DNA of 64,000 nt from Salipiger abyssi (lineage in GTDB: Bacteria > Pseudomonadota > Alphaproteobacteria > Rhodobacterales > Rhodobacteraceae). Of the stretch, positions 1-64,000 are shown piece after piece. The notes under the pieces were generated by a model. That model did no database searches and was not told the origin of the DNA. It saw nothing but the letters and a program-made list of their open reading frames with translations. Within the stretch, counting starts at the first letter, position 1. The number at the start of each line of letters is the position of its first letter. Made by a program: the position numbers and the translations under genes. The stretch covers positions 1 to 64,000 of the forward strand of contig NZ_CP015095.1 of assembly GCF_001975705.1 (NCBI RefSeq), read 5' to 3'.

Positions 1-578
1 CGGCCCCATTCGACGGCCAGCGTATGCGCCATGGAAATCAGCCCCGCCTTGGCGGCGGCGGCATTAGCGGACCCGGGCCAGCTCAGCCAGGCGAAGGGCG
101 AGACGATATTGACGATGCGCCCCCCGTCCGGCGCGTCGCGCAGCGGCTTGAACGCCGCCTTGCAGCAGGCCCAGGCACCGTTGAGATTGATATCGACCAG
201 CACCTTCCAGCCGTTCTCGGTCAGATCCTCGGCGGGGCTGTGGAACAGCCCGGCGGCGCAGTTCACCAGGATGTCGAGCGAGCCCAGCTCGGCCACGCAG
301 GTGTCGACCGCCGCCTGCACCGCGTCGAAATCGCGGATATCCACCGCCACATAGGTCGCCTCGATCCCCTCGGCGGCGAGCCTGGCCTTGGCCTCGATCA
401 GCACATCCTCCTTGCGGCTGACGATGCAGACCCTGGCGCCCAGCAGGCCCAGAACACGGGCGATGCCGAAGCCGATGCCGGTGCCGCCCCCGGTGACAAA
501 GGCGGCCTTGCCCCTGAGCATGTCGGGGGCAAAGGTCTGAAGCGGGCTTCTGGGGTTTTTCGGCGCTGTATCGGCCAC
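1..578 (-). CDS. Short-chain dehydrogenase/reductase, DECR-like (3' end cut by window edge)
   Basis: Reading leftwards from a GTG at 578, preceded by GGAGGAG, gives an SDR of at least 192 residues that runs off the window. The Rossmann glycine motif TGGGTGIG lies near residue 30 and the NCAAG segment (in place of NNAG) about 80 residues later. The usual YxxxK active site is absent: the stretch reads SANAAAAKAG, with Lys kept and Ala where Tyr normally sits. Loss of this Tyr is known in 2,4-dienoyl-CoA reductase-like SDRs, so a CoA-ester substrate is plausible. It is the last visible gene of a minus-strand operon with the DUF35 and enoyl-CoA hydratase genes. A later ATG 19 codons in is an alternative start, but it would remove the segment next to the good ribosome-binding site. 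The exact substrate is unknown. Confidence 0.8.
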   Translation of the reverse strand, partial: MADTAPKNPRSPLQTFAPDMLRGKAAFVTGGGTGIGFGIARVLGLLGARVCIVSRKEDVLIEAKARLAAEGIEATYVAVDIRDFDAVQAAVDTCVAELGSLDILVNCAAGLFHSPAEDLTENGWKVLVDINLNGAWACCKAAFKPLRDAPDGGRIVNIVSPFAWLSWPGSANAAAAKAGLISMAHTLAVEWG

Positions 579-623
579 GGCGGTCTCCTCCGGTGTCGTG
601 TCTGTCTGGGGCGTCGGCGCGGC

Positions 624-1016
624 TCAGGCGCGGCGGAACACGGGCAGCGTGTTGCCCTCGTGATCCGTCTCGAAATCGACCGTCACCGCGTCGCCGATCT
701 TCACGTCGAGCGCATCGTCCCCCACCAGCGCCGCGATCATGCGCGGGCCTTCGGCCACGATGATCGAGGCGACCACATAGGGCACCTTGTCGCGAAACGC
801 CGGCAGCGGCGCGCGGCGCACGATGGTGAAGGTCTCGACCGTGCCGGTGCCGGCGCTTTCGCTCCAGTCGAGATCGGCCTCCCAGCAGGTGGCGCAGTGA
901 TGGCGCGGCGGGAACTGCACCGCGCCGCAGGATTTGCACTTCTGGAACAGCAGCTTGCCCTCTTCGGCGCCCTTCCAGTATTCGAGGCTGTCGCCATTGG
1001 CGAAAGTCATGGTCAT
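624..1016 (-). CDS. DUF35 / OB-fold zinc-ribbon protein
   Basis: A 130-residue protein beginning MTMTFANGD. An N-terminal rubredoxin-like zinc ribbon has two Cys pairs (CKSC and CATC, about residues 27-43). An OB-fold follows, with the typical GTVETFTIVRRAP and PYVVASIIVAEG strands. Family members act with thiolases or acyl-CoA-modifying enzymes, probably as CoA-ester-binding partners. The start lies 5 nt after the stop of the upstream enoyl-CoA hydratase, with AGAAGGA inside that gene's end, so translation is probably coupled. Its position between an enoyl-CoA hydratase and a DECR-like SDR supports a role in a CoA-thioester pathway. The partner enzyme is not identifiable here. Confidence 0.85.
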   Translation of the reverse strand: MTMTFANGDSLEYWKGAEEGKLLFQKCKSCGAVQFPPRHHCATCWEADLDWSESAGTGTVETFTIVRRAPLPAFRDKVPYVVASIIVAEGPRMIAALVGDDALDVKIGDAVTVDFETDHEGNTLPVFRRA

Positions 1017-1021
1017 GTCGG

Positions 1022-1828
1022 TCAGTCCTTCTGTTCGGGGGCCGCGCGGAATCGCGAGAAATCGGGTTTGCGCTTCTCGAGAAAGGCGGTCGTCCCTTCC
1101 TTCTGTTCGGTGTCGCGGTAATTGTCGGGCACGATCCAGCGGCGCAGGCTGTCGCCCTGCCCCAGCAGATCCTGGAATTCCTGCACAAAGGTGGCCTTGT
1201 AGACCTTGAGGCAGGTCGGCGCGACGGCGAGCAGCTCGTCGCACCATTTCGCCACCTCGGCATCGAGATCCGCCATCGGCACCACGGCATTGACCAGACC
1301 CCAGTCATACATCTGCTGCGCCGAGTATTTCCGCCCCAGCATCCACATCTCGCGGGCGCGCTTGTGACCCACCACGCGCACCAGATAGCTGATCACCGGA
1401 CCCGAGGTCGGATAGGCGACACGCGGCTCGCTCTGGGAAAAGATCGCGTGATCGGCGGCGATGGTGAAATCGCAGAAATAGGCGAAATGGTTGCCCCCGC
1501 CCACCGCATAGCCGTTGACCCGCGCGATGATCGGCTTGGGGCACTGGCTGAAGGTCAGATAGGGCGGCGCGAATTCGCGCGGGCCGGTATGGCCCATCTT
1601 GCCCTCGCGCTGCTTGGAGACATCGGCGCCGGCGCAAAAGGATTTCTCGCCCGCGCCGGTGAAGACGATCACCCCCACCACCGGATCCTTGCCAGCCATG
1701 TCGAGCGCCGTCTCGATCTCGCGCATGGTGTCGGGCGTGCAGGAATTCAGCTTTTCCGGGCGGTTGATGGTGATCGTCGCGATATGCCCGTCGATCTCGT
1801 AGAGAATGTCCTCGAATGCGGCAGCCAT
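1022..1828 (-). CDS. Enoyl-CoA hydratase/isomerase family protein, MenB/BadI-like
   Basis: A 268-residue crotonase-fold enzyme. The oxyanion-hole segments are visible as SFCAGADVSKQ (about residue 63) and YAVGGGNHFAYFCDFTIAAD (about residue 107). The stretch ARVVGHKRAREMW-like and the ending with EKRKPDFSRFR resemble the subgroup of MenB (naphthoate synthase) and BadI (ring-cleaving ketocyclohexanecarboxyl-CoA hydrolase) more than a plain beta-oxidation hydratase. This is motif recognition, not an alignment. It is the first gene of the minus-strand operon with DUF35 and SDR, and a consensus sigma-54 promoter at 1884-1869 lies about 40 nt upstream. The ATG follows a G-rich ribosome-binding site. 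Inferred role: hydration or hydrolysis of a CoA ester, possibly cyclic. Confidence 0.85.
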   Translation of the reverse strand: MAAAFEDILYEIDGHIATITINRPEKLNSCTPDTMREIETALDMAGKDPVVGVIVFTGAGEKSFCAGADVSKQREGKMGHTGPREFAPPYLTFSQCPKPIIARVNGYAVGGGNHFAYFCDFTIAADHAIFSQSEPRVAYPTSGPVISYLVRVVGHKRAREMWMLGRKYSAQQMYDWGLVNAVVPMADLDAEVAKWCDELLAVAPTCLKVYKATFVQEFQDLLGQGDSLRRWIVPDNYRDTEQKEGTTAFLEKRKPDFSRFRAAPEQKD

Positions 1829-1868
1829 GATCCCCCCTGTTTCCTCACAAACCGTTCAGGGGAAACCA

Positions 1869-1884
1869 AGCAAATCATGTGCCA
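1869..1884 (-). promoter_or_regulatory. Sigma-54 (-24/-12) promoter for the ECH-DUF35-SDR operon
   Basis: On the minus strand the sequence reads TGGCACA-TGAT-TTGCT, a full match to the RpoN consensus with the invariant GG and GC ten bases apart. It lies between the end of rpoN and the start of the enoyl-CoA hydratase gene, leaving a leader of about 30 nt. Confidence 0.88.
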
Positions 1885-1902
1885 GCGCGCGCCCGGACGG
1901 GC

Positions 1903-3333
1903 TCAGGCATAGGCCTCTTCCGCCTGTTTCTGCCGGCGGCGTTGAAGCGACGAGGGGATATTCATGATGTCGCGATACTTGGCCACGGTGCGCCGCGCGA
2001 TGTCGATGCCGCCCTTGCGCAGCTCGCTGACGATGGCCTCGTCCGACAGCACGGTCTTGGCGGTCTCGGCATTGACCAGCGCGGCGATCTTGTGGCGCAC
2101 CGTTTCCGACGACAGATCCCCCTCCCCGTCCACCGAGGCGATGGAGTTGGTAAAGAAGAACCGCAGCTCATAGAGACCGCGATCCGTCATCAGGAACTTG
2201 TTGGAGATCGCCCGGCACACGGTCGAGACATGCACACCCACGGTCTCGGCCACATCGCTGAGATTGAGCGGCTTGAGATGCTCGACCCCGTGTTTCAGGA
2301 ACGCCTCCTGCTGGGTGACGATCTCGGTGGCGACATTCAGGATGGTGCGGGCGCGCTGATCGACATTGCGCGCCAGCCAGGTGGCGTTTTTCATGCAGTC
2401 GACGACAAAGCGCTTGTCCTTCGATCCGAGCTTGCCGGCGGTGATCTCGGCGTAATACTGGCGGTTGACCAGCACGCGCGGCAGCAGCGCGGTGTTCAGC
2501 TCGACCTGATACCCGCCATCCTCGGCGGAACGCACGATCACGTCGGGCAGCGCCGGCGGTGTGGGCGTGGTGTCGAACTGCCGGCCCGGGCGCGGATCGA
2601 GATCGCGGATCTCGGCGGCCATCTCGGCAATGTCCTCGAGATCGACACCGCAGAGCTTTGCCAGCTTCCTGAGATCGTATTTCGCCAGCAGCGGCAGGTT
2701 CTCGATCATGCAGGCCATGGCCGGATCGAAGCGGTTCTTCTCGCGCAGCTGGATCTCCAGACATTCGGCGAGGCTGCGCGCGGCGATGCCGGCGGGCTCG
2801 AAGCCCTGCACGCGCTTCAGCACCTGCTCGACCCGCTCCTCGGTGGTGCCGAGGCGGCGGCAAATTGACTTAACATTTTTGCCCAGGTAGCCGCTCTGAT
2901 CCAGCGACTCGATAAGCTCGACGGCGATCATCGCCTCGGCGGGATCGCGGAAGGTCATCGCCGCCTGCCGGTTGAGATGGTCGCGCAGGCTGATCTCGGC
3001 GGCCAGGTAACGCTCGATGCCGTTGTCGTCGCGCTCGCCAAGCGCCGCGCGCGACCCGGTGCCGCCCATCCCCATGCCATCGCCGCCAGAGGCGCCGCGC
3101 TCGGGCGCCGGGGCGCTCGCGGCGGGGGCGTTGAGACTGGTCGAGGGCGCCGCGACATCGGCGTCGCTGCTCTGTCCGACCACTTCCATCAAGGGGTTAC
3201 GCTCTGCCTGGTCCCTCAGGAAGTCGTCAAGCTCGTTGGCGCTGAGCTGGAGAATCCGGATCGACTGGATGACCTGCGAGGTGATCGCGACGGTCTGTTT
3301 GGTAAATACACCAACCTCATGGCGAAGCTGCAT
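1903..3333 (-). CDS. rpoN: RNA polymerase sigma-54 factor RpoN
   Basis: A 476-residue sigma-54. Region I is recognisable at the N-terminus (ITSQVIQSIRILQLSANEL and the NPLME segment), followed by an acidic/Ser-Ala-rich region II (about residues 50-105). The core-binding domain, the HTH (LNLSDVAETVGVHVSTVCRAI-type segment, about 355-385) and the RpoN box ARRTVAKYR (about 450) complete the protein. The ATG follows GGGAGGGAGCC. It is divergent from a sigma-54 activator gene, and the window holds at least eight matching promoters, so this copy may be dedicated to that set. Rhodobacter sphaeroides is known to carry several non-interchangeable RpoN proteins. A host chromosomal rpoN is assumed but cannot be seen here. 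Confidence 0.96.
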   Translation of the reverse strand: MQLRHEVGVFTKQTVAITSQVIQSIRILQLSANELDDFLRDQAERNPLMEVVGQSSDADVAAPSTSLNAPAASAPAPERGASGGDGMGMGGTGSRAALGERDDNGIERYLAAEISLRDHLNRQAAMTFRDPAEAMIAVELIESLDQSGYLGKNVKSICRRLGTTEERVEQVLKRVQGFEPAGIAARSLAECLEIQLREKNRFDPAMACMIENLPLLAKYDLRKLAKLCGVDLEDIAEMAAEIRDLDPRPGRQFDTTPTPPALPDVIVRSAEDGGYQVELNTALLPRVLVNRQYYAEITAGKLGSKDKRFVVDCMKNATWLARNVDQRARTILNVATEIVTQQEAFLKHGVEHLKPLNLSDVAETVGVHVSTVCRAISNKFLMTDRGLYELRFFFTNSIASVDGEGDLSSETVRHKIAALVNAETAKTVLSDEAIVSELRKGGIDIARRTVAKYRDIMNIPSSLQRRRQKQAEEAYA

Positions 3334-3567
3334 GGCTCCCTCCCTGATGCAACGGCCCGTGTCCGTCTCTCATGTGATGCGTGCGGTCCGACCCGGCCTC
3401 CCAACCAAGCGACCCAGTGCCTCTCCCCCTGCCGCGCGTCTGTGCCGGCAGGCCCGGTCGAGAGACATATTGACCTGCAATCTGTCCTCGACCACGACTT
3501 TTTGCGGGGATTCCAAATCAATTGCAAGAGAAAAAACAGAGTGCGTGACCGCGATGAGAACATACAT

Positions 3568-3609
3568 GGCACAATAGTGTTATCCGTGAGTACGATTCAC
3601 GGTTGTGCC
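3568..3609. promoter_or_regulatory. Nested inverted repeats upstream of the sigma-54 activator gene
   Basis: Outer arms GGCACAA (3568-3574) and TTGTGCC (3603-3609) enclose inner arms CCGTGA (3584-3589) and TCACGG (3597-3602). The site lies about 50-90 nt before the activator start in the 325-nt divergent region between rpoN and the activator gene. It could be an operator or autoregulatory site. The outer arm contains TGGCAC but has no -12 element at the right spacing, so it is not a sigma-54 promoter. The rest of 3334-3658 shows no gene. Confidence 0.45.
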
Positions 3610-3658
3610 GACGCGACTCTCTTCGTAGGTTAACGCAAACAAGGAAATGAGCAATCCA

Positions 3659-5317
3659 ATGTCTGAAAAAGATAGGACAATCAGCATTCAGGGTGTCGCC
3701 GTCAACGACAGCGAGGGCGGGCTGCTGTGGAGCTTCGGCATCGCGACCGACCCGCGGATCGAGGAAATGCTCGATGACGAGGAGTGGATTCAGGAGGCGA
3801 TCGCCGCCCGGATGCGGCCGATTCTGCTCACCGATCACAAGCTCATCGCGATCACCTCGGAAATCGCCGGCGGCTATCTGACGGTGCTGTCCGACAGCGC
3901 CAGCGACGTGGTGATGAACTTCATCCTCAACGTGCCCTTCGCCTATGACATCCTCAACCACATCCTGACCGACCCCTATGACGCCATGGCGGTGGTCGAT
4001 GCCAAGGAGAAGGTCGCCTTCATCTCACCGATCCACGAGAAATTCTTTGGCATGCATAACGGCGAGGGCGTCGGCAAGAACGTGCGCGACGTGATCGAGA
4101 ACACCCGCCTGCACAAGGTGGTGCGCACCGGCATCGCCGAGGTCGGCCAGATCCAGCACATGCAGGGCAACGAGCGCGTCGTCTCGCGCCACCCGATCCG
4201 CCGCGACGGCAAGGTCGTGGGCGCCATAGGGCGGGTGATGTTCAAGGGGCCGCAGCAGCTCGAAGCGATGTCCAAGCGCATCCACGATCTGGAATCCGAG
4301 ATTGCCGTCTACAAGAAAGAGACCCGGCAGAAGGTGAAGGGCGAGGAATTCCTCGACATGATCATCGGCCAGAGCCTCGCGATCCAGTCGGTGCGCGAGC
4401 AGATCCGCAAGATCGCGCCGCTGGACATCCCCGTGCTGATCCAGGGCGAAAGCGGCACCGGCAAGGAGCTGGTGGCGCAGGCGCTGCACATGATGAGCGC
4501 GCGGCAGTCGGGCCGGCTGGTCACCATCAACGCCGCCGCCCTGCCCGAGACGCTGGTGGAAAGCGAGCTCTTCGGCTACGAGGCCGGCTCCTTTACCGGC
4601 GCCGACCGCAAGGGCCGCCCGGGCAAGTTCGAACAGGCCGACAAGGGCACGATCTTTCTCGACGAGATCGGCGACATGGCGCTCGACACCCAGTCGAAGC
4701 TGCTGCGCGTGCTTCAGGACCGCATCGTCGAGCGGGTCGGCGGCGACAAGCCCAAACATGTGGATTTCCGCCTGTGCAGCGCCACGAACCGCGATCTGGA
4801 GACCTTTGTGGAGGAAGGCCGCTTCCGGCTCGACCTGTTCTACCGCATCAGCCCGGTGGTGATCGTGCTGCCCGGCCTCGAAGAGCGGCTTGAGGACATT
4901 CCCCTGCTCATCAACCATTTCGCCGCCGATCTCGCCAAGCAGTACAACCGCCCGGTGCCCGAGATCGACCCGGATGTGCATTCCTTCCTGATGGAACAGG
5001 ATTGGCCCGGTAATATCCGCCAGCTCCGCCATGTGATGGAACGCGCTTTTGTGTTCTGCGAAACCGGCCGGATGAGCGTGGCGGACTTCCAGTCGCAACA
5101 GGCGAGCATGAAGCCCGCCAGGAAAGTCGCCAGCGTGACCAGCCCGCAGGCAAAGACTGGCTCGCTCAAGGACAATCTGGAGGAGCTGGAGGCCAAGCTG
5201 ATCAACGACGCGATCATCCGCTTCAAGGGCAACAAGAAGAAGGCCGCCGAGCATCTCGGCGTGTCGCGTTCCTATCTTTACAAGAAGCTGGAGGCCCTGG
5301 GCGGCGATCCGGACTGA
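3659..5317 (+). CDS. Sigma-54-dependent transcriptional activator (PAS-AAA+-Fis)
   Basis: A 552-residue enhancer-binding protein. An N-terminal region of unknown ligand (about 1-95) precedes a PAS-like domain (about 95-210) and a coiled linker (LEAMSKRIHDLESEIAVYKKE). The AAA+ domain has Walker A GESGTGKE (about 262), the sigma-54-contacting loop as GSFTGA (about 310, the common variant of GAFTGA) and Walker B GTIFLDEIGD (about 331). A Fis-type HTH (NKKKAAEHLGVSRSYLYKKLE) ends the protein. There is no receiver domain, so control is probably by a small ligand sensed at the N-terminus or PAS. The start at 3659 is preferred because AAGGA (3641-3645) is too close to the in-frame ATG at 3647; four residues separate them. 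It is divergent from rpoN and directly upstream of a sigma-54-driven TRAP locus, so it probably controls at least that. Confidence 0.94.
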   Translation: MSEKDRTISIQGVAVNDSEGGLLWSFGIATDPRIEEMLDDEEWIQEAIAARMRPILLTDHKLIAITSEIAGGYLTVLSDSASDVVMNFILNVPFAYDILNHILTDPYDAMAVVDAKEKVAFISPIHEKFFGMHNGEGVGKNVRDVIENTRLHKVVRTGIAEVGQIQHMQGNERVVSRHPIRRDGKVVGAIGRVMFKGPQQLEAMSKRIHDLESEIAVYKKETRQKVKGEEFLDMIIGQSLAIQSVREQIRKIAPLDIPVLIQGESGTGKELVAQALHMMSARQSGRLVTINAAALPETLVESELFGYEAGSFTGADRKGRPGKFEQADKGTIFLDEIGDMALDTQSKLLRVLQDRIVERVGGDKPKHVDFRLCSATNRDLETFVEEGRFRLDLFYRISPVVIVLPGLEERLEDIPLLINHFAADLAKQYNRPVPEIDPDVHSFLMEQDWPGNIRQLRHVMERAFVFCETGRMSVADFQSQQASMKPARKVASVTSPQAKTGSLKDNLEELEAKLINDAIIRFKGNKKKAAEHLGVSRSYLYKKLEALGGDPD

Positions 5318-5376
5318 CCCGCACCACGCGCCCCGCGCGGCAGACGGGCACGCCCGGTGACGGCTTTCTTTCCAAT

Positions 5377-5392
5377 TGGCACGCGATTTGCA
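5377..5392 (+). promoter_or_regulatory. Sigma-54 promoter of the first dctP
   Basis: TGGCACG-CGAT-TTGCA matches the RpoN consensus exactly. The dctP start at 5431 is 38 nt after the -12 element. It follows directly after the activator gene, which ends at 5317. Confidence 0.92.
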
Positions 5393-5430
5393 TCAAATGT
5401 ATTTACATAACGTTCGGAGGGAGGATCCAC

Positions 5431-6552
5431 ATGCGTTACACGATGTCTGCCACGGCGCTTTGCGCGCTATTGGCCGCCGCGCCGGCGGTCGCCGACACCT
5501 ATCTCGCCGCGACCTGGCTGGGGCTCGGCTCGCCCAATGGCAAGTTCATGCAGGAATATGTCTCGCAGATCGACGAGATTTCCGGCGGTGAGCTGACCTT
5601 TGATCTGCATGCCGGCGGCGCCCTGCTGCCCGCCGATGGCAGCCTGTCCGGGCTCAGCGCCAATGTCGCGCAGTTCGTGCACATCACAGGCGCCTATGTG
5701 CCCTCCGACCTGCCGCTCGACAATGTCATGAGCGATTTCGCCTTCGCCTATGAGGGCTCGCTCACCGCGCTGGCCATCGGCTCGATCGAGACCAAACTGA
5801 CCGATCCGTCGATTCAGGAGGAGTACAAGAGCCACGACGCGGTGTTCGTCTCGACCGGCGCCAACGGCCCCTACAACCTGATCTGCAAGGGCGAGATCCA
5901 CGGGCTCGACGATCTCGACGGCAAAAAGATCCGCGTCACCAGCAGCGCCCATGTCGCTTGGCTGAACGCGGTCGGCGCCACCTCGGTCAGCGTGCCGGGC
6001 TCGGAGATCTATACCGGCCTGCAACGCAACTCCATCGACTGCGCGGTGGGCGATCCGCTGTTCCTCACCGATTACTTCAATCTCGTCGAGGTCGCGGATT
6101 CCGTCACCACCCTGTCGCTCGGCTGGCTCGACACCGGGGGCTATTTCTTCAACCGTGACTTCTGGAACGACATCACCCCCGAGGAGCGCCGGCAGCTTCT
6201 CGACGCGGCGGCGATGACCACGGCGGTCAATATGATCGAATGGGAGGAAAGCCTGGAAGGCGCCTATGCGGCGGCCAACGAACAGGGCGTCGCGGTGATC
6301 GAGCCCGACGAGGATCTTGCCGCGCAGATGGAGGCCTACAAGGCCGAGTATCGCGACGGCTTCGCCGCCTTCGAGATGGACAAACGGAATATCGACGACC
6401 CAAGCGAGCTTGTGGCCCATGCGGACGAGGCGCATGACCGCTGGAACGCGCTCCTGTCGGAAATCGACGCGCGCGATCCCGAGGCGCTCGCCGCCCTGCT
6501 GAAAACCGAGATCTACGACAAGATCGACGTCGAGACTTACGGCATCGACTGA
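5431..6552 (+). CDS. dctP: TRAP transporter solute-binding protein (DctP family), copy 1
   Basis: A 373-residue periplasmic receptor with a Sec signal peptide of about 21 residues (cleavage after AVA, before DTY). The DctP hallmarks are the DLDGKKIRVTSS segment, whose Arg normally ion-pairs with the substrate carboxylate, and GSEIYTGLQRNSIDCAVGD. Its closest relative in the window is the dctP at 18248-19375: both keep ATW near the mature N-terminus, LPADG, GSEIYTG/ASEIYTG, LFLTDYF and a C-terminus ending IDVETYG. The ATG follows GGAGGGAGGATCC. It has its own sigma-54 promoter and is followed by two more dctP genes and a single dctQM pair. The substrate is probably an organic acid of unknown identity. 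Confidence 0.92.
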   Translation: MRYTMSATALCALLAAAPAVADTYLAATWLGLGSPNGKFMQEYVSQIDEISGGELTFDLHAGGALLPADGSLSGLSANVAQFVHITGAYVPSDLPLDNVMSDFAFAYEGSLTALAIGSIETKLTDPSIQEEYKSHDAVFVSTGANGPYNLICKGEIHGLDDLDGKKIRVTSSAHVAWLNAVGATSVSVPGSEIYTGLQRNSIDCAVGDPLFLTDYFNLVEVADSVTTLSLGWLDTGGYFFNRDFWNDITPEERRQLLDAAAMTTAVNMIEWEESLEGAYAAANEQGVAVIEPDEDLAAQMEAYKAEYRDGFAAFEMDKRNIDDPSELVAHADEAHDRWNALLSEIDARDPEALAALLKTEIYDKIDVETYGID

Positions 6553-6558
6553 CCCCTC

Positions 6559-6596
6559 TGCCACGGCTGTCTATTGACGTTACGGCAGCCGTGGCA
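6559..6596 (+). terminator. Hairpin downstream of dctP copy 1, overlapping the next promoter
   Basis: Perfect 11-bp arms TGCCACGGCTG (6559-6569) and CAGCCGTGGCA (6586-6596) with a 16-nt loop, starting 7 nt after the dctP stop. There is no T tract. The right arm contains TGGCA of the following sigma-54 -24 element, so the element may serve as transcript end and/or regulatory site. Confidence 0.6.
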
Positions 6597-6607
6597 CGCC
6601 ATTTGCT
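6592..6607 (+). promoter_or_regulatory. Sigma-54 promoter of the second dctP
   Basis: TGGCACG-CCAT-TTGCT is a full RpoN consensus match. The start codon at 6653 is 45 nt downstream. The -24 half is shared with the right arm of the hairpin at 6559-6596. Confidence 0.92.
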
Positions 6608-6652
6608 TCTCCCGACGCTTGCGGAATAAATTCCGCCAACGTGGAGGAGCAC

Positions 6653-7678
6653 ATGAAACACATTGTAACGCTCGCAGCCGTGGCCTCGGTCATCGGCGCG
6701 ACGCTTGGCATGCCCGTGCAGGCGCAGGAGACGACCAAACTGAAGGTCGCCTCCTTCCTGCCGGAGTCGCACCATATCGTCGCGCATGGCACGCAGGTCT
6801 GGATGGATGCCGTCACCGACTCGGGCGCGCCGGTGGAGTTCGAATTCTACCCCGCGCAGCAGGCCGGCAAGGCCAACCAGCTGCTCGACCTGATGACCGC
6901 CGGCGCGCTCGACGTGGTCGAGATCGCGCTTGGGTACTATACCGACCGCTTCCCGCTCTTTGGCGTGGTCGAGATGCCGGGCATGTATCAGGATCCCTGC
7001 AACGGCGCGCAGGCGATCCGCAGCCTCGCCTCCGAAGGCGGCGTGATCTATGAGGGCGATATCGCGCCCAAAGGGCTGCACCCGCTGTCCTTTTACGTCT
7101 TCCCCTCCTACGCGACGATCTCGCGCCAGCCGATCCACGGCGCAGAAGATTTCGCCGGTCGCAAGATCCGCACCGCCGGCGGCGCGATGGAGCTGGAAGT
7201 TTCCGAGCTCGGCGGCGTCGCGGTCAAGATGTCCTCGCCCGAGATCATGCAGTCGCTATCGCGCGGCACCATCGACGGCGCCATGCTGACTTATCTCAGC
7301 TCCAAGCAATACGAGCTCTACCGCTCTGCCCAATACGGCACCTCGGGCTACAGTTTCGGCGGCGCCATCGTCATCCTGATGATGACCGACCGGAAATACC
7401 AAACGCTGAGCGACGAGGCCAAGGCCGCGGTCGACGCTGCCGGGGTCGAGGCAGAGCAGGCCTATTGCTCCTATGCCGTCGAGGGCAACGCCGAAGCCAT
7501 GGCCTTCATGAAGGAGCAGGGCGTCGAGATCCACGAGATCACCGAGGCCGAAAAAGCCGAACTCGATACCAAGCTTGCCTCGCTCGCGGACAACTGGGCC
7601 GCGCAGCTCGATCAGATCGGCAAGCCCGGCGCGCAGGCGCTGGCAGAGTTCCGCGCCCTTCTGAAATCAGGCGAATAA
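6653..7678 (+). CDS. dctP: TRAP transporter solute-binding protein (DctP family), copy 2
   Basis: A 341-residue receptor with a signal peptide ending near MPVQAQ (about 23 residues). The ATG at 6653 follows GGAGGAGCAC; an upstream in-frame ATG at 6641 would start inside that ribosome-binding site and is rejected. DctP features are FYPAQQAGKANQLLDLM near residue 65, GRKIRTAGG (binding Arg) and QSLSRGTIDGAML. It resembles copy 3 (FLP-SH/TH opening, FYPA-QAGKA-QLL, a Cys in the middle and another near the C-terminal third) more than copy 1. It has its own sigma-54 promoter and is bounded by hairpins. Ligand specificity probably differs from copies 1 and 3, which share the same membrane subunits. 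Confidence 0.92.
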   Translation: MKHIVTLAAVASVIGATLGMPVQAQETTKLKVASFLPESHHIVAHGTQVWMDAVTDSGAPVEFEFYPAQQAGKANQLLDLMTAGALDVVEIALGYYTDRFPLFGVVEMPGMYQDPCNGAQAIRSLASEGGVIYEGDIAPKGLHPLSFYVFPSYATISRQPIHGAEDFAGRKIRTAGGAMELEVSELGGVAVKMSSPEIMQSLSRGTIDGAMLTYLSSKQYELYRSAQYGTSGYSFGGAIVILMMTDRKYQTLSDEAKAAVDAAGVEAEQAYCSYAVEGNAEAMAFMKEQGVEIHEITEAEKAELDTKLASLADNWAAQLDQIGKPGAQALAEFRALLKSGE

Positions 7679-7688
7679 CGACAAGACA

Positions 7689-7727
7689 CTGCCAGGCGTC
7701 ACACGCCTGTCGCGGGGCGCCTGGCAG
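7689..7727 (+). terminator. Hairpin after dctP copy 2
   Basis: Perfect 10-bp arms CTGCCAGGCG (7689-7698) and CGCCTGGCAG (7718-7727), with a smaller AGGCG/CGCCT pairing possible inside. There is no T tract. It sits between the dctP stop and the next sigma-54 promoter, as the hairpin after copy 1 does. Confidence 0.6.
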
Positions 7728-7742
7728 ACCCAACGGAGAGAG

Positions 7743-7758
7743 TGGCACATGATTTGCA
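7743..7758 (+). promoter_or_regulatory. Sigma-54 promoter of the third dctP
   Basis: TGGCACA-TGAT-TTGCA matches the RpoN consensus. The dctP start at 7806 is 47 nt downstream. An in-frame start at 7749 would lie inside this promoter and is therefore not used. Confidence 0.9.
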
Positions 7759-7805
7759 GTGCCATGTTTGTGAAGCGACGTTTCACAAAGTTCAGGGAGG
7801 ACGAT

Positions 7806-8837
7806 ATGAAAACCTATCTCAAAGAGGCGCTGGCCGCATTTGCCGCCACGCTGATGATCCCCGCCGCTGCCATGGCGCAGGACAGCATGACGCTCAAGCT
7901 GGGCACATTCCTGCCCTCGACCCATTTCGGCGTCACCCAGGGCACGAATGTGTTCATGGAGGAACTGAGCAAGCTGACCGACGGCAAGGTCGAGGTCGAA
8001 TTCTACCCCGCCGAACAGGCCGGCAAGGCCAAGCAGCTGCTCGAACTGGTGCGCGTCGGCGCCATCGACATCGCCGAGATCGGCACCGGCTACGTGAGCA
8101 GCGACGACATTCCGCTGCTGGGCGTTCTGGAAGTGCCCGGCATCGTGGAAAAGGTCTGCGACGGCACCCATGCCAGCCGCACCGTCGGCGATCCGGGCGG
8201 CGTGGTCTACGAAAACGCCTACAAGCCGCTCGGCATCCGGGTGCTGAGCTATTACGTCTATTCGCCCTACGGCCCCGCGGGCTCGCGCCTGCCGGTGGAA
8301 TCGGTCGAGGCGCTCGAAGGCATGAAGCTGCGCAATGCCGGCGGCCTGATGGAACTGACCGTGGCGGCGCTCGGCGGCGTGCCGATGAAACTGACCTCGC
8401 CGCAGGTTCTGACCGGCCTTCAGCGCGGCACGGTGGATTCCTATCTCGGCGCCTATCTCTCGGTCGAGGCCTATGAATACTATCTCTATGCCAAATACGG
8501 CGCGACCGGCTTCTCGATGGGCACGCCCGGCATCTTCGCCGTGATGTCGGAGTCGAAATACCAGTCGCTGCCCGAAGATGTCCGCAACGCACTGGACGAG
8601 GCCGGCATGATGGCCGAGGAAAACTTCTGCGCCTATTCCGACGCCAACGAGGTCCGCGCCATCGAAGAGCTTCAGTCGGAACACGGCATGGAGATCCACA
8701 CCTGGACCCCGGAACAGGTCGAGCTGCTGCGCGAAAAGACCGCCAGCGTCGCAGAGGAGTGGGTCGCGAGCCTCGAAGCCCGCGGCATTCCCGCCGAACA
8801 GACCCTGGCCGATTTCCAGGCCGCGCTCGGCGACTGA
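7806..8837 (+). CDS. dctP: TRAP transporter solute-binding protein (DctP family), copy 3
   Basis: A 343-residue periplasmic receptor. The signal peptide (MKTYLKEALAAFAATLMIPA...) is cleaved after AMA. The ATG at 7806 follows AGGGAGGACGAT. DctP signatures are EFYPAEQAGKAKQLLELV, GMKLRNAGG (substrate Arg) and TGLQRGTVDSYLG. It is the receptor nearest to dctQM and the most likely basic partner of that pair. Transcription from its own sigma-54 promoter probably runs through the hairpin at 8854-8881 into dctQM, giving more receptor than membrane protein, a usual TRAP arrangement. It is related to copy 2, probably by tandem duplication followed by divergence. Confidence 0.92.
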   Translation: MKTYLKEALAAFAATLMIPAAAMAQDSMTLKLGTFLPSTHFGVTQGTNVFMEELSKLTDGKVEVEFYPAEQAGKAKQLLELVRVGAIDIAEIGTGYVSSDDIPLLGVLEVPGIVEKVCDGTHASRTVGDPGGVVYENAYKPLGIRVLSYYVYSPYGPAGSRLPVESVEALEGMKLRNAGGLMELTVAALGGVPMKLTSPQVLTGLQRGTVDSYLGAYLSVEAYEYYLYAKYGATGFSMGTPGIFAVMSESKYQSLPEDVRNALDEAGMMAEENFCAYSDANEVRAIEELQSEHGMEIHTWTPEQVELLREKTASVAEEWVASLEARGIPAEQTLADFQAALGD

Positions 8838-8853
8838 GCCAGACCGTGACAAA

Positions 8854-8881
8854 GCGCTTTCCGGCCCCGGCCGGGAAGCGC
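8854..8881 (+). terminator. Hairpin between dctP copy 3 and dctQ (probable attenuator/stabiliser)
   Basis: Arms GCGCTT-T-CCGGCC (8854-8866) and GGCCGG-G-AAGCGC (8869-8881) pair over 13 positions with one T-G wobble and a 2-nt loop. No T tract follows. It probably lowers dctQM expression relative to the receptor. Confidence 0.55.
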
Positions 8882-8907
8882 CTCACTCAGACAGGCGGGG
8901 AAAAGCA

Positions 8908-9507
8908 ATGTCAGAAACCGATCATCCTCCCCCGGGCGCCGCACAGCGCGTCTTCCGGGCCCTCGATGCGGCGCTGAATGCCGTGGAAAAACTCATCATG
9001 GCGATTGTCGTCGTCGTGCTCTTTCTCATCATGATCTTTGTCGCCGCCGACGCGCTGCTGCGCTACACGCTGAACAGCCCGCTGATCTTCAGCTACGATC
9101 TGGTCTCGATGTATCTTCTGCCGGTGGCGATGTTGCTGCCCGCGAGTTTCGTGCTGCGGCGCGGCGGGCATATCTCGGTCGATCTCTTCGCGCTGATGAT
9201 GCCCGCGCGGATGCAGCAACTGCTCTTCGGCCTCTCGACGCTGGCCTGCGCGCCCGTCTTCACCATCATGTTCTACCGCATCATGCACAGCTCGCTGGAA
9301 AGCTATGAGCACGGGCTGGTGACCACGGGCATGATCAACTGGCCGATCTGGCTGCATCAGGCGATCTTCAGCGTGACCACCTTTGCCGTGGCGGTGCGGC
9401 TCGTGCATATCGGCATCACCAATCTCTTCGCCTTCGTCACCGGCGCCGACAAGATCGCGATCTCGGTGCTGCCCGACCATTCCGACCCGCTCGAGGAGGC
9501 TGTCTGA
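8908..9507 (+). CDS. dctQ: TRAP transporter small permease DctQ
   Basis: A 199-residue integral membrane protein with four hydrophobic segments (about residues 30-55, 68-92, 105-130 and 150-178). It has DctQ features: the segment after TM1 carries LRYTLNSPLIFSYDL, and RRGGHISVDLFA precedes TM3. It joins with DctM to form the sodium-dependent membrane complex that takes up substrate handed over by the periplasmic receptor. The stop overlaps the dctM start (TGATG), so the two are translationally coupled. It is the only Q subunit for three upstream receptors. Confidence 0.9.
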   Translation: MSETDHPPPGAAQRVFRALDAALNAVEKLIMAIVVVVLFLIMIFVAADALLRYTLNSPLIFSYDLVSMYLLPVAMLLPASFVLRRGGHISVDLFALMMPARMQQLLFGLSTLACAPVFTIMFYRIMHSSLESYEHGLVTTGMINWPIWLHQAIFSVTTFAVAVRLVHIGITNLFAFVTGADKIAISVLPDHSDPLEEAV

Positions 9508-10790
9508 TGGCTGTCGCGATCGGTTTCCTTCTGCTCGCCGTCCTGCTGGTGATCGGGCTTCCCGTGGCGCTGGCACTGGCGCTCTCCGGCGCCGTCGGGC
9601 TCTATTTCGTCGGCGGCACCGCGCTCTCCACGGGCATCCTGGCCGCGGCCCCCCTCGGCGCCGTCGAGAGCTATGAGTTCGTGATGATCCCGATGTTCAT
9701 CCTGATGGCGAATTTCATCGTGGTGAGCGGCGTCGCGGACGACATGTTCAACATCGCCAAGACCTGGATGGGCCGGGTGCCCGGCGGGCTGGCGCATGCC
9801 ACCGCGATCACCGGCGCCGCCTTCGGCGCGATCTCGGGCTCCAGCACCGCCGCCGCCGCGACGCTCTCCTCAACCACGATTCCGGGTATGATCAAGCACG
9901 GCTACGACCGCCGGCTCGCCTCGGGGGTGGTGGCGATCTCGGGCACGCTGTCGATGCTGATCCCGCCCAGCGGCGCGATGATCATCTATGCGCTGCTCGC
10001 CGATATGAGCGTTGCCAAGCTGCTGATCGCGGGGATCATTCCGGGCCTGATGGTGACGGCGGCAATCATGCTGACGATCCTCTTCCTGGTCTGGCGCAAC
10101 CCCGATCACGCGCCGAGCGCCGAGAGCTACACCTGGCGGCAGAAATTCGGCTCGCTGAAATCGGCCTGGTCCTTCATCCTGCTGTTCACGCTGGTCACGG
10201 TGGTGATCTATACCGGCATCGGCACCCCCACCGAGGCCTCCGCCGTGGGCGCTCTTGCGGCGCTGCTGCTGGCGGTGAGCCGGGGCACCACGGTGAAGGA
10301 GCTGATCCACGCGGCCCTCGCCACCGCAGAGGCCAGCTGCATGATCGCGCTGATCTTTCTGGGGGCGCAGATCTTCGTCTACTTCCTGACGATGACCCAG
10401 GCGACGCAGGATCTGGTGACCTATGTGATGGGCTCGGGCATCCCGCCGCTGGCGATCCTGATCCTGGCGCTGGCGATGTATCTCATCCTCGGCTGCTTCA
10501 TGGATCTGGTGGCGATGCTGATCCTGACGGTGCCGGTGATCACGCCGCTGATCCTGCAGCTCGGCTACGATCCGATCTGGTTCGCGGTGATCACCATCGT
10601 CATGGGCGAGGTCGGTGTGCTGACACCGCCACTGGGGATGAATGTCTTCGTGATCTCGAAATACACCAAGATGCCGGTGGCCGACGTGTTCCGGGGCTCC
10701 TTCCCGCATGTCATCGCCCACCTGATCCTCGTGGCGATCCTCGTGGCCTTCCCCGGTCTGGTGACCTGGCTGCCCTCGACGATGCAGTGA
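9507..10790 (+). CDS. dctM: TRAP transporter large permease DctM
   Basis: A 427-residue polytopic membrane protein of the normal DctM length, about 12 hydrophobic segments. Family motifs include VPGGLAHATAITGAAFGAISGSS-type (about residue 92), LIPPSGAMIIYALLAD (about 152), GTPTEASAVGA (about 237) and TPPLGMNVFVIS (about 375). It carries the transport pathway of TRAP locus 1. It is the last gene of the locus; a terminator-like hairpin and then an insertion sequence follow within 60 nt. Confidence 0.93.
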   Translation: MAVAIGFLLLAVLLVIGLPVALALALSGAVGLYFVGGTALSTGILAAAPLGAVESYEFVMIPMFILMANFIVVSGVADDMFNIAKTWMGRVPGGLAHATAITGAAFGAISGSSTAAAATLSSTTIPGMIKHGYDRRLASGVVAISGTLSMLIPPSGAMIIYALLADMSVAKLLIAGIIPGLMVTAAIMLTILFLVWRNPDHAPSAESYTWRQKFGSLKSAWSFILLFTLVTVVIYTGIGTPTEASAVGALAALLLAVSRGTTVKELIHAALATAEASCMIALIFLGAQIFVYFLTMTQATQDLVTYVMGSGIPPLAILILALAMYLILGCFMDLVAMLILTVPVITPLILQLGYDPIWFAVITIVMGEVGVLTPPLGMNVFVISKYTKMPVADVFRGSFPHVIAHLILVAILVAFPGLVTWLPSTMQ

Positions 10791-10795
10791 AAGTG

Positions 10796-10821
10796 GGGTG
10801 GGCAGGGAGTGCCCACCCTTT
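10796..10821 (+). terminator. Rho-independent terminator after dctM
   Basis: Arms GGGTGGGCA (10796-10804) and TGCCCACCC (10810-10818) are separated by GGGAG and followed by TTTC. It starts 5 nt after the dctM stop. Confidence 0.75.
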
Positions 10822-10907
10822 CATGGTGAGCTGTGGGTCTTTAGGGTCAGGACCCATTGATTTCCGACTGGCAGCGTGATTCACGGTTCGGAAAACGAGC
10901 GGTGAAC

Positions 10908-11255
10908 ATGTCTGATCTTTTCTGGTTGAGCGACGCGCAGATGGCGCGCCTTGCGCCTTTCTTTCCTAAATCCCACGGCAAGCCTCGCGTAGACGATCGG
11001 CGCGTCCTGAGCGGGATTATCTTCGTCAACCGCAATGGGTTAAGATGGCGTGATGCACCCGCCGCTTATGGCCCGCACAAGACGCTCTACAACCGTTGGA
11101 AGCGGTGGAGCGACAAGGGCGTCTTTGCCCGGATGATGGCGGGTCTGGCTGCCGAACACGGCGAACAGAAGACCGTCATGATCGACGCGACCTATCTCAA
11201 GGCCCACCGAACAGCGACCAGCATGGGCGTGAAAAAGGGGGGCGTGGACGCCTGA
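10908..11255 (+). CDS. IS427-type transposase, N-terminal frame (OrfA)
   Basis: A 115-residue frame starting MSDLFWLSDAQMARLAPFFP, the typical opening of IS5/IS427 transposases. It contains the DUF4096-like N-terminal DNA-binding part and the first catalytic Asp in MIDATYLKAH near residue 90. It ends soon after the run of A and G at 11232-11242, where a -1 shift would join it to OrfB for the full DDE transposase. Confidence 0.88.
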   Translation: MSDLFWLSDAQMARLAPFFPKSHGKPRVDDRRVLSGIIFVNRNGLRWRDAPAAYGPHKTLYNRWKRWSDKGVFARMMAGLAAEHGEQKTVMIDATYLKAHRTATSMGVKKGGVDA

Positions 11256-11665
11256 TTGGTCGGACCAAGGGCGGCATGAACACGAAGTTGCACGCCGTCT
11301 GCGACAGCCAGGGCCGACCGCTCGACCTCTTCGTCACGGCAGGACAAGTCAGCGATTACATCGGTGCCCGCGCTTTGGTGGGCAGTTTGCCAAAGGTGGA
11401 ATGGCTGCTGGGAGACCGCGGCTACGATGCCGACTGGTTCAGAGAAACGTTGAAAGACAAAGGGATACGGGCCTGCATCCCAGGCCGGAAACAGCGGAAG
11501 AAACCGGTGAAGTACGACAAGCGCCGCTACAAACGCCGCAACCGGATTGAGATCATGTTCGGCAGGCTGAAAGACTGGCGACGCGTGGCAACTCGATACG
11601 ACAGATGCCCGAAGGTCTTCCTCTCAGCCATCGCCCTTGCTGCAACCGTCATCTATTGGCTATGA
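11237..11665 (+). CDS. IS427-type transposase, C-terminal frame (OrfB)
   Basis: This is the -1 frame continuing from the slippery run. It reads GRTKGGMNTKLHAV, then the second Asp in LLGDRGYDADWF, then NRIEIMFGRLKDWRRVATRYD with the catalytic Glu. It has no start of its own at the junction and is expected to be made as an OrfAB fusion by programmed frameshifting, as known for this group. The frame is intact, so the element may be active. Confidence 0.86.
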   Translation, partial: GGRGRLIGRTKGGMNTKLHAVCDSQGRPLDLFVTAGQVSDYIGARALVGSLPKVEWLLGDRGYDADWFRETLKDKGIRACIPGRKQRKKPVKYDKRRYKRRNRIEIMFGRLKDWRRVATRYDRCPKVFLSAIALAATVIYWL

Positions 11666-11772
11666 GTCCTGACCCTAGTCAGCACGAAGCGGACCTTTGC
11701 GGACGAAGCCGTCGTTAAACGTCCGGGCATCGTAACTAGACTGTTCGGGTAACAGCTTCATTGGGATGATGA

Positions 11773-12189
11773 ATGACACACAGCATAGACATCAAGCTGC
11801 AGGTCGAGTTGTGCCTCAAGTCGCTCGAAACAATATTGCCGTTTGCTGACGCTGCCGGCATCGAAACCGACTATGATGACGCCTATGATGAGTGGGAGGA
11901 AATCGTCCAGGCACTCTTCTCCTCCTTCGTTCTCCGGCCGGTTTGCGAGACGTCAATTCGCTGGAATATCGAGTGGTTCCATAAGCTCGGTTTCAAGATT
12001 GATGGGACGTCAAAAGCCGCAGTCCTCGTCGACGTCGACTCCCGCTCTTACATTATCTTCGATATCGCCAAGGTCGACGGTGAACGGATGAACCTGGTGC
12101 TCTGTCCGCTAAATCTTTTGGAGGAGCATATTCTTGCTGGGCCTGAAGATTGCCTGAATTTTCGGGTCGAGTTCCTCGCCAACCTTTGA
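11773..12189 (+). CDS. Hypothetical protein, 138 residues
   Basis: I do not recognise this protein. It is acidic, has no signal peptide or membrane segment, and looks like a compact mixed alpha/beta fold (MTHSIDIKLQVELCLKSLE helix, later SYIIFDIAKVDGERMNLVL strands). The ribosome-binding site is weak. It is an orphan between two insertion sequences, in sequence that looks less GC-rich than the transporter genes, which suggests acquired DNA. Its size and acidity would fit an immunity protein of a contact toxin, but that is only a guess and no toxin gene is adjacent. Confidence 0.6.
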   Translation: MTHSIDIKLQVELCLKSLETILPFADAAGIETDYDDAYDEWEEIVQALFSSFVLRPVCETSIRWNIEWFHKLGFKIDGTSKAAVLVDVDSRSYIIFDIAKVDGERMNLVLCPLNLLEEHILAGPEDCLNFRVEFLANL

Positions 12190-12400
12190 AGCGAGGTTAA
12201 GGGTTCTCCCCGCTCCATAGAAGCCAACGAGAACACTGGGCTCGGAACCAAACCTGCGGCATCACGTCATGTTCGCAACAGGCGGCAACGCGGCTTGGGG
12301 TTGATCTAATCTCATCAGTCCATCACTGGTGTGGGTGACCTGCTCCCCTGAAAAGTCCGCGTTTTGAAGTTAGCCTGTTCTCCAAACGAGGAGACAGACA

Positions 12401-12667
12401 ATGCGGAAAAGCCGTTTCAGCGAAGAGCAGATCATTGGCATTTTAAAGGAGCACCAGGCCGGGATAGGTGCCAAGGAGCTGTGCCGGAAGCATGGCATCA
12501 GTGACGGCACGTTCTACAAGTGGCGCTCGAAGTATGGCGGCATGGAGGTGTCGGAGGCCAAACGGCTGAAGGCGCTGGAGGCTGAGAATGCGAAGCTCAA
12601 GAAGATGCTCGCGGAGCAGATGCTGGATGTGGCCACGCTCAAGGAGATGCTGGGAAAAAACTTCTGA
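12401..12667 (+). CDS. IS3-family transposase OrfA
   Basis: An 88-residue HTH protein starting [19 protein letters not shown]. The HTH core is [23 protein letters not shown], followed by a leucine-zipper-like coiled coil ([19 protein letters not shown]), as in IS3 OrfA. It ends just after the A6 run used for -1 frameshifting into OrfB. Confidence 0.93.
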
Positions 12668-13509
12668 AGCCCGGTGCAAGGCGACGAGCCGTGGACTGGG
12701 CCATGACAGAGAAGAACTACAACCAGCGGCGGGCCTGTGCCCTGGCCGGGATCGACCCGCGTGTGTATCGACGTGGATCAATTAGACCTGTAGACGCCGA
12801 GCTGCGGGAGAGGCTGAAGGCGATTTCCAGCGAACGGCGTCGCTTCGGCTATCGAAGGCTGCACCTGCTTCTTGGTCGCGAAGGCTGGAAGGTGAACTGG
12901 AAGAAGCTTTACCGGATCTACCGGGAAGAGGGCCTGACAGTGCGCAAGCGCGGCGGTCGCAAGCGCGCGATCGGAACGAGGGCCCCGATGGCGATCCCAC
13001 AAGGGCCGAACCAGCGATGGTCCCTGGACTTCGTCTCGGACAGCCTCTCAGACGGGCGCCGGTTCCGGGTGCTGTGCGTCATCGACGACTTCAGCCGGGA
13101 ATGCCTGGCGACGGTCGTGGACACTTCGCTGTCGGGGCAACGTGTCGGCCGTGAGCTCGACAGCATCGCCCGGGTGCGCGGCTATCCATGTATGGTGGTC
13201 AGTGACAACGGAACGGAGCTGACATCGAATGCCATCCTGAAATGGCAGGAGGACCGCAAGGTCGAGTGGCATTACATCGCGCCAGGAAAGCCCATGCAGA
13301 ACGGCTTCGTCGAGAGCTTTAATGGCCGCCTGCGCGACGAGTGCCTGAACGAGCACCTGTTCGCCAACCTGCGCCACGCCCGGGAGCTTATCTCGGCCTG
13401 GCGCGAAGACTACAACCACCATCGCCCCCACACGAGCCTCGACGGGCTCACACCGTGGGAGTATCACCAACGGTCAGTAGAGGACCAAACCCTGAACAGA
13501 GCGAACTAA
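12658..13509 (+). CDS. IS3-family transposase OrfB (integrase core)
   Basis: The -1 frame from the A6 run. An internal GTG at 12691 could allow separate synthesis. It contains the HTH_21-like region ([18 protein letters not shown]) and the rve integrase core with the DDE residues visible: [19 protein letters not shown] and [14 protein letters not shown]. The end [15 protein letters not shown] is typical. The frame is intact and the element appears complete. Confidence 0.93.
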
Positions 13510-13588
13510 AAAACGCGGACTCTATGGGGAGCAGGTCATGGGTCACGATGCGGAGGGAGCGAACTCATGACTGAAAGCCGGGATTGAA

Positions 13589-13870
13589 ATGCGTGACGAA
13601 ATTAAAAAGCTCGTAGCAATGGGGCCGCTTCCATCGGAGGACGACACTAGGTCGATAGAGCTTTTCGAGGAGGCTCTGCATTCAATCAAATCGCCAGTGA
13701 CAGACGAAGAGGCTGAAGCCTTACTTCCTGTTTTTGGCCCGGATGACTGCTTTGGGTTGTCATGGACGCTTCTGCATCTCGTCGAGACTTCGCCGACACC
13801 TTTCCCGCAGGAGCAACCCGGCCCCGAGGCCAATCCATGGCTTCAGTTGCTCTACGCCCGAGCGCATTGA
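13589..13870 (+). CDS. Hypothetical protein, 93 residues
   Basis: Unrecognised small acidic protein (starts MRDEIKKLVAMGPLPSEDD) with no signal peptide or membrane segment. The FGPDDCFGLSWTLLHLVET core looks like a compact helical domain. It recalls small orphan proteins seen near polymorphic toxins, but this is recollection, not a match. It lies just right of the IS3 element with only a weak ribosome-binding site, in the same disturbed stretch as the orphan at 11773-12189. Confidence 0.6.
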   Translation: MRDEIKKLVAMGPLPSEDDTRSIELFEEALHSIKSPVTDEEAEALLPVFGPDDCFGLSWTLLHLVETSPTPFPQEQPGPEANPWLQLLYARAH

Positions 13871-13910
13871 ACCCTGGCACAGCGACTGTCATACGTTGGG
13901 CCTTCTCCAT

Positions 13911-14117
13911 ATGAACACCTTCTCTAATATCATCGTTTCCAGCTTGAGGGATGAGTATGTCTCAAAGCCCATGAGAACGCGGCGTGGCTGGATCTCGTTG
14001 CCGAACCTGAGGTCTGAGCTTGGCCCCCCTTGGTTGATTGCCTTCAATAATCCCACTGAACTGGATGAGGAGAGCTATGTCTCGCAGTTCTACCGCGATG
14101 CCGATCCCACCACTTAG
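13911..14117 (+). CDS. Hypothetical short protein, possibly a gene fragment
   Basis: A 68-residue frame starting MNTFSNIIVSSLRDEYVSK and ending at a TAG at 14115-14117. After the stop the same frame stays open to 14510. A different frame near its end begins with an ATG at 14077 behind GAGGAGAG and runs only 23 codons to 14148. This mixture suggests decay of one or two former genes rather than intact short genes. No function is recognised. Confidence 0.35.
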   Translation: MNTFSNIIVSSLRDEYVSKPMRTRRGWISLPNLRSELGPPWLIAFNNPTELDEESYVSQFYRDADPTT

Positions 14118-14150
14118 CGAAGACTTCACCGATCCTGCAATGGCGTAAGG

Positions 14151-14510
14151 TTGTTCGGTACGCGCTTCCAGATCCCTGGCGTGAACTTCCTCTCCTCAGA
14201 CGACAAAGGAGCGGACTTTCTCAACAAACCTGTAGATTTCGATGTAACCGGCGGCCTCGTATTGCCAAAGATGTCTCCCACAAACGGCTTTGTAATCGGA
14301 ACAAGCCATGCGCCCAAGAATGGGGACGGGCTTTCCGTGCTATGGGACATCATCGAGCCCGGCGGTTCCATCCTAACCGGGTTTTTCGATGAAACGTCTG
14401 ACGCGGAGAAGTCGTTCGACCGATTGGAGGATTGGCTGGCTTTTCGGGCAGTCCAAGCGCAGGCTTGGTATGAGGCCGATGTGACACGGATGGCACGACC
14501 GGAAATTTAG
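14151..14510 (+). CDS. Hypothetical protein or fragment, 119 residues (TTG start)
   Basis: The frame opens with TTG at 14151 and reads FGTRFQIPGVNFLSSDDKG and later GDGLSVLWDIIEPGGSILTGFFDE, protein-like but unrecognised. No good ribosome-binding site precedes it. The same frame upstream is closed only by the TAG at 14115, so it may be the 3' part of a broken gene with 13911-14117. The following 14511-14663 holds no visible gene. Confidence 0.4.
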   Translation: MFGTRFQIPGVNFLSSDDKGADFLNKPVDFDVTGGLVLPKMSPTNGFVIGTSHAPKNGDGLSVLWDIIEPGGSILTGFFDETSDAEKSFDRLEDWLAFRAVQAQAWYEADVTRMARPEI

Positions 14511-14663
14511 AGGGGCAGTTCTTGGCTCACGTCAAACTGAATGACTGACTGCTTGAGGCGGGGCCGGTAGCCTTCAAAGACACGGATACAAACGGCGGCG
14601 GAGCTGAGTCTTTAGGGGCCTGAAGCCTGAGGCTCTACGTCAGCTTCCTGCGCATAGCCCCCC

Positions 14664-15668
14664 TCACACCCCCAGCCGATACACCCGCGCCGCCGTGCCG
14701 CTGTAGAGCGCCGCCTTCTCCTCCTCCGAACAGCCCGCCGTGATCCGCTTCAGCGCGTTCCAGAGCGGCACGTATCCGCAGGAAAACGCGTCGGGGGGGA
14801 AGTTGCTCTCCATCATGCAGCGCTCGGCGCCGAAAAGCCCGATGGCCGTTTCCACATAGGGCCGCCAGACATCCGCCAGCTCCTCCGAGCCCACCACATC
14901 CGCGCGCGTCTCGAAGCCGAAGCCCCAGACCGGCATTCCCAAACCGCCCACCTTGCAGGCCACATTCGGGCGCTTCGCCACCTCGGCGAGCTTGTCGCGC
15001 CAGTCGGCAAAAAGCGCCTGCCGTTCGTCCGGCGACATCTCCAGCCCCATGGCGATGGTCATGTGATTGACGACGATCGGCGTGTCGGGGAAGGCATCGG
15101 CGAGATCTCCGATATCGGGCAGTTGCAGATGAAACCCCGTCGCGTCATAGCTCAGCCCGCGCGCGGCGAGCTGGGCAAAGCCCTCGCGGAATTTCGGATG
15201 ATGATAGAGCCCCTGCGGCGGCCGCCCGGTGGAGAAATAGCGGTAGGGCAGATCGCTGGGGTGATCCATGCTGATCTGCCGGATGCCGCGGAATCGCTCC
15301 GGCGCCACGGCCAGCGCCCGGTCGAACAGCCAGCCGACCTGCTCGCCGAGCCGCAGATCGGCCTTGCCGACGATGCCGGCGCAGACCTGCGGACCCTCGT
15401 ATTCGGTGCCCGAACACATGGCGCCGATGCCGTTGGCGAACTCGATCTCGCCCAGCGGGCGCAGCACCTCCGGCCCGTCGCGGCGCATGAAGGCGCCGGT
15501 CTCGACATAGACCGAGGCCACCACATTGTGCCCGGCGCGCATGTCGTCGAGACATTCGTCGAGCATGTAGCGCACGCCCTTGCGCTCGAAGAGGTGGTGA
15601 TGCGGGTCGACGATGGGCAGATCCGGCTCCAGGATCTCCTCGTCGCGGCCTTCCAGTCGCTTGGTCAT
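14664..15668 (-). CDS. Amidohydrolase family protein (amidohydrolase_2 / lactonase-like)
   Basis: A 334-residue metal-dependent hydrolase. The metal motif HxH appears as VDPHHHLFERKG near residue 20, and later His/Asp positions are seen in VVNHMTIAMG (about 200) and MESNFPPDAFSCGY near the C-terminus. The family includes lactonases such as 2-pyrone-4,6-dicarboxylate hydrolase and sugar-lactone hydrolases. Here it is the last gene of a minus-strand operon running dctQ-dctM-dctP-aldehyde dehydrogenase-SDR-tautomerase-amidohydrolase, 18 nt after the tautomerase. Inferred role: opening of a lactone or cleavage of an enol/lactone intermediate of the imported compound. The substrate is unknown. Confidence 0.85.
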   Translation of the reverse strand: MTKRLEGRDEEILEPDLPIVDPHHHLFERKGVRYMLDECLDDMRAGHNVVASVYVETGAFMRRDGPEVLRPLGEIEFANGIGAMCSGTEYEGPQVCAGIVGKADLRLGEQVGWLFDRALAVAPERFRGIRQISMDHPSDLPYRYFSTGRPPQGLYHHPKFREGFAQLAARGLSYDATGFHLQLPDIGDLADAFPDTPIVVNHMTIAMGLEMSPDERQALFADWRDKLAEVAKRPNVACKVGGLGMPVWGFGFETRADVVGSEELADVWRPYVETAIGLFGAERCMMESNFPPDAFSCGYVPLWNALKRITAGCSEEEKAALYSGTAARVYRLGV

Positions 15669-15686
15669 TCGGCGTCCTTTCCGGTC

Positions 15687-15917
15687 TCAGACATCCTTGT
15701 ATCCGGGTTTCTTGTAGAGACGGTCCTTGTTGCCCCGGATCTCGGGCAGGAAGACCTGCCCGATCCAGTCGGCGCGCGGCACATCCTCTATGGCCACCGA
15801 GAGCGCGTCTTCGCCGACGCCCATGACCTCGGTCGCGGTCTTCACCAGCGCCTCCGCGATCTTCTGCTTGGTGGCCTCGTCGCGGCCCTCGATCATCTTG
15901 ATGGAGATATGCGGCAT
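15687..15917 (-). CDS. 4-oxalocrotonate tautomerase family protein
   Basis: A 76-residue tautomerase-superfamily protein. The initiating Met is followed by Pro (MPHISIKMIEGR). That Pro is the catalytic N-terminal base after Met removal, and Arg at position 11 of the mature protein matches the substrate-binding Arg of 4-OT. The ATG at 15917 follows GAGGAGAG and places Pro at the N-terminus, which rules out the longer upstream reading. It sits between an SDR and an amidohydrolase, consistent with enol-keto isomerisation in the same pathway. Confidence 0.88.
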   Translation of the reverse strand: MPHISIKMIEGRDEATKQKIAEALVKTATEVMGVGEDALSVAIEDVPRADWIGQVFLPEIRGNKDRLYKKPGYKDV

Positions 15918-15927
15918 GGGTCTCTCC

Positions 15928-16695
15928 TCAGCCGGCGGTAAAGCCGCCATCGACGGCAAAGGCCTGACCGGTGGCGTAAGAGCCGCGATCCGACAGCGCC
16001 CAGCAGGCCATCTGCGCCATCTCGCACGGATCGGCGAGGCGCCCGAACGGGATCTGGCCGAGGATCATCTCGCCGCGCCGCGCCATCGTGTCCTCCAGCA
16101 TCGGCGTATCGACATAGCCCGGGCAAAGCGCGTTGACCCGGATCTTCGGCGCGTATTCCAGCGCGGCGGTCTTGGTCATGCCGACGACCGCGTGTTTGCT
16201 GGCGGAATAGCCGGTGGTCGTGGGAAAGCCCTGAAGCCCGGCGAGCGAGGCGGTGTTGATGATCGCGCCGCCACCCTCCTGCGTCTGCATCTGGCGGATC
16301 TGCGCCACCATGCAGAGCCAGGTGCCCTTGAGGTTGATGGTGACGATGCGGTCAAAGGCCTCTTCGTCCCAATCGGCGGTGAGCCGCCCGCCCTGCCCGA
16401 TCTGGCCGCCGGTGATGCCGGCATTGTTGAAGGCGCAGTCGAGCCGGCCCCAGCGATCCACCGCCGCCGCGACCATCGCCTCGATATCCGCCTTGCTGGC
16501 GAGATCGGCGACCACCGGCACGACCTCTCCGCCCAGATCCCGCACCTCGGATGCGGTCTGCTCGACCCCCTCCGAGGTGACATCCGAGATCACGAGCTTT
16601 GCGCCTTCCTCGGCAAAGAGCCGGGCCGAGGCGCGGCCGATGCCGCCTGCCGCGCCGGTGACGAGCGCGACCTTGCCGTCTAGCATTCCTGTCAT
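15928..16695 (-). CDS. Short-chain dehydrogenase/reductase
   Basis: A 255-residue classical SDR. It shows TGAAGGIGRA for cofactor binding (about residue 14), NNAGITG (about 90), a YSASKHA active site (YxxxK, about 160) and PGYVDTPM (about 190). The start MTGMLDGKVALV follows AGGGAGGATCTT. The aldehyde dehydrogenase stop is 16 nt upstream, so it is in the same operon. It is expected to oxidise a hydroxyl group of the compound imported by TRAP locus 2 or of a metabolite; NAD preference is inferred from family habits only. Confidence 0.92.
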   Translation of the reverse strand: MTGMLDGKVALVTGAAGGIGRASARLFAEEGAKLVISDVTSEGVEQTASEVRDLGGEVVPVVADLASKADIEAMVAAAVDRWGRLDCAFNNAGITGGQIGQGGRLTADWDEEAFDRIVTINLKGTWLCMVAQIRQMQTQEGGGAIINTASLAGLQGFPTTTGYSASKHAVVGMTKTAALEYAPKIRVNALCPGYVDTPMLEDTMARRGEMILGQIPFGRLADPCEMAQMACWALSDRGSYATGQAFAVDGGFTAG

Positions 16696-16711
16696 AAGAT
16701 CCTCCCTGATC

Positions 16712-18175
16712 TCAGATATTCACGCGGCGCTGGCTGATCGTCTTCGAGACGGTGTAGCTGTCGAGCGTCTCCATGCCGCCCTCGACGCCGATGCCGCTTT
16801 CCTTGTGCCCGCCAAAGGGCGCGTCAGCGCCGGGGCTGGTGAACTGGTTGATCGCGACCGAGCCGCATTCCAGCGCATTCGACAGCCGGTCGGCCATCTC
16901 CACATCGTTGGTAAAGACATAGCCCGCGAGACCCACCTCGATATCGTTGGCGATGCTCAGCGCCTGATCCATATCCGCCACCGGCGTGCAGGGCGCGAGC
17001 GGGCCGAAGGGCTCTTCATGCATCACCCGCGCATCGAGCGGCACGTCGCCCAGTACGGTGGGCGCAAAGAAACAGCCCGAATTGCCCACACGCTCGCCGC
17101 CAGTCAGCACCTTCGCGCCGCGCTCGACCGCGTCGGCAACGAGGCTCTGCATCGTCTCGATGCGGCGGAAGTTGACCAGCGGGCCGACCTGCGCGCCCTC
17201 GGTGAAGCCATCGCCGACCTTGAGCTTGCCCGCCCGCGCGGCGAACTCCCCGACGAAATCGTCATAAATCTTTTCGTGGATCAGGAAGCGCGAGGGCGAC
17301 ACGCAAAGCTGCCCGGCCATGCGGAACTTGCCGCCCACCGCCAGCTCGGCGACCTTGGCGGGGTTCACATCGGCGCCGATCAGCACCGGCGCATGGCCGC
17401 CCAGCTCCATCAGCGAGGGTTTCACCCCCTCGGCGGCCAGCCGCATGAGCTGCTTGCCGACCTCGACCGAGCCGGTCAGCGTCACCGCGCGGATCACCGG
17501 CGACAGGATCAGCTTTTCCGAAACCTGGCTGGATTTGCCGTGAATGACCTGAAGCACGCCGTCCGGCAGGCCTGCGTCGATGAAACACTGCGCCAGCAGG
17601 CAGGTGGAGGCCGGGGTCTGGCTGGCGGGCTTGATGATCACCGAGCAACCCGCCGCGATGGTGCCGGCAAGCTTGCGGCCCGCAGCACTCACCGGCACGT
17701 TCCACGGGGTGAAGGCCGCGACCGGGCCGATGGGCTCGCGCATCACGAACTGATAATTCGGATGCTGGGTCGGCACGACGCGGCCATAGGTCCGCAAAAG
17801 CTGCTCGGCATCCCAGTCGAGAAAGCTCGACGAGCGCGACACCTCGGCCTCCGCATCGGCCAGCGGCTTGCCATGTTCCAGGGTGATCGCCGGGGCGATG
17901 TCCTTGGCACGCTCGCGCATCAGCACCGCCACCCGCTTGAGCAGCTCGGAGCGTTCCTGCGGCGGCACCTTGCGCCAGATCTCGAAACCGCGCTGCGCCG
18001 CTGCCAGTGCCCGGTCGAAATCGGCATCGGTGGCGCCGGGGACCGGGCCGAGGATCTGGTCGTCCGCCGGGTTCTGCACCTGATGGCAGGGGGCGCGGTC
18101 ATAGATCCACTCGCCGTCGATCAGCATACCCACCCTGGGATAGGTGTAACCGTGGGAACTGGCTTGGTCGGTCAT
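16712..18175 (-). CDS. NAD(P)-dependent aldehyde dehydrogenase (succinate-semialdehyde dehydrogenase-like)
   Basis: A 487-residue ALDH superfamily enzyme. It has the TPWNVPVSAAGRKLA segment, catalytic Glu in MELGGHAP and catalytic Cys in FRMAGQLCVSPSR, followed by EEPFGPL and the final GGHKESGIGVEGG motif. The start at 18175 (ATG behind CAGGATGACACC) is preferred over a GTG seven codons upstream. It is third from the end of the TRAP locus 2 operon. SSADH/lactaldehyde-type enzymes are the nearest in pattern, but the substrate should be taken as unknown. It oxidises an aldehyde to the acid after dehydrogenation of an alcohol. Confidence 0.93.
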   Translation of the reverse strand: MTDQASSHGYTYPRVGMLIDGEWIYDRAPCHQVQNPADDQILGPVPGATDADFDRALAAAQRGFEIWRKVPPQERSELLKRVAVLMRERAKDIAPAITLEHGKPLADAEAEVSRSSSFLDWDAEQLLRTYGRVVPTQHPNYQFVMREPIGPVAAFTPWNVPVSAAGRKLAGTIAAGCSVIIKPASQTPASTCLLAQCFIDAGLPDGVLQVIHGKSSQVSEKLILSPVIRAVTLTGSVEVGKQLMRLAAEGVKPSLMELGGHAPVLIGADVNPAKVAELAVGGKFRMAGQLCVSPSRFLIHEKIYDDFVGEFAARAGKLKVGDGFTEGAQVGPLVNFRRIETMQSLVADAVERGAKVLTGGERVGNSGCFFAPTVLGDVPLDARVMHEEPFGPLAPCTPVADMDQALSIANDIEVGLAGYVFTNDVEMADRLSNALECGSVAINQFTSPGADAPFGGHKESGIGVEGGMETLDSYTVSKTISQRRVNI

Positions 18176-18196
18176 GGTGTCATCCTGTGTTGTCAC

Positions 18197-18246
18197 GGGG
18201 GCGCCCGATGCGCCCCCAGGAATGTTTTCGCGCGGGGCCCCGCGCG
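18197..18246 (-). terminator. Two GC hairpins after dctP of TRAP locus 2
   Basis: First in minus-strand order is an 18-bp perfect palindrome of CGCGCGGGG plus its complement (18229-18246). It is followed by arms GGGGGCGC and GCGCCCCC around a 5-nt loop (18197-18217). Neither has a T tract. They lie between the receptor gene and the catabolic genes, so they probably protect or attenuate the transcript. Confidence 0.5.
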
Positions 18247-18247
18247 G

Positions 18248-19375
18248 TCAGTCGAGCCCGTAGGTCTCGACGTCGATCCTGTCGAAGATCTCCTGGTCGA
18301 GCAGCGCCGTCACCGCGTCGAGATCGGTGGTGTCGACCTCCTCCAGCAGCCCTTTCCACTTGTCCATCGCGGCGACCATGTCGTCGATGAGCTGGGTCGG
18401 GTCGTCGATTCCGCGCTTGTCCATCTCGGATTGCGCCAGCTTGGCGATGAAGGCCTCGTTGAACTCCGCCAGCGCCGCCATGTCCGCCTCACTCGGCTCG
18501 TTCAGCGCGACCCCGGCGGCCTCGGCGGCTTCCCAGGCCTGATCGACCTTGGCCTGATAGCCGATCATCGAGCGGGCGGTGGCGCGCGACAGCGCCTTGA
18601 ACATGGCGCGGCGTTCCTCGGGCGTGCGCTCTGCCCAAAAATCCTCGTTCATGTAGTAACCGCCGGTGGCGTTGGAGCCGAGCGGCAGCCGGTAGACCGA
18701 TTGCGCCACCTCGTTGAGCTTGAAGTAATCGGTCAGGAACAGCGCGTCGCCAAAGGCGCAGTCGAGAGAGCCGCGCTGGATGCCGGTATAGATCTCGCTC
18801 GCCGGCACGCTGACCGGCACGGCGCCATATTGCGTGGCGAACTCGATCTGCGTGGCCGAGCTGGTGCGCACCTTTCGGCCGTCGAGATCATCGACCGAAC
18901 TCAGATCGAAGGAGCAGATCGGGTAATAGATGCCGATGGAAAAGCTGGTGACGAACACCAGATCGTGCCCCCGGATCTCCTTTTGCATCTGCTCGTTGAA
19001 AAAGCCCACCTCGGTCTTGGCAAATGCCAGCGCGAGCTGATCGTCGGCGGCAAAGGACAGATCCGCCGTCACCGCATCCACCGGCATGTCGGAGGGGATA
19101 TAGGCAGCGGTGATATTGGCGAGCTGCGCCACGCCCGAGGCGATGCCCGGCAGGGTGCCGTCCGCCGGCAGCAGCACGCCGCCCGGGAAGATCTCGAAGT
19201 CGATCTCTCCGCCCGTTGCCTCGCGCACCTGATCGGCGAAATCGTTCAGGAACACATCGTTGGGCGAGCCCGACACGTTCCAGGTCGCCGCGCGGAATGT
19301 CTCGGCGGCGGCGGGCAGTGCGCCGGCCCCCAGCCCGATGGCCGCCGTCGCGGCCAGGATCGTTCTCAACTTCAT
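18248..19375 (-). CDS. dctP: TRAP transporter solute-binding protein (DctP family), locus 2
   Basis: A 375-residue receptor with a signal peptide ending near PAAAE (about 24 residues). The ATG follows AGGGAGGAAAAA. It has DLDGRKVRTSSA with the substrate-binding Arg, ASEIYTGIQRGSLDCAFGDALF and a C-terminus FDRIDVETYGLD. It is a clear paralogue of the locus 1 copy at 5431-6552. Gene order here is dctQ-dctM-dctP, the reverse of locus 1, and it is followed by aldehyde dehydrogenase and other catabolic genes. Bound solute unknown, probably a carboxylate. Confidence 0.93.
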   Translation of the reverse strand: MKLRTILAATAAIGLGAGALPAAAETFRAATWNVSGSPNDVFLNDFADQVREATGGEIDFEIFPGGVLLPADGTLPGIASGVAQLANITAAYIPSDMPVDAVTADLSFAADDQLALAFAKTEVGFFNEQMQKEIRGHDLVFVTSFSIGIYYPICSFDLSSVDDLDGRKVRTSSATQIEFATQYGAVPVSVPASEIYTGIQRGSLDCAFGDALFLTDYFKLNEVAQSVYRLPLGSNATGGYYMNEDFWAERTPEERRAMFKALSRATARSMIGYQAKVDQAWEAAEAAGVALNEPSEADMAALAEFNEAFIAKLAQSEMDKRGIDDPTQLIDDMVAAMDKWKGLLEEVDTTDLDAVTALLDQEIFDRIDVETYGLD

Positions 19376-19412
19376 TTTTTCCTCCCTGAGTTGAGCATCG
19401 AAAGCGGTGTCG

Positions 19413-20720
19413 TCACTTCATGATCCCGGGCAAAAACAGCGTGATGATCGGGAACAGGATCAGCAGGGTCAGCGTCACCAGATCGGTCAGGATGAACCAG
19501 GCGGCGCCGCGGAACACATCGACCAGCGAGACCGCCGACCCCAGCGCGCTGCGGATCACGTAGACGTTCAGCCCCACCGGCGGGGTGATCATGCCGATCT
19601 CCAGCAGCTTGATGGCGATGATGCCGAACCAGACCATATCCACGCCCAGCCCGTTCAGGATCGGCTGGATGATCGGGATGGTCAGCAGCATGATCGACAC
19701 GCTGTCGACGAACATGCCCAGCAGCACGTAAAGCAGCGCGATCATCACGATGATGGCGATGGTCGAATCCACATGGTCGAGCATCAGCCCCGACAGCGCG
19801 TTGGGCAGCGACGACAGCCCCATGAACACCGCGAACATCGTCGCCCCGATGGCGATGATAAAGATCGAGGCGGTGCCCTCGGCGGTCTCGATCACCGCGC
19901 GGATCACCGCCTTGCGGCTGAGCGAACGGCGCAGCAGCGCAATCAGCACCGCCAGCCCCGCGCCGATGGCGCCCGCCTCTGTGGGCGAGAAGATCCCGGT
20001 AAAGATGCCCCCCAGCACGCCGAGGATCAGCGCCGGCAGCGGCCAGATATCCCGCAGCGCCGCCCATTTCTCCTCGCGCGTATGGGTGGTGTCGTTGACC
20101 GGCGCCAGCGTCGGGTCAAGATAGGAGCGGAGGGTGATCATGGTGATATAGGCCACCGCCGAGAGCACCCCCGGCACCACACCGGCGACGAACAGCGCGC
20201 CGATCGAGGTATCTGTGAAGATACCGTAGAGGATCAGCAGAATGCTCGGCGGAATGAGCGAGCCCAGCGTCCCCGCCGCCGCGACCGAGCCGGTGGCGAG
20301 CGAGGATTTGTAGTTGGATTTCAGCATCTCCGGCACCGCGATGCGCGAGAAGGCGGCGGCGGTGGCGACGCTCGATCCGCTGGCCGAGGCAAAGAGCGCC
20401 GAGGCCACTACGGTCGCCGAGGCCAGCCCGCCCGGCACCCGCCCCAGCACGATGCGCGCGCTGGCGAAAAGCCCGTTGGTCAGCCCCGCCTGCGCCGCGA
20501 TATAGCCCATCAGCAGGAACATCGGCACGGCGCTGAGGCTCCATTGCGCGATGAAATTGGCCGGAATCGCGGTGAGGATGCCCCAGGCCGCGCCCATATT
20601 GGTGATCGCCGCGATGCCGCCGAAGGCGACGATGCCCAGCACCACCCCCACCTGCATGCGCAGCGCGATCAGGATCAGCGCGACGACGATGCCCGCAATG
20701 CCGATTTCCAGCCGGTCCAT
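19413..20720 (-). CDS. dctM: TRAP transporter large permease DctM, locus 2
   Basis: A 435-residue polytopic membrane protein with DctM motifs: VPGGLASATVVASALFASASGSS, GTLGSLIPPSILLILYG and FSPTEAGAIGAGLA, with TPPVGLNVYVI near the end. It is more similar to the DctM of locus 3 (also 435 residues, sharing GSVAAAGT, LIPPSILLILYGI) than to that of locus 1. Its start overlaps the dctQ stop (ATGA), so the two are translationally coupled. It forms the membrane transport core for the receptor encoded next. Confidence 0.94.
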   Translation of the reverse strand: MDRLEIGIAGIVVALILIALRMQVGVVLGIVAFGGIAAITNMGAAWGILTAIPANFIAQWSLSAVPMFLLMGYIAAQAGLTNGLFASARIVLGRVPGGLASATVVASALFASASGSSVATAAAFSRIAVPEMLKSNYKSSLATGSVAAAGTLGSLIPPSILLILYGIFTDTSIGALFVAGVVPGVLSAVAYITMITLRSYLDPTLAPVNDTTHTREEKWAALRDIWPLPALILGVLGGIFTGIFSPTEAGAIGAGLAVLIALLRRSLSRKAVIRAVIETAEGTASIFIIAIGATMFAVFMGLSSLPNALSGLMLDHVDSTIAIIVMIALLYVLLGMFVDSVSIMLLTIPIIQPILNGLGVDMVWFGIIAIKLLEIGMITPPVGLNVYVIRSALGSAVSLVDVFRGAAWFILTDLVTLTLLILFPIITLFLPGIMK

Positions 20721-21271
20721 CAGAGCGCCTCCTTGCCGGTCTGGCCGCCATCGAGCGGCACGCTATGGGTGGTCACGACCTCCCAGTCGCTGCGGATCAG
20801 CGTCTGGGCGAGGCGCAGCAGGCTCATCGCCGCCACGAGCCAGAGCCCGATGGGAAGGAAGAAGGTCGCGGGCCAGATATACACCACGATCTGGCCGTCG
20901 ATATATTCCTGCTTGTCATAGGATTTCAGCGCGTCCAGCGACGACTGATAGGCCAGCAGAGAAAAGAAACTCATCTGCCCGACATAGGACAGCGCCACCA
21001 TCGCCCGCCGCCAGCGCGGCGCGAACATGTTGTAGAACAGATCCACCGCGATGCCGCTGTTGCGCAGCTCGACAAAGGCCAGCGGCAGGAACACCGCGGC
21101 CAGCATATAATAGCGCGCGACGATCTCGGCGGTGCCGGGGATCGGCTTGTTTAGGAAATACTTCATCGCGACGTCGAGACAGACATGCAGCGCCATCGCG
21201 AGCAGAAACGCCCCGGCGGCCCATACCAGCAACCGGGCCGCCACCCCCAGTATCCGCTCAAGCAATGCCAT
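20720..21271 (-). CDS. dctQ: TRAP transporter small permease DctQ, locus 2
   Basis: A 183-residue four-helix membrane protein, first gene of the operon. The start at 21271 (MALLERILGVAARLL) is chosen because AGGGAGGGGAAGC precedes it; a longer upstream reading would run through the sigma-54 promoter. It keeps the DctQ pattern of LRNSGIAVDLFYNMF after the second helix. A sigma-54 promoter lies at 21382-21367, about 95 nt upstream. It overlaps dctM by 3 nt. Confidence 0.91.
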   Translation of the reverse strand: MALLERILGVAARLLVWAAGAFLLAMALHVCLDVAMKYFLNKPIPGTAEIVARYYMLAAVFLPLAFVELRNSGIAVDLFYNMFAPRWRRAMVALSYVGQMSFFSLLAYQSSLDALKSYDKQEYIDGQIVVYIWPATFFLPIGLWLVAAMSLLRLAQTLIRSDWEVVTTHSVPLDGGQTGKEAL

Positions 21272-21366
21272 GCTTCCCCTCCCTGCATGTGCGTGTTCCG
21301 AATGGGATTGGGGCGCCTCCCCCTGAACCTTCGGAAACAATTTCTTACCGACTTCGCTGTGATGAT

Positions 21367-21382
21367 CGCAAAAGCTATGCCA
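21367..21382 (-). promoter_or_regulatory. Sigma-54 promoter of the TRAP locus 2 operon
   Basis: The minus strand reads TGGCATA-GCTT-TTGCG, with invariant GG and GC correctly spaced. CCAATG/CATTGG, a small inverted repeat, lies immediately upstream. It is about 95 nt before the dctQ start. Confidence 0.8.
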
Positions 21383-21522
21383 ATGACGGCATTGGCGCCC
21401 GAATGTGGTGAAAACGCCAGTCCAAGCCATGCTGCAACTGCAAAGCGGGCTTGCCGACAAGCGGTCTACTGATCCCCCCAGAGATGCACTAACTTCCCTC
21501 TATCTTGCTGAAAGGAAAGATT

Positions 21523-21678
21523 ATGACGTCCGAATATACCGATGCTGCAACTGCACAACTGGTGCGCGCCGCCAAACTCGAACGCAGCCAGGCTGTCGCC
21601 TCGGCCCTGCGTGGTTTTGGCCAGTCGGTCCGCGCCCTGTTCAAGCGCGCACCGTTCGGGAAATCCCAGCACATCTGA
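21523..21678 (+). CDS. Small protein, 51 residues
   Basis: An ATG at 21523, 5 nt after AAGGAAAG, opens a 51-residue frame starting MTSEYTDAATAQLVRAAKLE. It continues with an Arg/Ala-rich amphipathic helix (QAVASALRGFGQSVRALFKR) and ends at TGA 21676-21678. The predicted protein is basic and largely helical, recalling the small Arg-rich proteins common in Rhodobacteraceae, some DUF1127-like. It is encoded on the strand opposite both neighbouring operons. No function is assigned. The good ribosome-binding site and compact composition are the support. Confidence 0.6.
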   Translation: MTSEYTDAATAQLVRAAKLERSQAVASALRGFGQSVRALFKRAPFGKSQHI

Positions 21679-21933
21679 GTTTGCCGCTGCGGCCGTCCGG
21701 CCGTGGCACGCGATGCAGGGTAAGATCCGCCTCCCTCTGGATCTGGCACGGCCCTGCGCCGATACCGCCCGCTCCGTATCTGCCCCCTGGGCGATACCGG
21801 GCATGGCGGGCTCTTTCTCACCCGATATCCCACCGACCGGATCGCGGCGCGCAACAGCGGCGCCGGGCGTTTCTGCGCGCCTGTCGCACACATTGTGTCC
21901 TCGGGTCGAGACACGCGCCTGACGCGCCGCCGC

Positions 21934-22254
21934 TCAGCCGGTCTCTTTTTCGAAAATCGGCATCCCGGCCTTGGCCGCGTTCACACCGCAGGGCCAGCCG
22001 CCGTAGAAGGCCACCTGCACCACGAGCCCGCGCAGCTCGTCGGCGGTGACGCCGTTTTCGACCGCGACGCCCATGTGATGGCGCAGCTCCTCGTTCTTGC
22101 CGAGCGCCGCCAGCACCGCGCAGGTCACAAGGCTGCGGTCGCGAGGGCTGAGCTCGGGCTGTTTCCAGACATCGTTATAAAGCACCTCGTCGCGCAGCCG
22201 CCCGAATTGCGGCACCGCTTCGTAGATCCCCGCATTGCTGTTCCGATCTGCCAT
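21934..22254 (-). CDS. Carboxymuconolactone decarboxylase family protein
   Basis: A 106-residue protein of the CMD/AhpD-like fold. PELSPRDRSLVTCAVLAAL and ELRHHMGVAVENGVTADELRGLVVQVAFYGGWPCGVNA match the CMD family pattern. Members act as lactone decarboxylases or thiol-disulfide/peroxidase proteins; the Cys in GGWPCG is a typical position, but the paired CxxC of AhpD is absent. It is the last gene after the alcohol and aldehyde dehydrogenases, separated from them by a terminator-like hairpin. Confidence 0.85.
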   Translation of the reverse strand: MADRNSNAGIYEAVPQFGRLRDEVLYNDVWKQPELSPRDRSLVTCAVLAALGKNEELRHHMGVAVENGVTADELRGLVVQVAFYGGWPCGVNAAKAGMPIFEKETG

Positions 22255-22283
22255 GCCATGGCCCCCCTGCCCTGCTGCGATGC

Positions 22284-22314
22284 AAAAGGCCCGGCCGGAT
22301 CTCCCGGCCGGGCC
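22284..22314 (-). terminator. Rho-independent terminator between aldehyde dehydrogenase and CMD genes
   Basis: On the minus strand an 11-bp GGCCCGGCCGG stem with a 5-nt loop (22314-22288) is followed by TTTT (22287-22284). It begins 8 nt after the aldehyde dehydrogenase stop. The CMD gene downstream is therefore probably expressed only by read-through or from an unseen promoter. Confidence 0.8.
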
Positions 22315-22322
22315 GTCCTGTC

Positions 22323-23735
22323 TCAGAACCCGATGATCGCCTTGACCTCGAGATATTCCTCCATCCCGTAGGCGCCCATCTCGCGGCCATTGCCGGATTT
22401 CTTGTAGCCGCCCATCGGCGCCGCCGTATTCGCCGCCGCGCCGTCATAGAACACCCGGCCCGCACGGATCTTGCGGCAGACATCGAGCGCGCGCTCGCGG
22501 TCCTTGCCGAAGACATAGCCGCCCAGCCCGTAGCTGGTGTCATTGGCGATGGCGATGGCCTCTTCCACGGTCTTGTAGGTGATGACCGAGGTGACCATGC
22601 CAAAGATCTCTTCATTGGCGATGGTGTTCTCGGTGGTCACCGAAAAGATCGTCGGCTGGATATAGAACCCCTTGTCGAGCCCCTCGGGGCGGCCCGGACC
22701 GCCGCAGACCAGCCGCGCGCCCTCGTCGATGGCCGACTGGATATAGCCCTGGATGCGCTCGTATTGCGCGCGGTTCACCACCGGGCCATGGGTCGTCTCC
22801 GGGTCGTTGGGATCGCCCACTTTCAGCGTCGCCACCGCGTCGGCGAGATAGCCCAGCACCTCTTCGAGATGATCCTCTTGCACCAGGATCCGCGTCGGCG
22901 AATGGCAGGACTGGCCGCTATTGGAATAGCCGCGTTTGACGTTGTAATCCGCCGCCGCCTTCAGATCGGCATCGGGCAGGATGATATTGGCCGATTTGCC
23001 GCCCAGCTCCTGCGCCACGCGCTTGACCGAGGGCGCCGCCGCCGCCGCCACCAGAACGCCCGCGCGGGTCGAGCCGGTGAAGGACACCACGTCGATATCC
23101 TCATGCGCCGAGATCGCGTTGCCGACGCCGGGCCCGTCGCCGTTCACCAGATTGAAGGCCCCGGCGGGCACCCCCGCCTCGTCCGCCACCTCGGCCAGCA
23201 ACAGCGAGCTGACGGGGGTGAATTCCGAGGGTTTCAGCACCACCGGGCAACCGGCGGCAAAGGCCGAGGAGAGCTTGTTGCAGGCAAGCTGCACCGGCCA
23301 GTTCCATGGCGTGATGAGGCCGGCCACGCCGATGGGCTCGTGGCGGATGATATTGATGCCCTCCTGCACCTCGAACTCGTAATCCCTGAGCGAGGTCACC
23401 GCCTGTTTCATAGAGGCGAGCCCCGCGCCCACCTGCGCCCGGAGCGAGACCGGCGCGCCCATCTCTTCGGTGAGCGCCGCCATGATGTCGTCTTCGCGCT
23501 TCTGATAGACCCCGATGATGGTCTCCAGCAGCTCGATCCGCTCGGCCTTGGTCATCTCGCTGAAGCTCGGGAACACCCGGCGCGCGGCGGCGACCGCGCG
23601 GTCGACATCCGCCGGCGAGCCGAGCGCCACGGTGGCATAGACCTCTTCGGTCGCCGGGTTCACCAGCTCGAAGGGGCGGCTCTCGATCGGGTCGACCCAG
23701 GCGCCGTCGATATAGAATTTTCCGTAATGTCTCAT
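22323..23735 (-). CDS. Aldehyde dehydrogenase family protein
   Basis: A 470-residue NAD(P)-dependent ALDH. It has TPWNWPVQLACNKL, catalytic Glu in QELGGKSANI, catalytic Cys in NSGQSCHSPTR and EEIFGMV, with GGYKKSGNGREMGAYG near the end. The start at 23735 (MRHYGKFYIDGAWVDP) follows CAGGAGAC. It is directly downstream of an alcohol dehydrogenase (28-nt gap), so the pair probably converts an alcohol to a carboxylate. It is related to, but not identical with, the ALDH at 62044-63531: both begin GKFYI-GAWVDP/TDP. Confidence 0.93.
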   Translation of the reverse strand: MRHYGKFYIDGAWVDPIESRPFELVNPATEEVYATVALGSPADVDRAVAAARRVFPSFSEMTKAERIELLETIIGVYQKREDDIMAALTEEMGAPVSLRAQVGAGLASMKQAVTSLRDYEFEVQEGINIIRHEPIGVAGLITPWNWPVQLACNKLSSAFAAGCPVVLKPSEFTPVSSLLLAEVADEAGVPAGAFNLVNGDGPGVGNAISAHEDIDVVSFTGSTRAGVLVAAAAAPSVKRVAQELGGKSANIILPDADLKAAADYNVKRGYSNSGQSCHSPTRILVQEDHLEEVLGYLADAVATLKVGDPNDPETTHGPVVNRAQYERIQGYIQSAIDEGARLVCGGPGRPEGLDKGFYIQPTIFSVTTENTIANEEIFGMVTSVITYKTVEEAIAIANDTSYGLGGYVFGKDRERALDVCRKIRAGRVFYDGAAANTAAPMGGYKKSGNGREMGAYGMEEYLEVKAIIGF

Positions 23736-23763
23736 GTCGTCTCCTGATCCTTCCTGGCGCGCG

Positions 23764-24795
23764 TCAGTCGAAGACGAACACGCCCTTGCCGATCTTTTGC
23801 TGGTCGAACAGCTCATAGGCCTCATGCGCCTGATCGAGCCGGAATTCATGGGTAAAGAGCTTTTCGAGGTCGATGCCGCGCTGCACCACCCATTGGGCGC
23901 AGTCGTCCATCATGTTCTTGGAGAAGGTCAGCGAGCCCAGCACGGTTTTCTGAAGCTGGATGATCTCCTGCGTGCTGAAGGAGATATCGCCATAGGCGCC
24001 GACCATGCAGGCGGTGCCCCAGCGCTTGACGCATTGAATGGCCTGCCGCCGTGCATCCGGGTTGGAGCTGCATTCGAGGGATTTCGTCGCGCCCTCGCCC
24101 CGAATGGTCAGCGCGCGGATCGCCTCTACCGGGTCTTCCTTGAGCGGGTTGACGGTGAAATCGGCGCCGAAATTCTTCGCCATCTGCAAGCGTTCCTCGC
24201 CGATATCCAGCGCGATCACCCGCGCGCCGAATTCCTTGGCAAGGATCGTCGCGGCAAGCCCCACCGGCCCCTGCCCGAAAATCGCAACCGTGTCGTCGCC
24301 GCAGAGATCCACGCGCTTCACCGCGCCATAGGCCGTGCCTGCCCCGCAGGAAATCGCCGCGCCGGCCTTGAAGGACAGCCCGTCCGGCATCTGGATCGCC
24401 GTATGCGCCGGCACCTTCATGAACTGCGCATGCGCGCCGTGGCCGTTCGGCCCGCCATAGATCACCTTGGCGTTGGGGCAAAGCTGGGTCCAGCCCGAGC
24501 GGCAATACTGGCAGACCCGGCAGCCGTCGTAATGGTGGATCATCACCCGGTCGCCGACGCTCGCCTCCTGCGGATGCACCGCCTCGCCCACCGCCGAGAC
24601 CACGCCGCAGGGTTCGTGCCCCTCGATAAAGATCTTGTCCTCGGTCCGCCGGCAGGGCTCGCGCAGGTGGTGCAGGTCGGTGCCGCACATGCCCGAGGCC
24701 TTCATGGTGATGACGATCTCGTCCGGCCCCGGCTCGGGATCGGGAAACTCCCGGATCTCCAGCTCGCCCTGCCCCAAAATGACAACGCCCTTCAT
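23764..24795 (-). CDS. Zinc-dependent alcohol dehydrogenase
   Basis: A 343-residue MDR-superfamily enzyme. The catalytic zinc ligands are seen in MCGTDLHH (about residue 38) and GHEPCGVV (about 60). The structural zinc Cys cluster is CRVCQYCRSGWTQLC (about 93-107), and the nucleotide-binding part has FGQGPVGLAATILAKEFGARVIALD (about 170). The ATG follows GGAGGAGTGTC. A sigma-54 promoter lies at 24908-24893. It is first in a short operon with ALDH and CMD. The substrate is probably a secondary or polyol alcohol, since such medium-chain enzymes include sorbitol/threonine dehydrogenases, but this is not resolved. Confidence 0.93.
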   Translation of the reverse strand: MKGVVILGQGELEIREFPDPEPGPDEIVITMKASGMCGTDLHHLREPCRRTEDKIFIEGHEPCGVVSAVGEAVHPQEASVGDRVMIHHYDGCRVCQYCRSGWTQLCPNAKVIYGGPNGHGAHAQFMKVPAHTAIQMPDGLSFKAGAAISCGAGTAYGAVKRVDLCGDDTVAIFGQGPVGLAATILAKEFGARVIALDIGEERLQMAKNFGADFTVNPLKEDPVEAIRALTIRGEGATKSLECSSNPDARRQAIQCVKRWGTACMVGAYGDISFSTQEIIQLQKTVLGSLTFSKNMMDDCAQWVVQRGIDLEKLFTHEFRLDQAHEAYELFDQQKIGKGVFVFD

Positions 24796-24892
24796 GCGAC
24801 ACTCCTCCGGTCGTTGGGCCGCCCCGCGAACATGCGATTGCGGCCCTGAATTTCACCAAACCGCCCCTTTGGGGCGGGCTTGTCGGTCAAGA

Positions 24893-24908
24893 CGCAAAAT
24901 ACATGCCA
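24893..24908 (-). promoter_or_regulatory. Sigma-54 promoter of the alcohol/aldehyde dehydrogenase operon
   Basis: The minus strand reads TGGCATG-TATT-TTGCG with correct GG-GC spacing. It lies about 100 nt before the alcohol dehydrogenase start and 24 nt after the stop of the ABC ATPase gene, so the dehydrogenases form a separate unit from the ABC operon. Confidence 0.83.
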
Positions 24909-24931
24909 AAGTCATACATATCCGCAGAGGA

Positions 24932-26433
<1,502 letters not shown>

Positions 26434-26434
<1 letters not shown>

Positions 26435-27534
26435 CAGACGACCTCCCCGGTGATCGTGACCTCGTCCATCAGCAGAAGCTCCCCCGGCCCCTTCGCCGCG
26501 ACCGCCAGCCGCCCGCCATGTTCGCAGACCGAGGTGACGCCGTGGCGCTTGCCATCGGCGCGGCTGTGCCAGCTCGCCACCGGCTGGAAGTCGGCATCCA
26601 GCCGCACCACCAGCCCATAGGACCAGACCGGCGCCCAGGGTTTCAGGATGCCCATCTGTTTCACCGCACCGCCCTGCAACGGCTCGCGGTAACTGTCGCC
26701 CGAGCTGAGCGCCGGGGCGATCCAGAACTCCGGCGCCACCTGCGCGGTCATGTCCTGACGGAAGCGGGTTTCGCGCAGCACGAATTCCACAAGCTGGTTG
26801 CGCGGCGCAAAGACCGCCATCCAGTAGCCGGAGCCGTGAGCGGGCGCGAGCCGCGCCGGATAGCCAGGGAGATTGGCCAGAACCGGCGTGACCGCGCCCG
26901 CCCCGCTCTTGCCCAGCCGCACGAGGCGGTGCCGCCAGGCTTCGCTGACCACGATCCCGTCGCCATCAGCCGCCAGCCCGTAGGGAAAGCCCATCCCCCG
27001 GGCCAGACAGTCTTCGGATCCGGAACCGAGATCCACGCGCCAGACGCTGCCGCTCTGCCCCAGCGCCATCAGGTCGCGTTTCCACTCGGTGCGGGCATGC
27101 TGCTCTGACCCCACCGCCACAATCAGCGTATCGGGGTCGAGAAACAGCGCCGCCGTGGGGCAGATGAGCTTTGCCCCGCCCAGGGCCTCGATGCGCCGAC
27201 CGTCATGCGCACCGCCTTGCAGCACGATGCCCGCCCCGTCGAGCCCGACAGCCAGCGCCCCGGCGCCGTCGCTTGCCAGACAGGCGATATCGGCCTCGAA
27301 GCTGGCGATTTCTTCCGCGGTGCCCCCGGCGGCGCGCATCAACCGCGCGCCGGAGGAGAAGCCAAGGGCACCGCCCAGGTCGACGAGGTTGTCCACCCCC
27401 TCGGCATTCAGGAACAGCTCGGCATGATCGAGCGCGTGGTTGGGCTGGAGCGGCCCGTCCATCACCGGCACCGAGGTGCTGTGCGCGCCGCGCCCGAGAA
27501 AGGCGTCGATGCGGTTGCGAAAGGCTGCGATCAT
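26434..27534 (-). CDS. SMP-30/gluconolactonase-like (strictosidine synthase-like) beta-propeller protein
   Basis: A 366-residue protein with propeller-type repeats, for example MGFPYGLAADGDGIVVSEAWRHRLVRL and LANLPGYPARLAPAHGSGYWMAVFAPRNQL. These resemble the strictosidine synthase/SMP-30 group of lactone hydrolases and related calcium-binding propellers. No signal peptide is visible, so it is probably cytoplasmic. Its start overlaps the stop of the permease-propeller fusion (ATGA) and its stop overlaps the ATPase start, so all three are tightly coupled. Inferred role: lactone hydrolysis or sensing linked to the imported sugar-like compound. Confidence 0.78.
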
Positions 27535-29648
27535 TGTTTCGCCCCCCAGTAATCGACCGGGCTCGACCAGGTCGGATCGGCGCCGGGGATCTTCCAGCGG
27601 CCCACGCGGTTGTTGCTAACGCCGCCGATGACAAGATGACCCTCATGCTCCTTGCAGGAGGTGACCATCGGGTGATTGACCCCGCCCTTGTCCCAGAGCG
27701 ATTCCAGCACCTCGCCGGTCGCGCTGATCTTGATGATGCAGCCGGTGTTGATGTTGGGATAGATCCAGTTCGCCGGCGCGATACGCCGGGTCATCCGGCG
27801 GCGCAGGCCGGGGCGCGTCATCATCATATCGAGCGCCGGGCCGCGCATGCCCACAAGGCAGACCCAGTAATTGCCGTCGCTGGCGCGGTTGATATTGTCG
27901 GGATAGCCTGGCAGCCCATCGAGCACGATCTCCACCTGCCCCTTCTTCTTGCCATCGTACCAGTAGCGGCAGACGCGGCAGGCCCAGGTCTCGTTGAAGA
28001 GCAGCGACTCGCCGTCCGGCAGGCAGACGATCCCGTTGGGGAAGATGCGGTTCTTCAGCACCGTTTTCGTGGATTTGTCGCGCGGATCGTAGCAGATGAT
28101 CCGCCCGTTGCCGCGGCTCTCGATCATGTCCACCGGCCAGTCATGCACCGTGTAGCGGATCGACGCCTCGGAGAAGAACACCCGCCCGTCCGGCGCGATA
28201 TCCAGATCGTCGGCCAGCCGGATCCGGCTGTCGTCGATCACCGAGGTCAGGCTGCGGCTGGTCTCGTCCGTCAGCTTCACCACCTCGCGCTCGGGCGTCA
28301 CCATATAGAGCCCCATGCCGCCGACGCAGACCACGAGGTTGTCGTCCTTGTCGAAATTCATCCCGAAGGTGCCGCCACCGATATGGGCGAAAATCTCGTG
28401 CTGCTTGAAATCCGGCGCCAGCCAGCGGTGAATCTCGCCATGGCGCGAGCCGGAATAGATATTGCCGGCGCGGTCTACCGCCACATCCTCGGGGCCTTCG
28501 ACCTCGCCCAGACCGATGGTCTGCACATCGCGCAGCTTGTCGTTGACCGCATAGACCGGGTTCTCGGCCGCGTTCACGCTCTCGGTCAGCTTGATATAGG
28601 CAGGCGAGACATACGAGCTGTCGATGAGCTTCTGCCGGTTCTTGACCCAGCGCACATCCAGCCACACCGCGAGCAGCAGCACCACACCGAGGATCAGCGC
28701 CGAGACGGTGCCGATGACGCCCAGTTGCAGCAGCCCGTTGGTCAGGATCAGCACGATCACCGAGCCGATCAGCGCCTTGGCGACCGAGCCGCGCCCGCCG
28801 CCCAGCGTCGTGCCGCCGAGGATCACCGCCGTCAGCACCGAGATCTCCATCCCCAGCCCGGTATCGGTGCCCACGCTGGTCAGCCGCGCGGCAAAGAGCG
28901 TCGCGGCAACGGCCACCATCATGCCGCAGAACACGTAGGTCAGGCAGACCACCAGCCGCACATTGATGCCGGCGTTATGCGCCGAGCGCCGCGCCCCGCC
29001 CACGGCGGCGATGTGCCAGCCGGGCCGCGAGCGCGACAGCACCACATGCCAGATCAGCGCGATCAGCGCCGAGAGGAAGAACGCATAGGGCAGCCCCAGG
29101 AAGGAGCCGAAGCCCAGCTCGTCCCAGACCACCGAATCCGGCATGCCCAGCACGATCTGGGTGGCGAATTTCGGCAGCACCATTTCGTAGATGGAGCGGA
29201 ACATGACCAGCGTCACGAGGGTGGTCAGGAAGGCCCGCAGCCGCAGATAGCCGATCAGCACGCCGTTGATCGCGCCGCAGACCGCACCCACACCCAGCGT
29301 GATCAACACCGCCACCGGCAGCGGCAGGTTGTAGACGTTGAGCGCCGTCAGCACCGTCATCGCGCAGAGCGCAAAGACCGAGCCGATCGACAGGTCGATC
29401 CCGCCGGAGATCATCACCAGCGTCAGCGCGATGGCCAGCAACCCGAACTCGGCGATCTGACCGGCAAGGTCATACATGCCAAAGGCGGTGAACATGCCGG
29501 GATTGACGCTGCCGAACACGGCCAGCGTCAGCAGCAGGGCAATGAACGGGATCGCGTTGTCGGTCCAGCGCTTCGACAGCACCTCCCCGACCACATGATC
29601 GGGCAGGAAACGATAGCGAAGCTGAACGAGGGTGTCGGCGGCGGACAT
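27531..29648 (-). CDS. ABC transporter permease fused to an SMP-30/strictosidine synthase-like domain
   Basis: A 705-residue fusion. Residues 1-335 are a BPD_transp_2 sugar permease with about 8-10 hydrophobic segments, the GGIDLSIGSVFAL motif (about 82) and GGTTLGGGRGSVAKALIG (about 278). A linker (336-380) leads to a propeller of about 325 residues: EGPEDVAVDRAGNIYSG (about 384), GGMGLYMVTPE, NGIVCLPDGESLLFNETWACRVCRYW and LPGYPDNINRASDGNYWVCL. The junction is continuous in one frame without a stop. Most family permeases end near residue 330, so the C-terminal enzyme-like domain is the oddity. The topology suggests it faces the cytoplasm, which would place it at the exit of the transport path. 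Confidence 0.9.
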   Translation of the reverse strand: MSAADTLVQLRYRFLPDHVVGEVLSKRWTDNAIPFIALLLTLAVFGSVNPGMFTAFGMYDLAGQIAEFGLLAIALTLVMISGGIDLSIGSVFALCAMTVLTALNVYNLPLPVAVLITLGVGAVCGAINGVLIGYLRLRAFLTTLVTLVMFRSIYEMVLPKFATQIVLGMPDSVVWDELGFGSFLGLPYAFFLSALIALIWHVVLSRSRPGWHIAAVGGARRSAHNAGINVRLVVCLTYVFCGMMVAVAATLFAARLTSVGTDTGLGMEISVLTAVILGGTTLGGGRGSVAKALIGSVIVLILTNGLLQLGVIGTVSALILGVVLLLAVWLDVRWVKNRQKLIDSSYVSPAYIKLTESVNAAENPVYAVNDKLRDVQTIGLGEVEGPEDVAVDRAGNIYSGSRHGEIHRWLAPDFKQHEIFAHIGGGTFGMNFDKDDNLVVCVGGMGLYMVTPEREVVKLTDETSRSLTSVIDDSRIRLADDLDIAPDGRVFFSEASIRYTVHDWPVDMIESRGNGRIICYDPRDKSTKTVLKNRIFPNGIVCLPDGESLLFNETWACRVCRYWYDGKKKGQVEIVLDGLPGYPDNINRASDGNYWVCLVGMRGPALDMMMTRPGLRRRMTRRIAPANWIYPNINTGCIIKISATGEVLESLWDKGGVNHPMVTSCKEHEGHLVIGGVSNNRVGRWKIPGADPTWSSPVDYWGAKQ

Positions 29649-29670
29649 GCGGGCCTTCCTTTCGCCAGTC

Positions 29671-30678
29671 TTACTGGTCTTCGTCGACGGTGAAGCAGGA
29701 GGCCGGAGTCAGGCTGTCCTTGGTCACCACGTAGTTCGGGCCGTAATAGACAAGCTGCTCCGAGCCGGCCTCGCGGTCGCTTTGCAGCATCGAGGCGACC
29801 AGCGTGTTCAGCGCCTGGCCCTGCATCCGCGCGTCGTATTCGATGAACATGTCAAAGCTGCCATCGGCCACCCGGTCGCAGGAGGTCTGCGCGCCGCCGC
29901 CCGAGGAGACGACAAAGACCTGCTCGGCCATGCCCGCCTCTTTCACCGCGGCGCCGATGCCCGCATCCTGCCCGTCCCAGATGCCGAAGACGGCGCAGAG
30001 GTCGGGGTTCTGTTGCAGCACCGACGAGGTGATCGCGCGCGCCTTGCTGGGGTCGTAGCCGGCGGATTGCTCCGAGACGATCTCGATACCGCCGCCGGCC
30101 TCCTCCAGCGCGGCGCGAAAGCCGCTCATCTGGAAGAGGTCGACAGGCGCGGTGGGCACGCCGGTCACCACGGCCACCTTGTTCGACGATGCACCATCGG
30201 CGCCACAGCGCGCGGCAATGGCCTCGCCGGCGGTCTGGCCGACGCCATACCAGTCGGCGCCGACATAGGCGTCGGACTGGGTCAGGGATTCCATGTTGAG
30301 CTGAATGACCTTGATGCCGGCCTTGGTGGCGCGCTGGATCAGCCGCGCATAGGCCTGCACATCGGGGTTTTGCAGCACGATCAGGTCGGGGCGCTCGCCA
30401 ATCGCCTGGGTCAGCGCGCGGGCGCCGGCCTCGGCGCTCCAGTTCGGATCGCGCACATCGACCGTATAGCCCAGCTCATCCGCCTGCCGTTGCAGGAAAG
30501 CGTTCCAGGTCAGCACCAGATCGGTGGTCATGCTCATCGGGATATAGACGACCCGCTTGCCCTCGACCGCGCTCAGGTAGCTGTCGCGCGAGGCGTTGCT
30601 CAGCTCCTGCTGGGCGGCCACGCCCCCCGCGACGGATGCCAGCGCCAGCGCGCCGGCCATGAGATGTTTGAGTTTCAT
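29671..30678 (-). CDS. Sugar ABC transporter substrate-binding protein (periplasmic-binding protein type 1)
   Basis: A 335-residue receptor with a signal peptide cleaved after GVAA or GVAAQ (about residue 22). The Peripla_BP_4 pattern is visible: VVYIPMSMTTDLVLTWNAFLQRQADELGYTV, then RPDLIVLQNPD and GIKVIQLNMES, and later PDLCAVFGIWDGQDAGIGAAVKEAG. The C-terminus carries QGQALNTLVASMLQ. It is encoded between the two permeases of a D-ribose/xylose-type importer. A sugar, polyol or sugar acid is likely; the exact ligand is unknown. Confidence 0.93.
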   Translation of the reverse strand: MKLKHLMAGALALASVAGGVAAQQELSNASRDSYLSAVEGKRVVYIPMSMTTDLVLTWNAFLQRQADELGYTVDVRDPNWSAEAGARALTQAIGERPDLIVLQNPDVQAYARLIQRATKAGIKVIQLNMESLTQSDAYVGADWYGVGQTAGEAIAARCGADGASSNKVAVVTGVPTAPVDLFQMSGFRAALEEAGGGIEIVSEQSAGYDPSKARAITSSVLQQNPDLCAVFGIWDGQDAGIGAAVKEAGMAEQVFVVSSGGGAQTSCDRVADGSFDMFIEYDARMQGQALNTLVASMLQSDREAGSEQLVYYGPNYVVTKDSLTPASCFTVDEDQ

Positions 30679-30721
30679 TCCTTACCTCCCGTTGAATGAA
30701 AAAGTCCGCTTCCCCGCCGCG

Positions 30722-31738
30722 TCAGATATCGCCCTGCTGCGAGGTCTGTTCGTCGCGCGGATTGGCCACCGTGTCGGCGATGAGCGCCAGCAGCATCACC
30801 AGGCTCTTGATGAAGTTCTGCGCGGTCAGCGACAGGTTGAGGATCGTCATGCCGCTGAGCAATGTGCCAACGAACAGCGTGCCCACGATCACGTTGCGCA
30901 CCCCGCCGCGCCCGCCGGACAGGCCGATGCCGCCCAGCACCACCACAAGCAGCACGTCATAGACCAGCGTCGTATAAGCCAGCCGCGAGTTAATGCCCGA
31001 ATTCGAGCCGAGGATGACGATCCCCACCAGATAGGCCACCAGCGCCGTCATCATGTATTGCGCCACGGTGATCGGACGCACCGGCAGCCCGCTCAGCCGC
31101 GCCGCCGCCGGGTTGTCGCCCATGGCATAGATCGAGCGGCCAAAGCGCGTGTAGCGCAGGATCAGATGCATCACGAGCGCCACCGCCGCAAAGACGAGGA
31201 TGGTGTTGGGAATGCCGAAGCTCGCGCCGAAACCCAGCTCGTTGAGCCAGGTCACGCCCTGGGGCGCATTGTGGGTGTCCTGCTTGAAGAGGAACGGATT
31301 GCCGATGCCGAAGATCACCGGCGCCATCGCCAGCGTGGTAAAGATCGGCGGGATCTCGGCGAATGCCACGATCAGCCCGACGACCATCCCGAAACCCGCA
31401 ACCAGCAGCCCGCCATAAAACAGCGCCTGCCCGAAGGGCATGCCGTCATTGGCCATCTTCACCGCCCAGACCACGCCGACGACCAGCGTCGAGACCATGG
31501 TCAGGTCGACGCCCCGCCCGATCACGACAAGGCTCATCCCCAGCGCCAGCATGCCCAGCACCGAAACGCTGCGCATCAGCGCGATGACATTGCCCGAGGT
31601 CAGGAAGTTCGGCAGCAGGATCGAGAACCCCACGAACATCAGCATCGTCAGCAGAAAGACGATGCCCTCCTGACTGAACCGCAGCGAAACGCCCTTTCGC
31701 TGCGATCCTCTCGTCTGTTCATTGGCCTGCACACTCAT
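30722..31738 (-). CDS. Sugar ABC transporter permease
   Basis: A 338-residue BPD_transp_2 family permease with about 8-10 hydrophobic segments. The family motif GRGVDLTMVSTLVVG (about residue 66) and the late GGIGLSGGRGGVRNVIVGT (about 270) are clear. It has ordinary length and lacks the propeller extension of its partner at 27531-29648, with which it probably forms a heterodimer. It is downstream of the SDR gene and upstream of the binding-protein gene on the minus strand. Confidence 0.93.
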   Translation of the reverse strand: MSVQANEQTRGSQRKGVSLRFSQEGIVFLLTMLMFVGFSILLPNFLTSGNVIALMRSVSVLGMLALGMSLVVIGRGVDLTMVSTLVVGVVWAVKMANDGMPFGQALFYGGLLVAGFGMVVGLIVAFAEIPPIFTTLAMAPVIFGIGNPFLFKQDTHNAPQGVTWLNELGFGASFGIPNTILVFAAVALVMHLILRYTRFGRSIYAMGDNPAAARLSGLPVRPITVAQYMMTALVAYLVGIVILGSNSGINSRLAYTTLVYDVLLVVVLGGIGLSGGRGGVRNVIVGTLFVGTLLSGMTILNLSLTAQNFIKSLVMLLALIADTVANPRDEQTSQQGDI

Positions 31739-31780
31739 TCCATTCTCCTCCCTGTCAGCGCCCCCTGCCCTGCGCCCGCG

Positions 31781-32656
31781 TCAGAGCGGGCGATGCGTCG
31801 AGAAGGACAGCTCCTTCCAGCGCTCCAGCTCGTCGGTCACCTCCTCGATATCCTTGAGGATGGCGGCATGCGCATCGCGACCCAGCGGCAGGCGGAAGGG
31901 CGGCTCCTCGGCATCGGCCACCGCGCAAAGCGCCTGCCCGAAGAGCTCCGGATCGTTCGGCTGCTTGCCATGACGCCGCGCGCTGTAATCGGCGACGGTC
32001 TCGGCGACGGGGGCGTAATCCTCGCCCAGCGTGTCGATGTTCTGATCCAGCGAGGCGCCGGCGAAGTCGCTGCGGAAGCCGCCCGGCTCGATCACCGTCA
32101 CGTTGATGCCCAGATGCTTGACCTCGCGCGAGAGCGATTCCGAGTAACCCTCGACCGCGAATTTCGTCGCCGCGTAAAAGCCGAAACCCGGCGTGCCGAT
32201 GAACCCCGCATAGGACGACAGGTTGATCACATGGCCCGAGCGCTGCTTGCGCATGATCGGCAGCACCGCGCGGGTGATCTCGACCAGACCGAAGAAATTC
32301 ACCTCAAAAAGCGGGCGATACTTGTCGGCGCCCGTGGCCTCGGCCAGCGCCACCAGCCCGTAGCCCGCATTGTTCACCAGCACGTCGATGCGCCCGAAGG
32401 CCTCGACCGCGCGCGCCACCACGGTGCCGACCCTGGCCTGATCGCGGGCATCGAGATGAAAAGCGCGCAGCCGGTCGGGATAGTCCGCGGCCAGATCGTG
32501 GACACCGTCCGCCGCGAGGACAGTCACGACGACATTGTCCCCCCGCTCCAGCGCAGTGCGCGCGGTCTGAAAGCCCAGCCCCTTGTCAGCGCCGGTGATC
32601 AGCCAGGTTTTCTGCTTGCCTTCCGTCATCTCGCGAACGTCCTTCCCTTGTGCCAT
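31781..32656 (-). CDS. Short-chain dehydrogenase/reductase (first gene of the sugar ABC operon)
   Basis: A 291-residue SDR with TGADKGLGFQTA (about residue 20), NNAGYGLV (about 96) and the YAATKFAVEGYSESL active site (YxxxK, about 165). The start at 32656 is chosen for its GGAGG ribosome-binding site; an ATG at 32629 is a possible alternative. The longer upstream reading would pass through the sigma-54 promoter at 32762-32747. The gene leads the ABC operon, suggesting oxidation of the imported compound, with the SMP-30-like proteins then acting on a lactone. Confidence 0.9.
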   Translation of the reverse strand: MAQGKDVREMTEGKQKTWLITGADKGLGFQTARTALERGDNVVVTVLAADGVHDLAADYPDRLRAFHLDARDQARVGTVVARAVEAFGRIDVLVNNAGYGLVALAEATGADKYRPLFEVNFFGLVEITRAVLPIMRKQRSGHVINLSSYAGFIGTPGFGFYAATKFAVEGYSESLSREVKHLGINVTVIEPGGFRSDFAGASLDQNIDTLGEDYAPVAETVADYSARRHGKQPNDPELFGQALCAVADAEEPPFRLPLGRDAHAAILKDIEEVTDELERWKELSFSTHRPL

Positions 32657-32746
32657 GGCCGCCTCCGGGCTTCCGTGGCGCGCCGCTCGGGAAAAAGGAT
32701 CCCGGCTCCTCCGGCGGCTCCTCTCCCAAGTTGTGAAATGCCACTT

Positions 32747-32762
32747 CGCAAAGCCCGTGCCA
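32747..32762 (-). promoter_or_regulatory. Sigma-54 promoter of the SDR-sugar ABC operon
   Basis: The minus strand reads TGGCACG-GGCT-TTGCG with exact -24 and correct spacing. It lies about 90 nt before the SDR start at 32656, between that gene and the divergent IclR gene. Confidence 0.86.
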
Positions 32763-32946
32763 AGCGCGTCACCTGCGGTTTCCACAGCGTCGTTTTTTCC
32801 GACGCGCGGCGCATCGCCCCCTGACACAAGGCTCTGACGCTTGCTTTATCGGCCATTCCGGGGCAGTGCAGAATTTCCGATAGCGGAGCGGCACACCGGT
32901 TGCGGCCCCTCCGCAAACTCACACAAACCGGAACGAGGCTCTACGA

Positions 32947-33729
32947 ATGGCGTCTTACAGACAGGTTGTCGCCGTGGAACGCGCGCTTGCGGTGCTGCGC
33001 TCGGTCAGCCTGCGCAAGCTGGCGACAATCGCGATGATCCACGAGGATACCGGGATCGACAAGGCCACCATCGTCCGGCTGCTCGAGACGCTGATCACCG
33101 AGGGCTATGTCCACCGCACCGAGGACGGCCCGAGCTACGAGGTCACCCGCAAGGTGACCCAGCTCACCAACGGCTATGACCGCCATCGCGAGCTGGGCCG
33201 CGTCGGCGGGCTGGTGATGGAGAAATACCGCAAGACGATCACCTGGCCGATGACCTTCGCCGCCTTCGACGGCGACGCCATGGTGATCGTCGAGGCGATC
33301 CGCAAGCCGCGCGGGCTGATCGTCAACCGGGTGCCGGGCTACCGCTTCCCGATGCTGACCACCTCGTCCGGGCTCGCCTATCTCTCCGCCGTCACCGATG
33401 CCGAGCGCGACACCATCCTCGACCATCTCGCCAGCCAGCCCTCGCCCAGCATCTGGGACAGGCGCGCGCAGGACCGCGACGAGGTGCTGCGGGTGCTGGA
33501 GACGGTGCGCCAGCAGGGCTATGCCATCAGCGACCGGGCCTACTACAAAGAGCAGCATGACGGCGTGCTCTGGGGCGCCAGCGTGCCGATCCGGGGCCGC
33601 GAGGAGACCTATGGCGCCTTCGGGATCATGCTGCTGACCCACGTCCTCCAGCGCGGCGAGGGGCTCGACGAGTACCTCCCCGTCATGCAGGAGATCGCCG
33701 CCGAAGTCGCCGAGACCATGGACAACTGA
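32947..33729 (+). CDS. IclR family transcriptional regulator
   Basis: A 260-residue regulator. The N-terminal winged HTH (KLATIAMIHEDTGIDKATIVRLLETLITEGYV, about residues 22-55) is followed by the IclR effector domain, with VNRVPGYRFPMLTTSSGLAYLS and the C-terminal GASVPIRGREETYGAFGI. It is divergent from the sugar ABC operon, so it probably represses or adjusts that operon in response to a pathway metabolite, on top of sigma-54 control. Autoregulation is plausible. No operator was identified with confidence in 32763-32946. Confidence 0.93.
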   Translation: MASYRQVVAVERALAVLRSVSLRKLATIAMIHEDTGIDKATIVRLLETLITEGYVHRTEDGPSYEVTRKVTQLTNGYDRHRELGRVGGLVMEKYRKTITWPMTFAAFDGDAMVIVEAIRKPRGLIVNRVPGYRFPMLTTSSGLAYLSAVTDAERDTILDHLASQPSPSIWDRRAQDRDEVLRVLETVRQQGYAISDRAYYKEQHDGVLWGASVPIRGREETYGAFGIMLLTHVLQRGEGLDEYLPVMQEIAAEVAETMDN

Positions 33730-33914
33730 GCGGCCCGCGCCAGGGCCCGGACGCCGCAGCGCGCACCGACCAGGGATAAAGACCGTCAATATACCATAAA
33801 ACCCAACGTCGCGTCTGCCCGGAGGCCTTGACCCCGCCAGACCGATCCGCCACCAAGGGCGCTGCTTCCGGTCCGCCGGGATCGCGGTATTGGTAGCATC
33901 GGAAAAGACACGGT

Positions 33915-34652
33915 TTGGCCAGATCGACACCAGCGCATCGCAGGATCGCCGAAGAGATCCGTCGCAGGATCATCGCCGAGGAATACGAGGGCGACTCGTT
34001 GCCGCCGGAGGTCAGGCTGGCCGAGGAATTCGGCGTCAGCCGCCCGACGGTGCGCGTGGCGCTTCAGCATCTGGTCAATGACGGGCTGCTTGTGCGTCAG
34101 GCCGGCAGCGGCACCCGCATCCTGCGCGACGGGCGCAACGCCTACTGGGCCATCGGTTCGCTGTCGGATCTGACCGGCGAGTTCCGGCTCGACGAGGTGG
34201 TCACCATGTCCGCCCGCCCGATCCCCGCCTCCGAACGCCCGGACATGGCCGAGCTGCTCGGCATCGGCGCGGATCGCGATCTCTATCACATCCACCGACT
34301 GCTCTCGAAGGACGGCTTCGCCTACGGCTATTCGCACATGTATTGCGATCCCTCCCTCGAAGAGAGCATCCCGCGCGAAGAGATCGGCAAATCCTTCTTT
34401 ATCGACCTGGTGCTGCGCTACAGTCGGCAAATGGCGGTGCGGGTGCAGCAGAGAACCTCCGCCATCCTGCCCGATGCCGAGGCGCGCGCGACGCTGGGCA
34501 TCGACGAATACAGCCCCGTGCTGGTGCTGCGCCGGACCTATTTCGCCATCGACGACGCGCCGCTGGTGCATATCGACCTGACCTGCCGTGGCGACAAGTT
34601 CGAGCAGGTGATCAATCTGGTGCATTCCGGTTGGACACCGCCGGCGCGCTGA
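33915..34652 (+). CDS. GntR family transcriptional regulator with UTRA domain
   Basis: A 245-residue HutC/UTRA-type GntR. The N-terminal winged HTH is SLPPEVRLAEEFGVSRPTVR and the following LVNDGLLVRQAGSGTRI (about residues 28-72). A UTRA ligand-binding domain follows (about 90-240, with YHIHRLLSKDGFAYGYSHMY). It starts with TTG at 33915; no better in-frame ATG was seen and the ribosome-binding site is weak. It converges with the MmgE/PrpD gene and is near the LUD gene and a second ABC importer, which are its likely targets. Confidence 0.9.
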   Translation: MARSTPAHRRIAEEIRRRIIAEEYEGDSLPPEVRLAEEFGVSRPTVRVALQHLVNDGLLVRQAGSGTRILRDGRNAYWAIGSLSDLTGEFRLDEVVTMSARPIPASERPDMAELLGIGADRDLYHIHRLLSKDGFAYGYSHMYCDPSLEESIPREEIGKSFFIDLVLRYSRQMAVRVQQRTSAILPDAEARATLGIDEYSPVLVLRRTYFAIDDAPLVHIDLTCRGDKFEQVINLVHSGWTPPAR

Positions 34653-34662
34653 GCCTCGCGGC

Positions 34663-36027
34663 TCAGGCGATCTGCGCCAGCCCCAGCGCCTCTATCCCGG
34701 TCTCCTCCAGCCGCCAGACCGCCTCCAGCAGCCCCTGCGCCCGCGCGGCCCCGATCACCGGCGCCGCGAGCCCGAGGTATTTCTCCGTCAGCTCCGCATC
34801 GCTCAGCGGTGCCTCCGGATCGCCCCGGCGCACCGAGAGCGCATGGTCCACCGCGCGCCCGTCCGCGAGCACGATGCGCACCCGCGCCGGGCGCCGCGAA
34901 GGGAAGGCCGCCGACATCTCCGGATCGCCGCTCAGCGTGCAGCGCGCCATCAGCGCCCGCAGCTCCGGGCTCTGCACCCTGTCCGCCTCGAACGCGTCGA
35001 TCCCCACCGATCCGTAAACCAGCGCATGGGCGATGACATAGGGCATGCTGAACTTGCATTCATAGGCGCTGCGCGGCGCAAAGCGCGCGGTGGCGTCCAG
35101 CGCCGCCTGATAGGTGGTGACCTCCACCGCCACGACCTCCTCCGCCGCGATCCCGTGCTCGGCCCGCAGCGCCAGCACCGCGTCGAGCACCGGGAAGAGA
35201 TGCCCGCAACAGGCATAGAGCTTGTGCGTCGGGCTGGCGATCACATAGCGCTCCCCCAGCCCCTGCCGCGCCCGGCTCCAGTCTGCCTCGCCGCCCGCCA
35301 GCGCGACGGCAAAGCCCACCGGCCCGTCGAGGATCGCCATGGCGCCGGTGACCCCGGCGGCGGCGGCCTGCGCGGCGCGCACCCCCACGGCGGCGGCGTG
35401 GCCGGCATGGATCGGTTTGGTCATGGTCTCCGCCCGGATCGCCTCCTGTAGCCCCGAGGCAAAGCTCGCCGCCGTGGCGATGGCATGGCCGATCTGCTCC
35501 GCCTTACCCGGGCTCAGCAGCATCGCCGCCGCCGTCGCCGCGCCGAGACAGCCCAGCGTCCCGGTGGCGTGGAACAGCCGGCTATGCGCGGGCTGCACCG
35601 CCGCACCGACCCGTCCCGCCACCTCGTACCCCGCCGCCACGGCGCGCAGGAACTCCGCCCCCGAAGCGCCGCGATCCTCCGCCACCGCCAGGGCGGCGGC
35701 CACCGTCGGGCTGCCCGGGTGATAGACCGCCTCGCGATAGATATCGTCGAGCTCTGCGGCATGCGAGGCGGTGCCGTTGATCCAGGCCGCCGAGGCCGCA
35801 AAGGCAGTGCTGCCGATGCCCACCAGCGCGCTGCGCCCCTGCCCCCGCTCATCCCCCAGCGCCGCAACAAGCTGCGGCGAAGGCGCATAGCGCGTGCCGG
35901 GAAAGATCGCCGCCAGCCAGTCGATCACCGCGCGTTTCGCGTGATGCATGAGCGCCGGATCCTGCCAGCGCGCCTCTGCCGCGACAAAGCCCGCAAGCTC
36001 GCCCAGCACCCCCTCCCCTGCCGTCAT
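34663..36027 (-). CDS. MmgE/PrpD family protein
   Basis: A 454-residue member of the MmgE/PrpD family, whose known members are 2-methylcitrate dehydratase, cis-aconitate decarboxylase and related enzymes. The hallmark SHAAELDD (about residue 88) and HPGSPTVAAALAVAE (about 102) are present, with HATGTLGCLGAA, PTHKLYACCGHLFPVLDA and YECKFSMPYVIAHAL further on. It lies 6 nt after the LUD-protein gene, so they are co-transcribed. Substrate is unknown; dehydration or decarboxylation of a carboxylic acid is the family theme. Confidence 0.9.
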   Translation of the reverse strand: MTAGEGVLGELAGFVAAEARWQDPALMHHAKRAVIDWLAAIFPGTRYAPSPQLVAALGDERGQGRSALVGIGSTAFAASAAWINGTASHAAELDDIYREAVYHPGSPTVAAALAVAEDRGASGAEFLRAVAAGYEVAGRVGAAVQPAHSRLFHATGTLGCLGAATAAAMLLSPGKAEQIGHAIATAASFASGLQEAIRAETMTKPIHAGHAAAVGVRAAQAAAAGVTGAMAILDGPVGFAVALAGGEADWSRARQGLGERYVIASPTHKLYACCGHLFPVLDAVLALRAEHGIAAEEVVAVEVTTYQAALDATARFAPRSAYECKFSMPYVIAHALVYGSVGIDAFEADRVQSPELRALMARCTLSGDPEMSAAFPSRRPARVRIVLADGRAVDHALSVRRGDPEAPLSDAELTEKYLGLAAPVIGAARAQGLLEAVWRLEETGIEALGLAQIA

Positions 36028-36033
36028 GAGCGC

Positions 36034-36774
36034 TCAGATTCCCAGGTTGTCGCCGATCAGGATCACATTGATCCGGTCGGCCACGCGCGGCAGCGAATTT
36101 TCCAGAATGGCGGTATAGTTGCAGATCCGGCGCGGATGATCGCAATCGCTGCATACGCCGGTTTCGGCGCAGGGCAGCCCGCCATACCAGGGCCGGTTGT
36201 GCATATCGAGATGCCGCTTGACGTTGACCGGCGCGCAGAACTGCCGGATGCGCCGGAACGCGGCGTCGAGATCGTCGACCAGCTTGTTCACCCCCGCCAC
36301 CAGGATCACCTTGCGCGGACCGAAGATCATCGGCGCCACCCGGTTGCCGCCGCCATCGGTGCTCATGATCTGGCCGCCGAGCGTGATCGCATTGGCCCCG
36401 GTCACATAGACATCGGCGCTGAACACATCGCGCTGAAGCTTGAAATAGAGCTCCTTGTTCTCGTCGTAATCGCCATGGATGTTGTTGCCCTGCCCATCCT
36501 TCTCCTGCGGATACATGATCTCGTTCGTGCCCCGCGCCCGCAGCGCCGGCAGAAACCCGAGCTGGTCGAGCGTCACCGAATCCGTGCGAAAGACCGAAGA
36601 ATCGTTGGGAATCAGATCGAGGATCGCCTGCAACGCGGCTGCCTTGGTCGGCGCGTATTGCGCCCGGAAATGCCGCCGCTCCATCGCCGCGATGGCAACC
36701 CGCGCGCGCTGCTCGAACACCCATCCAATCGGGTGCGACAGATCGGTTTCATCCACGTTTTCCATGAGTGCCAT
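36034..36774 (-). CDS. LUD-domain protein (LutC/DUF162-like)
   Basis: A 246-residue LUD-fold protein. Typical segments are FRTDSVTLDQLGFLPAL, the VYVTGANAITLGGQIMSTDG block, KVILVAGVNKLVDDLDAAFRRIRQFCAPVNVKRH and GVCSDCDHPRRICNYTAIL. LUD proteins such as LutB/LutC take part in lactate oxidation, but stand-alone members like this one, with CxxC near the C-terminus and no ferredoxin domain, are mostly uncharacterised. The ATG follows a GGAGGAGACGG sequence. It is divergent from an ABC importer. Confidence 0.88.
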   Translation of the reverse strand: MALMENVDETDLSHPIGWVFEQRARVAIAAMERRHFRAQYAPTKAAALQAILDLIPNDSSVFRTDSVTLDQLGFLPALRARGTNEIMYPQEKDGQGNNIHGDYDENKELYFKLQRDVFSADVYVTGANAITLGGQIMSTDGGGNRVAPMIFGPRKVILVAGVNKLVDDLDAAFRRIRQFCAPVNVKRHLDMHNRPWYGGLPCAETGVCSDCDHPRRICNYTAILENSLPRVADRINVILIGDNLGI

Positions 36775-36842
36775 AGCCGTCTCCTCCTCGCCTCGGGCGC
36801 GCCCGTGTCACGGCGAGTGTCCGCCGCGCGGCGCCTTTGTCG

Positions 36843-36905
36843 CAAGTTGGATTTCCTGCCGCCTCGGGTCAGAAAATACGACCGGACTTATCGTTCAAGT
36901 TGGAT
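36843..36905. repeat. Direct repeat CAAGTTGGAT in the LUD/ABC divergent region
   Basis: Two identical 10-mers at 36843-36852 and 36896-36905, 53 bp apart (five helical turns), upstream of the LUD gene. They may be a regulator site, for example for the nearby GntR. The 384-nt region 36775-37158 holds no gene; besides these repeats I see only the candidate sigma-54 promoter. Confidence 0.35.
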
Positions 36906-37006
36906 AATATGTCTCCTCAGTGGCCGCTCCGGGCCATTTCGCACCGCGACAGACCCCGGGGCGCCGCAAGGAGGAAACAACAGCACCACACGCGCATCGC
37001 CCCAAA

Positions 37007-37022
37007 TGGTATGACATTTGCG
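37007..37022 (+). promoter_or_regulatory. Candidate sigma-54 promoter of the SsuA/TauA-type ABC operon
   Basis: TGGTATG-ACAT-TTGCG keeps the invariant GG and GC at the right spacing but departs from consensus at the C of the -24 element. It lies about 137 nt before the binding-protein start. Confidence 0.5.
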
Positions 37023-37158
37023 TAGCGCGTGGCGGAGGACCATCACGAAGATCGCGGGCGGCCAGGCAGAGGCCGGCCCGGGCGGGGAAAGACCCGCATC
37101 CGGCATGCCGGATCTCGAGTCGTGCCCTCCGCAGCTGGCAAGAGAGGAGGAGACAATC

Positions 37159-38157
37159 TTGCATATTTTCAAAAAAGCCATCGCCGTTCTGGCGCTGACT
37201 GCGACGGCGGGGATCGCCCAGGCGCAGGAAAAGGTCAGCATCGCCCATTCCACGGAGAGCTTTGCCTTCCTGCCGTTCTTTACCGCGGTCGCCATGGGCA
37301 CCTTCGAGGAGGCCGGCGTCGATCTTGAGGTGATCCGCACCGGCTCCGGCTCCAAGACCGTGGCGGCGGTGATCGGCGGCAGCGCCGATATCGGCATCGG
37401 CTCGGCCACCGGCGTGCTCTATTCGCGCAAGCAGGGGCTCGACAACGTGATGATCGGCGCCGTGCTGACCCAGTACAGCAGCAGCATCGTCTATTCCAAG
37501 GACTGGGCGGAAGAGCACAACCTGACGGCGGACTCCTCGCATGAGGAGATGCTCGCCGCGCTCAAGGGCATCAAGATCGGCACCTCCGGCCCCGGCGGCG
37601 GCGATCACATCATCCGCTATTTTGCCGAAGAGGCCGGGCTCGACCCCGATCGCGACATGACCATCGTCTATCTCGGTTCGGATATCGGCGTCTATCAGGC
37701 CTCGCTGCAACAGGGCCAGATCGACGGCATCGCGCTCTCGGCCCCTACCCCGCAGATCGCCATCCGCGATCAGGGCGCGATCTTTGCCTTCAACACCGGC
37801 GCCGGTGAGGTGGAGTCGCTCGACGGCTATCTCTACATCGTCGCCAGCGCCAAGCGCGACTGGATCGAGGATCACCCCGAGGCGCTCGCCAAGGTGCAGG
37901 ACGCGATGCAGATGGCGCTCGACATCCTGCACGACCCCGAACAGAGCGACATCGCCCGCCAGCGCGTGCACGATGCCTATTACGCGCAGACCGAGCAGAG
38001 CCTCTTTGACTCGATCTGGGCCGAGGCGGTCGCCGGGATGCCCGAAAGCACCCAGATCACCCAAGATCAGGTCGACCGTGTGGTGGAATTCACCAACACG
38101 TTTGAAAAGGAAAACCCGATCGACGACGCGACCGTCGAAGGCTCCTTCCTGCAATAG
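37159..38157 (+). CDS. ABC transporter substrate-binding protein (NMT1/SsuA/TauA-like)
   Basis: A 332-residue receptor. The start is TTG at 37159, behind AGAGAGGAGGAG; it gives a signal peptide (HIFKKAIAVLALTATAGIAQA, cleaved before QEK). The longer upstream reading lacks such a leader. The NMT1/PBP type 2 pattern is VSIAHSTESFAFLPFFTAVAMGTFEEAGVDLEV, then GGSADIGIGSATGVLYS and GPGGGDHIIRYFAEEAGLDPDRD. The family imports sulfonates, nitrate, taurine, pyrimidine precursors or aromatic acids; the ligand cannot be chosen from sequence. The ATPase and permease follow. Confidence 0.88.
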   Translation: MHIFKKAIAVLALTATAGIAQAQEKVSIAHSTESFAFLPFFTAVAMGTFEEAGVDLEVIRTGSGSKTVAAVIGGSADIGIGSATGVLYSRKQGLDNVMIGAVLTQYSSSIVYSKDWAEEHNLTADSSHEEMLAALKGIKIGTSGPGGGDHIIRYFAEEAGLDPDRDMTIVYLGSDIGVYQASLQQGQIDGIALSAPTPQIAIRDQGAIFAFNTGAGEVESLDGYLYIVASAKRDWIEDHPEALAKVQDAMQMALDILHDPEQSDIARQRVHDAYYAQTEQSLFDSIWAEAVAGMPESTQITQDQVDRVVEFTNTFEKENPIDDATVEGSFLQ

Positions 38158-38290
38158 GCCCCTCCCGGGTCCGGAAAGCCCCGGTGCGCCTCCCGCGCCC
38201 GCCCGGACCCGGCGACTTGCGGCCCCCCGAAAAGCCGCGCCCGCCCGGCCATCCCGCCGGACGCGCCCCAGATGTCACAGGGAGAGAGAC

Positions 38291-39112
38291 GTGACCACAT
38301 CCCCCGCCCTCGCCGCCGTGTCCGCGGCCCCGGACCCCGCCACGCGACCGGAAATCATCCGCTACGAGAATGTCGGCAAGGCCTTCGGCGCCCTGCAAGC
38401 CGTCACCGACATCAACCTCACCGTCCATGAAGGCGAGTTCATCACCCTGGTCGGCCCCTCGGGCTGCGGCAAGTCCACCCTTCTGAACATGGCCGCCGGG
38501 ATCTTTGCCCCGACCTCCGGCGCGGTCTCCTATCGCGGTGAAAAGGTCTCTGCCTTCAACCGCAAGGTCGGCTACATGACGCAGAGCGACCACCTGCTGC
38601 ACTGGCGCACGGTGGCCGGCAATATCGCGGTGCCGCTGGAGATCGCCGGCCTGTCGAAAAAGCAGATCCGCGACCGGATCGAGGATCTGCTGGATCTCGT
38701 GGGCCTCAAGGGGTTCGGCGACAATTACCCCAACGAGCTCTCGGGCGGCATGCGCAAGCGCTGCGCCCTCGCCCGGCTGCTGGCCTACGATCCCGAAACG
38801 CTGCTCTTCGACGAGCCCTTCGCCGCGCTCGACGCGCAGTTGCGGCTGAAGATGCAGGTCGAGGTCCGGCGCATCGCGACGCAGCTCAAAAAATCCATCC
38901 TCTTCGTCACCCACGATCTCGACGAGGCGGTGGCGCTGGCCGACCGCTGCGCGATCTTCACCAGCCGCCCCGGCACGATCCGCGAGGTGCTGGACATTCC
39001 GCTGCCGCCCGACCGCGACCTGTTCCACCTGCGCCACAACCGCGATTACGTCGATCTCACCGCGCGGCTCTGGGACGAAATGGCCCCCGCGATCTCTGCC
39101 GAGGAGCACTGA
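38291..39112 (+). CDS. ABC transporter ATP-binding protein (SsuB/TauB-like)
   Basis: A 273-residue ATPase starting at GTG 38291 behind GGGAGAGAGAC. It has Walker A GPSGCGKST (about residue 59), signature LSGGMRKRCALARLL (about 153), Walker B LLFDEPFAALDAQ (about 175) and the FVTHDLDEAVALADR H-loop (about 208). It is 134 nt after the binding-protein gene and 1 nt before the permease gene. It energises the importer encoded by the flanking genes. Confidence 0.94.
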   Translation: MTTSPALAAVSAAPDPATRPEIIRYENVGKAFGALQAVTDINLTVHEGEFITLVGPSGCGKSTLLNMAAGIFAPTSGAVSYRGEKVSAFNRKVGYMTQSDHLLHWRTVAGNIAVPLEIAGLSKKQIRDRIEDLLDLVGLKGFGDNYPNELSGGMRKRCALARLLAYDPETLLFDEPFAALDAQLRLKMQVEVRRIATQLKKSILFVTHDLDEAVALADRCAIFTSRPGTIREVLDIPLPPDRDLFHLRHNRDYVDLTARLWDEMAPAISAEEH

Positions 39113-39113
39113 C

Positions 39114-39881
39114 ATGAAACTCATCCTGGCACGGCTCGCCATCCTCGCCGGTATTCTCGGCCTCTGGGAATTCGCCTCCGGCCGGCTGATCGAGCCCTAT
39201 CTCATCAGCAAACCCTCGCTGATCTTCACCACCTTCTGGAACTGGGTGATGGACGGGCGGATCTTCTTTCACGCCGGCATCACCGCCATGGAGGCGGTCG
39301 CGGGCTTCCTGCTCGGCGCCGCCGTCGGCATGACGCTGGGCATTCTTCTGGGGCGCGCCGAGAAACTGGCCGAGCTGCTGAACCCTTTCATCATGGGGTT
39401 CTACAGCATCCCCAAGATCGCGCTGGCGCCGCTCTTCATCATCTGGTTCGGCATCGGGCTGGAGATGAAGGTGCTGCTGACCGCGACCATCGTGTTCTTT
39501 CTGGTCTTCCTCAACACCTATACCGGCGTGCGCAGCGTCAGCCCCGAGCTGGTGAATATCCTCAAGCTGATGGGTGCCAACGAACGCCATGTGCTGCGCA
39601 AGGTGGTGGTGCCCTCGGCCATCGTCTGGGTCTTTACCGGGCTGCGGCTCTCGGTGCCCTACGCGATGATCGGCGCCATCGTCGGCGAGATGATCGCGGC
39701 GAACCGGGGTCTGGGCTATCTGCTCTCGCATGCCTCGGCGCAGTTCAATACGGCGGGCGTGTTCGCGGCGCTGGTGGCGATCATCACGCTGTCGGTGCTG
39801 ATGAACACCGGCGTCGGGGTGCTGGCGAAATACGCCATGCCCTGGGAAAAGGCGCAGAAGAACCGCGAGGTCTCGATCTGA
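39114..39881 (+). CDS. ABC transporter permease (SsuC/TauC-like)
   Basis: A 255-residue inner-membrane permease with about six hydrophobic segments. The EAA-type cytoplasmic loop is MGANERHVLRKVVVPSAIVWVFTGLRLSV (about residue 157), preceded by YSIPKIALAPLFIIWFGIG. The start follows the ATPase stop by 1 nt (TGACATGA), so translation is coupled. It ends the operon; a clear terminator follows at 39908-39938. Confidence 0.94.
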   Translation: MKLILARLAILAGILGLWEFASGRLIEPYLISKPSLIFTTFWNWVMDGRIFFHAGITAMEAVAGFLLGAAVGMTLGILLGRAEKLAELLNPFIMGFYSIPKIALAPLFIIWFGIGLEMKVLLTATIVFFLVFLNTYTGVRSVSPELVNILKLMGANERHVLRKVVVPSAIVWVFTGLRLSVPYAMIGAIVGEMIAANRGLGYLLSHASAQFNTAGVFAALVAIITLSVLMNTGVGVLAKYAMPWEKAQKNREVSI

Positions 39882-39907
39882 GCGCCCTTCCCTCAGGTGT
39901 TCGCGAA

Positions 39908-39938
39908 ACGGGTCCGGCCCTGCCGGGCCCGTTTTCTT
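39908..39938 (+). terminator. Rho-independent terminator after the ABC permease
   Basis: Arms ACGGG-T-CCGGC (39908-39918) and GCCGG-G-CCCGT (39922-39932), one T-G wobble and a 3-nt loop, are followed by TTTCTT. It lies 27 nt after the permease stop. Confidence 0.88.
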
Positions 39939-40484
39939 GTCTGCCCTCGCGATCGGTGGGCAAATTGCCCACCCTCGATTGAGCGTTGTCCGGGCGCGGA
40001 GCAAGGCCGAAGGCCGCCGCGCCATCGCCGGCCCGCCCCCCGGGCTGGCGATTTGGTGACGCCAATGCGGCGTGTCGAGGTCTTTCGGATTTGGCCGGGA
40101 TAAATCGAGAGGTTCATCGGGAAGATCGCCAACCCACGGGCCGGCGATGGCGCGGCTTACCCAAGCGTGCAGCCACAGAGTGGGCAATCTGCCTACCGCT
40201 GCGCGAGCCCCCTGCCCTACCCGACAGGATCGGCAAAACTCGGCACCAAAAAATGCGCTTTAGACGGAAAAATACTGCCCTTCCAGAGCATTAGACGCCG
40301 TATCTCTCACGCAGGACGAAGAAACACGCCGCATGGCACCCTCGGCCCGGCGGCGAACACCGCATATAGATGCCAAAACCCGCCATTACCGCAACAAATT
40401 GCGCTCGCCCCAATATATAGTGTGTAACTGGGCCTCCTCGTCATCCCCCCGAAATCCGTCAATGCTCACCCTGCCCCAAACGCG
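39939..40484. other. Non-coding stretch between the ABC operon and parB, with inverted repeats
   Basis: No convincing gene was found. It contains a 19-bp palindrome with arms GGTGGGCAA/TTGCCCACC (39955-39973). A perfect 20-bp inverted repeat, GCCGCGCCATCGCCGGCCCG at 40016-40035 and its complement at 40137-40156, is separated by 101 nt. The half nearer parB is less GC-rich. The stretch may separate the backbone from the accessory cargo. Confidence 0.5.
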
Positions 40485-40514
40485 AAAAAGGCGCGCGCCA
40501 CCCGGCCCGCGCCT
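40485..40514 (-). terminator. Rho-independent terminator of the parAB operon
   Basis: On the minus strand, arms AGGCGCG (40514-40508) and CGCGCCT (40495-40489) are followed by a T run (40489-40485). It lies 23 nt after the parB stop. Confidence 0.8.
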
Positions 40515-40537
40515 CAAAAATTCCGCTCAATCAGACC

Positions 40538-41626
40538 TCAGCTATCCAGCGCTGCCATGAACGCCGCCACCGCCGCCTCCAGCCGGTGCCGGTCGACGCT
40601 GGAAAAATCCCGCTCCATCTGCAACTCGACCTTGCCGTCCCGCGCCGCGCAACGGACTGTCCCCGCGGGGACAGTGCAGCGCAGCACCGTCTTGGCGGCG
40701 CTGTCCGCGTCGCCCTGCCCCGTGCGCCGCTCTGGCTTGCGCTCTGGCCTGGGCTCCGGTTCCGGACCCAGCGCCGCCTGAAGCCGCGCCAGCTCGGCCT
40801 CGGCATCGCCCTCGGGCGCCGCCTCCAGCGCGGCGCGCAACCGCTCGGCAAAGCCCTCTTCCGCCCCGATCTGCCGCACCAGATCGAGCCCAAGCTTGCG
40901 CGGGATCGCCTCCGGATAGCGCAGCCGATCGCCGATGGCATCGAGCAGCGTGGCAAAATGCCGGATATAGCTCCGCTTCTGCCGCCCCGCCGAGGCGTAG
41001 AGCATCGCCACCGCCTCCTCCACATCCTCAGCCGCCGTGCCCGGATCGCGCGCGAAGTTCAGCGCGAGCTGCGCCATCTCGGCAAAGGACACACCGCGCC
41101 GCACCAGGTTCTCGTCGACCATCCGCCGATAAAGCCCCTCCAGCGCCTCGCCCGAAGCCACCAGCCCCGCCGGGATCCGCGCGAAAGCCTCGTCGCCGGT
41201 TTCCGCGTAAAGCTCGCGGAAAGCGGTCAGCCGGCGAAACCCCTGCACCAGCTCGAACCCGTCGCCATCCGGCTCCACCCGGATCGGGTTCGATAAGCCG
41301 ATCTCGCGGATCGAGTCCTTCAGCTCCCCGATCTCCGGATCGGGCGCGAGGCTGCGGTCGCGGGTCAGCTTGTCGGTGCGGATCGCGTCGAGCGGCACCA
41401 GATCGGTGATCAGCCCGGCGCGTTTGAGCCGCACATGCTCATGCGCCAGCCGGTCGTTTTCTTCGCGGATCGCGCGTTCGGCGGCGGCGCGTTCGCGCAG
41501 CGCCTCGGCATTCTCGTTGATCGCCGAGGCCATCGGCCCGCGCCGCGCCCCGGAGGATTGCCCGCCGGTATAGGTGCCGTCGGCGGTGCCGGGAAAGTCG
41601 ATGTCGAAACCGCGTTTCTTGCTCAT
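40538..41626 (-). CDS. parB: Plasmid partition protein ParB
   Basis: A 362-residue ParB-type protein. The N-terminal region has the ParB/Srx-fold segment VPLDAIRTDKLTRDRSLAPDPEIGELKDSIREIGLSNPIRV (about residues 77-117) and the box ELVQGFRRLTAFRELY (about 125-141), the position of the GERRxRA nucleotide-binding motif. A central HTH region follows (about 165-225). The C-terminus is Glu/Arg/Pro-rich, with a final helix for dimerisation. It overlaps the parA stop (ATGA). It should bind the GTCCCCGCGGGGAC palindromes and, with ParA, partition the replicon. One such palindrome lies inside this gene at 40656-40675. Confidence 0.93.
   Translation of the reverse strand: MSKKRGFDIDFPGTADGTYTGGQSSGARRGPMASAINENAEALRERAAAERAIREENDRLAHEHVRLKRAGLITDLVPLDAIRTDKLTRDRSLAPDPEIGELKDSIREIGLSNPIRVEPDGDGFELVQGFRRLTAFRELYAETGDEAFARIPAGLVASGEALEGLYRRMVDENLVRRGVSFAEMAQLALNFARDPGTAAEDVEEAVAMLYASAGRQKRSYIRHFATLLDAIGDRLRYPEAIPRKLGLDLVRQIGAEEGFAERLRAALEAAPEGDAEAELARLQAALGPEPEPRPERKPERRTGQGDADSAAKTVLRCTVPAGTVRCAARDGKVELQMERDFSSVDRHRLEAAVAAFMAALDS
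40656..40675. repeat. parS-like palindrome 1 (inside parB)
   Basis: A perfect 20-bp palindrome, ACTGTCCCCGCGGGGACAGT, in the 3' part of parB. It shares the 14-bp core GTCCCCGCGGGGAC with three further sites at 41932-41947, 42938-42951 and 43441-43454. It is the probable centromere sequence of the ParAB system. Confidence 0.8.
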
Positions 41627-42927
41627 GCCTCATCCTCCAGCTTGTCCCAGGCCGCCAGCGCGTGGCCACGGAACTCCTCATAAGCCCGGTCGAACGACGT
41701 GCGCGCGCGCCGCCAGGTCTCGCGCGTCATCTCCCGGTAGTCGATCTCGTAGATCGAGCTCAGGAACCGGCCCGACTGCTCCACCGCGCGGGTCATCTCG
41801 ATCGGGTGCTCCGTGACCCTATCCTCCCAAACCTTCTGAAAGGCTGAACGCATCGCCCGATGCAGATCGTTGCCCGGCTCGTAGCGCGTCAGCAGGAAGC
41901 GGATGTCGTAAAACACCTTCGGCAGATGCAGTGTCCCCGCGGGGACAGCGTCCTCGAACCCGCCGAGATCGGCCAGCGCCTCGGAGAGCTGCCCGATGAA
42001 CGAGGTGGTGGAATCGTATTCCCAATAGCCCGGCCCGGAGGGAATATAGAGCATGTCGGCGGCAAAGACCGCGTTCATGCTCTGATAGCCGATGGCGGGC
42101 GGGCAGTCGAAGATCACCATGTCATAGGCATCGACCGGCAGCGCATCGAGATAGCGCGACACGGCGGCAAAGAACGACCATTCCGGGTTGAGATGCCGGT
42201 ACTGGGCGCTGGCGAATTCGACAAAGGCGGCATTGGCGCAGGAGGGCACGAGGTCGATGGTGGGCCAGCTCGTCGGCTTGATGAAATCGGCAACACGCAG
42301 GTCGCGCAGCCCCATGCCGGTGATCGCCTCTGGCAGCCGCCGCTGGGGCAGGGCAGAGCCGCTTTCGGCGCCGCGCACGGCCGCGTTCATGCGCTCGGTC
42401 TCGCGCACCAGATCGCGCGCCATGATGCCCCAGACCGTATACTCCTCGGTCACGTCGCTGAGCCCCATGGAGTGGCTCAGCGTCGCCTGCGGATCGAAAT
42501 CGACGCAAAGCACGCGGTAGCCGTCGAGCGCTGCGGCATGGGCGAAATGCAGCGCCACGGTCGACTTGCCGGCGCCGCCCTTGAAATTGGCAATGGCGGT
42601 GCGGAAGGCGCGCTTGCCGGCAGGGCGGTGCGGCATCAGGCTCTTGCGGTTCACCTTGAGCCGGCGGCGGATCTCGTTGATCTCCTCCAGCGCATACCAG
42701 CGCTGGCGCCCGTCCTCCTCGACCTGTCCCTGTGGCAGGGTCGGGTCGGCAGCCATGCGACCGCGCAGGGTCGACTGGTTCACCTTCAGGATCAGCTCCG
42801 CCACCTCCCAGCTCGAAAAGCGGCGCAGGGTCTTGGTCATCTCCGGCGAAAAGGTCTGCTGCCGGATAAACCCCTGCATCTTGAGCGACTGGGTCTGCAA
42901 CCTCGACAGGTCTTCATGTGTAAACAT
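41623..42927 (-). CDS. parA: Plasmid partition ATPase ParA
   Basis: A 434-residue type Ia ParA. An N-terminal DNA-binding/HTH-like part (about 1-110, with the MerR-like RWYALEEINEIRRRLKV segment) precedes the Walker ATPase, with deviant Walker A ANFKGGAGKSTVALHFA (about residue 120), VDFDPQATLSHSMG and IFDCPPAIGYQSMNA. The start at 42927 is chosen because AGGAGG lies 6 nt upstream; the longer reading to 43032 would translate the parS-like palindrome at 42938-42951. ParA is transcribed with parB (4-nt overlap) and probably represses its own promoter. It is divergent from the rep gene. Confidence 0.95.
   Translation of the reverse strand: MFTHEDLSRLQTQSLKMQGFIRQQTFSPEMTKTLRRFSSWEVAELILKVNQSTLRGRMAADPTLPQGQVEEDGRQRWYALEEINEIRRRLKVNRKSLMPHRPAGKRAFRTAIANFKGGAGKSTVALHFAHAAALDGYRVLCVDFDPQATLSHSMGLSDVTEEYTVWGIMARDLVRETERMNAAVRGAESGSALPQRRLPEAITGMGLRDLRVADFIKPTSWPTIDLVPSCANAAFVEFASAQYRHLNPEWSFFAAVSRYLDALPVDAYDMVIFDCPPAIGYQSMNAVFAADMLYIPSGPGYWEYDSTTSFIGQLSEALADLGGFEDAVPAGTLHLPKVFYDIRFLLTRYEPGNDLHRAMRSAFQKVWEDRVTEHPIEMTRAVEQSGRFLSSIYEIDYREMTRETWRRARTSFDRAYEEFRGHALAAWDKLEDEA
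41932..41947. repeat. parS-like palindrome 2 (inside parA)
   Basis: A 16-bp perfect palindrome TGTCCCCGCGGGGACA within parA. In the parA frame it encodes VPAG, as the copy inside parB also does. Confidence 0.8.
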
Positions 42928-42937
42928 CGTGCCTCCT

Positions 42938-42951
42938 GTCCCCGCGGGGAC
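42938..42951. repeat. parS-like palindrome 3 (directly upstream of the parA ribosome-binding site)
   Basis: A 14-bp perfect palindrome GTCCCCGCGGGGAC ending about 10 nt before the parA ATG and touching its AGGAGG. ParB bound here could both partition and repress parAB. Confidence 0.82.
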
Positions 42952-43064
42952 GCATTGCCTGACGTCCCGGGGGACGGTCTTCCGTCCTTCTTCCAAGCCA
43001 AACGCCGGCTCTGCGGGACGCAAATTTCTCATGCTTGCGTTTTTACGATGGATTTACATTCCGT

Positions 43065-43110
43065 GCAAAACGAATTATGCAAAACAAAGGAATTTCACGC
43101 CCCGCAAAAC
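43065..43110 (+). repeat. Three direct repeats GCAAAAC in the origin region
   Basis: Copies start at 43065, 43079 and 43104 in the less GC-rich part of the parA-rep divergent region. They may belong to a melting region or a binding array of the replication origin. Confidence 0.5.
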
Positions 43111-43185
43111 AAGGGTGCCGGCGATCGGACATACCCGCCGCGCAAATGCCGCCACCGATTCGGAAATCTCTTGATGCCGGGCGGA

Positions 43186-43272
43186 CATAATGAGGGACAT
43201 CGGATCGACGCCCACCACATATTGGGGGACATTTTGCACCCAATAGGGGACAGTCTGGGTGTCCCCCAATAC
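43186..43272. other. Putative replication origin with iteron-like repeats
   Basis: Four related motifs occur within 87 bp. CATATTGGGGGACAT (43218-43232) and CCAATAGGGGACAG (43240-43253) are on the plus strand, and GTATTGGGGGACA is on the minus strand (43272-43260). A more diverged copy, CATAATGAGGGACAT, is at 43186-43200. The GGGGACA core is also the half-site of the parS-like palindromes. The array lies between divergent parA and rep, as expected of a plasmid origin. Confidence 0.68.
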
Positions 43273-43440
43273 CTGAATACCGATTTTTTCTTTCTGATTT
43301 GGGTCTGAAACCGGACGCTTTTCGCTCAAAGCTTGACAGAATCGTTCTTCCGGACGCTAATAGGCGAAGATCGGGAAAGAACGCTGAGAATGCAGCGCGC
43401 CGATCTCCAGGGCCGCGCAAGAGCCCGCATATTCGAGGCA

Positions 43441-43454
43441 GTCCCCGCGGGGAC
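43441..43454. repeat. parS-like palindrome 4 (upstream of rep)
   Basis: GTCCCCGCGGGGAC, 24 nt before the rep start codon. With the other three sites it spans the whole parB-parA-rep backbone. Confidence 0.82.
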
Positions 43455-43478
43455 GGACAGTTGCAAGGGGCAGCGGGC

Positions 43479-44165
43479 ATGCTTGCCACAAAACCGGCCG
43501 GGCGCAATGCCGCGGCTCTGAAATACGACCTGCTCACGGTCATGGGCGCCTATGCGCTGGCGCAGGAGAAGGGCCGTCAGCGGCTGGTCCTGCGGCTGAT
43601 GACGCTGATCACCGCGCGCTACAACTGGGGCCGCGATCAGCTTGCCGTCGGGCAGCGCGAGATTGCCCGGCTCTGGCAGGTCGACGAACGCACCGTCAAA
43701 CGCGAGATGGCCAAGCTCCGCGCCATGGGCTGGCTCGAGGTCACGCGTCAGGGCGCGCGGGGCAGGGTCAGCGAATACAGTCTCTGTATCGCCCGGATTC
43801 TCGAAGACAGCCGCGACCGCTGGGCCGATGTCGGCCCCGATCTGGAGCAGCGCCTGAGCGGGCCGGAGGCGGCGCCGGAAAGCAAGGTCGTGCCACTGCC
43901 GGTGAAGGGCAGGGGGGAGGCGCCGGATCTCTCGGGCGGCACCGAATGGGCGCTGGCCAGGGGCGTGCTGCATAGCGAAGATCCCTCCCGCTACGCCGCC
44001 TGGGTCGCGGGGCTGGAGCGGCGGGGACGCGATGGCGGGCGGCTCTGTCTCACTGCGCCCTCGCGCTTTCACGCCAGCTATGTCGCCACCCATCTCACCG
44101 CCTGGCTGCTCGCGGCGGCGCAGGCGGTGGATGCGGATGTGGACGAGATCACGGTGGAATGGTGA
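43479..44165 (+). CDS. Plasmid replication initiator, DnaA-like replicon type
   Basis: A 228-residue protein. The N-terminal half carries a winged-helix region (GQREIARLWQVDERTVKREMAKLRAMGWLEVTRQG, about residues 58-92). The C-terminal 70 residues (TEWALARGVLHSEDPSRYAAWVAGL through LCLTAPSRFHASYVATHL) resemble DnaA domain I (DnaA_N). No AAA+ or domain IV is present. This matches the DnaA-like replicase type described for Rhodobacterales plasmids. The start at 43479 follows AAGGGG and excludes the palindrome at 43441-43454. It is divergent from parAB, with the iterons between. Confidence 0.8.
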   Translation: MLATKPAGRNAAALKYDLLTVMGAYALAQEKGRQRLVLRLMTLITARYNWGRDQLAVGQREIARLWQVDERTVKREMAKLRAMGWLEVTRQGARGRVSEYSLCIARILEDSRDRWADVGPDLEQRLSGPEAAPESKVVPLPVKGRGEAPDLSGGTEWALARGVLHSEDPSRYAAWVAGLERRGRDGGRLCLTAPSRFHASYVATHLTAWLLAAAQAVDADVDEITVEW

Positions 44166-44189
44166 CACATAGGCGGCGGGGCAGGGGGC

Positions 44190-44861
44190 TCAGTGCAGCG
44201 ACTGCCCGTTCACCCGCGTCAGTGCCTCGGGGCGCAGCACCCGCACCTCGCCCTTGCGAATGTCGATGATGCCCGCGTCGCGCAGCCGGCCCAGAGACTT
44301 GTTCATGGTCTGGCGCGAGCAGCCCACCATCTCGGCCAGGCGGGCCTGACTCGCCCGGATTCGGTCGCTGCCCTGCGAGAGCTGCCGCAGCCGCAGGCCG
44401 ATCCGCTCATCCACCGTCAGATGCTGGTCGGTCGCCTTGGACTGGTTGTCGCGGGCGATGCGGGCGGTGAAGACCGCGGCGAGGTTGCGGATGAAGACCG
44501 GGTGTTTCAGGAACTCATACAGCAGCGGCGTCGGGCAGAAGAGCAGCGTGGTGACCGGCAGCGCGGTGCAGGTGGCGACGCAAGGCATGCCCGAGGTCGT
44601 CTCGATCTCGCCCACCACATCGCCGGGGCCGATATGGCAGATCACCGTCTGCTCGCCATGCTCGCCGGAATGCGCCACATCCACCCGGCCATGGGCGACA
44701 AGGAACATGCCCTGCGGTCGGTCGCCCTGGATCAGGATGCGCTCGGGCGTGTGCACCACACGAACCGAGCACTGGTTCAGGAAGGACATCTTCTTTTCGG
44801 TCGGCAGATCCGCGAGGATCTTTGCCTTCATCAAATGTGGGTAGCTGACCGAATTCTTCAT
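44190..44861 (-). CDS. Crp/Fnr family transcriptional regulator
   Basis: A 223-residue regulator. The cyclic-nucleotide-binding-like N-terminal domain (about 20-130) has IQGDRPQGMFLVAHGRVDV and IGPGDVVGEIETTSG. The C-terminal HTH is RIRASQARLAEMVGCSRQTMNKSLGRLRDAGIIDI. It lacks the N-terminal Cys cluster of FNR, so it is not an iron-sulfur oxygen sensor. The PGDVVGEIE segment resembles the ligand pocket, but the key Arg-Ser pair of cAMP binding is not clear. The start overlaps the cytochrome stop (ATGA), making it the last gene of the molybdenum hydroxylase operon. Confidence 0.92.
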   Translation of the reverse strand: MKNSVSYPHLMKAKILADLPTEKKMSFLNQCSVRVVHTPERILIQGDRPQGMFLVAHGRVDVAHSGEHGEQTVICHIGPGDVVGEIETTSGMPCVATCTALPVTTLLFCPTPLLYEFLKHPVFIRNLAAVFTARIARDNQSKATDQHLTVDERIGLRLRQLSQGSDRIRASQARLAEMVGCSRQTMNKSLGRLRDAGIIDIRKGEVRVLRPEALTRVNGQSLH

Positions 44862-45871
44862 TTTGCGGAAAGACCGTCGAGATAAGATCGGATCGGTGTG
44901 AGCGTGCAGATCTCCTGCGTCGGATCGGTGCAGCAGCTTTGCACTGTGGTGGTCGCTTGCGCATAGATCACGTTCCAGGCGTCCTCCGTGCCGCCGAATT
45001 CCGGCGGCATGGCGTGGCTGAGCGGATAAGCGGCGGCCTCGGCATCGGCGCCGGCGGGGGTTGCGAGCCCGGTCATCCAGGCGGCGAGCTGGCCGCAGGA
45101 GCCGGGCTTTTCCCTGTCCGGATCGGGCGGGCTCAGCAGACCGGAGCCGATGCGGTGGCACCCGGTGCAGGTGCTGTCGCGCATGTTCATCGCCTGGGTC
45201 GGCCATGCGGCAAATCCGAAGCCGGGATCGACATGGCCATAGGGGCCGAACGGATTCACCGGCACATGCGCCCAGACCTGCCCGACAAAGGGCGAATACA
45301 TGAACGGGTCGTTGTCGTGGCAATTGCCGCAGCCATCGGCGACCACGCTCTCGGGCGCCTCCCAGAAGCTGGCATCGACCGCGTCGGTGGGGGAGGGCAC
45401 TGCGACGCCGCTCACCGTCTCGCCGGGCGCCGCCTTGGCCTGAAACCAGCAGGTGGCGCCGCTGGCGGGGTTGTGGGCGATGACGTCGATCTCGTCATAC
45501 TCGGTGCTGCCCTCGGCGCGATATTTCTTCTGCCGGCACATGACAGAGATCTGCGCGGTCTCGGTCGAGAGGTTCAGGATCCGCGAGAACGGCACGCATT
45601 GCCCGTCGGAGCCCGCGCCATTGTCGAGCAGGGCAGGGCGGTCGCAGGTGGCGGGGGCGCGGTCGGTGACCGCCACGCCCTCGACGGTGACCGGCACGGT
45701 GACGCCCTCGGCACAGTCGAAAGACGGGATCGCGGCGATATCGGCGGCGCAGCTCTGGCCATAGACCTGCGACGCGCTCTGCGCGGTGGCGGGTTTCGGG
45801 GCGCTCAGAAAGGTGACCGCCAGCGGCGTGACGGCGGCGAGCGCGAGGGCGGTGACGGCGACACGGTTCAC
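44858..45871 (-). CDS. Dihaem cytochrome c-type protein
   Basis: A 337-residue exported protein. It starts at GTG 45871 (overlapping the 2Fe-2S gene stop as GTGA) and has a signal peptide of about 31 residues cleaved near ATAQ. Two haem-c motifs are visible: CGNCH (181-185) and CTGCH (235-239). Extra Cys residues at about 41, 53, 76, 92, 112, 141 and a CC near the end suggest disulfides. It is encoded after a molybdenum hydroxylase and its 2Fe-2S subunit, so it is the likely periplasmic electron acceptor, as known for nicotinate and isoquinoline dehydrogenases with a cytochrome partner. Confidence 0.87.
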   Translation of the reverse strand: MNRVAVTALALAAVTPLAVTFLSAPKPATAQSASQVYGQSCAADIAAIPSFDCAEGVTVPVTVEGVAVTDRAPATCDRPALLDNGAGSDGQCVPFSRILNLSTETAQISVMCRQKKYRAEGSTEYDEIDVIAHNPASGATCWFQAKAAPGETVSGVAVPSPTDAVDASFWEAPESVVADGCGNCHDNDPFMYSPFVGQVWAHVPVNPFGPYGHVDPGFGFAAWPTQAMNMRDSTCTGCHRIGSGLLSPPDPDREKPGSCGQLAAWMTGLATPAGADAEAAAYPLSHAMPPEFGGTEDAWNVIYAQATTTVQSCCTDPTQEICTLTPIRSYLDGLSAK

Positions 45872-46383
45872 AGCTCGGCCCCTCCGGCATTGGCGGCGAG
45901 CGCCAGCGGCTTCAGCGCCTCGAAATAGCGGACATAGCCGGTGCAGCGGCAGATATGCGAACCGATCGCTTCCATCATGGCGCCGTCGATCTCGCCCTCG
46001 GGGATCGGCTGCGCGCGCAGCCCGTCGAGAAAGATCCGCGCCGCCATCACGAAGCCGGGGGCGCAATAGCCGCACTGGAACGAGAAATTGTCGAGAAAGG
46101 CCTGCTGCACCGGGTCGGGCACGCCCGCGTTCGCGACGGATTCGATGGTCGCGACCTCGGATCCGTCGAGCGTGCCGAGCGCGGTGGAGCAGCTGATCAC
46201 CGGCGAGGGCGCGGGGTTGGGCGGTTTGCTGACCTGCACGGTGCAGGCCCGGCAAACCCCTATGCCACAACAGAATTTCGTGCCGGTGAGGTTCAGGTCG
46301 TCATGCAGGAAGTCGATGAGCCTGTCGCCCGAGCGGCTGTCGTCGAGCTGATAGGCGGTGCCGTTGACGGTGATGGCAATCAT
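45868..46383 (-). CDS. 2Fe-2S subunit of a molybdenum hydroxylase
   Basis: A 171-residue protein of the XdhC/CoxS/IorA type. The plant-type [2Fe-2S] Cys set is CGIGVCRACTV plus a later SCSTALG (about residues 40-62). The second cluster domain has QCGYCAPGFVM (about 104) and HICRCTGYVRYF (about 147). In the first loop the usual Gly before the last Cys pair is Arg (VCRAC). No signal peptide is present; export would be by hitch-hiking with the Tat-bearing large subunit. Both ends overlap neighbours by 4 nt. Confidence 0.94.
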   Translation of the reverse strand: MIAITVNGTAYQLDDSRSGDRLIDFLHDDLNLTGTKFCCGIGVCRACTVQVSKPPNPAPSPVISCSTALGTLDGSEVATIESVANAGVPDPVQQAFLDNFSFQCGYCAPGFVMAARIFLDGLRAQPIPEGEIDGAMMEAIGSHICRCTGYVRYFEALKPLALAANAGGAEL

Positions 46384-49211
46384 TGTCCCAGACCCTCCAG
46401 AATTTTCGCGGGCGTGATCGGCAGCGAGGTAAAGCGCTTGCCGGTGGCGTCGCGCAGGGCGTTCGAGATCGCCGGCGGCACCGAGCACATGACCGCCTCG
46501 GCGATGCCGCGCCCGGCGGGGGCGCCGCCCGGGGGCGGGGCGAGGGTGATGAGCTGCTGGCCACGCTCGCCCGGCGTGTAATCGGTGCGCAGCGGCACGT
46601 CCTGCGCCCGGGCGAGGTGATAGCGGTTGAGGTTCCACATGCCGTTGGCCGGCCCCTCCATGCCGGGGGGCATGTCTTCGAGCAGCGTGTAGCTGATCGC
46701 CATGGCGACGCCGCCCTGGCTCTGGCCCGAGACAAGCTGAGGGACGTGGATCTGCCCGGCATTGAGCACGCTCAGCACGTTCTCGACCTGTACCGCGCCG
46801 CTGGTCGTGTCGGCGGTCAGCCCGACGACATTGACGCAGGGCGCCCAGACATAGCGCGAATAGCGTTTGCTGGCGCTGTCGGGGCCCACGGTGTCCTGCC
46901 GTGTGACCGGGACCGGCGCGGCGCCTCCGGGCGGGTAGAACGCCAGCCCGTCCAGTTGCAGCGGCAGCAGCCCGCCGGGCGTGGGGAAACTGGCCTCGGC
47001 CCAGGTGTTCTGGAAATAGCCATGGCCGAGCGCGCCGGCGGGCAGGTCGCTGCCATAGATGGTCTCGCCGAGCTGCGAGAGGGGCAGGGGTGTGCCGCCG
47101 CCCCCGGTGAGCACCAGCGCGCCGTCGCGCCAGGCGACCTCATCGGGGCTGAGCGGCGGGGTGCCCCAGATCTGCGCGGCGGCGGGCAGGATTGCGGCCT
47201 GAAACAGCGCTTGTGCCGTCTGCCGCACGGTGTGGACCTGATGCAGCGCGGTCAGGCAGGCCGAGGAGGAGCCCACGGATTTCGCCGTCCAGTTCGGGTT
47301 GTCCCAGCGCCTGCCCTCGGGGTCGCTGGTGGTGAGCCCGGTCATGCCGAAAAGCGTGTAACAGCCCATATCCACCTGCGCCGCATTGGCGCCGAGGATC
47401 GGGCCGATCACGACGCCCAGCGTGGTGGCAGAGCCGTTGCCCATATCCACCGCGTCGGATTGCACGGTGAGACTGCCGTCGCGGTTGAGCAGCACCGAGG
47501 CGACCATGCCGTCGCCCGAGGTGCCATAGGCCTGCAAGGACAGCGCCAGCCCGGTGCCATAGGTCAGCCCGCGCGCCGCATACTCGCTCTGGATCGTCTC
47601 GCGCTCGGCCCAGAGCGGCTGCGTGCGGGTGATCTCCAGCATCTCGGCAAGGCTGAGCGGCTGCTCCACCGGGCCGCCGACCACGGTGGTGTCGCCCTCG
47701 GTGAGCAGGTTGGCGGCGCGCAGCTCCAGCGGATCCCAGCCCTGCGCGGCGGCGAGATCGTCGAGCGCGGTCTCGAAGGCGAAAAACGCCTGCGGCCCGC
47801 CAAAGCCGCGCTGCGAGCCGCCCGAGACGTTCTGGGTGTGGACCGCCTCGGCATAGATATTCGCCATCGGGATCGTGTAGGAGCCGCCGGCACAGAGCGC
47901 CCCCAGCGAGGCGACATAGGGGCTGAGATTGCGCCGCCCGCCGCCGTCGAATGTCAGCGTCATCTGCACCGATTGCAGCCGCATGTCGGGATCGACGGCA
48001 AGCTCTCCGCTGAGGTCGGCGCCGTGGCGTTTCAGCCCGACGCGGAACTGGTCGAAGCGGTCATGCGCCAGCCGCACCGGGTTGCCGCCGGAATAGGCCC
48101 CGGCGAGCGCCAGCATCAGCGAAAACGGCGAGCTGTCGCGCCCGCCGAAACCGCCGCCGGGATAGCAGCTTGTCAGGTTCACCGCCTTGAGCGGGAAGGG
48201 CGCGTCGGTGCTGTCATACATCGACAGGATATTTGCGATATCGCCATCGGGCGACTGGGTGCCAAGGACCAGATGCATGGTGTCGAGCCCGCTGTCGATC
48301 CACACCAGCCCGGCCTCTGGCTCCATGAACATCGGGTCCATGGCGCGCATCTCGGCGCTGAAGGGCTGGCGGATGAGGCTGGCGTCGTTGTCGAGCGTGT
48401 CGTTGATCCTCTCCTGCCATTGTGGCACCTGATCCATATAGGTGTCGGGATCGGCGGTGGCATAGCTGAACTGGTCGCGGTATTTCACATAGGTGGTCTT
48501 GGGCGTGAAGGCGGTGCCGAGCGGCGGGCCGTCCTGATTGCCGGCGCCGTAGCGCTGATAGGCGGCGTCGTTGAAGGCCATGGCGCGGCGCGCGGCGCGG
48601 TAGCCGGCGAGGCTGTCGAAAAGCAGCAGCGCCACCGCCTGGCCGAGGAAATTGGGCACATTGCCCGGCACCACGATCAGATCGAACAGCAGCTCGTCGG
48701 GCAGGTTGAAACTGCCGACATCGCCGCCGCTCTTGCGGGCCTTGAGCCGCTGCGCGCGCGCCTTGGCGATGCGCTCGTCGATATGCAGGTCGCGGTTGAG
48801 ATCGAGCTGCGGCGCGCGCATCGTCGGGCTGAGCTCGTTGCCCAGAACCACCCGCGTCGGCTGCGCCTCGGCGGGCAGGGAGGAGAGGTCGAGCCCCTTG
48901 AAGGCCTGGGAGGTGGTGAGGGCTGCGAGATAGAGCGCATGCCATTGCGTATCGGGCCAGCCGGGCATGTCGCGGGCGTTGAAATCGCGGGCATAGACCT
49001 TTTGGCCCGTCACCTTGGCCAGCCCGTCGATGCGCTGGCTGGCGACGCCCGGCACCGGCGAGCCGTCGGTGCCGATATCGGCGGGGCCCGGGGGGGCCGC
49101 CGGGGAGGACAGCGGCACCCCCATTACCGTCAGCGCAACCGCGCTTCCGGTCGAGGCGAGGAAGGTGCGTCGGGTGACCGCCGCGCCCACTGATCGTGAT
49201 CGAAGCGTCAT
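46380..49211 (-). CDS. Molybdopterin-dependent hydroxylase large subunit (IorB/xanthine dehydrogenase family), Tat-exported
   Basis: A 943-residue enzyme. The start at 49211 (MTLRSRSVGAAVTRRTFLAS) follows GAGGAGGGAC and gives a Tat signal peptide with TRRTFLAS. MoCo-binding motifs of the family are GGGFGGRDSSPF (about residue 352) and SGGSQRGFGGPQAFFA (about 463). The active-site Glu lies in GRGIAEAVMCSVPPAI near the C-terminus, in a GIAE rather than the usual GVGE context. With the 2Fe-2S and cytochrome c genes it forms a periplasmic oxidoreductase of isoquinoline/nicotinate/aldehyde-dehydrogenase type. Substrate unknown. The preceding genes encode the giant LamG protein and its companions. 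Confidence 0.93.
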   Translation of the reverse strand: MTLRSRSVGAAVTRRTFLASTGSAVALTVMGVPLSSPAAPPGPADIGTDGSPVPGVASQRIDGLAKVTGQKVYARDFNARDMPGWPDTQWHALYLAALTTSQAFKGLDLSSLPAEAQPTRVVLGNELSPTMRAPQLDLNRDLHIDERIAKARAQRLKARKSGGDVGSFNLPDELLFDLIVVPGNVPNFLGQAVALLLFDSLAGYRAARRAMAFNDAAYQRYGAGNQDGPPLGTAFTPKTTYVKYRDQFSYATADPDTYMDQVPQWQERINDTLDNDASLIRQPFSAEMRAMDPMFMEPEAGLVWIDSGLDTMHLVLGTQSPDGDIANILSMYDSTDAPFPLKAVNLTSCYPGGGFGGRDSSPFSLMLALAGAYSGGNPVRLAHDRFDQFRVGLKRHGADLSGELAVDPDMRLQSVQMTLTFDGGGRRNLSPYVASLGALCAGGSYTIPMANIYAEAVHTQNVSGGSQRGFGGPQAFFAFETALDDLAAAQGWDPLELRAANLLTEGDTTVVGGPVEQPLSLAEMLEITRTQPLWAERETIQSEYAARGLTYGTGLALSLQAYGTSGDGMVASVLLNRDGSLTVQSDAVDMGNGSATTLGVVIGPILGANAAQVDMGCYTLFGMTGLTTSDPEGRRWDNPNWTAKSVGSSSACLTALHQVHTVRQTAQALFQAAILPAAAQIWGTPPLSPDEVAWRDGALVLTGGGGTPLPLSQLGETIYGSDLPAGALGHGYFQNTWAEASFPTPGGLLPLQLDGLAFYPPGGAAPVPVTRQDTVGPDSASKRYSRYVWAPCVNVVGLTADTTSGAVQVENVLSVLNAGQIHVPQLVSGQSQGGVAMAISYTLLEDMPPGMEGPANGMWNLNRYHLARAQDVPLRTDYTPGERGQQLITLAPPPGGAPAGRGIAEAVMCSVPPAISNALRDATGKRFTSLPITPAKILEGLGQ

Positions 49212-49283
49212 CTTGTCCCTCCTCGATGCAGCCGGTCGTCGGACCGGGCGCGAAATTACACAACCAAATAGAGTATTAATTCG

Positions 49284-49312
49284 AGTATTCACGCCTTTCA
49301 GTTGTGCGTCAA
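49284..49312 (-). promoter_or_regulatory. Possible sigma-70-type promoter of the molybdenum hydroxylase genes
   Basis: On the minus strand TTGACG (49312-49307), a 17-nt spacer and AATACT (49289-49284) lie in an AT-rich patch, 70-100 nt before the large-subunit ATG. A second TTGAC occurs 15 nt upstream. It suggests the oxidoreductase genes can be expressed apart from the giant gene. Confidence 0.45.
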
Positions 49313-49323
49313 GTTCCCTGCGG

Positions 49324-50343
49324 TCAACTTGGCCCAACATCCGGCATGATTGTCTTCACCGAGCCGGCGGTGATGATCCTGACCGGTCCTCCGCGTGCGC
49401 TGACACGGGCTTTGCCCGTCGCCGGATCGACGGCCTCCACCCCCAGCTCGTAGAGCGGGTGGCTCTGGTCCATCACAACCTCGCTGCGGATTTCGATGGA
49501 GGGGATCGCATCCGGCGGGATACCGCTCCAGTCGCTGCCGAAGGTCATGGTGTAGTTGAACATCGTGACCCATTGCGCCGGGATGTAGAGATCGGTCCAG
49601 GCGTATTTGAAATTGTTGTCCTGGGTGTTGGAGTCGCTGTGCGACAGCGCCTTGCCGTCCAGCGGCGTGCCCGACGAGACGGTGTAGCTGCTGCCCTTGG
49701 GCATATTGTTGAACACCACCGCGAGATCGACCAGCGCGCCCTCGGCGCCCTGATCGAAGCGGGCCTTGGACACGACCTGCGGCACGTTGCCCCGGATCAT
49801 CTGCACGTTGCGCTGCGCGATATTGGCGTTGGTCGAGAGCACTTCGGCAAGGCTGTTGATATTGTTGACGCCGGACACCGGGTTGCCGTGATCTGGGGTC
49901 GCCGCGACGGCGACCAGGCAATAGTGATCGGATACGTCCGGCGGCACCCAGGTGAAGGGATCGGTCGAGGCGCCGATGGCGCCGGGCTCGATCGAGAAGG
50001 GCGGGTTCATGTCGCCCAAAGAGGTGCGGAGCTGGTTCTCTTCCCAGAGATAGGGATAGAGCAGGATATTGGGCTCGGCGTAGAACAGGTTCCAATGCCC
50101 GTCGAGCGGCGCGTCGGTGTAGTTCTTGCCGCGCACATAGAGATAGTTGGGCAGCCCGATATAGAGCGAGTTGGGGTAGGACTCTCCGTAATTCGCCGGG
50201 TCGGTCAGGAAGGCCGGATCCTCATAGGGCTCGGTGCCGGAAATCAGGATGTCGGGCGACTGCGACGAGGCGCTGCGCGGGGTGGTGCCGTCTTCGCCGC
50301 CGGTGCAGCGCACGACGATTCCGGGCCAGGTTTCTTGTGCCAT
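49324..50343 (-). CDS. Unknown protein, 339 residues, beta-sandwich-like, companion of the giant LamG protein
   Basis: No family is recognised with confidence. There is no signal peptide. The segment SLYIGLPNYLYVRGKNYTDAPLDGHWNLFYAEPN followed by FTWVPPDVSDHYCLVAVAATPDHG resembles a CARDB/Ig-like beta-sandwich often found in surface or secreted proteins. Later, NIAQRNVQMIRG and SYTVSSGTPLDG suggest further beta structure. The ATG follows GGAGGACACACCC. It lies 21 nt after the 182-residue gene and before the molybdenum hydroxylase, so it is probably co-expressed with the giant protein. Confidence 0.75.
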   Translation of the reverse strand: MAQETWPGIVVRCTGGEDGTTPRSASSQSPDILISGTEPYEDPAFLTDPANYGESYPNSLYIGLPNYLYVRGKNYTDAPLDGHWNLFYAEPNILLYPYLWEENQLRTSLGDMNPPFSIEPGAIGASTDPFTWVPPDVSDHYCLVAVAATPDHGNPVSGVNNINSLAEVLSTNANIAQRNVQMIRGNVPQVVSKARFDQGAEGALVDLAVVFNNMPKGSSYTVSSGTPLDGKALSHSDSNTQDNNFKYAWTDLYIPAQWVTMFNYTMTFGSDWSGIPPDAIPSIEIRSEVVMDQSHPLYELGVEAVDPATGKARVSARGGPVRIITAGSVKTIMPDVGPS

Positions 50344-50364
50344 GGGTGTGTCCTCCGTTGGGGC

Positions 50365-50913
50365 TCAGCTGAGGGTGAGTTCGGTTTTTTCGAGCAGGGT
50401 CTTGTTGACCGGGCCGCCGCTGCCGCCCTCGATCTTCGACAGCGAGATGCTGATCTCGGAGCCGCGGCTCAGCTCGCCGGGCTTGGCGATCCAGAGCATC
50501 AGGTCGAGGGTGATCTCCGTGGGGTCGACATCGGTGGCGGCGGAGCCGATCAGGCTGTCGCCCGAGATGTCCCGGCGCGAGATCGACAGCGCCGAGAGCG
50601 AGCTGGCGACCTGGACCTGGGTCTCGACCGGGATGTCGTTGTAGCGCAGTTCCAGATCGAGCTCGCCGAAGCTGACCGTGCTGGTGAAGAGCAGCGACAG
50701 CTTGACCGAGGGCGGGTCTTCGGCCTGTGGTTCGTTCACGATGGTCAGCGCGTCATAGCTCTTGCCGTCGCTGGTTTCCTTCTTCTCGATCTCGTAGCCC
50801 GAAAGGCCCGTGAGCGTGGTGTAGGAGACCACGGTTCCCACCGCGCCGCCAATGCTCATGGTGAGTCCGGAGCAGAGCCCGGTGATCACCATGCTGGTGT
50901 CATCTTTCAGCAT
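50365..50913 (-). CDS. Unknown protein, 182 residues, companion of the giant LamG protein
   Basis: Unrecognised. The start (MLKDDTSMVITGLCSG) follows AGGAGGAATATGTT. A Gly/Ser/Thr/Val-rich segment near the N-terminus (SGLTMSIGGAVGTVVSYTTLTGL, about residues 14-37) could be a weakly hydrophobic strand or helix. The rest looks like alternating beta strands (VKLSLLFTSTVSFGELDLELRYND, ITLDLMLWIAKPG, EISISLSKIEGG). No signal peptide is obvious. It lies 30 nt after the giant gene and 21 nt before the 339-residue gene; the three look like one unit. Confidence 0.75.
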   Translation of the reverse strand: MLKDDTSMVITGLCSGLTMSIGGAVGTVVSYTTLTGLSGYEIEKKETSDGKSYDALTIVNEPQAEDPPSVKLSLLFTSTVSFGELDLELRYNDIPVETQVQVASSLSALSISRRDISGDSLIGSAATDVDPTEITLDLMLWIAKPGELSRGSEISISLSKIEGGSGGPVNKTLLEKTELTLS

Positions 50914-50943
50914 AACATATTCCTCCTGTTGCGTTTTCTGGGA

Positions 50944-53900
50944 TTAACTTTCGGCGTAGGCCGCCGCCTCATAGGCCGAGAGCATGTAGTCGAGCAGGTC
51001 GACCCGAAGCTCGGCCAACTCGATGAATTCCTCCGATCCGTATTCCTGCGCCTTGGCGTAGAAGCTCTCCCACCAAGGGATGAGATCCTTGAGCACGCCG
51101 GGGGTGGCGCGGCTGCCCAGCACCTGGTCGATGGCGGTGCCGATCTCGAGCGGGGTGGGGGAGGGGGTCGGAACGAACCGGTTGACGATGGCCATCAGCC
51201 AGTAATTCGACGGCACGTTCGCGGGCGGCGTGATCGTCGGGCTGGTGGTGTCGTCCCTGACCGGCTGGAACGGCGCGGGAACGCGGCTCACATAGGTGGT
51301 GCGGTATAGGAGCCGCCAGGGCTGCGTCGCATCGCTGAGCGCCTCGCGCATGGCGCTGGCCGCCGCCGTGGTGGCGTTGTTGAGCCAGTTGGGATCGACC
51401 ACCTGGTTCAGCGCGGTGAAGTTCTCCGCCGCCGGCGCCAGCAGGAAGGCCATGTAGCGATAAGCGTCGACCTTGCCGGGCGCGGGCGTCTTTTCGTAGC
51501 CCTTGAAGAGCAATGCGCCGGTCTCGTCCGTCTCCATGATCGGGGCCGAGAGGAACTCGGTCGGCGACACGGTGCAGGCGAGGCTGAAGGCGTTGGACGC
51601 GCTGGCGGATTTGGTCGCGGTCATCGACCAGGTGTTGCCGAGCAGAACGTCGGCTTCGATATAGTAGCCGCCGAAAGGCGTGCCGATATCGGCGGAGGCC
51701 TCGATCCCGCCGGCGACGGTCAGCGAGCTGGCGCCGGTATAGGTCTCGGAATAGCTGTTGGCGACCGACTGCTCTTCCTTGCGCAGCCCGCCGCCGGCGG
51801 ACCAGACGTAATTGTTGCACAGGCTCCGCTGGTTGGTCTGATCGCCGAAATTGAAGGCGGGGTTTTCGCCCAGCTCGTCCTTGACCCGCCCCAGCGAGCC
51901 GATGACGCGGTATTTGTCGGTGCTGAACTGATCGTAATAGGCGGCGAGCTGCTGCTCCTGCTTTTCGATCCGGCGTTTCAGCGCATAGGCTTCGACCGGC
52001 TTGAAATAGCTGCCGCGCTCGGCATTGGCGTTGGGATAATCGGGGTCGTTGACCAGCCCGACCTTGCCGTCGAGCGTGCCGTTCTTGACGTATTTCGGGT
52101 TGATCGGGAAGTCGATGATATTGGTATCGACCGGGATCGTCTCGTTCGGGATGAGCTGATAGCCCACCGGCGTCTGCGTGCCCTTGAGCGCCATCATGTA
52201 GAGATCCGCCGTGGCCGATTTCACGATCGCCGCGCCGAGGTTGTTCTGGATGTAGCGGCGCCCGACCGTGGGGTTGAGGATATTGTCCTCCGGCTCCCAG
52301 GTGCCCGAGGGCGTCAGCGAGGCGGTCAGCGCCTGGGTCTGCGAATGGCTCTGGCTGACGCCGTCGGTATGGCCGATATCGCCGCCGATCTTGAGCTTGG
52401 CGCCGATCTTGAGCTTGTTCTCCAGGGCTTCGGTCTCGGCCTCGGCGCCGACGCCGACCGAGGTGCCGGTCTTGGTGACCTGATAGAGCCCGCCCTTGAT
52501 GTTGAACTCGCCCTTGAAGGTCGAGCCCTGGCTGGCGCTGAAGGACCAGGTCTTGGTCTCGCTTTCGATATAGGCAACGGTGCTGGTGGTGGAGTAGAGC
52601 CGCGCCGGGCCGCCCATGTCGCCGGACCAGTAGGCCAGCGTCTGGTTCTCGCTGGGCAGCGGCGGGCCGCCCTCGATATAGCCGACGATGCTGGGCTTGC
52701 TCTGCACCTGGCCGACAAAGACCGTGTCGAGATCGCCGACCTTGTAGCCGGTCTGAAGCTCGGTATTGCCGACGTCGGTGAAGTAGAAATAGCCCCGCAT
52801 CATCACCGAGTAGACCGCGCCATAGGCGTCTTTCTGGAGGCTGGCGTATTCCACCACCGAGGGCTGCCCGGCGATCTGCGCGCTGTGGTAATCCACCGCG
52901 CCGCCAAGCGCGTTGACCACATATTCCGCCTCGTTCTGGATCGGCGCGGCGCCGGCGGACCAGACCGGCGGCTTGGCCTTGGGCAGCAGGCTGCCGTTAT
53001 TGCCCTTGCCGGTCATGTCGTAGAGCACGCCGCCCGAGCCGGCATCGACCATCCAGTAGGCGTTGAGCCCGTCTTCCTGCCCGCCGAGCGGGGTGTTGTT
53101 GCTCTCGCCGATCTGGGTGCCGGTGAGCCGGATGGAGAACAGGCGGATGTCGTCGAACTGCCCGGTGAAGGGCAGGGTGAGGCTGCCCTCGGCCAGCGCG
53201 CCGCCGATGGTCATCTGGCTGTCGCCATAGCCGCCCAGATCGGTGGCGGTCTTGCGCTGCGGCAGGCTGGCGCCGCCATCGACCCAGATCTCGGCGCTGG
53301 CCACGTCCTGCCAGAGCGTCCAGAGCTGGTTGGAGCTCAGCACCATGTCGTTGTCGCCGACGGCATCCCTGGCGACGGTGCCGCTCTGCTCGTCGAAATC
53401 CCAGCTTGCGGTGAGCCCGTCGCGGCTGGCGGGCAGGGTGTGGAAGGCGTTGACCCGGGCGATCTCGGCGCTGTTGAGCGTCCGGCCCCAGACCCGCACA
53501 TGCGAGATCTTGCCGATGAATTCGAACGTCCGGGCGCCGCCGATGCCGAGATAAAAGGCGCTGTCCTCGTTCGAGATCGAGACCGGCTGGTCGAGATCCT
53601 CGACATTGTTTTCCGCCGCGAGCTGGCCGTCGACATAGATCGACGCCTTGACGAAGTATTTCTGCGCGACGAACTCGTTGCTGCCGCTGTCGTTGGGCAC
53701 CGTGCCGCTGGTGAAGTTCACCGCGACATACGAGGCCTTGCCGGCGGCGATGGCCGTGCTCACGGAGTGGTCGAAATGGGTGGGGGGCAACCGGTAGTCG
53801 CTGCTTTCCTGCGTCAGGTTCACGGTCAGCGAGACCTGCCCCAGCGTGGTCACGGCGAGCGAGTAGCTGCCGGGTTTCTCCAGGATGATCTGCTTGTTGT

Positions 53901-56900
53901 TGACCGTGTCGGGCAAGACCCAGGCTTCGAGCGCGAAGGAGGGGCCGGGGTTGAAGGCGTCGCCATCTGCGACCGTGCCGGAACTGGCGCCGTCGAGCGC
54001 CAGCCCCCAGCCCTGTTTCGAACTGAGCGCCACATGGGTCCAGTCCTTGACGATGCGGTTGGAGACCAGCACGTAATCGTTGCGCCCGGCATAGGGCACG
54101 TCGAAAGCGCCCGCCGCGTCCCAGGCGGGGCTTGCGGGGTTGATGACCTTGGTGTCGTAATCCGGGCCGGAGGCGGCGGCGTTCATGATCTGGGTGCCCG
54201 CGCCTTCGGCGAGATTCCAGCGGATGCCGAGCTGCGGGTCGTTGTCGGGGAAACCGTAGAGCACGCTTTCCCGCACCTCCGTGTCGGAGAGCGCGCGCTG
54301 CCAGAAGGCGACGCCGTTCAGCGTGGCCTGCATGCTGCCGCCGGTGTTCGACCCTACGGTGAGCGCGCCCAGCGGATCGGAAAAGTCGTTCTCGGCCTCG
54401 ACGGTGACCGGCGCGCCGTCGTCGACATAGAGTTTCAGCGACACCTTGCCGGCGCCGATATCGGTCACCGAGAGGGTGATGCAGCTCCATGTCTGCGCGG
54501 GCAGGGTACCGGTGGAGGTGACGGTGGCCGTGCCGCCGCGGAAGCTCAGCTCGGCCTTGCCGATCGGGGTGACCGACAGGGTGAGGAAGGTGGCGCCGCC
54601 GCGCACCGCCGAGACCATGAAGATCTGACCGCTGGCGGTGTCGCTGGACGGTTTGACATAGGTTTGCAGCGTCAGGTCCGGGCCGGTGAAGTTGAACGAG
54701 GCGCCAAGATATGTGTTGTCATCGACGATCAGCCCCGGCCCCTGCTGCGTGCCCATCATGTATTGCACCGGCAGGTCGGGATGGTTCAGCGTGCCGGTCT
54801 CGTTATACGTGAGCAGCCGCGAGGTCTCGCCGCGCGCGGAGGCGTCGGGCTTCAGCCAGCTCTCGACGGTCAGGTCGCTGTCGATGGCCAGTTGCAGCGC
54901 CGGGGGATAGCTCTTGTCGATGTCAAAGCCGACATAGCTGGCGGATCTGGCCTCGTTTTGCAGGCTGAACTGCGGCACGACGCGCATCCAGCCGCCGTTG
55001 ATGCCGGGCATCAGCACCGGGGCCTTGCCATTGGTGTAGCTGGCGGTGTCCGAGAGCCGCCCGAGCCCGCCATTGGTCGGCGGATCGGCGATCACCGCGC
55101 CAAAGAGCCGCGAGCCGGTGACGCTGGTCCTGCCGCTATCGGTGACAAGCTCCGCCTTCTGGAGCACGCGCGCCGGGCTCTTTGCCATCGGAGCGATGGT
55201 CGAAGCATCGTAATGCGGCCCCTGATAGAGCGCGCGCAGCAGCCCGGCATAGGCGAGCGGCGAGGTCTGCGCGGCGGTCGCGTTCAGTACCGAAGCGGTG
55301 AGCCCGTTGGTGAGCGCATAGATCTGCGGGACGATCTCTTCGGTGTACCCCTCCGGATAGCCGTATTCCGTGTCGTCGCCGTTCAGCACGCGGGCGAACC
55401 CTGTCTGGTCGCGCGGTACATCGGGCAGGGCGTAGCCCGCGATCTCGACATCGCAGCGGTCGCTTGCCGGACCGGAACTCACCGTGGCGGAGAAATCCCC
55501 GAGCGCGTCGCGGACAAAGATCACCACATGCGCCATGGCGTCGTCGGAACGGGTGAGCGCCACCGGCAGGCCATAGGCGCGGGTGCCGGGGGTCTCCACC
55601 GTCGCATAATCGTAGCTGTCAGAGCGGCCCGAGAGCACATCGGTCACGCCGCGCGCGGTGGCTGGCATGTCTGGCCAGCGATGGGTGAGCGTGGCGCCAT
55701 CGGTCCATTTCGGCGGGATCGACGAGGTGAAGGCGAGCGTTGCCAGATCGGATGTGCTGCCCTCCTCGACCGCCGCCGAGCCAAGGGTGAGCGCCATGCC
55801 GGGCACCGAGGTGAAGAGGAAATAGCCGTCCTGCGCGCTTGTTGCGGCGAGCACCGAAAGCGTGGTGCCGGTATAGTCGAAGAAGGGCCGCGACTGGTTC
55901 AGCACCGCCTGATCGTCGGGGTTGCCGGCGCCGGCGCCGTTCCAGATCCGCGAGAAGGGCTCGATGGAGCGGGGCAGGCCGGTCCAGATCTCCTCGCCGA
56001 CGCCCTCGGGGCCGGTCACCGTCACGTCGCAGAGCAGCGGTGAGATTGCCGAGGCCGTCACCTCGATGGCGCTGTCGTTCATATAGGTGCCGACGCGATG
56101 GGCGACGAAGTTCACAAAGCCGGTCTGCGAATTGTCGGGCGCGGCAAGCACCGTGGCGGAGACATGGCTCCAGTCCTCGCTGGGAATATTGCGGTAGAGC
56201 GCGACCTTTTCGCGGGTGAGTGCCAGCGGCGCGTCCTCGGACCAGTCGGTCGACCAGTCGGCGTAAAAGGTCGCGCGGGCGGAGCGGGTGGAATATTGCG
56301 ACACCGAGAGTAGGTCGTCCTTGCCGCGGTAATAGAGATGCAGCAGCCCGTCGGAGCCGTCGATCAGGCAGGCGGGATCCTTGGGGGCGATGAAATCGGC
56401 GAGCCCGACATAGTAGCTGAGCCCCGCCGCATCGACATAGAAGGCACCATTGGTGTTGATGCTGACCGGCGCGGTGGAGGGTTCGGGCTTGGGCCCGTAG
56501 ACTGCGGCGGTCAGCCCGTTGGAGATCATGTTGGGGGTGGTCGGCGGGGTGGTGCTGTAATCCACCGCGTTGCTGGGCAGGTCGAGCACATCGGTGCCAC
56601 CCACCGCGATGCGGATGCGATTGAGCGCGCCCTCATAGCCGGCGCTGGCGCCGCCGATGGTGGTGACGGGCGCGCCGGTGGGCTCGGCCTCGGCGGTGCA
56701 GGCGGTCAGCGGCACCGGGTTGTCGTTGACCGTCAGGGTGAAGGGGGTGGCGCCAGCGCCGCCATAGGCCACGGTGATCTCGGACCAGGTCTGCGGAAAC
56801 AGCACCTGATGCAGGCTGCGGCAGCTCACCGCGTTTGTGCCGTCGCCAAAGCCGATCTCGAGCTTGCCGCCATCGACCACTTTCACGTAGGGCGCGGCGG

Positions 56901-58041
56901 TTTTGGGATCGGCCGCCGGATCGCCGCCAAGGATGGTGAGCCCGTCGCTCAGCATGCGGGGCGCGGCCATGAAATGCATCTCGTAGGGGCCGGCGATGGC
57001 CAAGGGGTTGTCGCCCTCGCCCGGCGTCAGATCCAGATAAGAGCCGGTGGTGAAGACCAGATCGAACTCGGCGGGCACGATCGCGTCGGCGAGGATCGCG
57101 CCGTCGAGCTGGGCCATGGTGCCGGCATTGCCGATAGCGCTGTCGATGGTGACGGTCTCGGTCTCGTCGTCGAGGGTCACCGGCAGGGTCAGCATCACCC
57201 GCGAGGCGCGTTTCACCCCGATGCTGGAGCCGTCCGACTGCACCACCTTTTCGTGCTTGACGAAGAGCGCGGCACGGGGCGGCCCGGCGAGGGCGAGCGG
57301 GTCGGCCTCCTTTTCCGGCAGCACCGTGAAGCTGGAATCCGGCGCGATGCCGTAATTCTCGCCGAGCGTCTTGCCGGTGATGTCGAAAAGCCCGTCGCTG
57401 CTGGGCGGGAAATTGAAGAGGTTGATGGTCGTGCCGTCGGGCGCCAGCGTCCAGAACTGCCAGGCCAGGGTTTCCGAGCCGGCGACCGGCAGCAGCGCCA
57501 CGTCGAAATTGCCATCGGCCACCGCATCGACCATGGACAGTTCCAGCGCCGGTTCCAGGAACGGCTTGCCGTCGGCGTCGAGATATTCCTGCGTGTCGGA
57601 TTTATCGAGCGGCACGTCCTGCTTGTGGCTGCGCACAAAGCGCACCTCCCAGGCCGGGTTGAGCGTGTAGCTCACCGTCTTCTGGTTCGAGCCGCTGCCG
57701 GTCTTGAGCAGGCGGAAGCGGTTCACATAGAGTGTGCCGCGCGCCGATTGCTGCACGATGGAGATGTATTTCTGATCGGTCACCACGCGGAAGGGCGCGG
57801 TCGAGGGTTGCATGGTCTCGGCATCGGCCAGCACGGTGATCAGCCCCATGCCCACTTGGCGCACCTGATCGGGGAAGCTCAGTTTGGTGAAGCCGGTCCA
57901 GTCGAGCGCGGCGCTGTCCGGGTCCGTCCCGGGGCCGAGCACGTTGAAGTAGATATCCGGGCTGTCGCTGCCCGCGACCCGGCCAAAGACGACGACGAGG
58001 CCCTGAAAGTTGAGCGAAACGAGTTGGTCGAATTGCAGCAT
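50944..58041 (-). CDS. Giant LamG-like (concanavalin A-like lectin) multidomain protein, 2365 residues
   Basis: The start at 58041 (MLQFDQLVSLNFQG) follows AGGGAGGTCACC. At least three LamG/concanavalin-like beta-sandwich regions are visible: a less clear one at about 350-510 (EMHFMAAPRML to GALNRIRIAVGG), one at about 1055-1280 (DLTVESWLKPD, then ATLNGVAFWQRALSDTEV) and one at about 1370-1640 (SFALEAWVLPD, FIGKISHVRVWGRTLN). The C-terminal third differs. It has Gly/Ser/Thr-rich alternating segments (about 1840-1900 and 2105-2165), a charged coiled stretch (ALKRRIEKQEQQLAAYYDQF, about 2025) and an acidic end. No signal peptide or anchor is seen, so secretion by a leaderless route or a cytoplasmic location is open. 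Function unknown; two small genes and a molybdenum hydroxylase follow. Confidence 0.85.
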   Translation of the reverse strand: MLQFDQLVSLNFQGLVVVFGRVAGSDSPDIYFNVLGPGTDPDSAALDWTGFTKLSFPDQVRQVGMGLITVLADAETMQPSTAPFRVVTDQKYISIVQQSARGTLYVNRFRLLKTGSGSNQKTVSYTLNPAWEVRFVRSHKQDVPLDKSDTQEYLDADGKPFLEPALELSMVDAVADGNFDVALLPVAGSETLAWQFWTLAPDGTTINLFNFPPSSDGLFDITGKTLGENYGIAPDSSFTVLPEKEADPLALAGPPRAALFVKHEKVVQSDGSSIGVKRASRVMLTLPVTLDDETETVTIDSAIGNAGTMAQLDGAILADAIVPAEFDLVFTTGSYLDLTPGEGDNPLAIAGPYEMHFMAAPRMLSDGLTILGGDPAADPKTAAPYVKVVDGGKLEIGFGDGTNAVSCRSLHQVLFPQTWSEITVAYGGAGATPFTLTVNDNPVPLTACTAEAEPTGAPVTTIGGASAGYEGALNRIRIAVGGTDVLDLPSNAVDYSTTPPTTPNMISNGLTAAVYGPKPEPSTAPVSINTNGAFYVDAAGLSYYVGLADFIAPKDPACLIDGSDGLLHLYYRGKDDLLSVSQYSTRSARATFYADWSTDWSEDAPLALTREKVALYRNIPSEDWSHVSATVLAAPDNSQTGFVNFVAHRVGTYMNDSAIEVTASAISPLLCDVTVTGPEGVGEEIWTGLPRSIEPFSRIWNGAGAGNPDDQAVLNQSRPFFDYTGTTLSVLAATSAQDGYFLFTSVPGMALTLGSAAVEEGSTSDLATLAFTSSIPPKWTDGATLTHRWPDMPATARGVTDVLSGRSDSYDYATVETPGTRAYGLPVALTRSDDAMAHVVIFVRDALGDFSATVSSGPASDRCDVEIAGYALPDVPRDQTGFARVLNGDDTEYGYPEGYTEEIVPQIYALTNGLTASVLNATAAQTSPLAYAGLLRALYQGPHYDASTIAPMAKSPARVLQKAELVTDSGRTSVTGSRLFGAVIADPPTNGGLGRLSDTASYTNGKAPVLMPGINGGWMRVVPQFSLQNEARSASYVGFDIDKSYPPALQLAIDSDLTVESWLKPDASARGETSRLLTYNETGTLNHPDLPVQYMMGTQQGPGLIVDDNTYLGASFNFTGPDLTLQTYVKPSSDTASGQIFMVSAVRGGATFLTLSVTPIGKAELSFRGGTATVTSTGTLPAQTWSCITLSVTDIGAGKVSLKLYVDDGAPVTVEAENDFSDPLGALTVGSNTGGSMQATLNGVAFWQRALSDTEVRESVLYGFPDNDPQLGIRWNLAEGAGTQIMNAAASGPDYDTKVINPASPAWDAAGAFDVPYAGRNDYVLVSNRIVKDWTHVALSSKQGWGLALDGASSGTVADGDAFNPGPSFALEAWVLPDTVNNKQIILEKPGSYSLAVTTLGQVSLTVNLTQESSDYRLPPTHFDHSVSTAIAAGKASYVAVNFTSGTVPNDSGSNEFVAQKYFVKASIYVDGQLAAENNVEDLDQPVSISNEDSAFYLGIGGARTFEFIGKISHVRVWGRTLNSAEIARVNAFHTLPASRDGLTASWDFDEQSGTVARDAVGDNDMVLSSNQLWTLWQDVASAEIWVDGGASLPQRKTATDLGGYGDSQMTIGGALAEGSLTLPFTGQFDDIRLFSIRLTGTQIGESNNTPLGGQEDGLNAYWMVDAGSGGVLYDMTGKGNNGSLLPKAKPPVWSAGAAPIQNEAEYVVNALGGAVDYHSAQIAGQPSVVEYASLQKDAYGAVYSVMMRGYFYFTDVGNTELQTGYKVGDLDTVFVGQVQSKPSIVGYIEGGPPLPSENQTLAYWSGDMGGPARLYSTTSTVAYIESETKTWSFSASQGSTFKGEFNIKGGLYQVTKTGTSVGVGAEAETEALENKLKIGAKLKIGGDIGHTDGVSQSHSQTQALTASLTPSGTWEPEDNILNPTVGRRYIQNNLGAAIVKSATADLYMMALKGTQTPVGYQLIPNETIPVDTNIIDFPINPKYVKNGTLDGKVGLVNDPDYPNANAERGSYFKPVEAYALKRRIEKQEQQLAAYYDQFSTDKYRVIGSLGRVKDELGENPAFNFGDQTNQRSLCNNYVWSAGGGLRKEEQSVANSYSETYTGASSLTVAGGIEASADIGTPFGGYYIEADVLLGNTWSMTATKSASASNAFSLACTVSPTEFLSAPIMETDETGALLFKGYEKTPAPGKVDAYRYMAFLLAPAAENFTALNQVVDPNWLNNATTAAASAMREALSDATQPWRLLYRTTYVSRVPAPFQPVRDDTTSPTITPPANVPSNYWLMAIVNRFVPTPSPTPLEIGTAIDQVLGSRATPGVLKDLIPWWESFYAKAQEYGSEEFIELAELRVDLLDYMLSAYEAAAYAES

Positions 58042-58777
58042 GGTGACCTCCCTGGGGCGACTGCATTTTTTGATTTGATGCAATCTTGGGTAGATCCGTT
58101 TTTTCGCTCAACGGCAGAGATGCGCCGAGTGTCGGCGGTTTGACACATGCGAATTCCATGGCGCCACGGCGGGGCGGCCCGCGATGTGCGGGCGGCTGCG
58201 CTGATAGATCATGGTTTCGGGTGCCGTGGGGTCATCTTGCGGGCCGGGGCGGCCTGCGCGCGGGACGGCGGATGGAAATCGCGGCAAGTGTCGCAAAGGC
58301 GACAGCCGCGCCCCGGAGATCGACGAAAGGGGGCAGAATCGGTCAGATATGCACCTTTGAAATAAGACCTTAACATGCAGATATTGCTGTATAAAGGCGA
58401 AAATATGGCGGCTGATCCGCGGCCGGTCGGCGACGATGCGGGCGTATGGGTCGTGATTGGAAAATCCCGGTGCGCTTCGCTGCGCCGGATACGGTGTTGC
58501 GGGCGCGGAAGGATGCAGGCGCGGGGATCGGTCGGCGCGCGGAGACTGAGCGGTGTCGCGTGCCTGTTGGGCAAGTGCGACCGCGCCGCGGCCCGGTGAG
58601 GTGCCGCCAGATCGAATGCCGCCTCTCCGGGGGTGGGTGTTTCTCAAAATGCAACTTTAAGATGAATTTTGCGCTGATGCTGCGCAGGTGGCAGCCCCCG
58701 CGCGTGCACCGGGGCTTTGACGGCATATGGGCGCTGAAAAATATGTAAAATATTTTAGCTCTACATGTCCTTACATT
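58042..58777. other. Long non-coding region between the giant gene and TRAP locus 3
   Basis: No convincing gene in about 735 nt. The last 140 nt before the sigma-54 promoter are clearly AT-rich for this replicon and include the inverted pair AAAATAT/ATATTTT near 58739-58756. It should hold the promoter of the giant gene (leftward) and activator or bending-protein sites for the sigma-54 promoter (rightward), but no precise site can be named. Confidence 0.5.
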
Positions 58778-58793
58778 TGGCACGGCGATTGCA
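58778..58793 (+). promoter_or_regulatory. Sigma-54 promoter of TRAP locus 3
   Basis: TGGCACG-GCGA-TTGCA is a full RpoN consensus match. It lies about 128 nt before the dctP start at 58921, behind an AT-rich upstream region. Confidence 0.91.
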
Positions 58794-58920
58794 TGCCATC
58801 TCCGGATACGGGCCTTCGGGCCGCGCGGCATGCCCAAGCTCATGGGCCGGCGCGGCGCGGCAGAGGGCGCGATCCGCCGGAAAGAGGAGCCGGCGATCTT
58901 GCACAGGGAGGACAATCAAA

Positions 58921-60063
58921 ATGGAAATCTCGTTCAAACACGCATTGGCCGCGAGCGCGGTCGCGGCGCTGAGCGCCGCCGGGCCGGTCTCGGCCAAGGA
59001 TCTCACCTATGCCATCGGGTTCCCGACCGGCAGCACCCCGGTGACGACGCTGGAAAAGGTGGTGAGCTATGCGCAGGAAACCCACGGGCTGAACATCAAG
59101 CTCTACCCGCTGTCGCTGCTCGATCTGCGCCAGACGCCGCAGGGCATCTCGGATCATATCGTCGATATGGGCTGGGCGACCTATCAGTATCAGCCGGCGG
59201 AATTCGCCAACAGCAACCTTGCCGCCGCGATGAACATGATGGCAACCGCCAATACACCCGCCGATGTGGCGAGCTATGCCATGGCCGGGGCGGTGACCGA
59301 ATATATCTCGCTGCATTGCCCGGAATGCACGGCGGAATTCGCCGGGCAGAACCAGGTTTATTTCGGCGGCCACTCGACCGGCGTGTATCTCACCCAATGC
59401 ACCAAGCCCGTTGTGACCAAGGCGGATTTCGCCGGCATCAAGGTGCGCACCGCCGCGCCGAGCTGGGCCCGCTGGGCCGAGAATGTCGGCGCCACCAGCG
59501 TCACCATCTCTGCCAACGAGGCCTATGATGCGCTGTCGCAGGGCGTGGTGGATTGCGTGTTCTTTGCGCCGACCGAGCTGGTGAACTTTCAGCTCACCGA
59601 TGTGGTGACCGACATGACCACCGGCGTGCCGGGCGGCGTGTTTCCCGGGGTGGGCGACATCAACACCAATCTCGACACCTGGCGCGGCATGACCGTCGAG
59701 GAGCGCGCGGCGCTGATCGACACCGCCTCGCATCTCGTGGCCGAGGGCACCTATGCCTATGTGCAGGCCTCCGAGGACGCGATGGATGTGGCGCGCGAGA
59801 TCGGTATCGGCATCCACGAGGCTGCGCCGGATCTGCTCGAGGCCTCGGCGGCCTTTGTCGAGGGCGATCAGGCCACCATCGTCGAGGAGTTCGTCGATAA
59901 ATACGGACTCGACGATGCCGGCGAGAAGGCCGAGGTGATCGGCGGTCTCATCGCCAAGTGGAAAGAGCTGACCGCCGATGTGGAGTCGGGCGAGGCGCTT
60001 CAGGCGATCTACTGGGACGAGATCTATTCCAAGCTCGATCCCGAAACCTACGCCTTGCAGTGA
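58921..60063 (+). CDS. dctP: TRAP transporter solute-binding protein (DctP family), locus 3
   Basis: A 380-residue receptor. The start at 58921 follows AGGGAGGACAATCAAA and gives a signal peptide cleaved after PVSA, about residue 24; the longer reading from 58765 would run through the promoter. It has FAGIKVRTAAPSW with the substrate Arg and ANEAYDALSQGVVDCVFFAP. Two Cys pairs (HCPEC near 125 and TQCTKP near 160) may be disulfide-linked. The C-terminus YSKLDPETYALQ echoes the ending of the receptors at 5431 and 18248. The operon continues with dctQ, dctM, aldehyde and alcohol dehydrogenase. Confidence 0.93.
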   Translation: MEISFKHALAASAVAALSAAGPVSAKDLTYAIGFPTGSTPVTTLEKVVSYAQETHGLNIKLYPLSLLDLRQTPQGISDHIVDMGWATYQYQPAEFANSNLAAAMNMMATANTPADVASYAMAGAVTEYISLHCPECTAEFAGQNQVYFGGHSTGVYLTQCTKPVVTKADFAGIKVRTAAPSWARWAENVGATSVTISANEAYDALSQGVVDCVFFAPTELVNFQLTDVVTDMTTGVPGGVFPGVGDINTNLDTWRGMTVEERAALIDTASHLVAEGTYAYVQASEDAMDVAREIGIGIHEAAPDLLEASAAFVEGDQATIVEEFVDKYGLDDAGEKAEVIGGLIAKWKELTADVESGEALQAIYWDEIYSKLDPETYALQ

Positions 60064-60074
60064 GCTGACACCGT

Positions 60075-60097
60075 GCCGCCCGGGGTCTCCGGGCGGC
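60075..60097 (+). terminator. Hairpin between dctP and dctQ of locus 3
   Basis: Perfect 9-bp arms GCCGCCCGG (60075-60083) and CCGGGCGGC (60089-60097) with loop GGTCT, followed by GCCTTT. It probably reduces dctQM expression relative to the receptor, as the hairpin at 8854-8881 does. Confidence 0.6.
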
Positions 60098-60125
60098 GCC
60101 TTTCCCCTGACCGAAGGAGAGCCTG

Positions 60126-60695
60126 ATGTTAGCGCAGTTTGAGAAACTGGTCATGGGCCTGTCGCGCGCGGCGACCTTTGTCGGCGCCATCGTGATCGTG
60201 CTGATGATGGTGCATGTCACCGCCGATGTGGTGTCGAAATTCCTGTTCTCGAAACCGCTGCCCGGCACCATTGCGCTGGTTTCGAGCTATTACATGGTGG
60301 TGGTGACCTTCCTGTGCCTCTGCGTGGTCGAGGCCAAGAACGGCCATATCGACGTGGAGCTGGTGGCCGATCACCTGCCCGCGCGGATCCAGCGGGCGCT
60401 GACCGCCGTGGCGCTGGTGATCGCGCTGGTGGTGTTTTCCGCCTTCACCTGGAAGACGCTGATGGTGGCGAACGACAAGTTCGCGGTCGGCGCCTTCGAG
60501 ACCGAGCAGCGCGTCAAGATCATCACCTGGCCGTCCTATTACATCGTGCCGATCGGCACCGCGCTGATGGTGCTGATGGTGGCCGTCAAGCTGCTGGGAC
60601 GGCGCTTTGACCTGAAACATCAAACCCTTGCCGAGACCTATGAGCGTGCCAACGCCGTCGAGGTGGAGGAAGAGCGGGAGCCGAAAAACAAATGA
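60126..60695 (+). CDS. dctQ: TRAP transporter small permease DctQ, locus 3
   Basis: A 189-residue four-helix membrane protein starting MLAQFEKLVMGLSR behind GAAGGAGAGCCTG. It keeps the DctQ pattern: SKFLFSKPLPGTIALVSSYYM after the first helix and EAKNGHIDVELVADHLP before the third. The C-terminus is charged and cytoplasmic (EVEEEREPKNK). It overlaps dctM by ATGA. It forms the membrane unit with DctM for uptake of the unknown solute bound by the locus 3 receptor. Confidence 0.92.
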   Translation: MLAQFEKLVMGLSRAATFVGAIVIVLMMVHVTADVVSKFLFSKPLPGTIALVSSYYMVVVTFLCLCVVEAKNGHIDVELVADHLPARIQRALTAVALVIALVVFSAFTWKTLMVANDKFAVGAFETEQRVKIITWPSYYIVPIGTALMVLMVAVKLLGRRFDLKHQTLAETYERANAVEVEEEREPKNK

Positions 60696-61999
60696 CCCCT
60701 GCGGAAATCGGATATGCGGGCATCGCCATCCTGCTGGTGCTCATCCTGCTGCGCATCCCCATCGGGCTGTCGCTGATCCTGGTCTCGTTCTCGGGGCTGT
60801 GGATCCTTGTCGGCGAAAGCGCCGCCTGGGGCTCGCTGGGCCTCATCCCCTACAGTTTCGCCGCGCACTGGCAGCTCAGTTCGGTGCCGATGTTCGTGCT
60901 GATGGGCTTTGTCTGCTTCCATGCGGGGCTGACCAAGGGGCTGTTCGATGCGGCGCGGCTGTGGCTGGCCAAGCTGCCGGGCGGGCTGGCCATCGCCGGG
61001 GTGTTCGGCGCCACCGGCTTTGCCGCCGTCACCGGCTCGTCGCTGGCCTGTTCGGCGGCCATGGGGCGGATCGCCATCCCCGAGATGATGAAATCGCGCT
61101 ACGACGCGGCGCTGGCCACCGGCTCGGTGGCGGCGGCGGGCACCATCGGGGCGCTGATCCCGCCCTCGATCCTGCTGATCCTCTACGGCATCATCGCGCA
61201 GGTGCCGGTGGGCGCGCTGTTCCTCGGCGGGGTGGGCGTGGGGGTGCTGACCGCCGCCGCCTATGTCTCGGTCATCATGATCCGGGTGATCCTGAACCCC
61301 GATCTCGCGCCGCGCGCGCATGAGGATGCGGGCTGGGGCGAGCGGCTGCGCGCGCTGGCCGATATCTGGCCGGTGCTGCTCCTGATGATCGGCGTGTTCG
61401 GCGGGCTGTTCAGCGGGGTCTTTACCCCGACCGAAGCCGGCGCGGTGGGCGCCTCGCTTTCGGTGATCATCGCCTTCGTCAAGCGCACGCTGACATGGAA
61501 GCGCATGTGGGACTCGCTCTACGAGACGCTGATGGTCTCGGCCTCAATCTTCATCATCGCCATCGGGGCAAACATGCTGACGCGCTTCATCGCCTTCAGC
61601 GGCTCGGGCGATGCGCTGGCCGATCTGGTGAGCAATCTCGAAGCCAACCGCTATGTGCTGCTCCTGGGCATTACCGTGGTCTATCTGCTGCTCGGCATGT
61701 TCCTCGATCCGATCGGGGCGATGCTGCTGACGCTGCCGATCCTGCTGCCGATCCTCAAGGACACCGGCTATGACCTGCTGTGGTTCGGCGTGCTGCTGGC
61801 GAAATACCTCGAGATCGGGATGATCACCCCGCCTATCGGGCTGAACGTCTTTGTCCTGAAAGGCGTGGTCGGCGACAAGATCGCGCTCAGCACGATCTTC
61901 AAGGGCGTGCTGTGGTTCCTGCTGGCCGATCTCTTCATCGTTCTGGCGGTGATCGTCTTCCCCGAGATCATCACCTTCCTGCCCTCCCTGCTGAAATGA
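60692..61999 (+). CDS. dctM: TRAP transporter large permease DctM, locus 3
   Basis: A 435-residue polytopic protein with LPGGLAIAGVFGATGFAAVTGSS, GTIGALIPPSILLILYGI, FTPTEAGAVGASLS and TPPIGLNVFVLKG motifs. It is the same length as, and closely patterned on, the DctM of locus 2 (GLTKGLF/GLTNGLF, GSVAAAGT, LIPPSILLILYGI). Loci 2 and 3 therefore share a recent ancestor, while the locus 1 DctM is more distant. Translation is coupled to dctQ. Confidence 0.94.
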   Translation: MTPAEIGYAGIAILLVLILLRIPIGLSLILVSFSGLWILVGESAAWGSLGLIPYSFAAHWQLSSVPMFVLMGFVCFHAGLTKGLFDAARLWLAKLPGGLAIAGVFGATGFAAVTGSSLACSAAMGRIAIPEMMKSRYDAALATGSVAAAGTIGALIPPSILLILYGIIAQVPVGALFLGGVGVGVLTAAAYVSVIMIRVILNPDLAPRAHEDAGWGERLRALADIWPVLLLMIGVFGGLFSGVFTPTEAGAVGASLSVIIAFVKRTLTWKRMWDSLYETLMVSASIFIIAIGANMLTRFIAFSGSGDALADLVSNLEANRYVLLLGITVVYLLLGMFLDPIGAMLLTLPILLPILKDTGYDLLWFGVLLAKYLEIGMITPPIGLNVFVLKGVVGDKIALSTIFKGVLWFLLADLFIVLAVIVFPEIITFLPSLLK

Positions 62000-62043
62000 C
62001 CCCGCCGCCGGAGCGGCGCGGATATCCGAAAAGGAAACCCGAC

Positions 62044-63531
62044 ATGACCATTCAAGACGTGATCCGGCATCCCGGAAAATTCTATATCGGCGGCGCCTGG
62101 ACCGACCCGTCGAGCGGTGACGAGATCACCGTTCTGAACTCCGCCACCGAAGAGGTGTTCGAGGTGGTGGCCGAGGCGCAGGAGGCGGATGTGAACCGCG
62201 CCGTGGATGCCGCCCGGCAGGCCTTTGACAAGGGCCCGTGGCCGCGCATGAGCCATGAGGAGCGCGCCGGCTATCTGCGCGCGCTGGCCGATGAACTCGA
62301 CAAACGGGCGGAGCGGCATGCGCGGATCTGGGTGACCGAGTCCGGCGTGCTGCATTCCATCGCGGCGACGCGCATGGGCTCAATCGCCGCGACCTACCGT
62401 TATTACGCCGATCTGGCTTCCACCTTCCCGTTTCAGGAAAAGCACCCCTCGGCCTCGGGTGGCGAGCTGGCGCTCCTGGTGCGCGAGCCGGTGGGGGTGG
62501 TGGGCGCCATCGTGCCGTGGAACGGCACGCCGGGGCTGATCACCTCCAAGGTGGCGCCGGCGCTGCTGGCGGGCTGTTGCGTGGTGGTCAAGGCCTCGCC
62601 CGAGGCGCCGGGCTCGGCCTATATCCTCGCCGAAGCCGCAGAAGCCGCGGGGCTGCCCGAGGGGGTGGTCAATATTCTGACCGCCGACCGTGAGGTCTCG
62701 GAAAAGCTGGTGGCGCATCCGGGCGTGGACAAGATCGCCTTTACCGGCTCGACCATCGCCGGGCAGAAGATCGGCGCGATCTGCGGCGGGCGCATCGCGC
62801 GCCAGACGCTGGAGCTGGGCGGTAAGTCGCCGGCGCTGATCCTCGACGACTACGATATCGAGACGGCGGCCAAGGCGATCACCGAAAAGGCCACCTTCCT
62901 CACCGGGCAGGTCTGCGCCTCGCTGACCCGCATCGTGGTGTCGAAAGCCCGCCATGACGACATGGTGGAGGCGCTGAGCAGCCAGTTCGCCAAGGTCAAT
63001 GTGGGCGATCCGTTCGAGGCCGCCTGCCAGATGGGGCCGCTCGCCATGAGCCGGCAGCGCGACCGGGTGGAGGGCTATATCGCCAAGGGCCGCGAGGAGG
63101 GCGCAAAGCTTGCCGCCGGCGGCGGGCGCCCGGCACATCTCAACCGGGGCTATTTCGTCGAGCCCACGGTCTTCGGCAATGTGCAGAACAGTTTCACCAT
63201 CGCGCGCGAGGAGATCTTTGGCCCGGTGCTCTCGGTGATCCCGGCGGAGGATGAAAGCGCGATGATCGACATCGCCAACGACACCGATTTCGGGCTGAAC
63301 GCCTCGGTCTTTACCAATGATGACGACCGCGCCTATGTGGTCGCGCGCGAGATCCGTTCCGGCACGGTGGGGCAGAACAGCTATCGCGCCGAGCTCGGGC
63401 TGGCCTTTGGCGGGTTCAAGCAGTCGGGGCTGGGTCGCGAGGGCGGCACCGAGGGGCTGCACCCCTATCTCGAAACCAAAGTGATTGTCCTGGATGGCAT
63501 GCCGTCGAACGTGGGTCGCATCGCCGGCTGA
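62044..63531 (+). CDS. Aldehyde dehydrogenase family protein, locus 3
   Basis: A 495-residue ALDH starting MTIQDVIRHPGKFYIGGAW behind AAAGGAAACCCGAC. It has VPWNGTPGLITSKVAPALLAG, catalytic Glu in LELGGKSPAL, catalytic Cys in LTGQVCASLTR and EEIFGPVLSV, with GGFKQSGLGREGG near the end. It is 44 nt after dctM and 60 nt before an alcohol dehydrogenase gene, so uptake, alcohol oxidation and aldehyde oxidation are in one sigma-54-driven operon. Substrate unknown. Confidence 0.94.
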   Translation: MTIQDVIRHPGKFYIGGAWTDPSSGDEITVLNSATEEVFEVVAEAQEADVNRAVDAARQAFDKGPWPRMSHEERAGYLRALADELDKRAERHARIWVTESGVLHSIAATRMGSIAATYRYYADLASTFPFQEKHPSASGGELALLVREPVGVVGAIVPWNGTPGLITSKVAPALLAGCCVVVKASPEAPGSAYILAEAAEAAGLPEGVVNILTADREVSEKLVAHPGVDKIAFTGSTIAGQKIGAICGGRIARQTLELGGKSPALILDDYDIETAAKAITEKATFLTGQVCASLTRIVVSKARHDDMVEALSSQFAKVNVGDPFEAACQMGPLAMSRQRDRVEGYIAKGREEGAKLAAGGGRPAHLNRGYFVEPTVFGNVQNSFTIAREEIFGPVLSVIPAEDESAMIDIANDTDFGLNASVFTNDDDRAYVVAREIRSGTVGQNSYRAELGLAFGGFKQSGLGREGGTEGLHPYLETKVIVLDGMPSNVGRIAG

Positions 63532-63591
63532 TCCGGGACCGGTCGGGCGCTGCTCCCACGCCCGGCCAACCAAGAGACAAGGGGACGTCGC

Positions 63592-64000
63592 ATGAAAGTC
63601 AAAGCCGCGATTGCCACGGGCCAGCTCCAGCCGCTGGTGATCGACGAGGTCGATCTCGACGGCCCGCGCGAGGGCGAGGTGCTGATCGAGATAAAATCGG
63701 CGGGGCTCTGCCATACCGACCAGATGCTCATCGACGGCTCGCGCGACTGGCCGGATTACCCGGTGATCCTCGGCCATGAGGGCGCGGGCATCGTGCGCGA
63801 GGTGGGGCCGGGGGTCGACCGGCTGACACCCGGCGATGCGGTCATTCCGCTGGCGATGCCGGAATGCGGCGAGTGCCCGCCCTGTCGCAGCGACAAGAGC
63901 AATCTCTGCGATCATTATTTCAAGCCGAACCCGCGCAAGCCGCTTTCGTGGAAGGGGCGACCGGTCGCCTCCTTCATCAGCCTCGGGACATTTGCGCAGT
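63592..64000 (+). CDS. Zinc-dependent alcohol dehydrogenase, class III-like (3' end outside window)
   Basis: The first 136 residues are present; the gene continues past the right edge. It starts MKVKAAIATGQLQPLVI behind AAGGGGACGTCGC. Catalytic zinc ligands are in GLCHTDQML and GHEGAGIV. The structural-zinc Cys cluster CGECPPCRSDKSNLC follows. The KPLSWKGRPVASFISLGTFAQ segment resembles the insertion of class III (glutathione-dependent formaldehyde dehydrogenase-like) enzymes, but such enzymes also include other alcohol dehydrogenases. It pairs with the upstream aldehyde dehydrogenase. Confidence 0.9.
   Translation, partial: MKVKAAIATGQLQPLVIDEVDLDGPREGEVLIEIKSAGLCHTDQMLIDGSRDWPDYPVILGHEGAGIVREVGPGVDRLTPGDAVIPLAMPECGECPPCRSDKSNLCDHYFKPNPRKPLSWKGRPVASFISLGTFAQ

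Follow-up and report, generated by a model that had tools for sequence, protein, structure and literature searches.

The analysed stretch of DNA (the 64-kb window) comprises bases 1-64000 of C7, a contig of 134,425 bp that makes up 2.6% of a Salipiger abyssi-like genome (5,259,072 bp in 9 contigs, with 4,246,390 bp on C5 alone). The reverse strand at 40538..42927 encodes a partition ATPase of RepA/ParA type next to a weak RepB-like match; neither reached the curated NCBIfam cut-off, and no tRNA genes were found on C7. Two replicons were used for comparison, namely pP73A of Celeribacter indicus, a RepABC replicon of 155,183 bp, and, from C. litoreus, 136,000 of the 255,306 bp of contig C14; both carry much of the C7 cargo in a different gene order, and the ParA of C14 is 86% identical to that of C7. 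Based on the partition-like genes, the lack of tRNA genes, the size and the relatives, C7 was taken to be a putative plasmid-like extrachromosomal replicon.

The rpoN gene (1903..3333, reverse strand) encodes a sigma-54 factor of 476 amino acid residues with the RpoN box ARRTVAKYR and with the domains PF00309, PF04963 and PF04552 (AID, CBD and DBD), each over its cut-off. Divergent to it on the same accessory replicon (1903-5317 for the two genes together), a second gene (3659..5317, forward strand) encodes an activator of 552 amino acid residues, in which an N-terminal domain, a PAS domain, a sigma-54 AAA+ domain and a Fis-type helix-turn-helix were deduced. The AAA+ domain (PF00158) contains the Walker A motif GESGTGK and a GAFTGA-type loop (GSFTGA), the Fis domain (PF02954) was over its cut-off, and the PAS domain (E 5e-4) scored 20.5 bits, just under the cut-off of 22.6. 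The RpoN and the PAS-AAA+-Fis activator that had been proposed at these positions from the sequence alone were confirmed by these domains and the loop. Structure prediction (mean pLDDT 69.8) and a fold search, which agreed on the AAA+ part, gave no name for the N-terminal domain. No receiver domain was found in the activator by domain search or structure prediction; control by a ligand is therefore likelier than control by phosphorylation. It is the only sigma-54 activator match on C7, and it is 99% identical to one in S. abyssi SY10-16, which places the host in or near S. abyssi.

Nine -24/-12 elements had been named in the window by the sequence-only reading, and all of their coordinates were borne out by pattern matching. 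On the reverse strand, the element TGGCACATGATTTGCT (1869..1884) precedes an operon at 1..1828 which encodes a MenB/BadI-like enoyl-CoA hydratase (1022-1828), a Zn-ribbon OB-fold protein (624-1016) and an SDR cut by the window edge; orthologous genes likewise carry one in pP73A (100367-) and C14 (62110+). On the forward strand, TGGCACGCGATTTGCA (5377..5392) and TGGCACGCCATTTGCT (6592..6607) each stand before a solo dctP gene (5431-6552 and 6653-7678, respectively), and TGGCACATGATTTGCA (7743..7758) stands before dctPQM (7806-10790), the pP73A orthologue of which has a site at 17145-. The element TGGCATAGCTTTTGCG (21367..21382, reverse strand) precedes dctQ-dctM-dctP-ALDH and the following genes (about 14664-21244), and an identical 15-mer was found in S. 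abyssi SY10-16 (C15:58640). Two further reverse-strand elements are TGGCATGTATTTTGCG (24893..24908), before a zinc alcohol dehydrogenase-ALDH-CMD operon for whose orthologues no site was found in pP73A or C14, and TGGCACGGGCTTTGCG (32747..32762), before an SDR and sugar-type ABC transporter operon (24932-32629) with a site in C14 (44721+) and none in pP73A. The element TGGCACGGCGATTGCA (58778..58793, forward strand) precedes dctP-dctQ-dctM-ALDH-dehydrogenase, and orthologues of this operon have sites in pP73A (94335-) and C14 (74046+).

The motif TGGCACN5TTGCW was matched exactly at 1884-1869(-), 5377, 6592, 7743 and 58778, with one mismatch at 32762(-) and with two at both 21382(-) and 24908(-). 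The ninth element, TGGTATGACATTTGCG (37007..37022, forward strand), is weaker, as had been claimed; it lies 152 nt before an NMT1-type ABC transporter operon (37159-39881). A strict site that differs from it by one base was found in SY10-16 (C15:42989; the site alone was compared), and a site in pP73A (56350-) precedes the gene for a binding protein with 42% identity. The eight main elements begin 54-143 nt before the start codon of the first gene, and the distance of 38-137 nt given earlier fits if it is measured from where each element ends.

The predicted target genes on C7 include, next to the activator gene, those of the two solo DctP proteins and of the DctPQM system. The others encode a further DctP, two additional TRAP systems, the sugar-type ABC operon, the NMT1-type ABC system, alcohol and aldehyde dehydrogenases, an AMP-ligase, a CoA-transferase, acyl-CoA dehydrogenases, enoyl-CoA hydratases, a thiolase, MaoC, ETF and molybdenum hydroxylase subunits. 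This content fits the uptake-and-oxidation regulon proposed earlier, and the cargo reads as a set for taking up cyclic organic acids or alcohols and oxidising them in CoA-dependent steps. PAH degradation was also considered as the role of the cargo, and the excerpted text of PMC11705938 revealed nothing that connects it with these genes.

The distribution of the sites was analyzed with the strict pattern TGGCAYN4WTTGC. Genome-wide, 23 strict sites were found: 18 on C7 (8 of them in the window), 4 on C5 and 1 on C2. None of the 18 sites on C7 overlaps a called gene, in a replicon of which only 16% lies outside called genes; all five off-C7 sites lie within long coding-like open frames, and a repeated stretch accounts for two of these five. 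When C7 was simulated 150 times with an order-3 Markov model, a mean of 0.24 and a maximum of 2 strict sites were obtained, and the probability of 18 of the 23 sites falling on this fraction of the genome was 6e-25 (binomial). An equal promoter density across the genome had been named beforehand as the observation that would speak against a dedicated regulon; the density was about 134 per Mb on C7 and about 1 per Mb elsewhere. The motif TGGCACN5TTGCW gave a similar picture, with 9 of its 10 matches in the genome on C7. The predicted regulon thus withstood this check, and it is not bounded by the window: the sites extend to 126.4 kb of C7 and form one replicon-wide set. With a matrix-like score in which GG and GC were fixed (threshold 7.2), 28 sites were found on C7, and for 22 of them a called gene begins 18-330 bp downstream. 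Among the other 6, the site at 79290 precedes an uncalled open frame matching in place the CoxG gene of pP73A, and the remaining 5 are probably chance matches. Ten sites form five divergent pairs (70016-/70066+, 79236-/79290+, 82445-/82469+, 88021-/88107+ and 126321-/126361+), spaced by 24-86 bp.

Raw counts of the pattern were less informative. Among 199 genomes of the family, the strict pattern occurred 0 to 46 times per genome, and the highest count was found in a genome (G125) without a detected RpoN. A reversed-pattern control underestimated the background (46 against 4 in G125; 39 against 1 in G017, which likewise has no detected RpoN), so raw counts were dropped and placement was used instead. 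A congener without a detected RpoN (G097) had 6 strict sites in 4.7 Mb, about the off-C7 rate. When two mismatches were allowed, the window showed no excess (27 sites against 28.0 expected from shuffles), and the two weakest sites are thus not credible on sequence alone. The 46 matches in G125 and this missing excess are what could be said for the sites being a compositional or coding artefact. Such an origin is already contradicted by the confinement of the sites to C7, their intergenic position, the simulation and their conservation despite diverged flanks (see below), and we consider it extremely improbable. What sets C7 apart is the placement of the sites and not their raw number.

The sites are conserved in the relatives. 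In pP73A, 18 strict sites were found (0 with the reversed control), and in C. litoreus 14 of the 19 strict sites are on C14, the contig with the module. Orthologues with at least 60% identity were compared for the presence of a site. Among 63 gene pairs of C7 and pP73A, a site was present in both for 14, in C7 only for 2, in pP73A only for 3 and in neither for 44 (Fisher 1.9e-9); among 53 pairs of C7 and C14, the corresponding numbers were 14, 2, 0 and 37 (Fisher 5.0e-11). Genes without a site in C7 thus rarely had one in the relative (3 of 47 for pP73A and 0 of 37 for C14). Within the 14 matched C7/pP73A/C14 trios, the ten core positions agreed at 0.96, partly by construction because the sites were picked by consensus, whereas identity was 0.43-0.49 in the spacers and 0.28-0.33 in the ungapped flanks. 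The sites were therefore not kept merely through regional similarity. In S. abyssi SY10-16, the contig that carries the rpoN-activator pair has 14 of the 22 strict sites, 5 more on C11 and C22 have 15-mers identical to C7 sites, and 3 are elsewhere. Fewer strict sites were found on the module contig of Roseovarius gahaiensis (2 of 13), Tropicibacter naphthalenivorans (5 of 13) and R. pacificus (5 of 14). The predicted regulon is large on the replicons of S. abyssi, C. indicus and C. litoreus and smaller in the other carriers examined.

The arrangement of rpoN divergent to an activator gene was found in 12 relative loci (L043, L044, L046-L050, L052-L054, L056 and L060) as well as in pP73A, and a strict site closely follows rpoN in 8 of the 12 (L043, L044, L047-L050, L052 and L053). 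Both genes are interrupted in L060, rpoN of L045 (Mangrovicoccus) loses its resemblance to RpoN beyond about 60 residues, and the retrieved stretches of L051, L055, L057-L059 and L061 contain the activator without rpoN. Distances between the RpoN proteins and between the activators of 12 pairs (one interrupted) were moderately correlated (Mantel r 0.42, reached in 33 of 5000 permutations). In pP73A, the activator most similar to that of C7 (84%) adjoins the hydratase gene, apart from rpoN, and rpoN (52%) stands beside a second activator (63-64%), which indicates that the partners are not strictly co-inherited and that parts were exchanged. A strict site precedes rpoN in pP73A and suggests that the gene may be autoregulated there; on C7 and C14, no such site was detected upstream of rpoN. 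The mobility attributed to the pair by the sequence-only reading is supported indirectly: the same cargo was found with different partition backbones (C7 and C14 versus the RepABC replicon pP73A), but pP73A was classified as non-mobilizable by MOB-suite.

The occurrence of RpoN bears on whether the promoters, even if genuine, are shared with or mainly driven by a chromosomal RpoN and activator, the plasmid rpoN then being redundant. Recognition of -24/-12 elements is generally conserved, which counts for such sharing, and the S. abyssi-like chromosome does encode a second RpoN (418 amino acid residues, 32% identical to that of C7). When all open frames of more than 200 amino acids in the 13 loci of this genome were searched, a GAFTGA-type loop was found in two proteins, the C7 activator and a chromosomal one (C5:2230345). 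Yet no strict site outside coding-like frames was found on this chromosome, and C. litoreus has many of the same promoters with a single detected RpoN, that of the module. Of the 11 Sigma54_activat matches in C. litoreus, 10 were read, and the loop was present in the module activator only. Sharing with the chromosome is accordingly judged improbable. The module RpoN is the only one in 5 of the 16 genomes reached through the loci (one of them interrupted), and RpoN was over the cut-off in 64 of the 199 sampled family genomes and not in 135. Since about two thirds of the family genomes thus have no detected RpoN, the plasmid would need its own sigma factor and activator in a typical new host. 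The conserved divergent pair, the conserved promoters and the single detected pair of C. litoreus lend good support to the earlier proposal of an rpoN-activator pair dedicated to this regulon.

A binding site of the activator shared by C7, pP73A and C14 was sought through exact inverted repeats, dyads and k-mers (61 promoter regions from the three replicons), TGTGA/TCACA pairs, a palindrome scan and a small expectation-maximisation search (17 C7 regions, eight settings), and no common motif was found. TGTGAA was enriched (16 of 61 regions versus 53 of 900 random ones), as was CTGTGAA (9 versus 6), and the best expectation-maximisation models of all eight settings outscored three block-shuffled controls each. 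The cleanest model, AATGT-N4-ACATT, had 10 matches on C7 within 250 bp of a promoter versus 1.4 expected, in the same regions from which it was derived; there were 2 versus 0.4 in pP73A and 1 versus 0.6 in C14, with no clear repeat of the signal, and the model is an unproven lead to a possible activator site. The spacing of the divergent C7 promoters suggests that enhancers may sit very close to the promoters or in transcribed regions.

The palindrome TTGTGAA-N7-TTCACAA was considered as an enhancer and is read instead as a putative IclR-type operator. In C7 and C14 it covers the region where transcription from the SDR/ABC promoter would start, and in pP73A it lies upstream of the SDR/ABC operon, where no sigma-54 site was found. 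In the palindrome scan, this C7 copy (32731-32751) overlapped the 32762(-) site, and the palindrome was also found beside the 7743 promoter (TTGTGAAGCGACGTTTCACAA at 7768). The gene of an IclR-type regulator (32974..33729, forward strand), divergent from the SDR/ABC operon, encodes the candidate palindrome binder, which suggests that the adjacent IclR protein may add local repression at this promoter.

Given that no common activator motif was found, the pairing of the activator with the promoters is argued by exclusion. RpoN might instead serve several activators, with the adjacent one running only the nearby operons and other regulators the rest, as the missing enhancer motif, the two paralogous activators of pP73A and the few sites near the pair in several carriers would allow. 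This is unlikely in view of the single activator match on C7 and of C. litoreus, where one detected GAFTGA activator faces 14 strict sites on the contig.

Taken together, C7 is very probably a catabolic plasmid with its own sigma-54 circuit. In the circuit we propose, the one-component PAS-AAA+-Fis activator would most likely sense a small molecule derived from the degraded substrate, bind near the promoters, hydrolyse ATP and open complexes of RNA polymerase with the plasmid RpoN. About 20 near-consensus promoters, ten of them in the five back-to-back pairs, would then fire together, and the TRAP and ABC uptake systems would be turned on jointly with the enzymes of CoA-dependent oxidation. 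That the plasmid is a self-sufficient orthogonal system, with one sigma factor, one activator and replicon-confined promoters that the host machinery does not read, is a tentative extension to which we give slightly less than an even chance. If so, a large catabolic programme could enter hosts that lack sigma-54 altogether and would retain a switch of its own.

Sigma-54 is commonly regarded as a core factor served by many activators. On C7 it would act as cargo, the plasmid packaging a sigma factor together with an activator and some twenty promoters. C. litoreus, which has a single RpoN and apparently no more than one competent activator, would represent a minimal natural sigma-54 system, in which the whole regulon, its specificity and the spread of the plasmid would be directly testable. 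The promoter list also gathers unassigned transport and oxidation genes into one predicted inducible programme.

In the open-licence PMC literature, no earlier description was found of a catabolic sigma-54 regulon that spans a plasmid and includes its own rpoN. The closest systems are RpoN2-NifA2 of ICEMlSymR7A in Mesorhizobium loti and rpoN2 of Rhizobium etli, where rpoN and an activator are likewise carried by a mobile element together with many of their targets (PMC3538637). The M. loti system serves nitrogen fixation and not catabolism, and the circuit may be started by an RpoN1 encoded on the chromosome of its host (PMC3538637); in the present case a PAS-type activator is divergent beside rpoN, and C. 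litoreus has no other detected RpoN. In Cereibacter sphaeroides, also of the Rhodobacterales, each studied RpoN has one cognate activator and its own genes (RpoN1-NifA, RpoN2-FleQ and RpoN3-AprX); the targets there are nif, flagellar and xrpA genes and AprX has a receiver domain (PMC11999139), in contrast to the one-component PAS activator and the predicted plasmid-wide catabolic regulon described here. A comparable case is Paracoccus aminophilus, whose only rpoN is on an extrachromosomal replicon, pAMI4, for which the excerpted text of PMC3925955 describes neither a regulon nor a partner activator. Bradyrhizobium sp. DOA9 similarly has a megaplasmid-borne second RpoN (RpoNp) with a restricted predicted regulon of 22 putative sites genome-wide; either RpoN may recognise these, binding to the tested promoters was seen with both, and the sites are linked mainly to stress adaptation (PMC13207237). 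Thus, the kind of system is already known from M. loti, R. etli and C. sphaeroides, and its catabolic, replicon-wide form is new and well supported as a prediction.

In the palindrome scan, two sigma-54 promoters on the plasmid-like contig C7 proved to have the sequence TTGTGAA-N7-TTCACAA in their start regions, at 32731-32751 and 7768-7788. It was also found at 44732 of the Celeribacter litoreus contig C14 and at 22853 of the C. indicus replicon pP73A, where it precedes the same SDR/ABC operon as on C7, there without a sigma-54 site. The palindrome is likely to be the operator for the adjoining IclR-type regulator. A motif search for AATGT-N4-ACATT gave near-matches on C7 at 5396, 58764, 69982, 70030, 79267, 79300, 84360, 87985 and 121032, lying no more than about 60 bp from sigma-54 promoters, the motif having been derived from those same sequences; it did not clearly recur near promoters in pP73A or C14.

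In pP73A, the same six-gene block occurs at 68854-75424 and 103306-109876 with identical protein accessions, which indicates that an acyl-CoA operon was recently duplicated. The second copy sits behind a CoA-transferase bearing its own sigma-54 site.

The dctPQM operon of C7 is adjoined by IS5- and IS3-type elements (10842-13540), close relatives of which were found on many Rhodobacterales plasmids. LamG-like domains were all that Pfam recognised in a 2,365-residue protein (50944-58041), which is encoded near a molybdenum hydroxylase-like gene pair. Further along C7, at about 101.1-101.8 kb (17119-17784 of locus L040), a winged-helix protein matched Replication-relaxation (PF13814) above the cut-off; it is possibly just a PadR/MarR-like regulator.

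On the chromosome of the same genome, strict -24/-12 sites were found only within coding-like frames, and the chromosomal RpoN (C5:2702239-2703309) is short and diverged. Four Sigma54_DBD matches, one of them partial, were observed in the Mangrovicoccus ximenensis genome. There, the activator-adjacent rpoN (locus L045) is truncated after about 60 residues, and five divergent site pairs are still present outside this locus.
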